From positions 1 through 43,662 of the forward strand of contig JAIBDT010000018.1 in assembly GCA_024686085.1 (NCBI GenBank): a stretch of DNA of 43,662 nucleotides, read 5' to 3'. The translations under genes and the position numbers were made by a program. This document shows, piece after piece, positions 1-43,662 of this stretch (positions are counted from its first letter, which is position 1; every line of letters starts with the position of its first letter). Below the pieces are notes generated by a model. That model saw only the letters and a program-made list of their open reading frames with translations, did not search any database and was not told where the DNA came from. The DNA comes from Loktanella sp. GTDB lineage: Bacteria; Pseudomonadota; Alphaproteobacteria; Rhodobacterales; Rhodobacteraceae.

Positions 1-1
1 G

Positions 2-103
2 ATGGCGATCTTCGAATACATCAATGGCTTCTACAATCCACGCCGCCGCCACTCAGCACTGGGCTGGAAAAGCCCTGTCGCTTTCGAACGGAAGGTGGCT
101 TAA
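2..103 (+). CDS. IS3-family transposase OrfB, C-terminal fragment (5' end outside window)
   Basis: The reading frame open at the left edge encodes about 33 residues ending in FYNPRRRHSALGW and SPVAFE, followed by TAA. This is the characteristic tail of the DDE integrase (OrfB) of IS3-family elements, just after the catalytic Glu. Only the end is visible, so it is not possible to say whether the element is complete upstream. The following bases (about 104-150) should hold the right terminal inverted repeat, but without the left end it cannot be assigned. The element marks the edge of an accessory region. Confidence 0.85.
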   Translation: MAIFEYINGFYNPRRRHSALGWKSPVAFERKVA

Positions 104-399
104 ACGAGCACCTGGGGCGGCACTAAAGCGCGACAGGTCCACTCTGCTAAACCGTGACAAAAGCCTTCAGGCAAGGCCTGACCTTGGACGTCGAGCGCAG
201 ACTGCCCAAGGATGCGGGGGGCTGGTCTGAGTGCTCTAGCCGCTGCGTCCGGCGTTCCATCCTCAAAAGCACGCCCAGTTGCAGCTTCGATAGTTGGATA
301 CCCTTCATCCTAATGTCAATTTTGAGGCTATCACGTTGGAATATGCGAAACTACTGCTGTGACATCGCACCCTGTCAGTACTGAGTTTTGGCTTTTGAA
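104..399. other. Non-coding spacer between IS tail and AbiE operon
   Basis: No convincing gene is present; the short open frames here lack ribosome binding sites and family resemblance. It presumably contains the right end of the IS and the distal part of the AbiE promoter region. Confidence 0.5.
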
Positions 400-463
400 T
401 GTCCGAAATATGTAGTAATCTTCGGACTCGTGTTTGTCCGAAACTTGTGACATATTTCGGACA
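400..463 (+). promoter_or_regulatory. AbiEi operator: nested inverted repeats over the promoter and start codon
   Basis: TGTCCGAAATATG (400-412) is the exact reverse complement of CATATTTCGGACA (451-463). Between them a second inner pair, TTCGGAC (421-427) and GTCCGAA (436-442), repeats the same core. So four GTCCGAA-type half-sites sit in 64 bp, the last one touching the ATG at 463. AbiEi antitoxins are known to bind inverted repeats upstream of their own operon and repress it; that this is the AbiEi operator is inferred from position and symmetry. Confidence 0.75.
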
Positions 464-1128
464 TGACTGATGCCGTACAATCAAAAACGCTGCCAGATCG
501 CTTGCGCGCGCGCATAGATGACGCGCCGCGCCAAGTGTGGACGCCGGCCGATTTTGCCGACATCGGCGGTCGTGATGCCATCGACAAAGCTCTGCAACGC
601 ATGGTCACGTCCGGTCAGCTGCGTCGCATTGAGCGCGGGCTCTACGACAAGCCAGCCCAGAATGCACTGACAGGAAAATCAACTGTACCAGACTACCGCG
701 CTGTCATCGATGCAATCGCGCGCCGTGATCAAGTCCGCTGGCTGATCGATGGCATGACCGCAGCAAACACACTTGGTCTTACCAACGCGGTACCAGCCAA
801 AATCGAGGTGCTGGTCGATGCGCGGCTCAAGCCGGTCACGTTGGGCAATCAAAAGATCGTCTTCAAACATGCGGCCCCCAGTCGTCTGTATTGGGCTGGG
901 CGGCCTGGCATGTACCTGGTGCAGGCCTTGCATTGGCTTCATGACGTCATGTCGAATGATGTAGAAGGGGAGGCTGTTCGCAAAACTGTCCGGCGTCTGC
1001 TTGCCAATAAGGAAACGGGTCCGGCTCTTTTGGATGATTTGAAGGGGGGCCTTTCCGCCATGCCGATCTGGATGCAGGATATTTTGCGTGCGCCTCTGTT
1101 TGATGCCGCAGAGGGAGATCAAGGATGA
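463..1128 (+). CDS. abiEi: AbiEi-type antitoxin / autorepressor (type IV toxin-antitoxin)
   Basis: The 221-residue protein has the layout of AbiEi/DUF6088 antitoxins: an N-terminal winged-helix segment (about residues 15-65, with IDKALQRMV and a RRIERGLYD wing typical of this family) followed by a C-terminal domain of about 150 residues. Family members bind DNA in their own promoter and counteract the AbiEii nucleotidyltransferase without forming a stable complex. The gene overlaps the toxin gene by 4 bp (ATGA at 1125-1128), so the two are translationally coupled. No Shine-Dalgarno precedes ATG 463, and an operator half-site runs into the start codon, so a leaderless or very short leader mRNA is possible. 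The partner and operator make the assignment secure. Confidence 0.9.
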   Translation: MTDAVQSKTLPDRLRARIDDAPRQVWTPADFADIGGRDAIDKALQRMVTSGQLRRIERGLYDKPAQNALTGKSTVPDYRAVIDAIARRDQVRWLIDGMTAANTLGLTNAVPAKIEVLVDARLKPVTLGNQKIVFKHAAPSRLYWAGRPGMYLVQALHWLHDVMSNDVEGEAVRKTVRRLLANKETGPALLDDLKGGLSAMPIWMQDILRAPLFDAAEGDQG

Positions 1129-2165
1129 GCACCGCAGGTTTTCAGAAGATCATTTCGGCCAGCGCTGCAGATCGTGCTGATCTTTTCCTCACCACTGCGA
1201 ACAGGCTCGGCGCGCCACTGATCAATATCGAGAAAGACTTCTGGGTCTGCTGGACGATGAATGCGCTCTATCATCGGCTACCAGCGGGTGGTCCACGGCT
1301 TTTGTTCAAAGGGGGGACATCCCTGTCAAAGGCCTACGGGTTGATTGATCGGTTTTCCGAAGACATCGACGTCACGGTGTTCCGTGATGATCTTGGGCAT
1401 GGAACAACGCCCGAGGCGCTAGCCGCGCTCTCTGGGAAGAAACGCAAAGCCGCGATTGAGGCGATCCAGAGTGATTGCCAAGCCTATATCACGGGACCGC
1501 TTTTGGCGGAGCTATCCCAGCTCATTGCCGAGGACACAGGTGGTGCAGGCCGGATCGAAATCGATCCTAATGACGGCACGGGACAGACGCTGCTTGTTTG
1601 GTACCCACGGGTCGACGGCTACGATACCGGATATGTTCAAGCGGCTGTTAAAATTGAGTCTGGAGCTAAATCAGCCCTCGATCCCAACAGCCCGCAACTG
1701 ATACGCCCCTATATCTCGGATGATTTGGACGGCATCGATCTTGACGTCCCAGACGTGCGAACCATCGACGCTGAGCGCACGTTTTGGGACAAGGTTGTCA
1801 TCTTGCATGGGCTACGGAACTGGTTCGATACACGCGGTGAGCTGAAGCAGGATGGGCAACGCATTTCGCGCCACTACTACGATCTGCATTGCATGTTGGA
1901 AACTGACACGGGCAAGGCCGCTGTGGCTGACTTAAAGTTGGGAGCGGATTGCGTGGCCCACGCGAAGACGTTTTTTAACCGACCAGATTTCAAACTTGAT
2001 ACCGCAGAGCCTGGGACATTCTCGTTTGTGCCGCCGGATGAAATGGCCGCTCGGTTGATCGGTGATTACAAAAATACCGAGGCGATGATCTTCGGTGAGG
2101 CTCCATCCTTTGATGCAATCTTGGCATCGATTGGGGCTCTCGAGAACCAATTGAACCGAACCTGA
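1125..2165 (+). CDS. abiEii: AbiEii/AbiGii-family nucleotidyltransferase toxin
   Basis: The 346-residue protein is a DNA polymerase beta-like nucleotidyltransferase of the AbiEii family. Visible signatures are KGGTSLSK (residues 62-69; motif I, glycine-rich nucleotide loop) and SEDID (78-82; metal-binding acidic pair), with the further conserved ERTFWDK region typical of the family near residue 217. AbiEii toxins cause reversible growth arrest; the related MenT toxins add nucleotides to tRNA, and AbiE systems can abort phage infection. It lies 4 bp overlapping and downstream of its antitoxin. The gene is full length with no frameshift, so the module is probably active. Confidence 0.92.
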   Translation: MSTAGFQKIISASAADRADLFLTTANRLGAPLINIEKDFWVCWTMNALYHRLPAGGPRLLFKGGTSLSKAYGLIDRFSEDIDVTVFRDDLGHGTTPEALAALSGKKRKAAIEAIQSDCQAYITGPLLAELSQLIAEDTGGAGRIEIDPNDGTGQTLLVWYPRVDGYDTGYVQAAVKIESGAKSALDPNSPQLIRPYISDDLDGIDLDVPDVRTIDAERTFWDKVVILHGLRNWFDTRGELKQDGQRISRHYYDLHCMLETDTGKAAVADLKLGADCVAHAKTFFNRPDFKLDTAEPGTFSFVPPDEMAARLIGDYKNTEAMIFGEAPSFDAILASIGALENQLNRT

Positions 2166-2293
2166 TCTTGTTGCTTTGAAGCCGCCGTTGGGGGTTTTGA
2201 TGCGGCTTGGGTGATGTGTGGTTTGCAGCACATTCGCGTTTGAGCGCGCGATACCGTCCTCTGTCGCGTGCAGGGAAACTGGTAGACGAAAGT

Positions 2294-2719
2294 TCAATTC
2301 ATCACCGCGTTGTTCGCCAAATCGAACGCCGTGTGGGGCGCCAGCTTAAACAAGGCGTCGGCGATCGCTGGCATGGACTTGACGACGGCATCAATGCCGC
2401 TGGGTGTCGACACCAGATCCCGCAATCCCGTCAAGAAGTTCTGCAAGCGGTTTTGCGGTGGGGCGCGCAACCCCTTCTGGGCGAGACTGGCAGGCGGTCG
2501 GCCGCGCGGCTCGCATTGGTCCAACAGGTTCGCCACGACCTGCGCGGGGGTCAAGGAAAAGCCCGGCTGGGCCTCGGGTTCGGGGCGGATCGTGCGCGAA
2601 TAAGGTGATTGACACGCATCCGATTCGCTGCTATGCGCAGCGCCGGTAGACATCACGCACAGCAATTTACAGCTGGGGTCCGCGAGTGGGTATTGTTGAT
2701 TTCTGTTGCGAGTAAACAT
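2294..2719 (-). CDS. Hypothetical protein, 141 aa
   Basis: I do not recognise this protein. It is kept as a gene because a good Shine-Dalgarno (GGGAGG) lies about 7 nt before its ATG at 2719 and no other frame over this stretch is better supported. The first part (to about residue 55) is polar and low in order-promoting residues; the second half (TPAQVVANLLDQ onward) looks helical. There is no obvious signal peptide, membrane segment or known motif. It is convergent with the AbiE operon and divergent from the operon starting at 2941. Confidence 0.5.
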   Translation of the reverse strand: MFTRNRNQQYPLADPSCKLLCVMSTGAAHSSESDACQSPYSRTIRPEPEAQPGFSLTPAQVVANLLDQCEPRGRPPASLAQKGLRAPPQNRLQNFLTGLRDLVSTPSGIDAVVKSMPAIADALFKLAPHTAFDLANNAVMN

Positions 2720-2832
2720 CTAATCCCTCCCGTGATCAAGCTACCAATCTAAACCACAGCCCGAGACGCTTTGCGCCGCAAGAAACAAGTTTTGGCTGGT
2801 GTTTATGTGACGGTTCTGCAAAAAGTTAACGT

Positions 2833-2880
2833 CGTTTTTGCGCGGCCTTGCAAAAACGATGCAATCTAACGATGCAATCT
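2833..2880 (+). promoter_or_regulatory. Hairpin plus perfect 13-bp tandem repeat in the leader of the 2941-6021 operon
   Basis: CGTTTTTGC (2833-2841) and GCAAAAACG (2850-2858) form a 9-bp inverted repeat with an 8-nt loop. It is followed at once by two perfect head-to-tail copies of AACGATGCAATCT (2855-2867 and 2868-2880). The arrangement lies 60-110 bp before the start of the unknown operon and looks like operator DNA or an attenuator; which of these it is cannot be told from sequence. Confidence 0.5.
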
Positions 2881-2940
2881 TTGGATAGTAAGGCGTATTG
2901 AGCCAAAACTGGTTATTTTATCCATTCCAAAGAGCCCCAG

Positions 2941-4491
2941 ATGTCAAATGCAAAGCTATCGAACCTGCAAAAGCTAAGGCTGGCAAAACAGCATTGGCCG
3001 TTAAAGCGGGATGACGATAGCTTTGACACCTTGGGCATCATGAAATGTCTAGGGTTAAGCCGCTTTGCCGATTTCGGAAGTGATTTGCACCCGCGTCTGT
3101 TCAATGAAATTGACGGCGCTTTGAACAACCAAGACGACTCTGTCGGGTTAGACAACTATCTGGATGGGCGCATGCAGGGCGGCAGGAACGTTCAACCGTT
3201 CACCGATCTACCCCCGCCACAGCTTACCAAATTGGCAAAGGCGCTTGGCGTTCCGAATTTATTTGACCAGACAACCATACAGGGCGTGCTGCGCGTTTTA
3301 GCGGACGCAAAACATAACCACGACGTGAAACGGTTGGTGCGCCAACTGACGCAGAGCGTTATGATCGACAGTGACGATATGTCAGAGCACAAGCTCGACG
3401 GGTTTGAACCCACGCAGGCAGAACGTGATCTGGCCGTTGATGTGGCGGCAACTTGGAATCAGTCCCAGCAAAGCGCGCCGCAATTGGTGTTCAAAAGCCT
3501 CGACGCGGGCGCGTCGATCGTGGCGCTGACTTTGGCGTCCGAGCGGTCTATAATCGCGCCCACGCACGTGTCACGGGTGTTCGTGCTTCAGGCCGTTTTC
3601 GGCGGCGAAGGATTGGACGATCAGTTGCAGACCGTGCACGACAAATTGCAGCAAACCGCGTCCGATTTGCGCCTGACTGTGGCCGAAACCCTGCTCCCTT
3701 CGGGTGGTGGTGATTTGTTTAACTTGCTGCAAGCGACGGGCGCGCATCTTATTATTCTAGGCGCGCAAGAGGTGACTGCAAACGGTTGCAAGTTACTTGG
3801 GCAACTGAACCGCGAAGCCCAGAAAGCCGAGCATCACAACCGCAAACCCGTCGTCACCTATTTCAGCAGGGGTGATTGCGGGTTTAAAACCGGCGGGCAG
3901 ATCCTCAATTTGGACGTGTGCCGCTATTCGCGCGGCACGGACCAAGAGCACGAGGCGGCATTGGGGCGCGATCTGACGCAGTTGTTTGCGCAGTATCAGC
4001 GCTTTCGCAAGGGCACCAAGACGTCAGTCAGCCAAAGCGATTTTCGGCGCAGTTGGTGGGAATGGCGACTGGCCGATCAGCCTGCCAAGATAAACACGAT
4101 TGCGGAAATTCGCGCCGTTAGCTTCTTTGGCACCAATACCAAAAATGCCAGCTTTTATGACCCGACAGGGGGGTGGGATGTTCTGGCGGGCATGGAGGCG
4201 GACGATCTGCCGTTGGAAATCGCCATGCTGCGCACCGAATGGATGAGCCAGATCGACGCCACGCACACCCATAAAAACGCGAGACACTGGAGTGACCTAA
4301 AGTTGCTTTCGACATCTGTTTACTGGATGAACGACCATATTTTCCGCGACCTGACATCCTTGGGCTTGGAAAATGGGGATCGGCGCGGGACCAGCATTAA
4401 TCGGCCCTTTGTGTGGACTATTTTTGAGATCAACAAGAAAAATGCTTATGGGCTATCCTTGGCGCTAAAGGCGCTGGTGCAAACGGTCTGA
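2941..4491 (+). CDS. Unrecognised 516-aa protein, first gene of a two-gene operon
   Basis: No family was recognised. The protein is soluble, with no signal peptide or membrane helix. Residues about 1-160 are mainly polar and probably helical; residues about 180-320 contain alternating hydrophobic strands and helices (for example ASIVALTLAS and AHLIILGAQE) suggesting a Rossmann-like alpha/beta domain; the last 150 residues are Trp/Tyr-rich and helical (RRSWWEWRL, SVYWMNDHIF). The ATG at 2941 is preceded by AAAGAG with about 6-7 nt spacing. The stop abuts the ATG of the next gene (TGAATG), so the pair is translationally coupled. Its location between a toxin-antitoxin pair, IS remnants and a decayed region suggests a mobile accessory function such as phage defence, but this is inference only. 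Confidence 0.8.
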   Translation: MSNAKLSNLQKLRLAKQHWPLKRDDDSFDTLGIMKCLGLSRFADFGSDLHPRLFNEIDGALNNQDDSVGLDNYLDGRMQGGRNVQPFTDLPPPQLTKLAKALGVPNLFDQTTIQGVLRVLADAKHNHDVKRLVRQLTQSVMIDSDDMSEHKLDGFEPTQAERDLAVDVAATWNQSQQSAPQLVFKSLDAGASIVALTLASERSIIAPTHVSRVFVLQAVFGGEGLDDQLQTVHDKLQQTASDLRLTVAETLLPSGGGDLFNLLQATGAHLIILGAQEVTANGCKLLGQLNREAQKAEHHNRKPVVTYFSRGDCGFKTGGQILNLDVCRYSRGTDQEHEAALGRDLTQLFAQYQRFRKGTKTSVSQSDFRRSWWEWRLADQPAKINTIAEIRAVSFFGTNTKNASFYDPTGGWDVLAGMEADDLPLEIAMLRTEWMSQIDATHTHKNARHWSDLKLLSTSVYWMNDHIFRDLTSLGLENGDRRGTSINRPFVWTIFEINKKNAYGLSLALKALVQTV

Positions 4492-6021
4492 ATGGGCGCC
4501 CCTGAGGGATCCAAGCGGCAGGACATCCATTTCAAAACCGGATCGCGCTTGGCCAAGCAAAAAGACAAAACCCATGAAGATCTGATGGTGAACTTTCCTC
4601 TGTCGTTCAAATCTGACGTTCACCCTCTGGTGAACTGGACAGAAGCGATCCGCCATCTTGTCCGCGCGCTTCCGGTTAATCCCGTTGCGGGGGCAAAACC
4701 GCCCGCCGATCTCGACAACCCGGAATTGCCAGACAGCCCAGCTGACCACGAACAATTGGCACACTTTATATACGAGAAGCTTTTGCAGTGGGAGCTGAAC
4801 GAAAATTATCCGGGCAACCACCCCAAGCACAAACTGTCGTCCCACTATGGGGCCTATCGCACCAGTGTTGAAATCCACGACTTGCTGGCCAGTTATTTCG
4901 ACAAGGTCAGACCCGCGTGGTTCGACCACGTGTTTTTCGCGCGCATGCGGGCCTATGCGCTGATCGAATTTGGCAAACTGCGGCAGGCCTTGCGGCTGCT
5001 TGAGGCAACCGAGAAGACCAACACAGCAGGCACGAACCACTCTGTCACGTCGCGCATCTATCTGGATCTGTGTCTGGTCCATCGTGAAATGGGCCACAGT
5101 GAAGAGGCAAATATATGGATTGATAAGGCCCAGCAAATCGACCCCGCGCCCGATGACATGCCCTTGCGGATGCGGCTGTTGACCCGCAAGGCGATGTTGC
5201 TGCTGGATGCGGGCGAGGTGGAACAGGCCATGGACAGGGTCGTGTCCGCGATACGGCTTACGGACCCGACAGTAAGCATATATCGTACCAAAGGCGAAAC
5301 ACCCGTGCAGCGACGCGACAGGCTGCAAGCGGTTGGCCGACTGACAGGTGATGACGCACATGTGGCGATTGATTGTCTGCTGGCGAAATACAAACACAGC
5401 AAACGCCGTGACACTGATGTGATCGAGGCGGCGCTATATCTATGCACGGCAAACATGCGGCTTGAACGTTATGGTCAGGACCGCCACGCAGAGCTGGGCT
5501 TTCGTGTTCAACGGGCCACGTGCTATCGGCTGATGGGTCTGCTTGACCCATGCGAAGCGGATCTCGATCGGTCGTTTACGCTGTTGTATAAATACGGGTG
5601 CAGTGATCGCACTTTTGTTTCTTTGCTGGCCGAAACGGGCAAGATGCTGTGGCACTTGGGCCATTACGAAAAGTCATATGCGCAATATCTGGTTCCCTGC
5701 ATCACACGTGCCTGCCAAGGCGGATTCTACCGTCGCGGCCAAGTCGCCCTTAAGAAGGGCAAAAAGTCGTATAAGATCATTTCCACCAGAATGAAAAAGG
5801 TAGGCGATGACTGGCCCGAGCAGTTGCACAACGCGATAACGTCGGCGACCCATAGTCACCCGAAATCCGACAATATCCCGCAAGCCGGCTGGCGCCTGTT
5901 TTCCAATTACGTCGAACGTGATCCGGCCGATGACATGTACGTGCTGTCATCCAAGGCGGCATTGGACGAAAGCTTGGAGGTGTTCACGGAGCTCGAGGAA
6001 TTACGGGCGCATCGTATGTAA
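4492..6021 (+). CDS. TPR-like repeat protein, 509 aa, second gene of the unknown operon
   Basis: The central 330 residues read as repeated helix pairs of about 34-40 residues with the small/large residue pattern of tetratricopeptide repeats: examples are RAYALIEFGKLRQALRLLE (about 157-175), YLDLCLVHREMGHSEEA (about 190-206), RKAMLLLDAGEVEQAMDRV (about 231-249) and GKMLWHLGHYEKSYAQYL (about 384-401). TPR proteins are usually scaffolds for protein-protein contact. There is no export signal. It directly follows the 516-aa protein with no gap, so the two probably act together. The ATG at 4492 has no independent ribosome binding site, consistent with coupling. No enzymatic motif was seen. Confidence 0.8.
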   Translation: MGAPEGSKRQDIHFKTGSRLAKQKDKTHEDLMVNFPLSFKSDVHPLVNWTEAIRHLVRALPVNPVAGAKPPADLDNPELPDSPADHEQLAHFIYEKLLQWELNENYPGNHPKHKLSSHYGAYRTSVEIHDLLASYFDKVRPAWFDHVFFARMRAYALIEFGKLRQALRLLEATEKTNTAGTNHSVTSRIYLDLCLVHREMGHSEEANIWIDKAQQIDPAPDDMPLRMRLLTRKAMLLLDAGEVEQAMDRVVSAIRLTDPTVSIYRTKGETPVQRRDRLQAVGRLTGDDAHVAIDCLLAKYKHSKRRDTDVIEAALYLCTANMRLERYGQDRHAELGFRVQRATCYRLMGLLDPCEADLDRSFTLLYKYGCSDRTFVSLLAETGKMLWHLGHYEKSYAQYLVPCITRACQGGFYRRGQVALKKGKKSYKIISTRMKKVGDDWPEQLHNAITSATHSHPKSDNIPQAGWRLFSNYVERDPADDMYVLSSKAALDESLEVFTELEELRAHRM

Positions 6022-6124
6022 CATAAGATTGACTCTGCGCAGAACACGAGGACCGTACAGCCAGCTAGGTCTCCGACAAATGAGGCCTCCGCCCTGTCAG
6101 GCTGCGCTACCACCAGCGCCCAAA

Positions 6125-6168
6125 GTGACATTTCTGGTTTGCGCAGTCGGTGACATTTCAGCTTTGCG
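6125..6168. repeat. Imperfect 19-bp direct repeat, IS-end-like
   Basis: GTGACATTTC-tg-GTTTGCG (6125-6143) is repeated 25 bp later as GTGACATTTC-ag-CTTTGCG (6150-6168), 17 of 19 identical. Paired repeats of this type are typical of the transposase-binding ends of IS21-like elements. No transposase lies nearby, so this is probably a remnant end. Confidence 0.45.
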
Positions 6169-6627
6169 TTTACACAGAGGATCGATTAAGTATCTCTAAT
6201 ATAACCAATTTTTAGGATAGAGCAAAAAACGCATAATAAGGTTTATGTAAAATTAGTGCTAAAAATGCGCTAATGCGAGGCAAAGGCCCTAAGTAAGATA
6301 GATTATGAGATAAATCAGTATGACTGACCTAACTTGTCTGCTTGTTTAATTTGAAGACAACTTCAAGCTGCGATAGTTTAGCAGCGCCAAAAGTTTAATG
6401 CAATAACGTCACTAAGTTAGCAGCCCCTTAAATGTTGCGCGCTCAGTAATCCTTGATGCTGACAAGAGCACATAAAGGAGTCTGCGCCTAGTCGTTCGAT
6501 GACGAAGACGCCGGACAGGATAGTCTGTATTCGCTGACACTAATCAACAAACCGACGTGCCAAATCTTTATTTGACCGTGCAATTTTCGGCTTCCTGTTC
6601 AAGCCACACCTTCAGCTCGCAGGACAA
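6169..6627. other. AT-rich non-coding stretch
   Basis: This segment is visibly richer in A and T than the genes on either side (for example around 6190-6290) and has no supported gene. It separates the left accessory modules from the stress island and looks like decayed or imported DNA. Confidence 0.5.
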
Positions 6628-6954
6628 ATGCTCGGCCTAATCGGACCCGACGGGTCGGCAAATCCACGCAGATGTCGTTGTCGGCGGGATGCACAGAAAT
6701 CAGACTGTACGGCAGCCTATCTGTTCGCGGCGGCGTCAATCGGGGTGTTATTGGGGAAGGTGGTGCGGACCATGGCCCAATTTCCCTTGCTGCTGGTGCT
6801 GATCATTATGCCAAACATGATCCTGCTGGGCGACATGACGCCTATCGAAGGTCAACCGGCATGGCTGCAGCCGATCAATTGGCTGCTTCCATCTCGACAC
6901 GCCATGGAGTTCACTACAGCATATCGCGGCAGGAAGATGACCCGCCATCGGTAA
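6628..6954 (+). pseudogene. Remnant of an ABC exporter (ATPase start joined to ABC-2 permease end)
   Basis: The frame opens with MLGLIGPDGSA, which resembles the Walker A region of the first ATPase of RbbA/YhiH-type proteins (LIGPDGxGKS), but the Lys-Ser is lost and the next residues are unrelated. From about residue 30 it reads LFAAASIGVLLG, then RTMAQFPLLLVLIIMP and DMTPIEGQPAWLQPINWLLPSRH, the conserved C-terminal part of ABC-2 permeases of the YhhJ/RbbA group. About a thousand residues between the two parts are missing, and the C-terminus is also altered (YRGRKMTRHR). It is the scar of a deleted HlyD-RbbA-YhhJ-type exporter. Confidence 0.7.
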
Positions 6955-6963
6955 GCCCGCTAT

Positions 6964-9669
6964 TCAGGCGTTTCCAAGACGCAGGTCCCGCGGCGCAGTA
7001 AATATGATGAAGCATTGACTAATCACCAGCGGCGCTACGCTTGCGCTCGCCGCCAACAGCAATCCATGCAAACCAGGGTCTGGCAGCTTTAGGATATCCG
7101 ACAGTGCGGGCACCCATAGCGCCGCCGAGATCAGGATCAAACACAATGCTATCGCGCCCCAGACCCAGAGATTGCCAGTCACTTCGTTCACGAAAACGCG
7201 TCCGCCCGACATGCGGACGTTGAATACATTCCATAGTTGCGCCAGCGCCAGCGTCAAGAATGACACCGTGACAGCAGGGCCGGAATCTAGTTTCAACCAC
7301 TGCAACGCCACCCAGAATGCCCCGAGCGTCGCGACCGTTATCGTCCCCCCCAGAAAGCCGATCGTCACCCAAAGACGGCGATCAATGATGGATTCACTGG
7401 GGTCGCGTGGCGGCTGATGCATAATGGCTTCATCACCCTTCCCAAACCCTAGCGCAAAGGCGGGGAAAATGTCCGTCACCAGGTTGAGAAACAAGATCTG
7501 CAAAGGCAGCAAGGGCATCGGCAGACCTGCGCCAACAGCAAGGCCGACGATCATGACTTCGCTGACATTGCACGACATCAGATAAACGACAAACTTGCGG
7601 ATGTTGTCAAAAATGACCCGCCCCTGTCGCATCGCTGCAATGATCGTGCCAAAGGAATCGTCCTTCAGGACCATATGCGCCGCCTCGCGCGCAACCTCGG
7701 TCCCGCGCTGCCCCATCGCGATACCAATATCGGCCTTTTTTAGCGCAGGCGCATCATTCACACCGTCACCCGTCATCGCGACGACATGGCCGCTGTTCTG
7801 ATACAGCGCCGCGATATTCAGCTTGGTTGCTGGAGCTACGCGTGCAAAAACATCCGCCGATAGGATGCAGTCACGTAACGTGTCATCAATTGTTTCAGGG
7901 TCAAAACCGTTCAACTCGCGCCCCTCAATCACGATCAGGTCGTGGCCCTGCCTGCCCAATCCGGCTTGGGCAGCGATGGCTGCGGCGGTGTCGGCATGAT
8001 CACCGGTCATCATCACCACGCGCACACCTGCAGCGCGGGCGGCAGCGATGGCTGGGGCCGCGTCTTCGCGCAAGGGATCGCGCAGGCAGACCATCCCGAC
8101 GAGCATCAGATCTTCATAGGTGGATGCATCTTCTTGGTCTGACCGCTTCATTGCTATAGCCAGCAAGCGCAGCCCCTCTCTGGCAGCAACCCCGCTGCGG
8201 TCCAGCCATTCGGCGCGTGTTGCGGTGCCCATCTCCACGGGCCCTTCCGCGCCAAGCGCATGACTGCAGACCTCCATCACCGCTTCGGGCGCACCCTTGA
8301 TCGCATAAAGGAATTTATCGCCATCCACATGCACAGTGGCCATCATCTTGGTGTCTTGATCAAATGCGTATTCAGCGACTTTTTCGTATGTGGCCAATAG
8401 AGATTCACGCCCCCGCCCCACCTGTTTTGCAACCTGTAGTAGCGCCAGTTCCATGGGATCGCCCGAGGGCGCGGCATCCCCCTGCTCCAATGACGCCCCA
8501 TTGCATAGCGCCCCGATCCGCAGCAATGCCTCTAGGCGCGAGTCCTGAGCGGGATCGATGATGTGATCCGCGATTTTGAACTGCACGATCTCATTTTGCC
8601 TATGCAGCGCGATCCTCGCATCAGAAGTGAGATAGCCTGCAACCGTCATGCTGTTCTCGGTCAGTGTGCCCGTTTTGTCGGTCAAGATCACCGTGGTGGC
8701 GCCCAAGGTTTCCACCGACGACAGGTTTGAAATAATCGCATTTCGCGCAGCCATGCGCCACATCCCACGCGCCAAGCACAATGTCGCGACCACTGGCAAT
8801 CCTTCGGGCACGGTCGCAACGGCCAGCACCACGCTCGTCTGAATAATCAGCGCCATTTCCAGCCCACGCCAAGCGCCCGCCGCAACTACCAAAATGGCCA
8901 ACACCAGCGTCAGCCAGACCAAGCGGTGTCCCAAGTGATCAAGACGCTTCGTCAGTGGCGACACCGAAGACTGGGCGGTTTGCACGAGATCACTGATATG
9001 GCCAAGCTCGGTTTTCATGCCTGTGGCGGTCACTATGCCGACCCCCGATCCTTGCACAATTGCAGTGCCCTTAAAGACCATGCACGACCGGTCCCCGATC
9101 AAAGCATCAGGTGCAACAGGGTCGGTCTGCTTGGAAACGGGCAGAGATTCACCCGTCAAAACAGACTCATCACATTGCAGGTTTGACTCCGCAATCAGCC
9201 GCATATCCGCCGTGATCATATCGCCTGCATCGAGCACCACAACATCACCGGGCACCAGATCATGCGCATCAATACGTACCACGCGCCCCCCGCGCCTGAC
9301 CCGTGTTGTGGTATGCGATATCTTTAAAAGAGCCTCCATGGAGCGCGCGGCGCGAAGTTCCGTAACAAAACCAATCACCGCGTTGATCACAAGAACCAAG
9401 ATAACCGCGACACCTTCGACGATATCCCCAAAGGAAAACGACAGTCCTGCCGCAACAGCCAATAGCCACACTATCACGCCACGAAACTGGTGCGCTAGAA
9501 GGACAAAAATGCTTTGCTTGGCACGCGCGCGCAGTTGGTTTGCCCCATAGCGTCTGCGTCGCAAAACGACCTCGTGGTCATCTAGCCCATTGTCTGTATC
9601 AACAGACAGGTTTTGCGCCACAACGCCGGCTTGCTTGGCGAATGCGGTGGTCAGTGTGATGTCTTTCAA
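6964..9669 (-). CDS. P2-type cation-transporting ATPase (Ca2+/CtpF-like)
   Basis: This inner-membrane pump uses ATP through an aspartyl-phosphate intermediate. With the start chosen here (901 aa) it shows TGES (172-175, actuator), PEGLP in M4 (289-293), DKTGTLTEN with phosphorylated Asp331, and the hinge GDGVNDAPALKKADIGIAMG. PEGLP is the M4 pattern of SERCA/PMR1 and mycobacterial CtpF-type pumps rather than of heavy-metal ATPases, so Ca2+ or another non-heavy-metal cation is likely. An ATG at 9825 gives a 953-aa version, but its first 52 residues are atypical, it lacks a ribosome binding site and it lies inside the FixK-like box at 9819-9832. TTG 9669 has AGAAGG 6 nt upstream and gives the usual family length. 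CtpF is a DosR-regulon member in M. tuberculosis. Confidence 0.9.
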   Translation of the reverse strand: MKDITLTTAFAKQAGVVAQNLSVDTDNGLDDHEVVLRRRRYGANQLRARAKQSIFVLLAHQFRGVIVWLLAVAAGLSFSFGDIVEGVAVILVLVINAVIGFVTELRAARSMEALLKISHTTTRVRRGGRVVRIDAHDLVPGDVVVLDAGDMITADMRLIAESNLQCDESVLTGESLPVSKQTDPVAPDALIGDRSCMVFKGTAIVQGSGVGIVTATGMKTELGHISDLVQTAQSSVSPLTKRLDHLGHRLVWLTLVLAILVVAAGAWRGLEMALIIQTSVVLAVATVPEGLPVVATLCLARGMWRMAARNAIISNLSSVETLGATTVILTDKTGTLTENSMTVAGYLTSDARIALHRQNEIVQFKIADHIIDPAQDSRLEALLRIGALCNGASLEQGDAAPSGDPMELALLQVAKQVGRGRESLLATYEKVAEYAFDQDTKMMATVHVDGDKFLYAIKGAPEAVMEVCSHALGAEGPVEMGTATRAEWLDRSGVAAREGLRLLAIAMKRSDQEDASTYEDLMLVGMVCLRDPLREDAAPAIAAARAAGVRVVMMTGDHADTAAAIAAQAGLGRQGHDLIVIEGRELNGFDPETIDDTLRDCILSADVFARVAPATKLNIAALYQNSGHVVAMTGDGVNDAPALKKADIGIAMGQRGTEVAREAAHMVLKDDSFGTIIAAMRQGRVIFDNIRKFVVYLMSCNVSEVMIVGLAVGAGLPMPLLPLQILFLNLVTDIFPAFALGFGKGDEAIMHQPPRDPSESIIDRRLWVTIGFLGGTITVATLGAFWVALQWLKLDSGPAVTVSFLTLALAQLWNVFNVRMSGGRVFVNEVTGNLWVWGAIALCLILISAALWVPALSDILKLPDPGLHGLLLAASASVAPLVISQCFIIFTAPRDLRLGNA

Positions 9670-9818
9670 AAGAACCCTTCTGAGTGCGGAGGATGTCGCC
9701 CGCGCCCTAGCTGGTAATGCGGGTGCGCATCCATTCAGGATAATCCAATGCTGAGGGTGCGCATTGATTTTTCTCAAACGACCGCTGGATGCGGCGCCTG
9801 TGGAATTCGGCAGGCTCA

Positions 9819-9832
9819 CTGACATTAATCAA
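9819..9832 (+). promoter_or_regulatory. FixK/FNR-like box (one mismatch) before the cytochrome c operon
   Basis: CTGACATTAATCAA departs from TTGAYNNNNRTCAA only at the first base. It lies 60 bp before the cytochrome ATG, the same distance seen for the boxes of the 24.5-kb cytochrome, the BON gene and the fourth Hsp20. It also lies in the divergent spacer facing the ATPase gene and could serve both. Confidence 0.55.
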
Positions 9833-9892
9833 TCTGTTGCGAAAGCTACGTGAGACAACCTTACTTCAAACCAGAAATTGAAGGGCAAGATT

Positions 9893-10330
9893 ATGACACA
9901 AAAATTGAAAAAATTGGCCATAGCAACGTTGCTGCCAATCTTGATGCATGCTGCGGCGGCCAATGCGCAAACCGCAGATCAAGGCTTCATGCCGGACGAT
10001 ACCGAGTTCATGAATTCTTGCGCGTCATGCCACGGTGCAGATGGCAAAGGTGCTGGTTTTTTAACGCGGTTGTTTCGTGGCGTCGATCCGGGTGATCTGA
10101 CGCAGCTTGCAGCGAACAATGACGGCGTGTTCCCTTATGACAGCGTTTATCAAGTGATTGACGGTCGCGATGATATCGCTGCACACGGGGATCGCAAAAT
10201 GCCCGTCTGGGGTGACAGGTATATGGCGTCATCCATGACCCAGTTCGGCCCCGACGAGGTAAACCAGTTTCGCGTCAGGTCACGTATTCTGGAATTGACC
10301 AACTTCATCCAGTCAATCCAAATTCGCTAA
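9893..10330 (+). CDS. Periplasmic monohaem cytochrome c, 145 aa
   Basis: A signal peptide (residues 1-25, ending ANAQ) precedes one CxxCH haem motif, CASCH (43-47), and a likely distal Met in KMPVWG. It is a class I electron-carrier-type cytochrome. ATG 9893 is preferred over an upstream TTG at 9878 because AAGGG lies 7 nt before it and the signal peptide then has a normal length. The kinase gene follows 11 nt later. It is paralogous to the cytochrome at 24168-24566: same size, same CxxCH spacing, same MPxWG block. Its partner oxidase or dehydrogenase is not in the window. Confidence 0.88.
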   Translation: MTQKLKKLAIATLLPILMHAAAANAQTADQGFMPDDTEFMNSCASCHGADGKGAGFLTRLFRGVDPGDLTQLAANNDGVFPYDSVYQVIDGRDDIAAHGDRKMPVWGDRYMASSMTQFGPDEVNQFRVRSRILELTNFIQSIQIR

Positions 10331-10341
10331 CGTCAAAGTGC

Positions 10342-11373
10342 ATGGAAAAGCCTTCTACCAGTGTCGCGCAGATCAAGCGATTGATTGAAGACAAAAGCGA
10401 TGACAGTTCGGCTGTGGTGCTGCGCGAAACCAGTAAGTCATGGATATTTTTGGCGCAAGACCGCGTCTATAAATTGAAAAAACAGGTGCGCGACGATCTT
10501 CAGGATTTGACCTCGTTGCGCGCGCGCTTTGATAACTGCCTGACAGAAGTTGACCTGAACAGGCGTCTGGCCCGCGAGACATATCTCGGGGTTACCCGCG
10601 TTGTCCGGCACAGCGATGGCACGCTAGGTCTTGGTGGCAACGCGGAAACCGTGGACTGGTTGGTCGAAATGCAACGCCTGCCTGCTGACAAAATGCTCGA
10701 CACTATGGCGGTCAAAGACATTGCTCCGACCGCGAAAATCAGGTCGTCGGTTGATCAACTTGCAGAACGATTGACCGACTTCTACGCGCATTGCCCTGCC
10801 TCACAGCTGAATGCGTCCGAGCTGATAACCATCTTTCACGACCAACAAAAGATGAACTCGACCTGTTTGCGAAACCCACTATTCGTGGAATTTCATCCGC
10901 GTTTCGAAGCTGTCTTTGATGCTTTGAGCATTGCGTTTTTGCGGCACTTCCCTCTCTTCGAAACCCGCGTGAACACAGGGTGGGTACGGGAATGCCACGG
11001 CGATCTGCGGCCAGAGCATATATGCATGACCACTCCGCCCCTTGTTTTTGACTGTCTGGAATTTAACCGGAACCTGCGGCTGGTCGATCCCTTTAGCGAA
11101 ATCATGTTCTTGGGACTGGAGGCGGACATATTGGGTCTCGATTGGATCAAACCCGCTTTGATCACACATCTTGCCCGTGGTCTTGGCGCATCTCCTTTGC
11201 CAGACCTACTGGCCTTGTATGAAACACAACATGCCTTGTTGCGGACCCGACTATGCCTTGCGCATTTGTTAGTGCCAAACCCCAGAACGCCCGCGAAATG
11301 GCTGCCGTTAGGTCTCCGCTATTTTGATGTGGCCGAACGCCGTTTGTTTGGTCCGAACGGATTGGCACGCTAA
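10342..11373 (+). CDS. APH-fold phosphotransferase-like protein (kinase half only)
   Basis: The 343-residue protein belongs to the aminoglycoside phosphotransferase-like kinase fold. The catalytic loop HGDLRPEH is at 219-226, followed by the metal-binding segment VFDCLEFN; an N-lobe strand carries YKLKK (43-47). It is clearly related to the first 330 residues of the kinase at 39453-40985 but lacks that protein's P-loop domain. Resistance to aminoglycosides is unlikely; homologues such as M. tuberculosis Rv2004c are dormancy-regulon proteins of unknown substrate. It sits 11 nt after the cytochrome gene and probably shares its promoter. Its stop overlaps the convergent prs stop. Confidence 0.82.
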   Translation: MEKPSTSVAQIKRLIEDKSDDSSAVVLRETSKSWIFLAQDRVYKLKKQVRDDLQDLTSLRARFDNCLTEVDLNRRLARETYLGVTRVVRHSDGTLGLGGNAETVDWLVEMQRLPADKMLDTMAVKDIAPTAKIRSSVDQLAERLTDFYAHCPASQLNASELITIFHDQQKMNSTCLRNPLFVEFHPRFEAVFDALSIAFLRHFPLFETRVNTGWVRECHGDLRPEHICMTTPPLVFDCLEFNRNLRLVDPFSEIMFLGLEADILGLDWIKPALITHLARGLGASPLPDLLALYETQHALLRTRLCLAHLLVPNPRTPAKWLPLGLRYFDVAERRLFGPNGLAR

Positions 11374-12320
11374 AACGCAACTGCGCGTAGAATGCGCGCA
11401 AATTCATCTGCCGTATTCGCGATTTCTAGTCGATGGGTTTTGGCCCCATCGGGCAACCGGAAAGGTGCAATGCTGTCACTGACAAAAACTCGCTCAAAGT
11501 CATCGCCGGAAAACAGACCCTCCGCACCCTGAGTGAACAGCCCGTGCGCCGCCAGCGCATACACTTTTGCAGCCCCGCGAGCCTTACAGGCACGGGCCGC
11601 CGCGATCATTGTGCCACCCGAGGCGATCATGTCGTCGACGATAACGACGGCGCTATCTTGGTAATTGCCCACAGCATCGCCGCTGGTCATAACCCCGCCG
11701 CTACGGCGTTTCTCCATAAAGCCAAAACCGACCTCGCGCCCCAAGCGAACCTGCAAACTATCCCTGAACAACTGGGCGCGTTTCACGCCGCCTGAATCGG
11801 GCGACATCACAACAAGCGGTTCTGTGCCAAGCCTGAAGGCCATGACATCCGCGAAAACATCGCCAATCTCCAGATGGTGCGTCCGTATGCGAAACGCGTT
11901 TTGGAAAGCCGCAAGATTATGCGCCTCAAGGGTGATGATCTCGTCACAGTTCACCGCCGCGAACAGGTCCGCGACATATCTTGTTGTGACGGGGTCCTGC
12001 GGTTTGGTCCTGCGATCCTTGCGCCCGTAACAAAGAAAAGGCACCAAAGCGGTCACGCGCCTTGCGCCATGATCGCGCATGGTCGCAATCAGAAACAGCA
12101 GATGACAAAGCTTGTCGTGAACACTTTGATCGGGGCCGTCATACAGGCTTTGGATGATGCACACATGTTCGTTGGCAACCTCGCAAAGCGGGCGAATTTT
12201 GCTTTCACCATCGAGAAAGCCGCGAAATTCCAGTGTGGACAGCGTGACCCCCATGGCCGCCGCAATGCGCGCGCCATGGGCATGACTATCCGGCAGGGCA
12301 AACAGACGCATCCTGGCCAT
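11370..12320 (-). CDS. prs: Ribose-phosphate pyrophosphokinase (PRPP synthetase) paralogue
   Basis: This cytoplasmic enzyme would make PRPP from ribose 5-phosphate and ATP. The 316-residue product shows the class I layout: N-terminal half with FLDGES (flexible loop region), the ATP-site segment YGRKDRRTK, and near residue 220 the PRPP-binding motif VVIVDDMIASGGT. Start 12320 has AAGGAG 8 nt upstream; the frame is open further to 12353 but without support. The sequence looks like a divergent extra copy rather than the housekeeping gene. The triple-fusion gene at 13610 begins with a phosphoribosyltransferase domain that would use PRPP, which suggests a functional link. Confidence 0.88.
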   Translation of the reverse strand: MARMRLFALPDSHAHGARIAAAMGVTLSTLEFRGFLDGESKIRPLCEVANEHVCIIQSLYDGPDQSVHDKLCHLLFLIATMRDHGARRVTALVPFLCYGRKDRRTKPQDPVTTRYVADLFAAVNCDEIITLEAHNLAAFQNAFRIRTHHLEIGDVFADVMAFRLGTEPLVVMSPDSGGVKRAQLFRDSLQVRLGREVGFGFMEKRRSGGVMTSGDAVGNYQDSAVVIVDDMIASGGTMIAAARACKARGAAKVYALAAHGLFTQGAEGLFSGDDFERVFVSDSIAPFRLPDGAKTHRLEIANTADEFARILRAVAF

Positions 12321-12461
12321 TACTACATCTCCTTGATTTCCCTGCCCCAGCAAAATGACGTCTCATCGCTGCGCCTTATGTGCGGGATAGCTTCAATCAG
12401 CCGTCATCATCAAATGGCCGGCACAATCAGGATCAACCTAAATAGAAGCGGCCTTGCGCAA

Positions 12462-12475
12462 TTGATATGAGTCAA
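12462..12475. promoter_or_regulatory. FixK/FNR box upstream of usp (exact match)
   Basis: TTGATATGAGTCAA matches TTGAYNNNNRTCAA exactly. It lies 67 bp before the Usp start at 12543 and 141 bp before the divergent prs start. The -10 expected for class II activation (12498-12503, CAACAT) is weak. Confidence 0.75.
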
Positions 12476-12542
12476 TCTGATTGTGACGACTTGTGCACAA
12501 CATGGCTGGGAAATTCAAATCCCCCCTTTAAGGAGCAAGCTG

Positions 12543-13070
12543 ATGATTGATAGAATCCTACTGGCCGTTGACGGGTCTCAAAATGCCGAGCGCGCCACCG
12601 ATCTCGCCGCCGAGTTGGCAACCAAACTGACGGCGGAATTGTTCATTGTGCATGTGCTGATGCACGGTCGTCCAACCGAAGAGCTGGTGCATATGGCAGA
12701 GGTGGAACACCTCGTGAAAGAAGCACAAGCAGCCATCTCTCCGAGCATCGCATATGTGACAGGAAGTCACCCCGAGTTGCTGGGAGGCAGCAAAACGGAC
12801 CCACGGGGCGAAAGATTAATTTCAGTTCTCGGCGACCAGATCGTCGCAAGGGCGAAAACAATTTGCGCTGAGCAAGGTGCCAAATCCATCAAGACCTCTG
12901 TGCGAACAGGCGATTACGCCGAAGAAATCCTGAACGCCGCCAAGGAATTTGACGCCGATATGATCGTCATCGGGTCGCGCGGACTTGGACTTCTCAAGAG
13001 CACCGTCTTGGGCAGCGTGTCGCAAAAAGTGTTGCATCATGCGAGTTGCAGCGTTGTAACAGTTAGATAG
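12543..13070 (+). CDS. Universal stress protein, single UspA domain, 175 aa
   Basis: One UspA domain covers the whole protein: N-terminal strand RILLAVDGS (4-12), and the C-terminal nucleotide-binding block IGSRGLGLLKSTVLGSVS, which has the G2xG9xG(S/T) pattern of ATP-binding Usps. A longer-than-usual insertion lies at about residues 60-100. The start was set at ATG 12543 because AAGGAG lies 7 nt upstream and the Usp strand begins at once; the frame is open from a GTG at 12483. Single gene, downstream of an exact FixK/FNR box. Confidence 0.92.
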   Translation: MIDRILLAVDGSQNAERATDLAAELATKLTAELFIVHVLMHGRPTEELVHMAEVEHLVKEAQAAISPSIAYVTGSHPELLGGSKTDPRGERLISVLGDQIVARAKTICAEQGAKSIKTSVRTGDYAEEILNAAKEFDADMIVIGSRGLGLLKSTVLGSVSQKVLHHASCSVVTVR

Positions 13071-13102
13071 GTCCATCGATCCGCGCGCCCTGCAAGCTGA
13101 CT

Positions 13103-13369
13103 TCAAGTTACGCCATCGATATCCCAGACTCGTCGCAGGTCAGTGACAATAGTTGTCGGTATCTTGAAATAGCGCGCAATCTCTGGATCAGACAACCCTA
13201 GATCCGCGAACATCACGAGGCAACGTTTTGGCGTTGGTCCCAGAATATGCAAATGCTTTTGCATTTCATAAGTCAATTCATCGCGTCTTGACTCAATTTG
13301 CGCCGGAAGCGGCCCCTCGCCCAAGCCAAGCTGACGCACGATATCCATTCGATTGTTTTTATCGGTCAT
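13103..13369 (-). CDS. Small HTH-like hypothetical protein, 88 aa
   Basis: No named family was recognised. Residues 58-80 (LSDPEIARYFKIPTTIVTDLRR) read as a helix-turn-helix: SDPEIARYF as positioning helix and TTIVTDLRRVW as recognition helix. This suggests a small DNA-binding protein. It lacks a strong Shine-Dalgarno, and an in-frame ATG at 13348 is an alternative start. Its start is 73 bp from the exact FixK/FNR box at 13443-13456, so it may be part of the regulon. It is convergent with the Usp gene and divergent from the large fusion gene. Confidence 0.6.
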   Translation of the reverse strand: MTDKNNRMDIVRQLGLGEGPLPAQIESRRDELTYEMQKHLHILGPTPKRCLVMFADLGLSDPEIARYFKIPTTIVTDLRRVWDIDGVT

Positions 13370-13442
13370 AGTGAATTATTCATCTCCACGTAGGCAAAAC
13401 ACGAACATGATTCAACGAGTAGGGAAATAATCACCCCCTCGA

Positions 13443-13456
13443 TTGATACCGATCAA
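13443..13456. promoter_or_regulatory. FixK/FNR box in the 13.4-13.6 kb divergent spacer (exact match)
   Basis: TTGATACCGATCAA is an exact and fully symmetric match. It may serve the small HTH gene to the left (73 bp) or reinforce the promoter of the operon to the right, which has a second box at 13563. A TATATT (13471-13476) to its right is not at the class II distance. Confidence 0.75.
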
Positions 13457-13562
13457 TGCGGTCGTGAGATTATATTACTTTGGCAAAAACTTGCTGATCT
13501 TACGCACCAGATCGGCAGCATTGTTCCGCCCGCTCAAGAGGCCGTTCAATCGCTCGCACCAA

Positions 13563-13604
13563 TTGACAATCATCAATATTGAAAACCCACACAAGTCATA
13601 GATT
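13563..13604 (+). promoter_or_regulatory. FixK/FNR box with class II-spaced -10, promoter of the six-gene stress operon
   Basis: TTGACAATCATCAA (13563-13576) matches exactly. A TAGATT (13599-13604) begins 29.5 bp from the box centre, where the -10 of a class II promoter belongs. The predicted transcript start (about 13610-13611) coincides with the ATG at 13610, which has no Shine-Dalgarno, so a leaderless mRNA is predicted. Confidence 0.72.
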
Positions 13605-13609
13605 TACTT

Positions 13610-16240
13610 ATGGAACAATTGATTCACTCTTTTATTGACCGCACAGATGCAGGTCGGAAATTGGCCAAAGCCTTAACCGCGCTGGGTCTTGATCGTCCTG
13701 TGATTTTTGCACTGCCGCGCGGCGGCGTGCCCGTAGGTGTCGAGGTCGCGAAAGCACTTAACGCACCGCTTGATCTGCTGCTTGTGCGCAAGGTCGGCGC
13801 GCCGCACAACCCCGAGGTCGCCTTGGGTGCCATTGTTGAGGGTGCAAACCGCGAGGTCGTCATCAATGAAGATGTGAAGCGCCTGTCAGGTGCAGACGAA
13901 GCATATATCGCAGCGGCTGTCGCCGAGCAACGCGACGAGCTTGAACGGCGCAAAAAGGTTTATCTTGGCGACCGCCCTAGGTTGGACCCAAGAGGGCGCA
14001 CCGTTGTTATCGTGGATGACGGGCTGGCGACTGGTGCCACCATGAAAGCGGCCCTGATCGGGCTAAAACGCAGCAGCCCTGAACGGATTATTCTGGCGCT
14101 TCCGGTCGCGCCAAAGTTGGCCTTGGAAGAGATGTCCGAACTGGTCGACGATGTCATTTGCCTATGTCCTGCGACGCTGTTTCGCGGCGTAGGGAGCTTT
14201 TATCACGACTTTCCTCAGCTGACAGACGCCGAAACGGTCGCCCTGCTGGCGCAGATTCACACCAGCCCTCAGGGGTTCTTAGAGACGCACAAACGACAGG
14301 TGGCCATTCCACCGCTCGGGCTGACAGGCGATCTAGCTGTCCCGCCAAATCCGCGCGGCATCATCCTGTTTGCCCACGGCAGCGGATCTAGCCGACGCAG
14401 CCCGCGCAACACTTACGTGGCCGAAAAACTGAATACCCTAGGGTTTGCGACACTTCTATTCGATCTATTGTCGCCCGAGGAAGGGCAAGACCGCCGCAAT
14501 GTTTTTGACATTCCGCTCTTGGCTGACCGCGTGGTCGAAGCCTCGATCTGGATAACTTCGGAGCCCGATCTAGAGGATTTGCCGCTTGGACTTTTTGGAG
14601 CGAGCACGGGCGCAGGCGCGGCACTTGTGGCGGCTGCCGAACTGAAAGGTCGTGTCGATGCGGTAGTGTCACGTGGCGGCAGGCCTGATTTGGCGATGGC
14701 TTTCCTTGCAGAGGTCGCCAGCCCGACACTCCTCGTGGTCGGCGGTCTGGACCACGATGTCATCCGCTTGAACAAACTTGCCTTTGCGAAACTGACCTGC
14801 ACTAAAAAGATCGAAATCGTTGCGGGTGCGGGGCATCTGTTTGAAGAGGCGGACACATTGGACAGCGCCATCGAGCATGCCGCGCAATGGTTCAAAACGC
14901 ATCTGCGCCGCGAGACAACAAAGCGTCCCGCACCCGAAATCGCAGAGACGCCCGCTATCCTAAGAACGGCTGCCGACCCCCTCCCCCCGATTACCGATCC
15001 CGATTTTGCCAAGGCGTTCGACAAGTTCGGATCAAAGCGTGTTGTTCTATTGGGCGAAGCATCGCACGGGACCTCGGAATTCTATCAGGCCCGCGCCGCC
15101 ATCACCCGACGTCTGATCGAAGAGCACGGGTTTTCGATTGTCGCACTAGAGGCCGACTGGCCGGACGCCGCAGCCGTTAATAGCTATGTCCGGCACCGCT
15201 CGCAGACGGCGATGAAACCTTCGCCCTTCGCCCGCTTTCCAACATGGATGTGGCGCAACGTCGAGTTCGATGCCTTCACGCGGTATTTGCATCAGTACAA
15301 TGGCACAAGAAAGAGTGACGACCGTGTCGGCGTCTATGGCCTGGACCTCTACAATATGAATGCATCTATAACGGCTGTTCTGGCGTATCTGGACCGTGTT
15401 GACGAAAAGGCTGCAAAGGTCGCCCGCTCGCGCTATGCGTGCTTGTCAGAGTGGTCGCAAAACCCCGCTGCTTATGGGCGAGCGGCCCTTTCGCCGGGGT
15501 TTTCGATTTGCGAAACTCCGGTTGCCCAAATTCTAATCGACCTTCTGAAACAGCAGTTGGACTATGCCGCCCATGACGGAGATCAGTTCTTTGATGCCGC
15601 GCAAAACGCCCGACTGGTCGCCAATGCGGAACGCTACTACCGCGTGATGTATTACGGCTCGCAACTGTCGTGGAACCTGCGCGACCAGCATATGTTCCAG
15701 ACCTTAAGCCAAATTCTCGACCATGCCGGACCGGACAAAAAAGCGGTCGTTTGGGCGCATAATTCCCATATCGGCGATGCACGGTTTACCGACATGGGGC
15801 GCACCCGTGGTGAGCTGAATATCGGTCAGCTTTGCCGCGAGAAATTCGGCGATACGGCTTCCCTGATCGGCTTTGGAACGGGGTCCGGTACCGTTGCTGC
15901 TGCATCCGAATGGGATGCGCCGATGGAGACCAAAGACATCCGCCCCCCGCGCCCCAACAGCTACGAAGCGCTGTGTCGCGCCGTCAATTTGGACCGCTTT
16001 TTGTGGGATTTCAAAAAGGATCAAGCACCCGAGTTTCTGCGGCTTTTGAAACAGGAAAGATTGCAGCGCTACATCGGCGTCATTTACCGCCCCGAGACTG
16101 AACGCGCGAGCCACTACAGTTATGCCAGCCTGCCCGACCAGTATGACGCTTTCGTCTGGTTTGATAAAACACGCGCCGTCACAGCGCTGCCCACACCGAC
16201 AAGCGCAACAGAGGACGAAACCTATCCGTTTGGCCTTTGA
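13610..16240 (+). CDS. Triple fusion: phosphoribosyltransferase + dienelactone-hydrolase-like + erythromycin esterase-like
   Basis: The 876-residue protein joins three enzymes. Residues 1-215 are a type I phosphoribosyltransferase with the PRPP motif VVIVDDGLATGAT (132-144). Residues about 230-432 are an alpha/beta hydrolase of the dienelactone hydrolase type, with nucleophile elbow GASTG (Ser332), likely acid Asp381 and His409 (GAGHL). Residues about 455-860 are an erythromycin esterase/EreA-like domain with GEASHGTSE (482-490) and VWAHNSHIGD. In M. tuberculosis, Rv0571c (PRT + hydrolase) and Rv2030c (PRT + esterase) carry pairs of these domains and both belong to the DosR regulon; here all three are in one chain. 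Substrates are unknown and macrolide resistance should not be assumed. First gene of an operon with three Hsp20, DegP and GrpE. No ribosome binding site is visible. Confidence 0.9.
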   Translation: MEQLIHSFIDRTDAGRKLAKALTALGLDRPVIFALPRGGVPVGVEVAKALNAPLDLLLVRKVGAPHNPEVALGAIVEGANREVVINEDVKRLSGADEAYIAAAVAEQRDELERRKKVYLGDRPRLDPRGRTVVIVDDGLATGATMKAALIGLKRSSPERIILALPVAPKLALEEMSELVDDVICLCPATLFRGVGSFYHDFPQLTDAETVALLAQIHTSPQGFLETHKRQVAIPPLGLTGDLAVPPNPRGIILFAHGSGSSRRSPRNTYVAEKLNTLGFATLLFDLLSPEEGQDRRNVFDIPLLADRVVEASIWITSEPDLEDLPLGLFGASTGAGAALVAAAELKGRVDAVVSRGGRPDLAMAFLAEVASPTLLVVGGLDHDVIRLNKLAFAKLTCTKKIEIVAGAGHLFEEADTLDSAIEHAAQWFKTHLRRETTKRPAPEIAETPAILRTAADPLPPITDPDFAKAFDKFGSKRVVLLGEASHGTSEFYQARAAITRRLIEEHGFSIVALEADWPDAAAVNSYVRHRSQTAMKPSPFARFPTWMWRNVEFDAFTRYLHQYNGTRKSDDRVGVYGLDLYNMNASITAVLAYLDRVDEKAAKVARSRYACLSEWSQNPAAYGRAALSPGFSICETPVAQILIDLLKQQLDYAAHDGDQFFDAAQNARLVANAERYYRVMYYGSQLSWNLRDQHMFQTLSQILDHAGPDKKAVVWAHNSHIGDARFTDMGRTRGELNIGQLCREKFGDTASLIGFGTGSGTVAAASEWDAPMETKDIRPPRPNSYEALCRAVNLDRFLWDFKKDQAPEFLRLLKQERLQRYIGVIYRPETERASHYSYASLPDQYDAFVWFDKTRAVTALPTPTSATEDETYPFGL

Positions 16241-16292
16241 TGCGTCTCGGCTGGGCACACATTACCCACCGCTCAAGAGAAGGAGAACCCCC

Positions 16293-16736
16293 ATGCTACA
16301 GACAACTCATTCCCCAATGAACTTTGCGGGCCCGTTCGCGGACATGCGCCGCATGCAAAACGCTATGAACCAAATATTTGACGGCGCCAGACTTCCCACA
16401 CAGTCCTGGACCTACCCGCCCGTCAACCTCTGGGCAGCGGAGGATGGGATCGTGATAACCACTGAACTTGCGGGACTAACCGAGCAAGACATCGAATTGC
16501 CGGTCGAAGACAAAGTGCTGACAATTCGCGGTACCTACCCCGCGCCACAAAGCGGCGACGAGATTGTCTGGCACCGCCACGAGCGTGTGGACGGGGCGTT
16601 CTCGCGGTCCGTCGAACTGCCGTTTCGGGTCAATCCCGACCTCATCAACGCGCGTTTTGGAAATGGTGTGCTGACGGTGGAAATGCAGCGGCCCGAAGAT
16701 GCCAAACCCAAACGCGTCCAGATCAAATCAAGCTGA
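16293..16736 (+). CDS. Small heat shock protein Hsp20 (copy 1), 147 aa
   Basis: An alpha-crystallin domain occupies about residues 40-140: VNLWAAEDGIVITTELAG (strand region), ELPVEDKVLTIRG, and the closing GNGVLTVEMQRPE of the conserved G-x-L motif. These ATP-independent holdases bind unfolding proteins. Start 16293 has AAGGAG 7 nt before it; the frame is open much further upstream inside the fusion gene. It follows the fusion gene by 52 nt. Compared with copies 3 and 4 it is more divergent and lacks the GEKK segment. Confidence 0.92.
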   Translation: MLQTTHSPMNFAGPFADMRRMQNAMNQIFDGARLPTQSWTYPPVNLWAAEDGIVITTELAGLTEQDIELPVEDKVLTIRGTYPAPQSGDEIVWHRHERVDGAFSRSVELPFRVNPDLINARFGNGVLTVEMQRPEDAKPKRVQIKSS

Positions 16737-16760
16737 AATCACACTTGAAAGGAGAGTGAC

Positions 16761-17162
16761 ATGGCTCAGGTAATTACGACACAGGACGCGCACGGCGTGG
16801 CGACAAACAACGGTGACGCAAATCGCAGCGCGATGGCATTTACACCAACCGTCGACATCTTCGAACGCGATGGGACCACGGTAATCTTGGCCGATATGCC
16901 GAGCGTGGCGCCCGAAGACGTAGATGTGACGCTGGAGCATCGCACTCTGACATTGCACGGCAAAGTCAAACCCTATGCACCCGAAGGCTACCGCGCGCTG
17001 ACATCAGAATATCGGATTGGCGACTATATCCGCAATTTCACGCTTTCGGATGAGATTGATCAAGCCAAAATCAATGCCACGTTCAAAAACGGTGTTCTGC
17101 GGCTTGAATTACCACGCTCACCTGAAGCCCAGCCCAAGAAAATTTCGGTGAAGACGGGGTAA
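16761..17162 (+). CDS. Small heat shock protein Hsp20 (copy 2), 133 aa
   Basis: Short Hsp20 with an alpha-crystallin domain from about residue 28: PTVDIFERDGTTVILADMP, DVTLEHRTLTLHG and FKNGVLRLELPRS. AAGGAG lies 6-8 nt before ATG 16761 and the gene is 24 nt after copy 1. The N-terminal arm is short (about 27 residues) and the C-terminal tail has no clear IxI motif (KKISVKTG), so oligomer size may differ from that of copies 3 and 4. Hetero-oligomers with the neighbouring copies are possible. Confidence 0.92.
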   Translation: MAQVITTQDAHGVATNNGDANRSAMAFTPTVDIFERDGTTVILADMPSVAPEDVDVTLEHRTLTLHGKVKPYAPEGYRALTSEYRIGDYIRNFTLSDEIDQAKINATFKNGVLRLELPRSPEAQPKKISVKTG

Positions 17163-17206
17163 TCCGTCTTTCGAACCGATCAATCCAGTCAGAAAGGACC
17201 AGAGAA

Positions 17207-17710
17207 ATGCAAATCAGTGATTTGATCCCATGGGGTCGGGATAAAGAAAAACGACCAACCAACGAAAATGGATCCAACCCTTTGATGGCGCTACAGCGTG
17301 ACATCAACAATGTGTTCGAAGACTTTTGGGACAGGGTCGAAAACGGCTGGAGCGGCCGCGGCGATGTGGTCGGCATGTTCGGCCCCAGCACCGATGTCAC
17401 CGAGACAGACAACAGTTTGGACGTATCGGTCGAATTGCCCGGCATGACCGAAAAGGACGTGGACATATCGGTCTCACATGATGCAATCACGATACGCGGC
17501 GAAAAGAAAGCCGAGCACGAGGAAGAGCGCAAAGGCGTCTACATGTCCGAGCGGTCCTACGGATCGTTTTTTCGCACCGTGCCGCTTCCGGCGGGGGTCG
17601 ACGCAGACAAGGCCGACGCGACGTTCAAGAACGGTGTGCTGACCATCAGCTTGCCCAAGACGCCCGAGGCGCAGGCGAAGATCAAGCGCATCCCGATAAA
17701 AGCCGCGTAA
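17207..17710 (+). CDS. Small heat shock protein Hsp20 (copy 3), 167 aa
   Basis: Standard-length class A-like Hsp20. Signatures: TDVTETDNSLDVSVELPGM, VSHDAITIRGEKK, FFRTVPLPAGVD and FKNGVLTISLPKT, with a C-terminal IKRIPIKAA tail that contains an IxI motif (IPI) for oligomer contacts. AAAGGA precedes ATG 17207. It is the closest relative in the window of the Hsp20 at 38582-39064. Third Hsp20 in a row in this operon. Confidence 0.93.
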   Translation: MQISDLIPWGRDKEKRPTNENGSNPLMALQRDINNVFEDFWDRVENGWSGRGDVVGMFGPSTDVTETDNSLDVSVELPGMTEKDVDISVSHDAITIRGEKKAEHEEERKGVYMSERSYGSFFRTVPLPAGVDADKADATFKNGVLTISLPKTPEAQAKIKRIPIKAA

Positions 17711-17761
17711 CGCGCTGGGGCCGATATTTTTCGCCCCATCCCCTAGGTTTCAAGGAGATAA

Positions 17762-19168
17762 ATGATGTCCATTCTCGTTTCTCGTTTTGGCCATGTCTTA
17801 TTGGCTCTTTGTGTTCTTACCATCAACCTTGCAACGCCCGTGGCGTCGCAGACTGCGGATCGACCGCTCTATCTGAACGACGACGGGCTACCGACGCTGG
17901 CGCCATTGCTGATCGAGGTGACGCCTGCCGTCGTCAACATTTCAGTCGAAAGCCTCCAGTCTTTTGAACAGAACCCGCTGTTCAACGACCCTTTCTTTGA
18001 GCGCTTTTTTGACTTGCAACCGATGCCGCAAATGCCTCAGCGACGCCGACATATGAACGCGGGTTCCGGCGTAATCTTCGATGCCGAGGAAGGTTATGTT
18101 CTGACCAACCACCACGTTATCGAGAACGGTGACCGGATCGTCGTGACGCTCAAGGACCAACGGCAGTTCGATGCTGAACTGATTGGCAGCGACGCAGGCA
18201 CGGATATCGCCTTGCTCAAGATCAAAGCCGAGGGGCTGACCGCCCTTGAGCTGGGCGACAGTGACCGACTGCAAGTGGGCGACTATGTCCTTGCGATCGG
18301 AAATCCGTTCGGCCTTGGCCAGACGGTGACATCTGGAATCGTTAGCGCGTTAGGGCGCAGCGGCTTGAACATCGAAGGTTACGAAGATTTCATCCAGACT
18401 GACGCATCGATCAATCCCGGCAACTCTGGCGGCGCGTTGGTGACGCTGGACGGGAAGTTAGTGGGTATCAACACCGCGATCATTGCACCGTCGGGCGGAA
18501 ATGTCGGTATCGGCTTCGCCGTGCCTGTGAACATGGCAGACGCTGTTTCCAGTCAATTGATCGAGTTTGGTGAGGTCCAGCGGGGACTTCTTGGGGTTAA
18601 GATTCAGGACTTTACACCTGACCTTACCGAGGCCTTGGGGATTGACGGTGAAACCGGCGCGATGATCACCCAAGTCATGCCGGACAGCGCTGCAGAGGCG
18701 GCGGGTTTGCAGCCCGGTGACTTGATCGTGTCCGTTGATGGGCGCCCTGTGATCGGGTCCGCTGATTTGCGCAGTCAGATCGGACTAAAGCGATTAAATC
18801 GGGATATTGAAATCGAAGTCATACGCGATGGCAAAACGCTGACCTTCACGGCGAGATTGCGCCCAGGTGCGCAGCCTGATGCAGCCGCAGATGGGCGCCA
18901 AATCGAGCGGCTTTCAGGGGCCGAAGTACGTGACATGCAGGAAGGCGACCCGCTATTTGGCCAAGTGTCTGGCATTGTCGTCACACGCGTGGACACCGAC
19001 AGCCGCGCCGCACAGGCGGGCTTGGAGGCAGGCGATATTATCTTGGCCGTCAATCGCGTTCCAATCACGTCTGTGTCCGAGTTTCGTGAGCAACTTGCAG
19101 CGCTGGACAGCGCACTCGCACTTACAATCCAGCGCGGATCAGCGCGGATATTCTTGCTGATCCGCTGA
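17762..19168 (+). CDS. degP: DegP/HtrA-family periplasmic serine protease with two PDZ domains
   Basis: An N-terminal signal peptide (residues 1-29, cut after VAS-Q) sends it to the periplasm. The trypsin-like domain carries the triad His118 (TNHHVI), Asp148 (GTDIALLK) and Ser222 (GNSGGAL). PDZ1 (about 270-360) and PDZ2 (about 385-465) follow. The 468-residue length is normal for DegP/DegQ. AAGGAG at 17752-17757 is only 4 nt from ATG 17762; the adjacent in-frame ATG at 17765 is 7 nt away and may be the real start. It lies in the Hsp20 operon and extends the protein-quality theme to the periplasm. Confidence 0.95.
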   Translation: MMSILVSRFGHVLLALCVLTINLATPVASQTADRPLYLNDDGLPTLAPLLIEVTPAVVNISVESLQSFEQNPLFNDPFFERFFDLQPMPQMPQRRRHMNAGSGVIFDAEEGYVLTNHHVIENGDRIVVTLKDQRQFDAELIGSDAGTDIALLKIKAEGLTALELGDSDRLQVGDYVLAIGNPFGLGQTVTSGIVSALGRSGLNIEGYEDFIQTDASINPGNSGGALVTLDGKLVGINTAIIAPSGGNVGIGFAVPVNMADAVSSQLIEFGEVQRGLLGVKIQDFTPDLTEALGIDGETGAMITQVMPDSAAEAAGLQPGDLIVSVDGRPVIGSADLRSQIGLKRLNRDIEIEVIRDGKTLTFTARLRPGAQPDAAADGRQIERLSGAEVRDMQEGDPLFGQVSGIVVTRVDTDSRAAQAGLEAGDIILAVNRVPITSVSEFREQLAALDSALALTIQRGSARIFLLIR

Positions 19169-19195
19169 CCGTCAAATCCAAAAAGGAAGCCAAAA

Positions 19196-19741
19196 ATGGA
19201 AGATAAAACTGACAAGATCAACGATACACCGAATGAATCAGCGACAGAGGCACCCGATGTTTCCGCCCCAGATTCACATACCGAGCTGGCGCAGCTGACA
19301 GACAAATGGAAGCGTGCCCTTGCAGACGCAGAGAACGCACGTAAACGCGCCGACTTGGCGCAACTGGACGGGCGCAAGCACGGTGTCGCGATGGCCGTCG
19401 AGGCCCTTGCCCCTGCTTACGACGACATCTGCATGGCGATTGAGGCGGCGAAAGCCAGCTCCGAGAGCGACAATCCACTGATCGCCGCACATCTGGCGGG
19501 ATTGAACAGCGCCAAATCGGCCTTCGACGCTGGACTAAAGGCGCTTGGGGTCAGGACAATCGCGCCCGAAAACACGCCGTTTGATCCGGTGCTGCACGAG
19601 GCCATGCAAATGCAAGAAACCGATGAAACGACTCCCGGACAGGTTCTGGTTTTACACAGGCTTGGGTTTGCGTTGGGTAAACGGCTTATTCGGCCAGCAC
19701 ATGTGACTGTCAGCGCCCGCCCGACCACGGCAAGTGATTGA
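19196..19741 (+). CDS. grpE: GrpE-family nucleotide exchange factor (accessory copy), 181 aa
   Basis: The acidic N-terminus (about 1-30) precedes a coiled-coil helix (ELAQLTDKWKRALADAENARKRAD), then the GrpE beta-wing region with NTPFDPVLHEAM (the conserved PFDPxxHEA block at about 125-136) and GFALGKRLIRPAHVTV near the end. GrpE releases ADP from DnaK. No dnaK or dnaJ is in the window, so this copy must serve a DnaK encoded elsewhere; it is shorter and more divergent than a typical housekeeping GrpE. Last gene of the operon, 27 nt after degP, with AAAGGAAG ahead of the ATG. Confidence 0.88.
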   Translation: MEDKTDKINDTPNESATEAPDVSAPDSHTELAQLTDKWKRALADAENARKRADLAQLDGRKHGVAMAVEALAPAYDDICMAIEAAKASSESDNPLIAAHLAGLNSAKSAFDAGLKALGVRTIAPENTPFDPVLHEAMQMQETDETTPGQVLVLHRLGFALGKRLIRPAHVTVSARPTTASD

Positions 19742-20366
19742 CAGCGATCATGTTCGTCGTAACTTTGCTGTGCGCAAATATTGGCAGGATTTGCAGTTGT
19801 CAGTGGTGCCATTGTCATCAGCAAACCGCAATTAACCACGATAGGCACTGCATTGATTGGAAACAGCTCCGGCTGATAACGTAAGTTTATCTTAAGAGGC
19901 GATAGCAAGCGAAACAGAACAAGGCGACGCTTTGAAGCCGTGCTGACGCAGGGCCTTCTGACAATCATGCGTGGCCTGCCATAGCTGCCAAGGCTAAGAT
20001 GAGATTGTCCTTTAGTGCGGGCTAACGTGATCAAATCAGACCGCTGCCTGCGGCTGGCTGGATTGTCACGAAACGCCCGCAAACCACATGAGCTGACGCC
20101 CATCACGCGGCACCATCGCGCAATGGGACATACAGATCGGATACCAAGACAATCTCCAACCACAGCATGCGGATCAGGAGTTCTGGATCAAGCGACGGGC
20201 GGCAGATTTGGCCGTAAAAATCTGAAAGATGAGCCCGAATGCTGCTCAAGTCTACAAGAGTGTTTCAATAAAATATGCTCGGATCGGAGCTCGTTGAGGC
20301 ACACAGCGAATTCACCACAGTGTTTGGCCTACTGCAACTTTGCCACTTCGATAAGGCCCTAACGAA
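19742..20366. other. Intergenic region with transposase debris
   Basis: No intact gene is seen. Apart from the transposase remnant annotated separately, the stretch has only short unsupported frames. A transcription terminator for the preceding operon would be expected here, but no convincing hairpin plus T-run was found. Confidence 0.45.
19960..20163 (-). pseudogene. IS3-family OrfB remnant (N-terminal part)
   Basis: On the minus strand the translation contains PIARWCRVMGVSSCGLRAF, PASRRQRSD and GSYGRPRM in the order and spacing of the N-terminal part of IS3-family OrfB (xxxLCxxLGVSxSGYYxW, RxxxD, YGxPR). The DDE domain is missing and the frame runs into unrelated sequence, so this is a decayed fragment. 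It is not related closely enough by eye to the intact element at 25324-26567 to call it the same IS. Confidence 0.5.
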
Positions 20367-20408
20367 TTGACTCTGATCAATAAATAATTTTGCAGCCTGC
20401 GGCATAAT
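20367..20408 (+). promoter_or_regulatory. FixK/FNR box with class II-spaced -10, promoter of the lon-like gene
   Basis: TTGACTCTGATCAA (20367-20380) matches exactly. CATAAT (20403-20408, five of six consensus bases) starts 29.5 bp from the box centre. A transcript start near 20415 is predicted, giving a leader of about 170 nt that would contain the small open frame at 20477. Confidence 0.75.
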
Positions 20409-20476
20409 GGAAGGACTTAAAGACCAACGCTTAATTACCGCCACCAATTTAATGACAATAGCGAAAAGAGCGCACT

Positions 20477-20578
20477 ATGAAAAACGACACAGCATGTAAA
20501 AAATACATCATCATGGCGCGGATTTCGGTCCTCTGCGCGCGTTTATGCTGGGCCTTCGCTATTGCGTCAAAGGCGTGA
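20477..20578 (+). CDS. Possible 33-aa leader or small membrane peptide upstream of lon
   Basis: ATG 20477 is preceded by GAAAAGAG at 7 nt and encodes a basic N-terminus (MKNDTACKKYI) followed by a hydrophobic, Cys-rich stretch (SVLCARLCWAFAIA). Its TGA lies only 4 nt before the ATG of the Lon-like protease, so translation could be coupled. No homologue is recognised; it may be a chance frame. Confidence 0.3.
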   Translation: MKNDTACKKYIIMARISVLCARLCWAFAIASKA

Positions 20579-20582
20579 TCGC

Positions 20583-23021
20583 ATGCCAAGATTGAATTAC
20601 GGTTCCGATCTCCCAATCGGATTGCCCTCATCGCGCTTAAGGCCTGAATGTGACCCCAAATCCCTTGGTTTCAAAACAACTGCAACCCTCAGGCCTCGCG
20701 CAGGCCTTGTCGGTCAGGATCGGGCGATTGATGCTATCAAACTGTCTGCCGAAATCACCCGTAAAGGCTTTAACCTCTATGTGCTTGGGCACGAGGGCAC
20801 GGGGCGGCATACGGCGGTTTCTCAGCTGCTATCAGATGCCGCCGCATCGCGTCCGGTCCCTTGCGACTGGGTCTACGTCAACAACTTCGACGCGCCCCAT
20901 AGACCCCACGCAGTGAAACTCCCCCCTGGTTTGGCCGCTTCTCTCAAATCAGCGATGCAGCAGTTGGTCGAGGACCTTGCCGCCGAAATTCCAGCACTCT
21001 TTGAATCCGAAGACTATCAAACGCAGCGGCGCGCCATCGACGATGAATTAGGGCAGAAGAATGTCGATCCGATTGATGAGTTTGCGGCGCGTGCAGAGGC
21101 CGAAGGTGCCGTTCTTGTGCGGACGCCGACCGAGTTCATGCTGACGGCGGTCGTCGATGGCAAACCCATCGAGCCCGAGGTCTATGCGGCGATGTCTGCT
21201 AAAGAACAAAGCAAAATTGATGCCGAGATCGAGAAACTTCAAGAACAATTGGCGAGTGTTCTCAGCCATGGGCTTCAGCGTGAAAAAGAACAAAGGCAAC
21301 GGATCGAAGCCTTGCACGCGGCCATGGCCGAACGTGCGGTGTCGCAGCGCATTCGCGAGATCAAGGCGCAATTTGCAGATAACAAAGCGATTGGCATTTA
21401 TCTGGAAACCGTCCGAACCGATATGATCTCCAACGCCGATCTGTTCTTGCTATCCGTCGAAAGTGAGCAAGAGGCGACATTTCCCGAAATCATTCACAAG
21501 TACCACCAAGACCCTCGGTTTGACCGCTACGCCGTCAATATCATGGTCTCGCACGGCACCGCATCAGCCCCCATCGTCGGAGAAGACCAGCCATCGCTAG
21601 GTCACTTAACGGGTCAGGTCGAGAACGTGTCGGAGATGGGCACGCTTGTCACCAATTTCACCTTGATCAAGCCCGGCGCACTGCATCGGGCGAATGGCGG
21701 GTATCTGGTGTTGGATGCGCAGCGTGTTTTGTCCGAGCCCTATGCGTGGAATGCACTTAAGCGCTGTCTCCAAAGCCAATCCATCACGATAACATCGATT
21801 GCCGATCGGCTTAGTTTGACGTCGACGGTCACGCTTGAACCCGATCCGATCCCGCTTGATACCCGCGTTGTGTTGATCGGCGACCGCAGGCTCCATACGC
21901 TTCTGATGTTGCTTGATCCCGAGTTTGCACAACTGTTCAAGCTTCAAGCTGACTTCGAAGACGCCCTGCCACGGACCGCCAAAAACACCCGTGCATTAGC
22001 CCGCGTGATCGCAGGACATGCCACAGAAAAGGGTTTGAAACCGATGACCGCCGCAGCCGTCGCAGCCCTACTTGATCACGCCGTGCGGCTGGCTGGTGAT
22101 AATAAGGAACTCACGCTCGAACTTGGGGCGTTGGCCGACATTATGCGAGAGGCCGATTTCTATGCGGTGCAGAAGAAGCACCGTTTGATTTCCAACAAAG
22201 ACATCGTCCACGCGATCCAACAGGCAGAGCGTAGAGGCGCGCGCATCAAGGAAAGGATGCAAGAAAACATCATCCGCAACACTGTTCTGATCGACACCAG
22301 CGGCGTGGCGGTCGGGCAGGTCAACGGTTTGTCCGTCATCGGCATAGGGACCCACCATTTTGGTCAGCCGTCTCGGATCACGGCAGCGGCGCGCATGGGC
22401 ACGGGCAAGCTGATCGACATCGAGCGAGAGGTAGAGCTTGGCGGTCCCCTGCACTCAAAAGGAGTGTTAATCCTTAGCAGCTATCTCGCCTCGCATTTCG
22501 CCCTCGACGTCCCGATGTCGCTTCACGCCAGCCTTGTGTTTGAACAAAGCTATGGCGGCGTTGACGGAGACAGCGCATCCTCTGCCGAGCTATATGCACT
22601 TCTCTCCGCGCTGTCTGGCGTCCCGATCCGCCAAGAACTTGGCGTTACGGGATCGGTCAACCAAAACGGCGAGGTGCAGGCCATTGGCGATGTGAACGAA
22701 AAGATCGAAGGGTTTTTTGATATCTGCAACACCCGCAACCTGACAGGCAGACAAGGCGTACTCATACCCGACTCGAATGTCGATCATCTAATGCTGCGCC
22801 CTGATGTTGTCGCAGCCGCCGAAAAAGGCAGGTTTCGGGTCATACCCGTCGCAACGATCAACCAAGGCATTGCTGCGCTAACTGGGGTTAAAGCAGGGCG
22901 GCGCGGGCGCAACGGACAGTTTCCTCACAACAGCATCAACGGATTGGTTGAAGCACAACTGCGCGCATTTGCTATGAACCGCCACCATTTTGCCCAGCTT
23001 AATGATACCGTGCCCAAGTGA
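20583..23021 (+). CDS. LonB-like ATP-dependent protease (AAA_32 + Lon proteolytic domain), 812 aa
   Basis: The N-terminal half is the AAA_32 type of ATPase found in LonB-like/AsrA proteases. The P-loop is GHEGTGRHT (69-77), with Arg where classical Lon has Lys, and the Walker B-like block is GGYLVLDA. A long charged coiled-coil insertion covers about residues 195-275. The C-terminal S16 domain holds the Ser-Lys dyad Ser664 (DGDSASSAE) and Lys707 (NEKIEGFF), 43 residues apart as in Lon. ATG 20583 has AAAGG 9 nt upstream; the frame is open from a TTG at 20562. Transcribed from the FixK-type promoter at 20367 and followed by a terminator at 23060. AsrA of Pseudomonas aeruginosa induces heat-shock genes, so a role in stress proteolysis is likely. 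Confidence 0.9.
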   Translation: MPRLNYGSDLPIGLPSSRLRPECDPKSLGFKTTATLRPRAGLVGQDRAIDAIKLSAEITRKGFNLYVLGHEGTGRHTAVSQLLSDAAASRPVPCDWVYVNNFDAPHRPHAVKLPPGLAASLKSAMQQLVEDLAAEIPALFESEDYQTQRRAIDDELGQKNVDPIDEFAARAEAEGAVLVRTPTEFMLTAVVDGKPIEPEVYAAMSAKEQSKIDAEIEKLQEQLASVLSHGLQREKEQRQRIEALHAAMAERAVSQRIREIKAQFADNKAIGIYLETVRTDMISNADLFLLSVESEQEATFPEIIHKYHQDPRFDRYAVNIMVSHGTASAPIVGEDQPSLGHLTGQVENVSEMGTLVTNFTLIKPGALHRANGGYLVLDAQRVLSEPYAWNALKRCLQSQSITITSIADRLSLTSTVTLEPDPIPLDTRVVLIGDRRLHTLLMLLDPEFAQLFKLQADFEDALPRTAKNTRALARVIAGHATEKGLKPMTAAAVAALLDHAVRLAGDNKELTLELGALADIMREADFYAVQKKHRLISNKDIVHAIQQAERRGARIKERMQENIIRNTVLIDTSGVAVGQVNGLSVIGIGTHHFGQPSRITAAARMGTGKLIDIEREVELGGPLHSKGVLILSSYLASHFALDVPMSLHASLVFEQSYGGVDGDSASSAELYALLSALSGVPIRQELGVTGSVNQNGEVQAIGDVNEKIEGFFDICNTRNLTGRQGVLIPDSNVDHLMLRPDVVAAAEKGRFRVIPVATINQGIAALTGVKAGRRGRNGQFPHNSINGLVEAQLRAFAMNRHHFAQLNDTVPK

Positions 23022-23059
23022 GAGAGTAACTGAACTTTGCCAATTCCCCGCAGCGCGCA

Positions 23060-23096
23060 CGCTTGAGCTAATCAAGCTCAAGCGCGACGTATTTTT
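23060..23096 (+). terminator. Intrinsic terminator after the Lon-like gene
   Basis: CGCTTGAGCT (23060-23069) and AGCTCAAGCG (23075-23084) form a perfect 10-bp stem with a 5-nt loop, followed six bases later by ATTTTT (23091-23096). It lies 38 nt after the stop codon. Confidence 0.75.
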
Positions 23097-23358
23097 CCGC
23101 CACAGTGTTTCAGATCAATGGCGTCGCGGACTTGATTTTGCTTCACGACTGACCGCACTCTTTGGTTGCTGCCGACTTCGTGCTGGTCTTGGAGTGTTGG
23201 TGCTATGTCGTGCTCTCGACCCAATGTGACCATTGATGCGGCGCGCAGCGAAGGGCAGGTCTGAGCCGTCTTTGCCCGATGCTGCGTTCGGCAAAGATGT
23301 CTGGTTCGGCAAAACAGATCAAAACGCGCCACATCAATCCATCACCGCATACATTTCA
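23097..23358. other. Convergent spacer without genes
   Basis: Lies between the Lon-like gene and the convergent metallopeptidase gene. No gene, RNA or strong repeat was seen. Confidence 0.5.
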
Positions 23359-24171
23359 TTAGCGGATTCCGACCTCGTCTGAGCAGGCATAGCTGGATCC
23401 GTCCGGCAGGACGCAGATCTGTTCCAGATAGTCCGGCGCAACCTGTCGATAGCTTGGAATAAGATGGGCCTCATCTTGGCGGTCCAGATAACCACTGCAA
23501 TTCGCGATGTAATATCTCTCGCGACGATCAAATATGACGTACCACTGTTCGAACGACGCCTGCGCTGCCATCGATATGTTGCCAGTGTTTCTCATGACAG
23601 AAGAGAAGCTATCCGCAATGTCAGATGTCATAGACCAAGCCGCAATAGCCTCCCACGGCGCGGCGTCTCCGGCTTCATTCAATCGCCAAGTCACGAGGAG
23701 TGTGACCGTTGTCGCGTCAGCCTCTAAGGCCAGAGCCGCCCGCGCGTAATCTTTCATCGACAGCCTGTCAGATGGACATATTCCACGGGCGAACTGCTCC
23801 ACGTGGCGCAGTTCGTGCACCAGTACGGCGCGCGCAAGTCCATTTTCGAGATCTTCCGAGAGAACAATTCGATTGGTCGCTGGTTCGAAGAAAGCCTTCT
23901 CCAGCACTAGCGCATCTGAAAGGCAGATGTCAGGACCCTGCGCCTCAAGTGCCTCCGAAAGCGCCGGAAACTCCGCGATGTCAGAACGAAGATTGGTTAC
24001 GAGGCCTAACAGGCGTTGCTCTGATGGCGTCATTGCCTTGCTGTAGGGGGGCGAAAGGCAAGACGACCGCGACGCATCTGCCATGGCGATTGGCGCGTTG
24101 TTGAACCAAATACTAAACGACAGCAACAGTACAGAGACGCCAATACCATGTTGGTTCGTCAACTGCGTCAC
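23359..24171 (-). CDS. Secreted zincin-like metallopeptidase (HExxH), 270 aa
   Basis: A signal peptide (about residues 1-32, hydrophobic core VSVLLLSFSIWF, ending AMADA) is followed by a mature domain with HELRHVEQ (119-126): HExxH with Glu120 as catalytic base, typical of a zinc peptidase. A candidate third ligand lies downstream in ALALEADATT (a Glu about 28 residues on). Six or more cysteines in the mature part fit a periplasmic, disulphide-bonded protein. No closer family is claimed. The GTG start overlaps the stop of the cytochrome c gene (GTGA), so they are co-translated from the promoter with the FixK/FNR box at 24628. Confidence 0.75.
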   Translation of the reverse strand: MTQLTNQHGIGVSVLLLSFSIWFNNAPIAMADASRSSCLSPPYSKAMTPSEQRLLGLVTNLRSDIAEFPALSEALEAQGPDICLSDALVLEKAFFEPATNRIVLSEDLENGLARAVLVHELRHVEQFARGICPSDRLSMKDYARAALALEADATTVTLLVTWRLNEAGDAAPWEAIAAWSMTSDIADSFSSVMRNTGNISMAAQASFEQWYVIFDRRERYYIANCSGYLDRQDEAHLIPSYRQVAPDYLEQICVLPDGSSYACSDEVGIR

Positions 24172-24566
24172 CCTTGGATGGTTTCCAAGTAATAGGCGAT
24201 CGATAGAACGCGGCCACGAACGACGGCTTCACCGCCATAGGGGCCATAGCCTTCGGCCTCGACCTCGAACTGTTGGCCCCAGATCGGCATCGGGTTGCCA
24301 TGCCCCCTGATGGACTGTCGTCCGTCAATTGCATGAATGACCTTGAGCATCGGGAAGGCACCTTCATTCGCGGCGGACAACCCTGTCAACGCCGGCACTT
24401 TAATAGTAAGCAATTCTGCTATCGGTCCATCACCCCGCCCATCCACGCCATGGCATGCCGCGCAAGCGCTGACGTATTCCGCATGTCCCGCATCGTCTGC
24501 GCTGGCTACGCTTGATATACAAACGAAGCTGCCGAACATCGCCGCAAATAATCCCAATACTTTCAT
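24168..24566 (-). CDS. Periplasmic monohaem cytochrome c (paralogue 2), 132 aa
   Basis: A signal peptide (1-23, ending ASA-DD) precedes CAACH (35-39), with a likely distal Met in PMPIWG. Size, order of motifs and the MPxWG block match the cytochrome at 9893-10330, so the two are paralogues. Start 24566 has GGGAG at about 7 nt; an upstream TTG in frame (24641) lies inside the promoter box and is rejected. It is the first gene of a two-gene operon with the metallopeptidase. Confidence 0.88.
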   Translation of the reverse strand: MKVLGLFAAMFGSFVCISSVASADDAGHAEYVSACAACHGVDGRGDGPIAELLTIKVPALTGLSAANEGAFPMLKVIHAIDGRQSIRGHGNPMPIWGQQFEVEAEGYGPYGGEAVVRGRVLSIAYYLETIQG

Positions 24567-24627
24567 CGTTCTCTCCCTTGCTGTGAAACATCCTAGAATC
24601 AGCTTAAAGCCCACGAAGGCGCTCGAG

Positions 24628-24641
24628 TTGACAAAAATCAA
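24628..24641 (-). promoter_or_regulatory. FixK/FNR box upstream of cytochrome c / metallopeptidase operon (exact match)
   Basis: TTGACAAAAATCAA (read on the plus strand) matches exactly and ends 62 bp before the cytochrome ATG. TAAGCT at 24606-24601 is a weak candidate -10 at 28.5 bp from the centre. Confidence 0.75.
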
Positions 24642-25323
24642 AACGACCGTTGTTCCTAGGTTTAACGAAAACTAACCTTGAAGTAGCCGCAGAGAATTGG
24701 CGCTTTGTCCGCAACGAGTGAGTCCAAGCATGGCTAGGCAAACGGTTGCAACGCCAGAAACCAGCCACTCATCGCTGGCCCGGCAAAGGTACCAAAAGAG
24801 CCTAAAGTTGGCCTTTGTGTAGCGCCGCTAGCCTCCCTATGGAAAGGGTTGGAAATCCATACGGTATTGATGATTGGGCTGCTAGGTCACCTATTACGTC
24901 GGCAATTGTCGGAGAGCTTAACTTTGCTAATGTTCTAATGATGTTGGGCATCCCAAGCGGCATGATCGCCTCGATAACTATCTCTGAATGAGGGTTGCTG
25001 AACGGGTAAGCTTTCATGCGCTCCAAGCTGGAAACACCTTCGTCCGTCAATCCGTAAGTAGCGATTCCCTAGGAAGACACCACGACAAAATCGATATTAC
25101 AGCGTCCTCAAGCTCGAGTGACAACTCAGAAAGCATGACCGATAGTGAAGCTAGGCAAAGCTAGGCCTATCTTGCGCACATCCTGCGCCCGTGCCTGTTG
25201 AGCTTGAGCTTGAGCGTTCAGAAAATCACCAGAGGAATCTCTAGGGACACAGAACTCTTCAGGATGAGAATGATAAAGTTTCACAAGACCTTGGACCTTG
25301 AGTATCCTTTCGAGATTTCCGCA
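24642..25323. other. Decayed region left of the intact IS
   Basis: Holds only short frames: the fragment at 24802-25068 and another minus-strand frame ending at 25126 that starts inside the IS end (translation includes LERILKVQGLVKLYHSHP). The latter is probably a cut gene, but no family is recognised. Confidence 0.4.
24802..25068 (-). pseudogene. Possible truncated gene fragment
   Basis: The minus-strand frame runs from a stop at 25069-25071 and reads ATYGLTDEGVSSLERMKAY at its start, which looks like the wing of a winged-helix domain (YxLTxEG), then about 65 residues without a recognised motif. There is no ATG at the expected place and no ribosome binding site, so it is best seen as a fragment of a former gene. 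Uncertain. Confidence 0.3.
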
Positions 25324-25349
25324 TGACCTGCCCCCCGAGGCTCCCTCAT

Positions 25350-26225
25350 TCATAATGAGAGTTTGCGGGTGGGGGTTTCATATTCTTCGTCGTCGGTTTG
25401 GGCAAGCGCGTCGTGCGCGGAGCCCTCAAATTTCTCAAGCGCTCGACGCGCTTCAGCGGGTGTTTGATTTCCGAGTGATGAGTGCGGTCTGACGTTGTTG
25501 TAATCGTATCGCCAGAGGGCCAGCTTGCGGCGAGCATCGTCTAATGTGTCGAAGATCTCCTCGTTGAGCAACTCGTCGCGCAGGCTGCCGTTGAAGCTTT
25601 CGATAAAGCCATTCTGCTGAGGCTTGCCAGGGTCGATGTAATGCCAATCAACGGCGTTATCACCGGCCCACTTCAGGATCGCGCGACTGGTAAACTCCGT
25701 GCCGTTATCGCTGACAATGCTGGCAGGCTTTCCATAGATGCGCACAAGCGCGTCAAGCTCACGAGCGCCAGAGATGCTGGTATCGGCCATGAGGCAGAGG
25801 TTCTCGCGGCAGCAGTCGTCATTCACAGCCAGCATGCGGAACTTGCGAGACGCGCCAAACGTATCCGAGACAAAATCCAAGGACCAACGCTCACCTGGCC
25901 GCAAAGCCACCGGCATCGGCGTTCGTGACCCACGCGCACGCTTGCGGCCCCTTCGCCGTCTGACGCCCAGCATCTCCTCAGTATAGAGCCGATACAGCTT
26001 CTTGTGGTTCATGATCATTCCTTTGCGTTCCAAAAGCACGCCGATCCGGCGGTAGCCAAATCGACGCCGCTTGCTGGCAATCGCCTTCATCTCTTCGCGA
26101 ACTTCTGGATTATCCGGTGGCTGATCGCGCCGGACGGTCTTTGGATCGACACCGACAAGCCTGCACGCCCGGCGTTGCGAGATATCATGATCCCGCATCG
26201 CCTTGCGTGCAGCAGCCCGTCGCAC
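25350..26225 (-). CDS. IS3-family transposase OrfB (DDE integrase)
   Basis: The 291-residue product has the HTH_21 region, then the rve integrase domain. Catalytic residues are visible as D in WSLDFVSD, D in IVSDNGTEF and E in NGFIESFNG (D-D-35-E pattern), followed by the [15 protein letters not shown] tail. The GTG at 26225 is only the first possible start; the frame remains open upstream to the slippery heptamer GGGAAAG at 26249-26243, so the natural product is the OrfAB fusion made by -1 frameshifting, as in other IS3 elements. Confidence 0.93.
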
Positions 26226-26236
26226 ATTCGGTGTCG

Positions 26237-26500
26237 TCAGCTCTTTCCCAGCAAATCCTTCAGAACAACATTGTCGAGCATCGTGTCCGCCAGCAGACGC
26301 TTCAGCTTGGCGTTCTCATCCTCCAGCGACTTAAGACGATGGGTATCAGAAACGTTCATGCCGCCATATTTGGCTTTGAACTTGTAGAACGACGCAGGGC
26401 TGAGACCATGCCTCCGGCACACCTCAGCTGTCGGCATCCCTGCTTCTTGTTCTTTGATCATCCCGATAATCTGGGCCTCGGTAAAACGACTCTGTCGCAT
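26237..26500 (-). CDS. IS3-family OrfA (HTH protein)
   Basis: An 87-residue HTH_Tnp_1 protein: [18 protein letters not shown] and [21 protein letters not shown] form the helix-turn-helix, followed by the leucine-rich [11 protein letters not shown] helix. ATG 26500 has AAGGAG 7 nt upstream; the frame is open a further 9 codons. Near its end (26249-26243) lies GGGAAAG in the correct register (G GGA AAG) for -1 slippage into orfB, which is exactly in the -1 frame. Confidence 0.93.
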
Positions 26501-26573
26501 TTGTTTGCTCCTTCGAAGGTTGAGCAAACTCTACATTAAACTGAGGGAAGTTTCGGGGGGCAGGTCACGACAT

Positions 26574-26954
26574 CTATCCGGACGGTAGACCGATGTCTGT
26601 CAGACACTCTTCCGAGCCAATCTCCACCCAAATCTCCAGCGACGGAACATAGAGCCAAGCCTCTTCAAGGTGTGACTGTTGAGCCAGTTCTACTATTACT
26701 TTGACGCCTTCGGCTTCGGTGAGGCGGACAACCAGTCGGCTATCGTTGGCAATATTAACTCGTAACGTATTCTCCTCCGCAAGGGGTCGGCCCGAGGCGA
26801 GCAGGAGAGTAATTGGGGTTTCCGCATTTCCTGTAGAAACGGCGCATATAAAGAGAAGCGCACAGGTTCGTATCGCATAAGCGGACGACCGAAACGCACA
26901 CTTTCGACGACCTCGCTTCTGACCAGTTCTCGCTCTTCTGCGGTTGATCTGCAC
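26574..26954 (-). CDS. Hypothetical secreted protein, 126 aa, next to the IS
   Basis: Not recognised. A basic N-terminus (many Arg/Lys up to residue 22) precedes a hydrophobic stretch (IRTCALLFICAVSTGNA) like a signal peptide, with cleavage near NA-ET. The mature part is short, with strand-like segments. A GTG start at 26954 follows GGAAAG with 5 nt spacing. The stop lies 7 bp from the IS end, so the reading frame may have been shortened or left intact by chance. The same stretch has other open frames, so its coding status is uncertain. Confidence 0.4.
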   Translation of the reverse strand: MQINRRRARTGQKRGRRKCAFRSSAYAIRTCALLFICAVSTGNAETPITLLLASGRPLAEENTLRVNIANDSRLVVRLTEAEGVKVIVELAQQSHLEEAWLYVPSLEIWVEIGSEECLTDIGLPSG

Positions 26955-27254
26955 GACATCTTTCCACTCTGAAACGGTTTCGAGGAAACGGAATGATTGC
27001 GGTATTCAGGCTACAAAGGTTTGCGCCGTCACGCAGGGGCAAAGTGCCACGTCCCTCTTGGTATTGGCCGCCCAGCGTCACAGTTCTAGGTTTACCTCGC
27101 TCGACCTGTAGCATGGTTTACGCTTGGCCGATCCGCCTGAAAAATGAGCTAGTTGCGGCCCGAAACTAAAATGCTTCGGGCCGCCGTTCAAAACCTCAGC
27201 AACACGGGACTATGGGAAGGGACGAGGAATGTTGCACGGGTTTATCTGCTGTAT

Positions 27255-27905
27255 TCAAGCCACCTTGATGTTATTTTCAACGGTCCTGACGCCCGGAACC
27301 GACCACGCGGCTTCTGCGGCCAATTTGCGTTCATACCACGCGTTAACGTGTCCATTGAGCGTGACTTTGCCGTCCACAACGCTCGCATCAATCTTGCTGG
27401 CCTCGACGGTCGCGCTTCGGTGTAATGCTTTCGAAATCTGTTGTTTCACGTCCGTCGGCGAGGCGTGTGGCTTAATGATGATGGCGTTGGTGACGCCTTT
27501 CACGCCGCGTAAATGTGCAACCTTATCTCGGGCATCGCTCCGCTGGTATTGCCAATCGACGGTACCTGTCAGCGTAACACGGCCATTCTTAACGTCGGCC
27601 TTCAAATCATATTTCCGGAAAATTGCGCTCCACTCGCAAAGTTGCGAAATCCGTTTCGCAATATCTTCGTCAGTGACCTTAGTGTCGGACGGATACTTGA
27701 CCTCTATATTTTCGATCACAGCATGAACGCCTTTGACACGTCTCGCGGCGCGGATCACGGCCAATTCTTCGTAGTAGCTCTGCACCGTTCCAAAAAGAGT
27801 AACCGCGCCTTGGTCAACAGTTACGCCAATCTCGGTGGACTCGATCCGAGGCTCAAAGTCAATTTCCGACAGAACGTCGTTTTTAATCTCATCATTGCTG
27901 CGCAT
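27255..27905 (-). CDS. Triple BON-domain stress protein, 216 aa
   Basis: Three BON repeats fill the protein: each has V-x-V-x-x-G-x-V-T-L-x-G-x-V followed by a helix and the V-x-G-V-x-x-V-x-N segment (for example VDQGAVTLFGTV, VKNGRVTLTGTV, VDGKVTLNGHV). There is no signal peptide, unlike OsmY. BON domains bind lipid or protein surfaces and are common in osmotic and general stress proteins. Start 27905 has GGGAG 7 nt upstream; the frame is open to 27965. An exact FixK/FNR box lies 59 bp before the ATG. Confidence 0.9.
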   Translation of the reverse strand: MRSNDEIKNDVLSEIDFEPRIESTEIGVTVDQGAVTLFGTVQSYYEELAVIRAARRVKGVHAVIENIEVKYPSDTKVTDEDIAKRISQLCEWSAIFRKYDLKADVKNGRVTLTGTVDWQYQRSDARDKVAHLRGVKGVTNAIIIKPHASPTDVKQQISKALHRSATVEASKIDASVVDGKVTLNGHVNAWYERKLAAEAAWSVPGVRTVENNIKVA

Positions 27906-27964
27906 TTCTGTGCTCCCAAAAAGATTTCTGAGATTCGACTTTGCCACAGCGAAAAGTACCGCCA

Positions 27965-27978
27965 TTGACTTTGATCAA
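27965..27978 (-). promoter_or_regulatory. FixK/FNR box upstream of the BON gene (exact match)
   Basis: TTGACTTTGATCAA (plus-strand reading) matches exactly and lies 59 bp before the BON start at 27905. The -10 is not obvious (CAAAGT at 27943-27938 is the best candidate). Confidence 0.75.
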
Positions 27979-28079
27979 TTCCAAGACGGCATTAAGCAGC
28001 GCGCGCGGGTCCAAACGCCAATCATAACCGCGCGGCCGATACTGATGATTATGTATAACTTTTCACACCGCGGTGCCCG

Positions 28080-28379
28080 TCAGAAACCCTGCATCAGCAT
28101 ATCGACCGCGGTCGTGATCTTTTCAAAGTCAGTGTTGAGATTTTCAACGGGCAATTTAAGGATCCTTTTGGGAACTGCGGCCATAAACTGTGTGACCATG
28201 ACGACGTGTTCGCCATCAATTTCGAACGTGGGATTCAGACGTTTGGCGGGTTGTGGCGAACCCGCCTTTGGCATGAGCGGCACGACAACCCTCGTATTCA
28301 GGTCGCTTAGAAGGTCGGCTTGCACATCCAAAAGAAAGCCGTCACCGAACGGATTGGGAAACACATCGTATTTGGCCAT
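28080..28379 (-). CDS. ccdB: CcdB-type toxin, 99 aa
   Basis: Length and sequence fit CcdB: MAKYDVFPNPFGDGFLLDVQ at the start, VVVPLMPK in the middle, RLNPTFEIDGEHVVMVTQFM and the C-terminal LMQGF. CcdB poisons DNA gyrase by binding GyrA; the C-terminal residues, including the conserved Gly-Phe-type ending, are needed for this. Its ATG overlaps the ccdA stop (TGATG), the standard arrangement. The module is probably active and may stabilise the island. Confidence 0.93.
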   Translation of the reverse strand: MAKYDVFPNPFGDGFLLDVQADLLSDLNTRVVVPLMPKAGSPQPAKRLNPTFEIDGEHVVMVTQFMAAVPKRILKLPVENLNTDFEKITTAVDMLMQGF

Positions 28380-28609
28380 CAGAACTGGCGAAAACTATCG
28401 AGCGGCAACCCATGCTGATCCACATAGGCGTTCGAACTCCGAAGTGCCGCCGCATTGGCGTCCCTCCACTGCGCCGCCTTGGCAGTCGCGACAGCATGCC
28501 GAACCCCCTCCTCTGCCGCCCGTGACAGGTTCACCTTCAACTGCTTGGCCTCAGTCAGCAAAGCGGCGTCTAGTGACAAGTTTGTGGGCTTTCGTGGTTG
28601 AGCATTCAT
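28379..28609 (-). CDS. ccdA: CcdA-type antitoxin, 76 aa
   Basis: N-terminal ribbon-helix-helix part (KPTNLSLDAALLTEAKQLKVNLSRA) for DNA binding, then a flexible toxin-binding tail ending GLPLDSFRQF, the conserved CcdA C-terminus. Start 28609 has AAGGAGG 6 nt upstream. The family represses its own operon together with CcdB; a loose inverted repeat (TATGC...GCATA, about 28644-28671) lies in the expected operator position. Confidence 0.93.
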   Translation of the reverse strand: MNAQPRKPTNLSLDAALLTEAKQLKVNLSRAAEEGVRHAVATAKAAQWRDANAAALRSSNAYVDQHGLPLDSFRQF

Positions 28610-28806
28610 GGCGGGCCTCCTTATAAAGGGATACCACCCGCCCATATGCACGTCAATCATGCGCATAATAAATACCTATAAAGGCCAACATCATGGCCAC
28701 TTTTTCAGCGCTTCACGCGCTCGGCAGGATGATGTCTCCGGCCTCAAACTCGCTGGCACCGAGACACAAGCAAACCCCACTTATAAAAATATTGAATGCA
28801 AGGGGA

Positions 28807-31800
28807 TTACACGACCTCTTGCGCGCGCACCGCTGAAATCAGGGTCACAACCACTTGACGCGTCCGCCCCTGGCCCGGAAAAGCGACGACCGGTTCCGCC
28901 AAAACGCGGCCATCCACAGCGATTTCAATCTTGCCGTGCCCTAGGTGATCGGGGTCCTCAATTCTGATTTCAAGACGCCCGTTTTCAGTTTCCAAAACCA
29001 CTGCGGCACGACCCCAGGCCGTCGGCAGGCACGGCTCAATGCGCACCGCGCCATTCTCGGGCGTGACCCCCAACAGTCCCGAAACACCAAGTTGCAGCGA
29101 CCAGCCCGCAGCACCCGTATACCACGACCAACCGCCCTGCCCCGTTTGAGATCCGGTCCCAGAGACATCGCCCGCCAGAACATAGGGTTCACGCAAGTAT
29201 CGATCAGCATCTTGCATGGTTAATGTGCGCACGATCGGATTGATGATGTCGAAAACCTGATACGCGCGGTCACCGTCTTTGATCGCGACATAGGCGGCCC
29301 CCAGCCACGTCGCGGCATGGGTATACTGCCCGCCATTTTCGCGAATACCCGGCGGATATGCGCGAATGTAGCCAGGGTCACGATCGGTCTTGTCAAAAGG
29401 TGGCGTCAAAAGCCGGATCAATCGAGCCTGCTCATCCACAAGGTTTTCACCCGCCGATGTCAACGCCTTTTGCGCGCGCTCATCTACGGGCAAGCCCGAC
29501 AGAACCGACCACGCCTGCGCGATCAAATCAATGCGACATTCATCATTTGCCGAAGACCCCCAAGGCAGCGCTGCATCGTCAAACGCCCGAAGATACCAAT
29601 GACCATCCCATCCATATGTATGGATCGCTTGTTGCAGACCCTCTGAATAGGTGCCCCAAAGATCCGCGTGATCGCCACGTTCCGCGTCGTGCGCCAATGG
29701 GGCAAAAAGGGCCACGGTCGCAATTTCAAACCACGCCAGCCAGACGCTCTCGCCTCGTCCATCGCGACCGATACGGTCCATGCCATCATTCCAATCCCCC
29801 GCCTCCATAAGCGGCAAACCATGTGCGCCTGTTGTCATCATGCGGTCTAACGCGCGGGCGCAATGATCATAGAGAGTTCCGGTCTCTCCCTCTTCAAACA
29901 GCGCATATCGATCATCCTCGTCCGCCCGCAAAGCGGGGGCCAATAGGAACGGAATCTCTTCGTCGAGAATGCCCTTGTCGCCCGTCGCCTTTACATAACG
30001 CGCGGTAACATAGGCCAGCCAAATGTAGTCGTCCGAGCAACGGGTGCGCACCCCGCGTCCTGCGGGTGGATGCCACCAATGCAGCACGTCACCCGCCTCA
30101 AACTGCTGACGCGCGGCCAGCAAGATATGTTTGCGGGCGCGCTGGGGATCATTGATGAGCAGACCAAGAACATCCTGCAATTGATCGCGGAAACCGTAAG
30201 CCCCGCCAGCCTGATAGAACCCCGCGCGAGCCATGATACGGCACGATCTATTTTGATAGGGCAACCATCTGTTGATCATCAAATCAAACGCGGGATCGGG
30301 CGTTTCGACCTGCACGCTCCCCAATCTCTGCGCCCAAACGGCGTTAACAGTGCGCAAGGCACGGTCGGCCTCGGCGGGGTCTTTCCACCGTTGCACGGCT
30401 TGGGCCAAATCGTCCTGATGTGCGACCTCGCCCAAAGCGAAGACAACTTCAATCTGCCCTCCGGCGGGGATATCGACGTGTATCTGATACGCCGCGCAAG
30501 CATCGCCCCCTTGCGGAAAACGCCCGCCCAAGTCCCAACGTCGTAGCCCGTCAGGGTCAAACACATCCCCATCGTGCCCAAGAAAATCGGTGCGGTCCCC
30601 CGTCACACTGTGGGGTTCCTGAGAGCCCGTTAGAAAGGCCGCCCGCGATGCAAATTCCGGGTTCCACCTGTTGCGCCCGACAATCGCCTTGAGCGCGGCA
30701 TCATAGTGACATGCCACATGGGGCCGCGCAGTACTCTCAAGCGCACCAAGCAACCATTCGGCATAATACGTCGCCGAGATGCGGCGCGCCTGTCCCGACA
30801 GGTTCTTGAGACGGAGCCGTACAAGCTTGACCGACCCGTCAACGGGCACAAATGCAGTCACCTCTTGCTCTAGTCCGTGACTGTTTTGACGCCACGTGGT
30901 GACACCCGCGCCATGTCGGGTTTGGCAGGTTGCATCTTGCCCCATCGGCATTGCCGTCGTGGTCCAAACCTCGCCGTCAGCCTCGTCGCGAAGGTAAAGA
31001 ACCTCGCCCGGCTGGTCCGTGACGGGATCGTTCGACCACGGTGTCAGCCGATGCTCGCCACTGTTGATTGCCCATGTCATCCCCAACCCCGCCTCACTGA
31101 CAAGACAGCCAAAATCATCGTTGGCCAGCACGTTGCACCACGGCGCCGGGGTCCGCATACCCGACCGAAGATGGATCAGATAGTCGCCAGTCGCAGGATC
31201 GACCCCCCCATAACCGTTGTCGAATTGTAGATCATGCGGTTTGCTAATTTCCGGCACGGCCTGATAATCAGGCACTGGTCCCGTCATGAACAGCGGCGCA
31301 CGATCTTGCGGTTCCAACACGCGATCTAGCATCTCGCGCAGTGACCTTTTGTCATCGCGCAGCACAACATGGGCGGCCGCTTGAACGCCGCGCCGCAATC
31401 CTGCCGCCAATTGGTCGGCGGCTATCAAATGGATGCCGCCGCGCATCCCCAATAGGCTGGTGGCATTCGTATCCCCAAGGATCGACAAAACCTTTTCACG
31501 CAGCGGCTCTTCATAACTCGTTGCCGCATCGCGCAAAATAACAAGATCAACCTGCAACCCGACATTGCGCCACAAACGGTGGCCGCGCAGCACCAAATCC
31601 AGCAACGCAGACTCCTCGGGATGTGAAAGCTCAAGCATCAGGATCGGGAAATCACCAGAGATCGCGAACTGCCACAAATCCTGCTGCCCATTCCAGCCAT
31701 CTAGATCAGTTGCGGGCGGGGTACGAAATGTTTGATGAGTGTGAACCAAAAGCGAAGACAAGAGTTGTAACTCTGGCAAATTTTCTGGCGCGATTCCGAG

Positions 31801-34800
31801 CTTTTGCACGTCACGCCCCGTTTCAATCAGCGCATCGTGGAATGTGCGATCAATTGCGGCCATCGGATACCGCGCAGCCACGCGCAACACCTCCGCTTGT
31901 GAACGCCCAGAAACCGTCAGAAAAACCAACTGTTTGGTTTCCCTTGGTTTCAACTGAACCCGAACCTGAAGCGCCATCACCGGATCAAGCGTCCACCCGG
32001 CTGTTTCGCTGAGGCCCATCCGCACCCCTTCAGGTGAGCGCGCGCTTTGATTGCGCCCCAAAACACGTTTGCGGTCCGTGTCCCAAGAGGTGACCGCAAT
32101 GTCTGGCCCGTTTGAGATCAACTTGTGCAGCAGTACTGGCGGCTGCGTCTCAGGGCGGCGCGGACGGCGATTGAAAAATAGCGCCTGCTCATCTGAAAGA
32201 AACGCGCTGTGCACGAACAGCTTGCTGAACGCAGGATGGCGCTCGTCTTCCAATGGCGGTGCCAAAACCACCTCGGCATAAGTCGTCAGCTCAATGGTCC
32301 GCTCGCTATCGCTTTCGTTCACAAGCGTCACGCGCCTGACCTCAACATCATCGTAAGGTGCCACGGTAATATCCATCCGCGCGATAATACCATCATGACG
32401 GCGCAACAGCTCGACCATGTGTTGGTGTAAAACGCATTTGGTGTCGGCATCGGCGTGCCCAGTTGGTGCAGACCCCAAAGACCACAAATCTCCACCGTCA
32501 ATATCTCGCAAATAGACCCACAAACCCTGCGCCGTGCGGGTCGGATCGGGCCGCCACCGCGTCAAGGCAGTTGCACCCAAACTTAGGCCCCCTCCCCCGC
32601 TATTAGTGATCAGTGACGACATGCGCCCGTTGCCCAAAAGATGCACGTGCGGGACGATGAAATCGGGCGACGGTACCCAAGGTGTCAGATCTGATCCTTG
32701 CGGCACATCCACCTCATCAACCCAAAGCTCATCCGCGCGGCCCAACTCAAGCGGCTCATTCCACGGCACCTGCTCTTGCAGCAGTAAATCCATCGCCTGC
32801 ATCGGCTTTTCCCGCAAGAAGCGGTTCACCATCACATTGTCGCAAAGCGCGTTGACGATTGCGGCCTGAACCATCCCCTGATGGTGCGCCATAAATGTTG
32901 TGACGGGCACAAAGGCGGCATTTTGCGTGGTGCGCCCGGGCGTAAAATCAAGCGCGTCAATAAACCCATAGCGGGTTAACGCGCCATGGCTTGCAAGCAC
33001 CTGTAGGTTTTCAGACGCGGCTTGTGGCCACCCACAAAGCGCCAGTGCAGTGCCGTAAGGCGCGATGACCAAATCCTCCGTTAATCCTCTGCGAATCCCT
33101 AAACCGGGCACGCCAAAAGCACGGTATTGGAACGTTCCCGCAGCATCGGTCATTCCGAATGCGGATTCAGATATTCCCCACGGAACGCCCCGATTTTGGG
33201 CATAGTCACGCTGAAACTCGACTGCCGTCAGCTCGCTTTCGCCCAATAAGGTATCGCGGTAACTCGGCAGAAAAAGCGGCGGCATAAGGTATTCGAACAT
33301 CGACCCGTTCCACGACAAAATCGACGGCTTCCCGCGAAGCCGCGTGATGGGGCGACTGAATGCGAACCAGTGATCAATCGGAACGTCATGCTTCGCAATC
33401 GCAAAATAACTTGCAAGACGCGCCTCTGTCGCCAGCAGATCATAGTGGCTGTTGTCCATCTTGCCCAAGCTTAGATTATAGCCTATGAAAAACAGCCGAG
33501 GCGCGCGGTCATAAAGAAACGCAAAGTCCATGCCAAAAGCAATTTCGCCGGATTTCACGGCAAGATCGGTTAGCGCGTCCCGTAAATCTGTCTCGTGGTC
33601 ATGACCGTCCTGCATCGATTGCCGCAGATCATTGAGCCACGTCAGCGTCACCTGATCCAAATCCGTGTGGACAGACTGCCACGCAGTCACAAAATCCAAA
33701 GCAGTTGCAGCCGACAAAGGTTCCTGACGTCCTCTGGCCGCTGAATACAAATCATAGGCAATCGCATGCGCGGTCGCTTGTGCGGCGCTCGGTGCGTCTG
33801 AAAGCATCAGAAGCCACGGCATATAGGTTTCAATATCGCGCGTGATGGCGTGAAGGTCGTGGTGAAACCGCTCTAACCAAGTCGAAATTTCGCTCACCTG
33901 TGCCAGCGGCAAATTCGGCGCTTCTCCGATTGCGGCCTGCGCACTTATCTCCAAATCAACCCAAAGCGGCCCGCTTAAGGCGGCATGAGTCGATTCCCAT
34001 TCAAGCGGTGACGTTGCCGCAAGCGCAATCTGCTGGCGCACCGCGTGTTCGGTCTTGTCCAACAAAGCTTCGTCATAGTTTGGCGTGGCGCGAATTGCGG
34101 CGCACAACAGATCGAGCGTGGTCTCAAGGCATCCAAAACACGCCCGGTCAATCACAGGAGCAGCGGCAAGTTCCAAGCACCCTTGCTTAAGCGTCACCAA
34201 ACACACCGCAAGGTTGCCACTATCCACCGTCGACACATATTGCGGCTCCAGTGGCTCAAGCGTTCCGGTCTTGTACCAGTTCAGCAGGTGCCCACGATAT
34301 CTGGCCATCTGCTCAAGCGTATCAACGGTGTTGCGCGCTCGTGCCGCGAAATCGCTCGTGGTGATGAACCCCATGTCTCGCGCGGCAAGCGCCGAAACCA
34401 GAAACATCCCGATATTGGTCGGCGACGTTCGATGTGCGGTCTCAACTTTCTGGCCGTCTTGATGGTTGTCGGGCGGCAGCCAGTTATCGTCAGGGCCGAC
34501 AAAAGTCTCAAAAAAGTGCCACGTGCGCCGCGCGACCATAATCAAAAACTTGCGGTCCGTTTCGTCTAGGGACTGCGTTCGGAAATAGCGCGGTCGCGCG
34601 CTCCAAACCGAGATTTCGGGCGCAACCAACCAAAGCAGCAAAACGGGTACGGCGGGCCAGAATCCGCTCGGGCTGTTAACGCCCAAATGCCCGGCCAGAA
34701 CCAAAGCAAGCGCCGACGACGGCCACATCAGTGCCCAAGACCTATACCGTATGCTTTGGCCTTCGGATCGGGTCGAGGCATGGGCTGCCGATGTCCATTC

Positions 34801-37260
34801 AAGACGGTTCTTACCCGTCAAAAGGACCCGCCAAAGCGTACGGAAAATGGCGTCCAGCGCGAGGAGCGTGTCGCTCACAAGGAAGGCAATCGAGAAAAAC
34901 CACCGGCCGCCGGTCGTTCGAATTTGGTGAATTGCGCTGCCCAATGCACCACGGCGGATTCCCCCCGTCGCAATCGAGAATAGCTCTCCCACCAAATAGC
35001 TTCCTGGTGCGGCAACGGCCAAAATAGTCCAGACCAGCGCACTCCCAGGCAGGGCCAGCCATGCCCCCAAAAACAGCAGCAAAAGCGCGGGTGGCATCAG
35101 GCTTCGCCGCAGGTTATCAACCATTTTCCAGCGGTCTAGTGTCGATAACGTCGTGGGCGTCTTGCCATCTTGGGCGTGTGGCACCCTACGCCCCAACCAA
35201 GGTACAAGCTGCCAATCGCCCCGCATCCAGCGGTGCTGACGCATCGCAAATTCGGGGTAGGTCGCAGGCAAATCTTCGTAAAGTACAAGGTTGCTTGCCA
35301 GCGCCGCGCGCGCATGCAGCCCCTCAAAAAGATCGTGACTAAGAATATGATTCTTCGGAACGCGGCCTGCCATGCTGCGATCTAGGGCGGCAATATCATA
35401 TATCCCTTTGCCCACGTAAATGCCGGTGCCGAAGAGGTCCTGATAGACGTCGGAAACCGCCCGACTATAGATATCCACCGCTGTGTCGCCACCATAAAGA
35501 TGGGTGAAATGGGTGCCTTCGCCAAGCTTGGGCAAAATCTCGATGCGCGGCTGCAAGATCGCATAGCCTGCGATGACGCGCCCCGTTTGCGGATCATTTA
35601 CCGCACGGTTTAGAGGATGCGCCATGATGCCAACCATACGCGATGCCGATCTGGGTGGGATCTGCGTGTCGGCATCAAGCGTGATTGCGTAGCGGGTGCT
35701 GCGCAGCCTCTCAATGGGGCCCGCGACCACATCAAACGCATCCTCCCCCTGCCCTAGCACATAGCGGTTGAACTCCTCTAACTTCCCACGCTTGCGTTCC
35801 CAAGCCATCCAACACCCTTCAGCGGCATTGTATTTACGGTGTCGGTGCAACACCATAAACGGCCCACCATCCTCCGCCGGATAGCGTCGGTTAAGGGTGT
35901 CGATCCGGTCCCGAAGAGCAGCCTCAATCTCGGCGTCTTGCCGCAGGGTTTCCGTCTGCGCATCAATGGGGTCCGACAGTATCACAAACGTCAAAGCGGG
36001 ATCTGGATTTGCCAGTTGCAGAATTTCGATCTTTTGCGCAATTACATCAACCTCGGCGACGGAGCCTATAATAACCGGCACCACAATGGACGTCGCAAAC
36101 TCGGGCGGGATCGATTTTGAAAAATCCAATTCGGGCAGGGTTTTGGGGCGGCTGAATTTTGTGATGATCCAATGCCCCGCCCAAACGCTTGGGATGGTAA
36201 CGGGCAACAAGGTCAACGCAATTCCAACCACCCACTGCATTGGGGTCGCATGATAGGCGTGCAGATAGAGCGCCGACACAAGGATCGCAGCGATAACAAG
36301 CAAAGACAGCCCCGCCGCATAAAGCCAGCCGACATACCCCGAAAGGTGGCGAAGCAGGGCAAGCCCACGCGGCACGCGGCAGTCCAACGCGGCTTCAATC
36401 ACAGAAAACCCGTCGCCGACGAGCCAATATCCGACATGCCGCCGCACACTGTCCTTGGGTTCACCCTGCGACAGTCTAACAGCTTCACGGGCCACTGAGG
36501 GTTCGGAATGGGCGCAACGCGCACCCAACCTCTCCACCGTTTTTCGGTAATGGTCGCGGGTCTCAAACGTCATCTTCGCATAAATACCCGCAGGATCCTT
36601 GGAAAGCTCCGCTTCGATGCAGCTGGTGCCGTCCACAAAATCCGGCCACGTGATGGCTTCAATCGCGATCAGACATGCAATCGCTTTCGAAATCTCATCA
36701 ACGGGCCTGCCACCCGCCGCGCCAAGTGTCTCGCCGCTCAGTTTCAAATCCTGCGACAGGCTCGCATCCATCGTGCCAATCGCCTGAATAAGCCGCTCCA
36801 CACAAACCAACCGAAGCATCGACGGAAGCGCCCAAAGCTCTGCATTGGTAAGCTTCACATGGGCCTGATAATCCGCTACATAATCCGTCAAACCGGCGAG
36901 CGTAATTTGGGGCTTGAGGTCATCAAACGCTGCGCTCGCCAAGGCAAAGACGCGCGGCACCCCCGGCCCCTCGGGCCCTGCAAGCGCCGGAAGCTTGTCG
37001 TAGAAATCGCGGGGCATACCAGACTGCAAGCGCCTGAAGGCGCGCTTGATCTGATAGTCATTGTCCAAAAGCCAGTCGGCAGCGCGTTGTTGATCGGGCG
37101 CAGGTTCGGCGCAATATTGCCTCACACGGCCAAACCAGTCAGGCAAGCGAGGCAAGGCACGATAACTGTCAAGCAGAAGAGGTGGGCCTTTTCTTATGGC
37201 GTGACGCGCGACCGATTGCCGTGGTTTAGTGTCGGGTTTCTGCCCGTCCGGATTGATCAT
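28807..37260 (-). CDS. ndvB: Cyclic beta-1,2-glucan synthase-like giant protein (NdvB/ChvB family), 2817 aa
   Basis: This inner-membrane enzyme would polymerise UDP-glucose into periplasmic cyclic glucan. Order of parts: N-terminal cytoplasmic region; membrane helices at about 315-365; a GT84-type glycosyltransferase with TLDADTQIPP near residue 530 and the QxxRW motif QHRWMRGDW near 677; further membrane helices at about 730-890; then a long region with two glucoamylase-like/GH94 repeats ending in a phosphorylase domain with the catalytic-type block EAGDWNDGMDRIG near 2487. NdvB proteins are usually about 2800 residues, so it is full length. It overlaps the upstream Usp gene by 4 bp (ATGA), so both are made from the promoter at about 38.4 kb. 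Classical roles are osmotic adaptation and host interaction; this location suggests stress use. Confidence 0.93.
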   Translation of the reverse strand: MINPDGQKPDTKPRQSVARHAIRKGPPLLLDSYRALPRLPDWFGRVRQYCAEPAPDQQRAADWLLDNDYQIKRAFRRLQSGMPRDFYDKLPALAGPEGPGVPRVFALASAAFDDLKPQITLAGLTDYVADYQAHVKLTNAELWALPSMLRLVCVERLIQAIGTMDASLSQDLKLSGETLGAAGGRPVDEISKAIACLIAIEAITWPDFVDGTSCIEAELSKDPAGIYAKMTFETRDHYRKTVERLGARCAHSEPSVAREAVRLSQGEPKDSVRRHVGYWLVGDGFSVIEAALDCRVPRGLALLRHLSGYVGWLYAAGLSLLVIAAILVSALYLHAYHATPMQWVVGIALTLLPVTIPSVWAGHWIITKFSRPKTLPELDFSKSIPPEFATSIVVPVIIGSVAEVDVIAQKIEILQLANPDPALTFVILSDPIDAQTETLRQDAEIEAALRDRIDTLNRRYPAEDGGPFMVLHRHRKYNAAEGCWMAWERKRGKLEEFNRYVLGQGEDAFDVVAGPIERLRSTRYAITLDADTQIPPRSASRMVGIMAHPLNRAVNDPQTGRVIAGYAILQPRIEILPKLGEGTHFTHLYGGDTAVDIYSRAVSDVYQDLFGTGIYVGKGIYDIAALDRSMAGRVPKNHILSHDLFEGLHARAALASNLVLYEDLPATYPEFAMRQHRWMRGDWQLVPWLGRRVPHAQDGKTPTTLSTLDRWKMVDNLRRSLMPPALLLLFLGAWLALPGSALVWTILAVAAPGSYLVGELFSIATGGIRRGALGSAIHQIRTTGGRWFFSIAFLVSDTLLALDAIFRTLWRVLLTGKNRLEWTSAAHASTRSEGQSIRYRSWALMWPSSALALVLAGHLGVNSPSGFWPAVPVLLLWLVAPEISVWSARPRYFRTQSLDETDRKFLIMVARRTWHFFETFVGPDDNWLPPDNHQDGQKVETAHRTSPTNIGMFLVSALAARDMGFITTSDFAARARNTVDTLEQMARYRGHLLNWYKTGTLEPLEPQYVSTVDSGNLAVCLVTLKQGCLELAAAPVIDRACFGCLETTLDLLCAAIRATPNYDEALLDKTEHAVRQQIALAATSPLEWESTHAALSGPLWVDLEISAQAAIGEAPNLPLAQVSEISTWLERFHHDLHAITRDIETYMPWLLMLSDAPSAAQATAHAIAYDLYSAARGRQEPLSAATALDFVTAWQSVHTDLDQVTLTWLNDLRQSMQDGHDHETDLRDALTDLAVKSGEIAFGMDFAFLYDRAPRLFFIGYNLSLGKMDNSHYDLLATEARLASYFAIAKHDVPIDHWFAFSRPITRLRGKPSILSWNGSMFEYLMPPLFLPSYRDTLLGESELTAVEFQRDYAQNRGVPWGISESAFGMTDAAGTFQYRAFGVPGLGIRRGLTEDLVIAPYGTALALCGWPQAASENLQVLASHGALTRYGFIDALDFTPGRTTQNAAFVPVTTFMAHHQGMVQAAIVNALCDNVMVNRFLREKPMQAMDLLLQEQVPWNEPLELGRADELWVDEVDVPQGSDLTPWVPSPDFIVPHVHLLGNGRMSSLITNSGGGGLSLGATALTRWRPDPTRTAQGLWVYLRDIDGGDLWSLGSAPTGHADADTKCVLHQHMVELLRRHDGIIARMDITVAPYDDVEVRRVTLVNESDSERTIELTTYAEVVLAPPLEDERHPAFSKLFVHSAFLSDEQALFFNRRPRRPETQPPVLLHKLISNGPDIAVTSWDTDRKRVLGRNQSARSPEGVRMGLSETAGWTLDPVMALQVRVQLKPRETKQLVFLTVSGRSQAEVLRVAARYPMAAIDRTFHDALIETGRDVQKLGIAPENLPELQLLSSLLVHTHQTFRTPPATDLDGWNGQQDLWQFAISGDFPILMLELSHPEESALLDLVLRGHRLWRNVGLQVDLVILRDAATSYEEPLREKVLSILGDTNATSLLGMRGGIHLIAADQLAAGLRRGVQAAAHVVLRDDKRSLREMLDRVLEPQDRAPLFMTGPVPDYQAVPEISKPHDLQFDNGYGGVDPATGDYLIHLRSGMRTPAPWCNVLANDDFGCLVSEAGLGMTWAINSGEHRLTPWSNDPVTDQPGEVLYLRDEADGEVWTTTAMPMGQDATCQTRHGAGVTTWRQNSHGLEQEVTAFVPVDGSVKLVRLRLKNLSGQARRISATYYAEWLLGALESTARPHVACHYDAALKAIVGRNRWNPEFASRAAFLTGSQEPHSVTGDRTDFLGHDGDVFDPDGLRRWDLGGRFPQGGDACAAYQIHVDIPAGGQIEVVFALGEVAHQDDLAQAVQRWKDPAEADRALRTVNAVWAQRLGSVQVETPDPAFDLMINRWLPYQNRSCRIMARAGFYQAGGAYGFRDQLQDVLGLLINDPQRARKHILLAARQQFEAGDVLHWWHPPAGRGVRTRCSDDYIWLAYVTARYVKATGDKGILDEEIPFLLAPALRADEDDRYALFEEGETGTLYDHCARALDRMMTTGAHGLPLMEAGDWNDGMDRIGRDGRGESVWLAWFEIATVALFAPLAHDAERGDHADLWGTYSEGLQQAIHTYGWDGHWYLRAFDDAALPWGSSANDECRIDLIAQAWSVLSGLPVDERAQKALTSAGENLVDEQARLIRLLTPPFDKTDRDPGYIRAYPPGIRENGGQYTHAATWLGAAYVAIKDGDRAYQVFDIINPIVRTLTMQDADRYLREPYVLAGDVSGTGSQTGQGGWSWYTGAAGWSLQLGVSGLLGVTPENGAVRIEPCLPTAWGRAAVVLETENGRLEIRIEDPDHLGHGKIEIAVDGRVLAEPVVAFPGQGRTRQVVVTLISAVRAQEVV

Positions 37261-38285
37261 CCGTCTGTTCCCGTCGGTTGCCGCACACCCTGCGAAGAGG
37301 GGTTGGCGAACGCGTGGGCGTTATTGCGGCCACGCAGGTGGCGCACCATCAACACAGGAATCTCGGCCCGATCAAGAATGAAACGGGCTACGTCACCCGT
37401 CGCCACATCGCTGTGCCCGCTTTGTCCATGTGTTGCCATGACTAGAAAATCGACGGCTTCCTGAGACGCGAAATCCAACAAGGCACGGCGCGCATCGCCT
37501 CCCTGCAAAATCCAAGTGGAAACCTTTAGCCCGTTGTGCGCCAAAGTATTCTTGATCCGCGCCATATGGACTTCACCGGCCTGCCTGTTCCGCTTTACAA
37601 CCAGTTCATGCAAACGCTCCGCTTCAGAGTCTTTCACGCCAAACTCCGTCAATCCCGGTTCTGGCATGACATAACACAGCAACACCTCCGCCTTCTCGGC
37701 ATTGGCCAACATGATGGCCATCGGCAGTGCCGCCTCCGCACGGGCCGATCCGTCAAGCGGCACCATAATGCGGCGGTAGTGTTGGTCTTTAGCAAGCACA
37801 GCGTCCTCTGGGATCATCAAGATCGCCGCACCATGCGCCTCCAGCACACCACAGGCCGTTTTGCTGACTTGCCACCCCAGGCTATTGCGCGACCTTATCG
37901 CTGCCGTAATATCGCGATGTCGCTGGCCCATCAGCGCGGAAATCTGTCCGATACAAGGTCCCTCCAACAGCTTCACCTCGCAGGGCTGCTCATGGCCTTT
38001 GATCGCCTCGGCCAAACCCGTGAGCCATTTCATGTTCTTTTGTTTCTTGAGATTCCAATCCACTGGATCGATGGGTCCGTTGTGGTTTGACGCGTCCGAC
38101 ATGACATGCACAAGCGTCACGCTGCCCTGAAACGCACGCGCGACCCGTTGCGCGTGCCGCAACGCAGACGTTTCTTCCTGCGTGTCATCCACGAAAATAA
38201 GAACATCTGATCGGCTGTTCCCATTGCTTGTCCGTGTGGTACGCGCATCGGCGCGCTGCGGCTCATCGTCCAATTCACTTGTCAT
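37257..38285 (-). CDS. Tandem universal stress protein, 342 aa
   Basis: Two Usp units. The first (about residues 25-165, VLIFVDDTQEETSALRHA) is degenerate and lacks a clear ATP motif. The second (about 170-325) has the strand RIMVPLDGSARAEAALPMA and ends VMATHGQSGHSDVATGDVARFIL, close to the G2xG9xG pattern but altered in the last part. Start 38285 has GGAG 8 nt upstream; an open extension to 38306 has only a TTG. The stop overlaps the NdvB start. Co-expression with a cyclic glucan synthase is unusual for Usp. Confidence 0.88.
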   Translation of the reverse strand: MTSELDDEPQRADARTTRTSNGNSRSDVLIFVDDTQEETSALRHAQRVARAFQGSVTLVHVMSDASNHNGPIDPVDWNLKKQKNMKWLTGLAEAIKGHEQPCEVKLLEGPCIGQISALMGQRHRDITAAIRSRNSLGWQVSKTACGVLEAHGAAILMIPEDAVLAKDQHYRRIMVPLDGSARAEAALPMAIMLANAEKAEVLLCYVMPEPGLTEFGVKDSEAERLHELVVKRNRQAGEVHMARIKNTLAHNGLKVSTWILQGGDARRALLDFASQEAVDFLVMATHGQSGHSDVATGDVARFILDRAEIPVLMVRHLRGRNNAHAFANPSSQGVRQPTGTDG

Positions 38286-38462
38286 TCTGCGATCTCCATC
38301 GGGCAAGATTGGCGCAAAAAAATCCTGACATCCGGCAGCGGCCAGATTGAAACGCCGTTCAAAATTCGATCACAAAACGGTCGAAACAAAGCGAAGGCAG
38401 CGTTAGTCAATCAATTCAAATCACCTGTTGGAAACATCATCGCCCACAAAACGGTGCCGCGA

Positions 38463-38476
38463 TTGAGACATATCAA
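38463..38476. promoter_or_regulatory. FixK/FNR-like box (one mismatch), likely for the usp-ndvB operon
   Basis: TTGAGACATATCAA differs from TTGAYNNNNRTCAA at one base. On the minus strand GATGAT (38441-38436) starts 28.5 bp from the centre, so it could activate the usp-ndvB operon. It also lies upstream of the exact box serving Hsp20 copy 4. Confidence 0.5.
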
Positions 38477-38506
38477 TCTGCCCAGAAATTAATGCGCCAC
38501 GCAAAA

Positions 38507-38547
38507 TTGATTTTCATCAATATCCGTTTCCCAAGGACTGCTAGATC
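38507..38547 (+). promoter_or_regulatory. FixK/FNR box and -10, promoter of Hsp20 copy 4
   Basis: TTGATTTTCATCAA (38507-38520) is an exact match. TAGATC (38542-38547) lies 28.5 bp from the box centre and resembles the TAGATT of the 13.6-kb promoter. Predicted leader about 28 nt, carrying AGGAG. Confidence 0.75.
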
Positions 38548-38581
38548 GGCGTGTACTGGAAACTTGAACAGGAGAATTAAC

Positions 38582-39064
38582 ATGTCATATCAGGATTTTT
38601 TACCAGCGAGCTGGGTCAAGGATCGCAAGAACGAAGCCCATCCCCTCGCCATACTGCGCAGAGAAGTTGACGATTTGTTTGACGACTTTGGTAATGGTTT
38701 CTTCAACCGCACCCACGCGGTTGCCATTCATTCCAACGTTAGCGAAACAGATCATGAATACTGCATCACCGCCGAACTTCCCGGCATGACAGAGGCGGAC
38801 GTCGACGTCTCGATCACAGGTGATCGCATCGTCATCAAGGGCGAAAAAAAGTCTGAAACCGAAGAACGGGGCGACGAGAAAGGTCGCGAATTCCACCGTA
38901 TCGAGCGGAGCTCGGGGTCATTCCAGCGCAGCCTTACTCTGCCCTTCAAGATTGACCCCGACAAGGTGGTGGCGAAGGTCAAGAGCGGCGTTCTGACCGT
39001 GACTGTTCCTAAGCCGTCTGAAGCAATTGCAGACACTAAAAAGATCAAAATTTCCCACGAATAG
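38582..39064 (+). CDS. Small heat shock protein Hsp20 (copy 4), 160 aa
   Basis: Class A-type Hsp20 closely related to copy 3: VSETDHEYCITAELPGM, VSITGDRIVIKGEKK, FQRSLTLPFKIDPDKV and VKSGVLTVTVPKP, with a KKIKISHE tail carrying an IxI motif (IKI). ATG 38582 follows AGGAG by 7 nt; the frame is open upstream to 38492 without support. Stand-alone gene with its own FixK-type promoter and a strong terminator. Confidence 0.94.
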   Translation: MSYQDFLPASWVKDRKNEAHPLAILRREVDDLFDDFGNGFFNRTHAVAIHSNVSETDHEYCITAELPGMTEADVDVSITGDRIVIKGEKKSETEERGDEKGREFHRIERSSGSFQRSLTLPFKIDPDKVVAKVKSGVLTVTVPKPSEAIADTKKIKISHE

Positions 39065-39075
39065 AGGTGTCGCAA

Positions 39076-39124
39076 CCGTGCCGCTGACAACATTGCTAGC
39101 GGCACGGCTCTTCTTTGTTTTTCC
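39076..39124 (+). terminator. Intrinsic terminator after Hsp20 copy 4
   Basis: CCGTGCCGCT (39076-39085) pairs perfectly with AGCGGCACGG (39098-39107), loop 12 nt, followed by a T-rich run (CTCTTCTTTGTTTTT, 39108-39122 or so). It begins 12 nt after the stop codon. Confidence 0.85.
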
Positions 39125-39151
39125 ATCAAGGATGCTCGGGCATCTGAGGCC

Positions 39152-39280
39152 CTAGTTGCCGCGCCGCGCCAACATTGCAAACAACAGCCCGACCCCAAGT
39201 GCGCCTAAAAAATCGCTGAAGCGGGTGCTCGCGCACGTCGGCCTCCATGGTTTTTCAAGGCGTTCAACCTTTTTGCCCAT
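39152..39280 (-). CDS. Possible small membrane protein, 42 aa
   Basis: The frame from ATG 39280 gives a basic start (MGKKVERLEKPWRP) and one hydrophobic segment (FLGALGVGLLFAMLA) with a basic end (RRGN). No ribosome binding site is obvious and no family is recognised. The remaining 39125-39346 sequence has nothing else. Confidence 0.25.
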   Translation of the reverse strand: MGKKVERLEKPWRPTCASTRFSDFLGALGVGLLFAMLARRGN

Positions 39281-39346
39281 ATTTTTGCATGTTCTGGTGT
39301 GGCAGCGCAATGTCGTCATCCCGACAGTCAAAAGAATAGACCACAT

Positions 39347-39360
39347 TGATATTCCGCAAC
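39347..39360 (+). promoter_or_regulatory. Variant FixK/FNR-like box before the APH/P-loop kinase
   Basis: TTGATATTCCGCAA has a perfect left half and a variant right half (CGCAA). The same variant occurs before the Usp at 41601. It ends 92 bp before the kinase ATG; no good -10 is seen at the class II distance. Confidence 0.35.
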
Positions 39361-39452
39361 CATAAGCAGAAGAAACCCGCCAAAATCTGTTTGATGGCGT
39401 TTCTCTCGCGGTCCACGCGATGCTGTCAAAACACAGCCCAAAAGGTTTTCAA

Positions 39453-40985
39453 ATGCCCGAAAATTCCCAAAAAGAAGTCATCGACTTTTTGTCCAACAGC
39501 AAAAACCTACCGGGCCACAAACCCGTCGAGATCATTCGCACCCATGGCGCTTTGATATTCCTGAGCGGCAAATACGCCTACAAAATCAAACGTAATGTGC
39601 GGTATGACTATCTTGATTTTTCGACCCTGCAAAAACGGCACGATATGCTGCTGCGCGAGCTGGAATTGAACGCGCCAACAGCGCCTTCGATCTACCGTGA
39701 TGTCATTGCCGTGACGCGCGATTTGGCAGGGCAGCTGCATTTGGAAGGCGCGGGCGACGCCGTGGAATGGGTGCTGCGGATGCACCGCTTTGACATCGCC
39801 GATGAGCTTGACAAAGTGGCCGCGCGCGGTGCTCTCGACGATTCCTTGGCGATGGATTTGGGTAAGGTCATCGCCCAATATCATGCGCAAAACAATATCT
39901 GCTCGGACAAACGCGGTGGCGACCTGATCCGCGCCATTCTCGACGAGTTGAACGCCGCCTTTGCGACTATGAAACATCAACTTGATGGCGGGGAAATTGA
40001 TCACTTTTCCACCGCCAGCGACAGCACATTCCGCCGCATCGTTGCGAATCTGAATGCGCGGTCGGGTGGCGGGCATATCCGGCGTTGCCACGGCGATCTG
40101 CACCTGCGCAACATCGTGTTGATCGACGGGACACCAACGCCTTTTGATGCGCTGGAGTTCGACGAAACCCTTGGCACCAGCGACGTGCTTTACGATCTGG
40201 CGTTTCTGTTAATGGACCTTATGCACGCGGGGTTGGTGCGCGCCGCGAACATCAGCTTCAACAGCTATCTGTTTCATGCGGACGTCCGCGATCACTATGG
40301 CGCGCTCTCGCTACTGCCCTTGTTCCAAAGCATCCGCGCCGCGATCCTTGCGATGGTGATCGTGCAGACAGCGCGGTTCAAGCCCGACGACCAAACCCTT
40401 ATCCCAGAGGCGCGCAAATACCTCACGGAGGCAAACAGCTATCTTGCGCCCGCACCCGCACAACTCGTTGCCATCGGCGGGGTTTCGGGGACAGGAAAGA
40501 CCGTTCTCGCAACATCCTTATGCCCGCAGATTGGCCCTGCCCCCGGTGCCCTGCATTTGCGCAGCGACCTTGAACGCAAGGCGCTGTTTGGCGTGTCTCC
40601 CCTCACCCGTTTGCCCGCATTGGCCTACGGTCCCGAGATCAACGCGCGCGTCTATGACACCATGTGCAGTAAGGCGCGGGCGGCGTTGAAGGCCGGACAT
40701 AGCGTCGTGATGGACGCCACATGGCTGCAGGAAACGAACCGAAAGGCACTGCAAAACCTTGCCTGCCAAACTGGAACGGAGTTCACGGGCCTTTGGCTTT
40801 CGGCAGACACGCAGGCGCTTGAGGCGCGTGTCGCAGCGCGCAAAAATGATGCATCCGACGCCGATGTGACGGTCGTTCGCCAACAGGTCAAAACCCTGAA
40901 TGCGCCCAGACATTGGATGGTAATCGACGCCGCCTCAGACCCAACTCATACTTTGGCGCAAGCGGTCGATGCACTGAGAAACTAG
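39453..40985 (+). CDS. Two-domain kinase: APH-fold + P-loop (AAA_33) kinase, Rv2004c-like, 510 aa
   Basis: Residues 1-330 are an APH-like domain with catalytic loop HGDLHLRN (213-220) and metal-binding FDALEFDE (231-238). Residues 335-510 are a P-loop kinase of the gluconate kinase/AAA_33 type with Walker A GGVSGTGKT (342-350) and a downstream VVMDATWL block. M. tuberculosis Rv2004c has the same order of domains and belongs to the DosR regulon; substrates are unknown. Start 39453 has AAAGG at 8 nt; an ATG at 39420 is in frame but unsupported. The protein at 10342-11373 resembles the first domain alone. Its stop overlaps the convergent cbpM-like stop. Confidence 0.88.
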   Translation: MPENSQKEVIDFLSNSKNLPGHKPVEIIRTHGALIFLSGKYAYKIKRNVRYDYLDFSTLQKRHDMLLRELELNAPTAPSIYRDVIAVTRDLAGQLHLEGAGDAVEWVLRMHRFDIADELDKVAARGALDDSLAMDLGKVIAQYHAQNNICSDKRGGDLIRAILDELNAAFATMKHQLDGGEIDHFSTASDSTFRRIVANLNARSGGGHIRRCHGDLHLRNIVLIDGTPTPFDALEFDETLGTSDVLYDLAFLLMDLMHAGLVRAANISFNSYLFHADVRDHYGALSLLPLFQSIRAAILAMVIVQTARFKPDDQTLIPEARKYLTEANSYLAPAPAQLVAIGGVSGTGKTVLATSLCPQIGPAPGALHLRSDLERKALFGVSPLTRLPALAYGPEINARVYDTMCSKARAALKAGHSVVMDATWLQETNRKALQNLACQTGTEFTGLWLSADTQALEARVAARKNDASDADVTVVRQQVKTLNAPRHWMVIDAASDPTHTLAQAVDALRN

Positions 40986-41290
40986 TTGCCCGTCAAATGC
41001 GCTAGCCTGCGCACCAACTCGTCGCGCTCGGCCATCAAGGCGAGCACCAACGCCAAGGCCGCCACATTCAATTCAAAATCGCGCACCAAGTGCTGCGCTT
41101 TACGCGCCCGCGCGACGTTAATGGGGTCGAACCGCCATTGTGACGGATCAGAACCGAATGGCGTCAGAATGCCATGCGCGACAAGTGACTCGATCCAGTC
41201 TTGCCCGACGTGGCAAAACCGGCAAAGCTCCGTCAACGTCAGCGTCTCGATCAATTCAACCTGACGATATCTCATTGTTGTTTTCTTCAT
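40982..41290 (-). CDS. cbpM: CbpM-like chaperone modulator, 102 aa
   Basis: Fits the CbpM family (MerR-like, about 100 residues): LTLTELCRFCHVGQDWIESLVAHGIL is the helix-turn-helix-like N-terminus, followed by WRFDPINVARARKAQHLVRDFELN and AALALVLALMAERDELVRRL. CbpM inhibits the DnaJ-type co-chaperone CbpA by binding its J domain. In other genomes it lies directly after cbpA; here no J-domain gene exists in the window. GAGG is only 2 nt before ATG 41290, so ATG 41275 could be the true start. Confidence 0.8.
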   Translation of the reverse strand: MKKTTMRYRQVELIETLTLTELCRFCHVGQDWIESLVAHGILTPFGSDPSQWRFDPINVARARKAQHLVRDFELNVAALALVLALMAERDELVRRLAHLTGN

Positions 41291-41528
41291 ATCCTCACTC
41301 TTTCATTCCAAATTTTGAGTCGATTGCCATTTCACGCGCCATCAATTTTTGAAGCGCCCGCTCTTGTTTTGGATTTCAGTAGGGGTTTGATGATCAGCAA
41401 CATCGCACACAAATTGTTCTGCCGTGCGTTCGGCCATACACCGCCATGATCATAGAGATTTTTGTTCACCATCTGTTCAACCGCAAATTTTGTCATGATT
41501 AATAATAGTCGAGGCCAGCAGGGGCCGA
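41291..41528. other. Spacer between cbpM-like gene and usp promoter
   Basis: No gene is supported in the divergent spacer; it must contain the promoter of the cbpM-like gene, for which no FixK-type box was found. Confidence 0.4.
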
Positions 41529-41570
41529 TTGATTTTTCGCAACTCCCGTTCTCAAAAACGGCAATAGAAT
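41529..41570 (+). promoter_or_regulatory. Variant FixK/FNR-like box with class II-spaced -10, promoter of the third Usp
   Basis: TTGATTTTTCGCAA (41529-41542) has an intact left half and the CGCAA variant right half. TAGAAT (41565-41570) starts exactly 29.5 bp from its centre, as at 13.6 and 20.4 kb, which argues that the site works despite two mismatches. Confidence 0.5.
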
Positions 41571-41600
41571 TATCGAAACCCTTGGAAAGGACGGAATCAA

Positions 41601-42422
41601 ATGGACATTCGCACAATTCTCGTATTGCAAGGCGCAAAAGGCACGCCGCAAGAGCTCTCTCCTCTTGTGACTGCGGCTGAGGCCATCGGCGGGCGGCTGA
41701 AAATTCTACAAGTAGGAGAAATGCCGCGCGTTCCCGCCTACGCCATTGAAGGATACAGCATGCCCATGGTGTGGGAAGAATCCAACAAGGAAAAGTCCGA
41801 TCAACTCAGAAAACAAGAAGCCGCGACAGCGGCGTATCTGGCGCTTGAATGCGTGCAAGCCGAAACTGGTGTGATCTATGATAGCACGTATGATTTAGGG
41901 CACCGCATCGTGCCGCATACCTTTCTGGCGGATCTTGCTGTGATCACCAATGATCTACGCCAAAGCGAAGAAGCATTTGACAACCTCAGCTATAGCGTGA
42001 TTTTCGAGAGCCCGATCCCGTTGATCCTGAACCCGACTGAAAACGCATTATCCCCAAAACGGGTTCTGATCGCTTGGAATGACAGCCTGCCCGCGGCCCG
42101 TGCCGTGCACGCAGCACTGCCCATGCTCAAAGCCGCGCAAGAAGTGACGCTCGCCGTGATCGACCCTGTGAAGGACCACGATGATGCCAGTATTTCCATC
42201 GCGGCATGGCTAAGCCACCACGGCTGTAAGGTGAATGTAGAACAGATACCAAGTGCTGGGCGTCCGATCGTCGATGTGCTCTTGCGTTGCGCGCGTGAGG
42301 ACGGGGATGATTTGATCGTGCTTGGCGCCTATGGGCACACCCGCATGCGACAGCGTCTGTTTGGTGGCACGACCCGTAGCATCATCGAACAGACCACGCA
42401 GGCCGTCTTCCTCGCGCATTGA
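41601..42422 (+). CDS. Tandem universal stress protein, 273 aa
   Basis: Two Usp folds: the first (1-145) starts DIRTILVLQGAKGT and has lost the ATP-binding motif; the second (about 148-273) has RVLIAWNDSLPAARAVHAALP and ends LIVLGAYGHTRMRQRLFGGTTRSIIEQT, with the G2xG9xG(S/T) pattern intact (GHTRMRQRLFGGTT region). GGAAAGGACGG precedes ATG 41601. It is a single gene between a class II-type promoter and the kinase gene. Its sequence is distinct from the other two Usp proteins. Confidence 0.9.
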   Translation: MDIRTILVLQGAKGTPQELSPLVTAAEAIGGRLKILQVGEMPRVPAYAIEGYSMPMVWEESNKEKSDQLRKQEAATAAYLALECVQAETGVIYDSTYDLGHRIVPHTFLADLAVITNDLRQSEEAFDNLSYSVIFESPIPLILNPTENALSPKRVLIAWNDSLPAARAVHAALPMLKAAQEVTLAVIDPVKDHDDASISIAAWLSHHGCKVNVEQIPSAGRPIVDVLLRCAREDGDDLIVLGAYGHTRMRQRLFGGTTRSIIEQTTQAVFLAH

Positions 42423-42528
42423 TCCGATCCCAAATCGCGGGCTTGAGTCCCGCAAGTCGCAAGGTACCGTTCGCGCTGCCACGCAAATTACACTTGCGCA
42501 AACCGCGAAGTGAAGGCAGCCTCGCGAT

Positions 42529-43662
42529 ATGGCTGACACATTATCATCTGATCTCCTGCATGCTGTTTTTGAAGCAGCGGTTGATGGGATAATTGTGACG
42601 ACGAAAAATGGAACGGTCACCCACGCCAATGCCGCCGCCGCTCGGTTGTTTGGCTATGACGGGCCAGATTTGGTGGGGCAAAGTATTAACATTCTTATGC
42701 CTGCCCATTTGGCCGCCAAACACGACGCCTTCATGCAAGAACACCTTTCATCAGGTATAGATCGCATCATTGGCACAATTCGCCCCGTCGCGGGTTTGCG
42801 GCGCGACGGCACGGCATTTCCGCTCCAGATTTCAGTCAGCAAGACTGAAAGCGATGGGGCCACCGCCTTTGTTGCCATCATGCATGACCTGACTGATAAA
42901 CGGGCCGTCCAGCAGACCCATACGCGATCCCATCGGGATGACGCTATTGTGCAGATGATCAATGGAATATCTCACGATTTCAATAACTTAGTTACAGTTA
43001 TCATGGGCAATTTGGAACTTGCCACGTTAAAAGTGAACGATGTGTTAACGCAAGAAATGATTGCTGATGCGCTTGACGCCGCCGAATCCTGTGCGGAATT
43101 GACCAACCGCCTGGCGCAATTCGCGCGGCAGGGCTATTTCAAACCCGAAGCTAACGATATCTCCGCGGCTTGCTTGTCTGCCAAGGCTCAGCTCGACGGA
43201 TTGATTGGCTCGCACTACACGATTAGCTGTCCGCCCGTCCTATCGGCGGTCCACGTCAACGTCGATCCAAACAAGCTCGAAGGAGCAATCGTAAACCTTG
43301 TCTTGAACGCCTGCGATGCGATGCCCCAAGGTGGTGAAATTATCATCGACACCGTGATTGTGCCCATCGACAACGACGATTTGGCGCAAAAAATCGGGGT
43401 AAAACGAGGTGTCTACGCCTGCGTTTCGGTCAAGGATTGCGGGACCGGCATGTCTACGGGGGCGATGCTACGGGCGTTTGAACCTTTCTATACCACCAAA
43501 CCCACGCATAATGGCACGGGGTTCGGGCTCTCGATGGTGCACGGCTTTGCCCGCCAATCCCATGGGCATGTAACACTTAAGAGCAATCTGGGGCATGGCA
43601 GCACGGTGTCGATTTATCTGCCTATCGCCACGGATGAGCCCACACCACAAAAGACCGCGCCA
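42529..43662 (+). CDS. FixL-like PAS sensor histidine kinase (3' end outside window)
   Basis: The frame is open from ATG 42529 to the right edge (378 codons). Residues about 8-125 are a PAS domain of the FixL haem type: His65 (MPAHLAAKHDAF) aligns with the haem-binding His200 of Bradyrhizobium FixL and Arg85 (RIIGTIRPV) with its oxygen-gating Arg220, 20 residues apart in both; LRRDGTAFPLQISV follows as in FixL. Then an H-box with phospho-acceptor His149 (GISHDFNN), N-box NLVLNACDAMP, G1 DCGTGM and G2 GTGFGLS. No membrane segment is present, so it is a soluble sensor. A response regulator (FixJ type) would be expected just beyond the window. GAAGG lies 12 nt before the ATG. Confidence 0.88.
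   Translation, partial: MADTLSSDLLHAVFEAAVDGIIVTTKNGTVTHANAAAARLFGYDGPDLVGQSINILMPAHLAAKHDAFMQEHLSSGIDRIIGTIRPVAGLRRDGTAFPLQISVSKTESDGATAFVAIMHDLTDKRAVQQTHTRSHRDDAIVQMINGISHDFNNLVTVIMGNLELATLKVNDVLTQEMIADALDAAESCAELTNRLAQFARQGYFKPEANDISAACLSAKAQLDGLIGSHYTISCPPVLSAVHVNVDPNKLEGAIVNLVLNACDAMPQGGEIIIDTVIVPIDNDDLAQKIGVKRGVYACVSVKDCGTGMSTGAMLRAFEPFYTTKPTHNGTGFGLSMVHGFARQSHGHVTLKSNLGHGSTVSIYLPIATDEPTPQKTAP

Follow-up and report, generated by a model that had tools for sequence, protein, structure and literature searches.

Predicted FixK-type operators across a Yoonia-group accessory stress island, and a candidate low-oxygen relay

Results

Genes of the island

The window, which is the whole stretch of 43,662 nucleotides that was analysed, is best explained as the larger part of an accessory stress island in a bacterium of the Yoonia group (Rhodobacteraceae). 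RNA families and tRNAs were searched for in the window and none was found. The following genes were assigned.

6964..9669, minus strand: P-type cation ATPase (start codon uncertain; the open reading frame opens at 9825)
9893..11373, plus strand: cytochrome c-like protein, cytochrome c1 (CxxCH; no Pfam match at 1e-5), and phosphotransferase-like protein (no Pfam match), named by eye
11370..12320, minus strand: PRPP-synthetase-like protein
12543..13070, plus strand: universal stress protein Usp1
13610..19741, plus strand: phosphoribosyltransferase/erythromycin-esterase fusion, three Hsp20 proteins, DegP-like protease and GrpE
20583..23021, plus strand: Lon-like protease
23359..24566, minus strand: cytochrome c-like protein, cytochrome c2, and DUF6782 putative metallopeptidase
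27255..27905, minus strand: protein with three BON domains
28807..38306, minus strand: NdvB-like protein of the GH94 family (2817 aa), and Usp2, a universal stress protein
38582..42422, plus strand: Hsp20d, AAA_33 kinase-like protein and Usp3, with a MerR_2 gene (40982-41275, minus strand) in between
42529..43662, plus strand: the first 378 residues of a FixL-like PAS histidine kinase, whose gene is cut by the contig end

A repeated intergenic box

A pattern scan of the window returned seven exact copies of TTGAYNNNNRTCAA, at the positions given in an earlier sequence-only reading of the DNA, while 100 dinucleotide shuffles contained a mean of 0.26 and at most 3. Exact and near copies are listed below.

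9764..9777: one mismatch; between the P-type ATPase (minus) and cytochrome c1 (plus) genes; weak alone
9819..9832: one mismatch; 60 bp from the cytochrome c1 ATG (9893); no good -10 where expected
12462..12475: exact; 67 bp from the Usp1 ATG, with the PRPP-synthetase-like gene (minus) starting on the opposite side
13443..13456: exact; faces a divergent 88-codon ORF (13103-13369, minus)
13563..13576: exact; 33 bp from the ATG of the fusion-Hsp20-Hsp20-Hsp20-DegP-GrpE row; -10-like hexamer at 29.5 bp
20367..20380: exact; 202 bp from the Lon-like protease ATG (20583); CATAAT at 29.5 bp
24628..24641: exact; 61 bp from the cytochrome c2 ATG (24566, minus), which the DUF6782 gene follows
27965..27978: exact; 59 bp from the BON-domain gene ATG (27905, minus)
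38463..38476: one mismatch; upstream of the Usp2 and NdvB-like genes (minus)
38507..38520: exact; 61 bp from the Hsp20d ATG (38582-39064, plus); -10-like hexamer at 28.5 bp
39346..39359: two mismatches; ahead of the AAA_33 kinase-like gene (start 39453 or 39420, plus); chance-level sequence
41529..41542: two mismatches; 58 bp from the Usp3 ATG (41601-42422, plus); TAGAAT at 29.5 bp

All seven exact boxes lie between genes, as had been noted, if the downstream ATGs are taken for the cytochrome c2 and BON genes, and the left accessory region, said to be free of boxes, contains no exact site left of 9.8 kb. The near copies at 9819, 38463 and 41529 were found with the numbers of mismatches first given, the one placed at 39347 begins at 39346, and the one at 9764 had not been named. 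Allowing up to two mismatches gives 73 sites in the window, the seven exact ones included; 57.4 were expected and none of 100 shuffles reached 73. Because 57.4 of the 73 are expected by chance, a two-mismatch copy is weak as sequence and has its position as its sole support; the copies at 39346 and 41529, with sequences at chance level, were rejected as independent evidence. One-mismatch sites also occur within genes, at 12568, 18212, 21657 and others.

A scan of the whole genome gave 50 exact sites and 3 for a reversed control pattern. Seven of the 50 are in the window, nine in contig C82 and 34 elsewhere, and the probability of at least seven falling on the window's contig (C50) is 8e-6. Every one of the 16 sites in the window and C82 is intergenic, compared with 14 of the 34 on other contigs, where the remaining 20 are inside genes (three of them a few bases from a gene end or start). 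The comparison of density inside and outside the island, which the sequence-only reading had proposed, thus did not find equal density elsewhere: outside the window and C82 the box is about 40-fold rarer.

Promoter geometry

A -10-like hexamer (TANNNT) peaks at 28.5/29.5 bp from the box centre both in this genome (8 of 32 strand views, 0.55 expected) and in its relatives (17 of 118, 1.3 expected). This spacing is the class II activator geometry, and the individual values that had been reported, 29.5 bp at 13563, 20367 and 41529 and 28.5 bp at 38507, were reproduced. Box-to-ATG distances had been described as clustering at 59-67 bp in six units; five do so (60, 67, 61, 59 and 61 bp) and the Usp3 box, at 58 bp, falls just outside, with 33 bp at 13563 and 202 bp at 20367 as outliers. 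The boxes resemble FixK/FNR-type activator sites and are concentrated in the island.

Conservation in relatives

Genes were called with a simple codon-score caller, which shifted some starts and missed some regulators. 'Non-coding' below includes the first 60 bases of called genes in the comparison of fusion-gene and esterase-only loci, and both the first and last 60 bases in the -10 spacing, box-distance and 340-kb counts. Locus L107, on the same contig as G084, was omitted from the relatives' box-distance set, and one set of matches comprises the best 80 of 575.

The island genes and their boxes are kept in genome G084 and four congeners. In G084, boxes also stand upstream of the counterpart of the 88-codon ORF and of the BON homologue, and in G084 and L114 exact boxes are found 172.5 and 175.5 bp ahead of Usp2-NdvB. 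The fusion-Hsp20-DegP-GrpE row is found in G084 and G163 too. Around loci that carry the fusion gene there are 52 non-coding boxes in 38 loci (12 of the 38 having none), against 3 in 41 loci with the esterase half only, and TTGA-N6-TCAA ranks first among 256 palindromes at the fusion-gene loci.

Across the genus, box density is 11.2 per Mb in the 18 genomes with a FixK-type gene and 6.8 in the 38 without (p 4e-7, kinship ignored); the reversed control motif shows no difference in the same comparison (p 0.13). Box-poor fixK carriers exist (G166, G195). All five genomes with a full-length fusion have a FixK-type gene (Fisher 0.0022), G166, whose fusion copy is broken, being left out of this count of island genomes. 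G158 and G163 have the island on one contig and the regulator genes described below on another.

The regulator genes

The PAS domain of the window kinase has FixL haem-domain structures as its best matches, and H65 and R85, which we take to be its putative haem residues, are invariant in an alignment of seven kinases. The kinase is colinear, at 42-51% identity, with congener kinases that run on into a receiver-like C terminus (VEDN..., DLVMP, LRKPY; judged by eye), a part that the contig end removes from the present gene. Contig C82 opens with an OmpR-type regulator (PF00072 and PF00486) and a FixK-type protein (fixK, C82:955-1626), and carries repA, repB and repC in a row; repABC genes are not in the window. 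The window and C82, separate contigs in the assembly, presumably adjoin on one repABC plasmid.

The FixK-type protein belongs to the CRP/FNR family and lacks the FNR cysteines, and its recognition helix reads ETVCR, compared with ETVSR or ETISR in congeners. Ahead of fixK, at C82:866-890, stands a K-box-like triple repeat, GATACA-N4-ATTACA-N4-GATACC, the middle copy of which deviates from the published K-box consensus; it is the sole match in the genome. A K-box-like pattern precedes fixK in 16 of 18 congener stretches and in two named plasmids. Because the codon-score caller had missed some regulators, the trio was counted anew by tblastn, and kinase, OmpR-type regulator and FixK occur together in 15 of the 18 stretches, the OmpR-type regulator in 17.

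No FixK box with up to one mismatch was found upstream of the genome's own fixK, and autoregulation is unsupported. The same holds upstream of fixK in 15 of the 18 congener stretches; L232 and L235 have one near-match box each, and L231 is empty owing to a contig end. What can be read from the DNA itself comprises the boxes with their placement, conservation and promoter spacing, as well as the genes of the three regulators and the repeat before fixK.

Discussion

A predicted relay and its regulon

Nodule bacteria are known to use hFixL, FxkR and FixK for oxygen control. To our knowledge, the Rhodobacteraceae considered here are not known as nodule bacteria; they apparently have a cascade of this type, with chaperones, proteases and universal stress proteins under its control. 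The boxes are probably operators of a FixK-type activator at the end of a low-oxygen relay from kinase to OmpR-type regulator to FixK. Low oxygen would activate the haem-PAS kinase begun at 42529, which would pass phosphate to the C82 OmpR-type regulator, the FxkR counterpart. That regulator would bind the K-box-like repeat and switch on fixK. Acting as a class II activator, FixK would then bind the 16 exact intergenic boxes of the window and C82 and jointly induce chaperones, proteases, universal stress proteins, cytochromes c, cation ATPases and glucan synthesis. The inferred parts of this scheme are haem binding, phosphotransfer, DNA binding and the response to oxygen.

The box-bearing genes very probably form one regulon. 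The sequence-only reading had proposed a single FixK/FNR regulon under FnrL or FixK; the type of site and its concentration in the island bear this out, but the regulon exceeds the window, C82 having nine more intergenic boxes, and the best candidate regulator is the C82 FixK-type protein, not FnrL alone.

Other candidate regulators of the CRP/FNR family

The genome-wide 4Fe-4S protein FnrL could alone read the boxes, the FixK-type protein serving other genes and the island being an accessory extension of the usual Rhodobacterales FnrL regulon. FnrL, encoded elsewhere beside cco genes of which ccoG and ccoN bear the same box, has the cysteines for an iron-sulphur cluster and a recognition helix (ETVSR) similar to that of FixK, and should read the boxes; it may act on them in addition. 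The FnrL of Dinoroseobacter shibae is described as directly activating three usp genes (PMC5398030). However, although the FixK query matches a CRP/FNR protein in 51 of 56 genus genomes, mostly at the FnrL level, box density tracks the FixK-type gene, and the congener trio stretches hold 49 non-coding boxes in 340 kb, crowded round that gene. Control by FnrL alone is thus unlikely.

Considerably less probable still is a signal other than mainly oxygen, with a nitric-oxide- or redox-responsive Dnr/NnrR-type protein reading the boxes. The genome does encode four clear CRP/FNR proteins, among them two further ones on C56 and C107, the former adjoining an Rrf2-type gene, and Dnr proteins and FnrL share sites in D. 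shibae according to PMC5398030; yet none of the identified island genes was recognised as encoding a nitrogen-oxide enzyme, the local kinase is FixL-like and the trio has its own relay site. That the boxes are chance palindromes of AT-rich intergenic DNA, with no regulon, has a negligible probability: the motif does arise by chance, since 20 of the 34 sites elsewhere are inside genes, but chance and base composition were rejected on the evidence of the shuffles and the reversed pattern, of the position of the boxes between genes, of the rank of the palindrome in relatives and of the -10 spacing.

Comparison with known systems

The FixK-type relay favoured here resembles the cascade described for Rhizobium leguminosarum and R. 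etli, in which a haem-PAS hybrid kinase and a non-FixJ response regulator control a cysteine-free FixK, with a K-box (GTTACA-N4-GTTACA) ahead of fixK and TTGAT-N4-ATCAA as the FixK target (PMC7888657, PMC4999443). A haem-type PAS kinase, an OmpR-type regulator, a K-box-like repeat, a cysteine-free FixK and the same target motif are shared; the family of the host, the repABC contig, the stress genes as near targets and a repeat that is mostly GATACA, in three copies, are different. A survey of 50 genomes reports FxkR only from R. etli, R. leguminosarum and Sinorhizobium meliloti, and, for Rhodobacterales, no proteins other than FnrN-type ones (PMC4999443).

The FnrL regulon of Rhodobacterales, given as 69 transcription units in D. 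shibae (PMC5398030), is alike in bacterial family, motif and usp targets, and unlike the island in its direct iron-sulphur oxygen sensor and dispersed targets. The FixK regulon predicted for alphaproteobacteria by Dufour et al. (2010), who describe FixK as generally restricted to Rhizobiales, is similar in that Hsp20, a class I cytochrome c, a putative kinase, a CBS protein and FixL/FixJ are among its predicted members (PMC2908626). It was derived for dispersed genes and, as described, does not include an OmpR-type relay. The Burkholderia lxa locus is described as an accessory block of about 50 genes with many universal stress proteins, strongly induced by low oxygen and suspected to be under an FNR/FixK-type regulator (PMC9733578, PMC6127331, PMC3759415). 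Its likeness is by gene kind only, the host being a betaproteobacterium and the regulator not known within the locus.

Possible mobility, and distribution

Because the oxygen-sensing relay starts at the island edge and seems to continue on the plasmid, the whole response may move between bacteria as a unit. It is tentatively suggested that one repABC replicon of these Rhodobacteraceae carries a self-contained hypoxia-survival regulon, made up of the oxygen sensor, the relay, the activator and the operators together with dozens of stress genes, which spreads among marine alphaproteobacteria with its gene content reshuffled and its operator kept. Such a regulon would be a testable example of the joint spread of a regulator and its dispersed targets and a candidate explanation for surviving oxygen shortage, and its motif offers a route to further islands of this kind.

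Searches of the family covered samples of 149 and 198 genomes. No boxes were found round the fusion gene in G110, G003, G141, G047, G048 and G148, and one was found in G103; G141 nevertheless has a FixK-type relative (158 bits, from the 198-genome sample). In the 42.6 kb examined of a Salipiger plasmid that carries the fusion gene there is a single box but neither a K-box nor a stress row, and boxes and K-boxes are both absent from a region of an Azospirillum plasmid. Regions of S. meliloti and R. sullae contain boxes, with no OmpR-type partner matched. On a plasmid of Rhizobium sp. 11515TR, where no K-box was detected by the pattern used, kinase, OmpR-type regulator and FixK lie together and are 40-50% identical to the trio described here.

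FixK-type boxes in the window and across the genome

The seven exact copies of TTGAYNNNNRTCAA, the FixK/FNR-type box that the sequence-only reading had located between genes of the stress island, were recovered in the same number and at the same places in the window (contig C50), against a mean of 0.26 and a maximum of 3 in dinucleotide shuffles of the window. The genome assembly (2.99 Mb, 109 contigs, 91% complete) contained 50 matches to the box pattern versus 3 to the reversed control, and each of the 50 was assigned as genic or intergenic by gene calling. All seven boxes in C50 and all nine in C82, another contig of the same genome, were intergenic; the remaining 34 comprised 14 intergenic boxes and 20 inside genes. 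The genome-wide comparison of densities that had been suggested came out in favour of the island, C50 and C82 (77 kb) being ~40 times denser in intergenic boxes than the rest. Near copies had also been reported; sites with up to two mismatches were only modestly in excess (73 versus 57.4 expected), so that it is position that speaks for the weakest copies. The 14 outside intergenic boxes include sites upstream of genes read as ccoG and ccoN, near FnrL, another CRP/FNR candidate regulator, which is a possible partner of FixK in island control.

For promoter geometry, the DNA flanking all non-coding boxes was searched on both strands, with orientation not selected. The hexamer TANNNT showed a maximum at 28.5 and 29.5 bp from the box centre, present in 8 of 32 strand views from C50 and C82 (0.55 expected from other offsets) and in 17 of 118 from relatives (1.3 expected). 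Such a spacing is expected of an activator whose centre lies near -41. The distance from box centre to start was 62-76 bp in 19 of the 93 box-gene pairs lying within 400 bp.

Kinase, regulator and FixK

Three candidate regulatory genes were found.

42529-43662: PAS histidine kinase, last gene of the window, cut by the contig end
C82, ORF 34-804, minus strand: OmpR-type response regulator
C82, 955-1626, plus strand: CRP/FNR protein without the FNR cysteines (FixK-type), followed by repC, repB and repA-type genes

The PAS domain of the window kinase matches FixL haem-domain structures, and a histidine and an arginine aligned with the FixL haem pocket were invariant in seven aligned kinases. C82 begins with a plus-strand frame that stops at base 37 and reads ATCLHSAFAGG, resembling the kinase C-termini ANALSALFDGG (5/11 by eye), and its stop overlaps that of the regulator, the same arrangement as on a Sulfitobacter plasmid. 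From gene order and the short match, the right end of the window very likely continues into C82 after about 0.4 kb. In two relatives, G158 and G163, the island is on one contig and the trio on another, which counts against a fixed unit. Further along C82 (28169-32587; L087+L088), a 1472-aa protein was read as a CheB-CheR-PAS-kinase-receiver fusion that includes a FixL-like PAS stretch.

FixK-type orthologues (>230 bits; next 109) were detected in 18 of 56 genus genomes, and a match above 150 bits in 21 of 198 sampled family genomes. Of the 51 exact boxes in 340 kb around 18 FixK-type copies of 17 congeners, 49 were non-coding. Fifteen of the 18 stretches had the kinase, 17 had the regulator and 15 had all three genes. 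The window kinase was 42-51% identical to the first part of the 15 congener kinases. A second FixK-type gene of one congener (L231, G175:C68) lies where its contig begins; Hsp20, universal stress, Lon-like and C82-like genes come after it, and the 16.6 kb hold five boxes.

A repeat, GATACA-N4-GATACA-N4-GATAC, is conserved upstream of FixK-type genes, and its only match with at most one mismatch in the own genome (2.99 Mb) is C82:866-890, upstream of fixK. The two-unit K-box pattern precedes fixK in 16 of the 18 congener stretches, and also on two plasmids, one of Tropicibacter oceani and one of Sulfitobacter sp. DSM 110093. The Tropicibacter oceani plasmid has a second K-box-like match (L239, 12016-12031) just upstream of another OmpR-type regulator (12104-12838).

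According to the available parts of two reports, hFixL, a hybrid kinase of R. leguminosarum and R. etli, acts via FxkR, which binds GTTACA-N4-GTTACA upstream of fixK, and FixK binds TTGAT-N4-ATCAA (PMC7888657, PMC4999443). The Loktanella parts match this system in kind. Judged from sequence, the island regulon is very probably oxygen-controlled and is probably run by its own hFixL-FxkR-FixK cascade; that a conserved FixK-box regulon covers the stress island we regard as real. The part available of a survey of 50 genomes gives Rhodobacterales FnrN-type proteins only (PMC4999443). By title and start of abstract, no description of this cascade in Rhodobacterales was recognised among the matches listed, and no literature was found on FixK in Yoonia. 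In the portions available, FixK regulons that include genes for Hsp20, cytochrome c and kinases had already been predicted (PMC2908626), usp genes are activated by Dinoroseobacter FnrL (PMC5398030), and the Burkholderia lxa locus is a large accessory low-oxygen block (PMC6127331, PMC9733578, PMC3759415).

Distribution among relatives and plasmids

One Rhodobacteraceae MAG (G084) carries the same genes; its 60 kb hold 8 exact boxes and intermix homologues of C50 and C82 genes. Seven other family genomes were inspected around the phosphoribosyltransferase/erythromycin-esterase fusion gene or its esterase half; no exact box lay near it in six (G110, G003, G141, G047, G048, G148) and one did in G103. 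When named genomes were scanned, 79 loci were retained from the best 80 of 575 matches. The 38 with a full-length or nearly full-length fusion (703 kb) held 52 non-coding exact boxes, spread over 26 loci, versus 3 in the 41 with the esterase half alone (739 kb). In non-coding DNA of the 38 fusion loci, TTGA-N6-TCAA was the top of 256 such palindromes (68; next 30).

The full-length fusion occurs in 5 of 56 genus genomes, and the island is therefore accessory. In the stretches that were read, the other four had 7, 5, 6 and 1 boxes; two of them (G158, G163) have homologues of the C82 CheB/CheR-PAS kinase in their islands. The fusion gene of G166 (G166:C72:95430-96944) is broken, consisting of two pieces with an internal stop; this genome retains the FixK-type gene.

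All five full-length-fusion genomes have the FixK-type gene (Fisher 0.0022, kinship ignored). Mean box density in the genus was 11.2 per Mb with this gene (n=18) versus 6.8 without (n=38; Mann-Whitney p 4e-7, kinship ignored and relatives' sizes rounded), and the difference persisted without the five fusion genomes (p 3e-5, kinship ignored). For the reversed control motif, genus genomes with and without the gene did not differ (p 0.13).

Sulfitobacter plasmid pDSM110093_a carries kinase, regulator and FixK among genes for universal stress and CBS proteins, cytochromes and cbb3 oxidase, and three boxes were counted in 40.6 kb; on the Tropicibacter plasmid, where there was one box, regulator and FixK adjoin ppsA and replication genes. 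A plasmid of Ensifer sp. PDNC004 (L243, Rhizobiaceae) has a related regulator (46%), the exact K-box GTTACA-N4-GTTACA and a CRP/FNR gene; these adjoin universal stress and BON genes, and four boxes were counted in 10.6 kb. Its row of stress genes is similar to the Loktanella island.

Gene content of the window

Pfam matches in the window cover a P-type ATPase, a PRPP-synthetase-like protein, three universal stress proteins, the phosphoribosyltransferase-esterase fusion, four Hsp20, a DegP-like protease, GrpE, a Lon-like protease, a BON protein, DUF6782, an NdvB-like GH94 protein and an AAA_33 protein. Two short CxxCH proteins of the window, read by eye as cytochromes c, had no Pfam match at 1e-5. 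Further features were noted.

463-2165: AbiEi/AbiEii-type pair (toxin-antitoxin or phage defence) in the left accessory region, which has no boxes
6628-6954: 108-aa ORF that matches ABC-2 transporter permeases over part of their length only and may be what is left of a gene at the edge of the island; a one-mismatch box lies at 6534
13103-13369, minus strand: 88-codon ORF, no Pfam match
25350-26500, minus strand: IS3-like element within the island, with an integrase core ORF and a short upstream ORF
28080-28379, minus strand: CcdB-family toxin gene (PF01845), flanked by BON and NdvB-like genes

ORFs of 88 aa adjoin the fusion gene at the equivalent place in G084, G163 and G168, and appear by eye to be counterparts of the 88-codon ORF.
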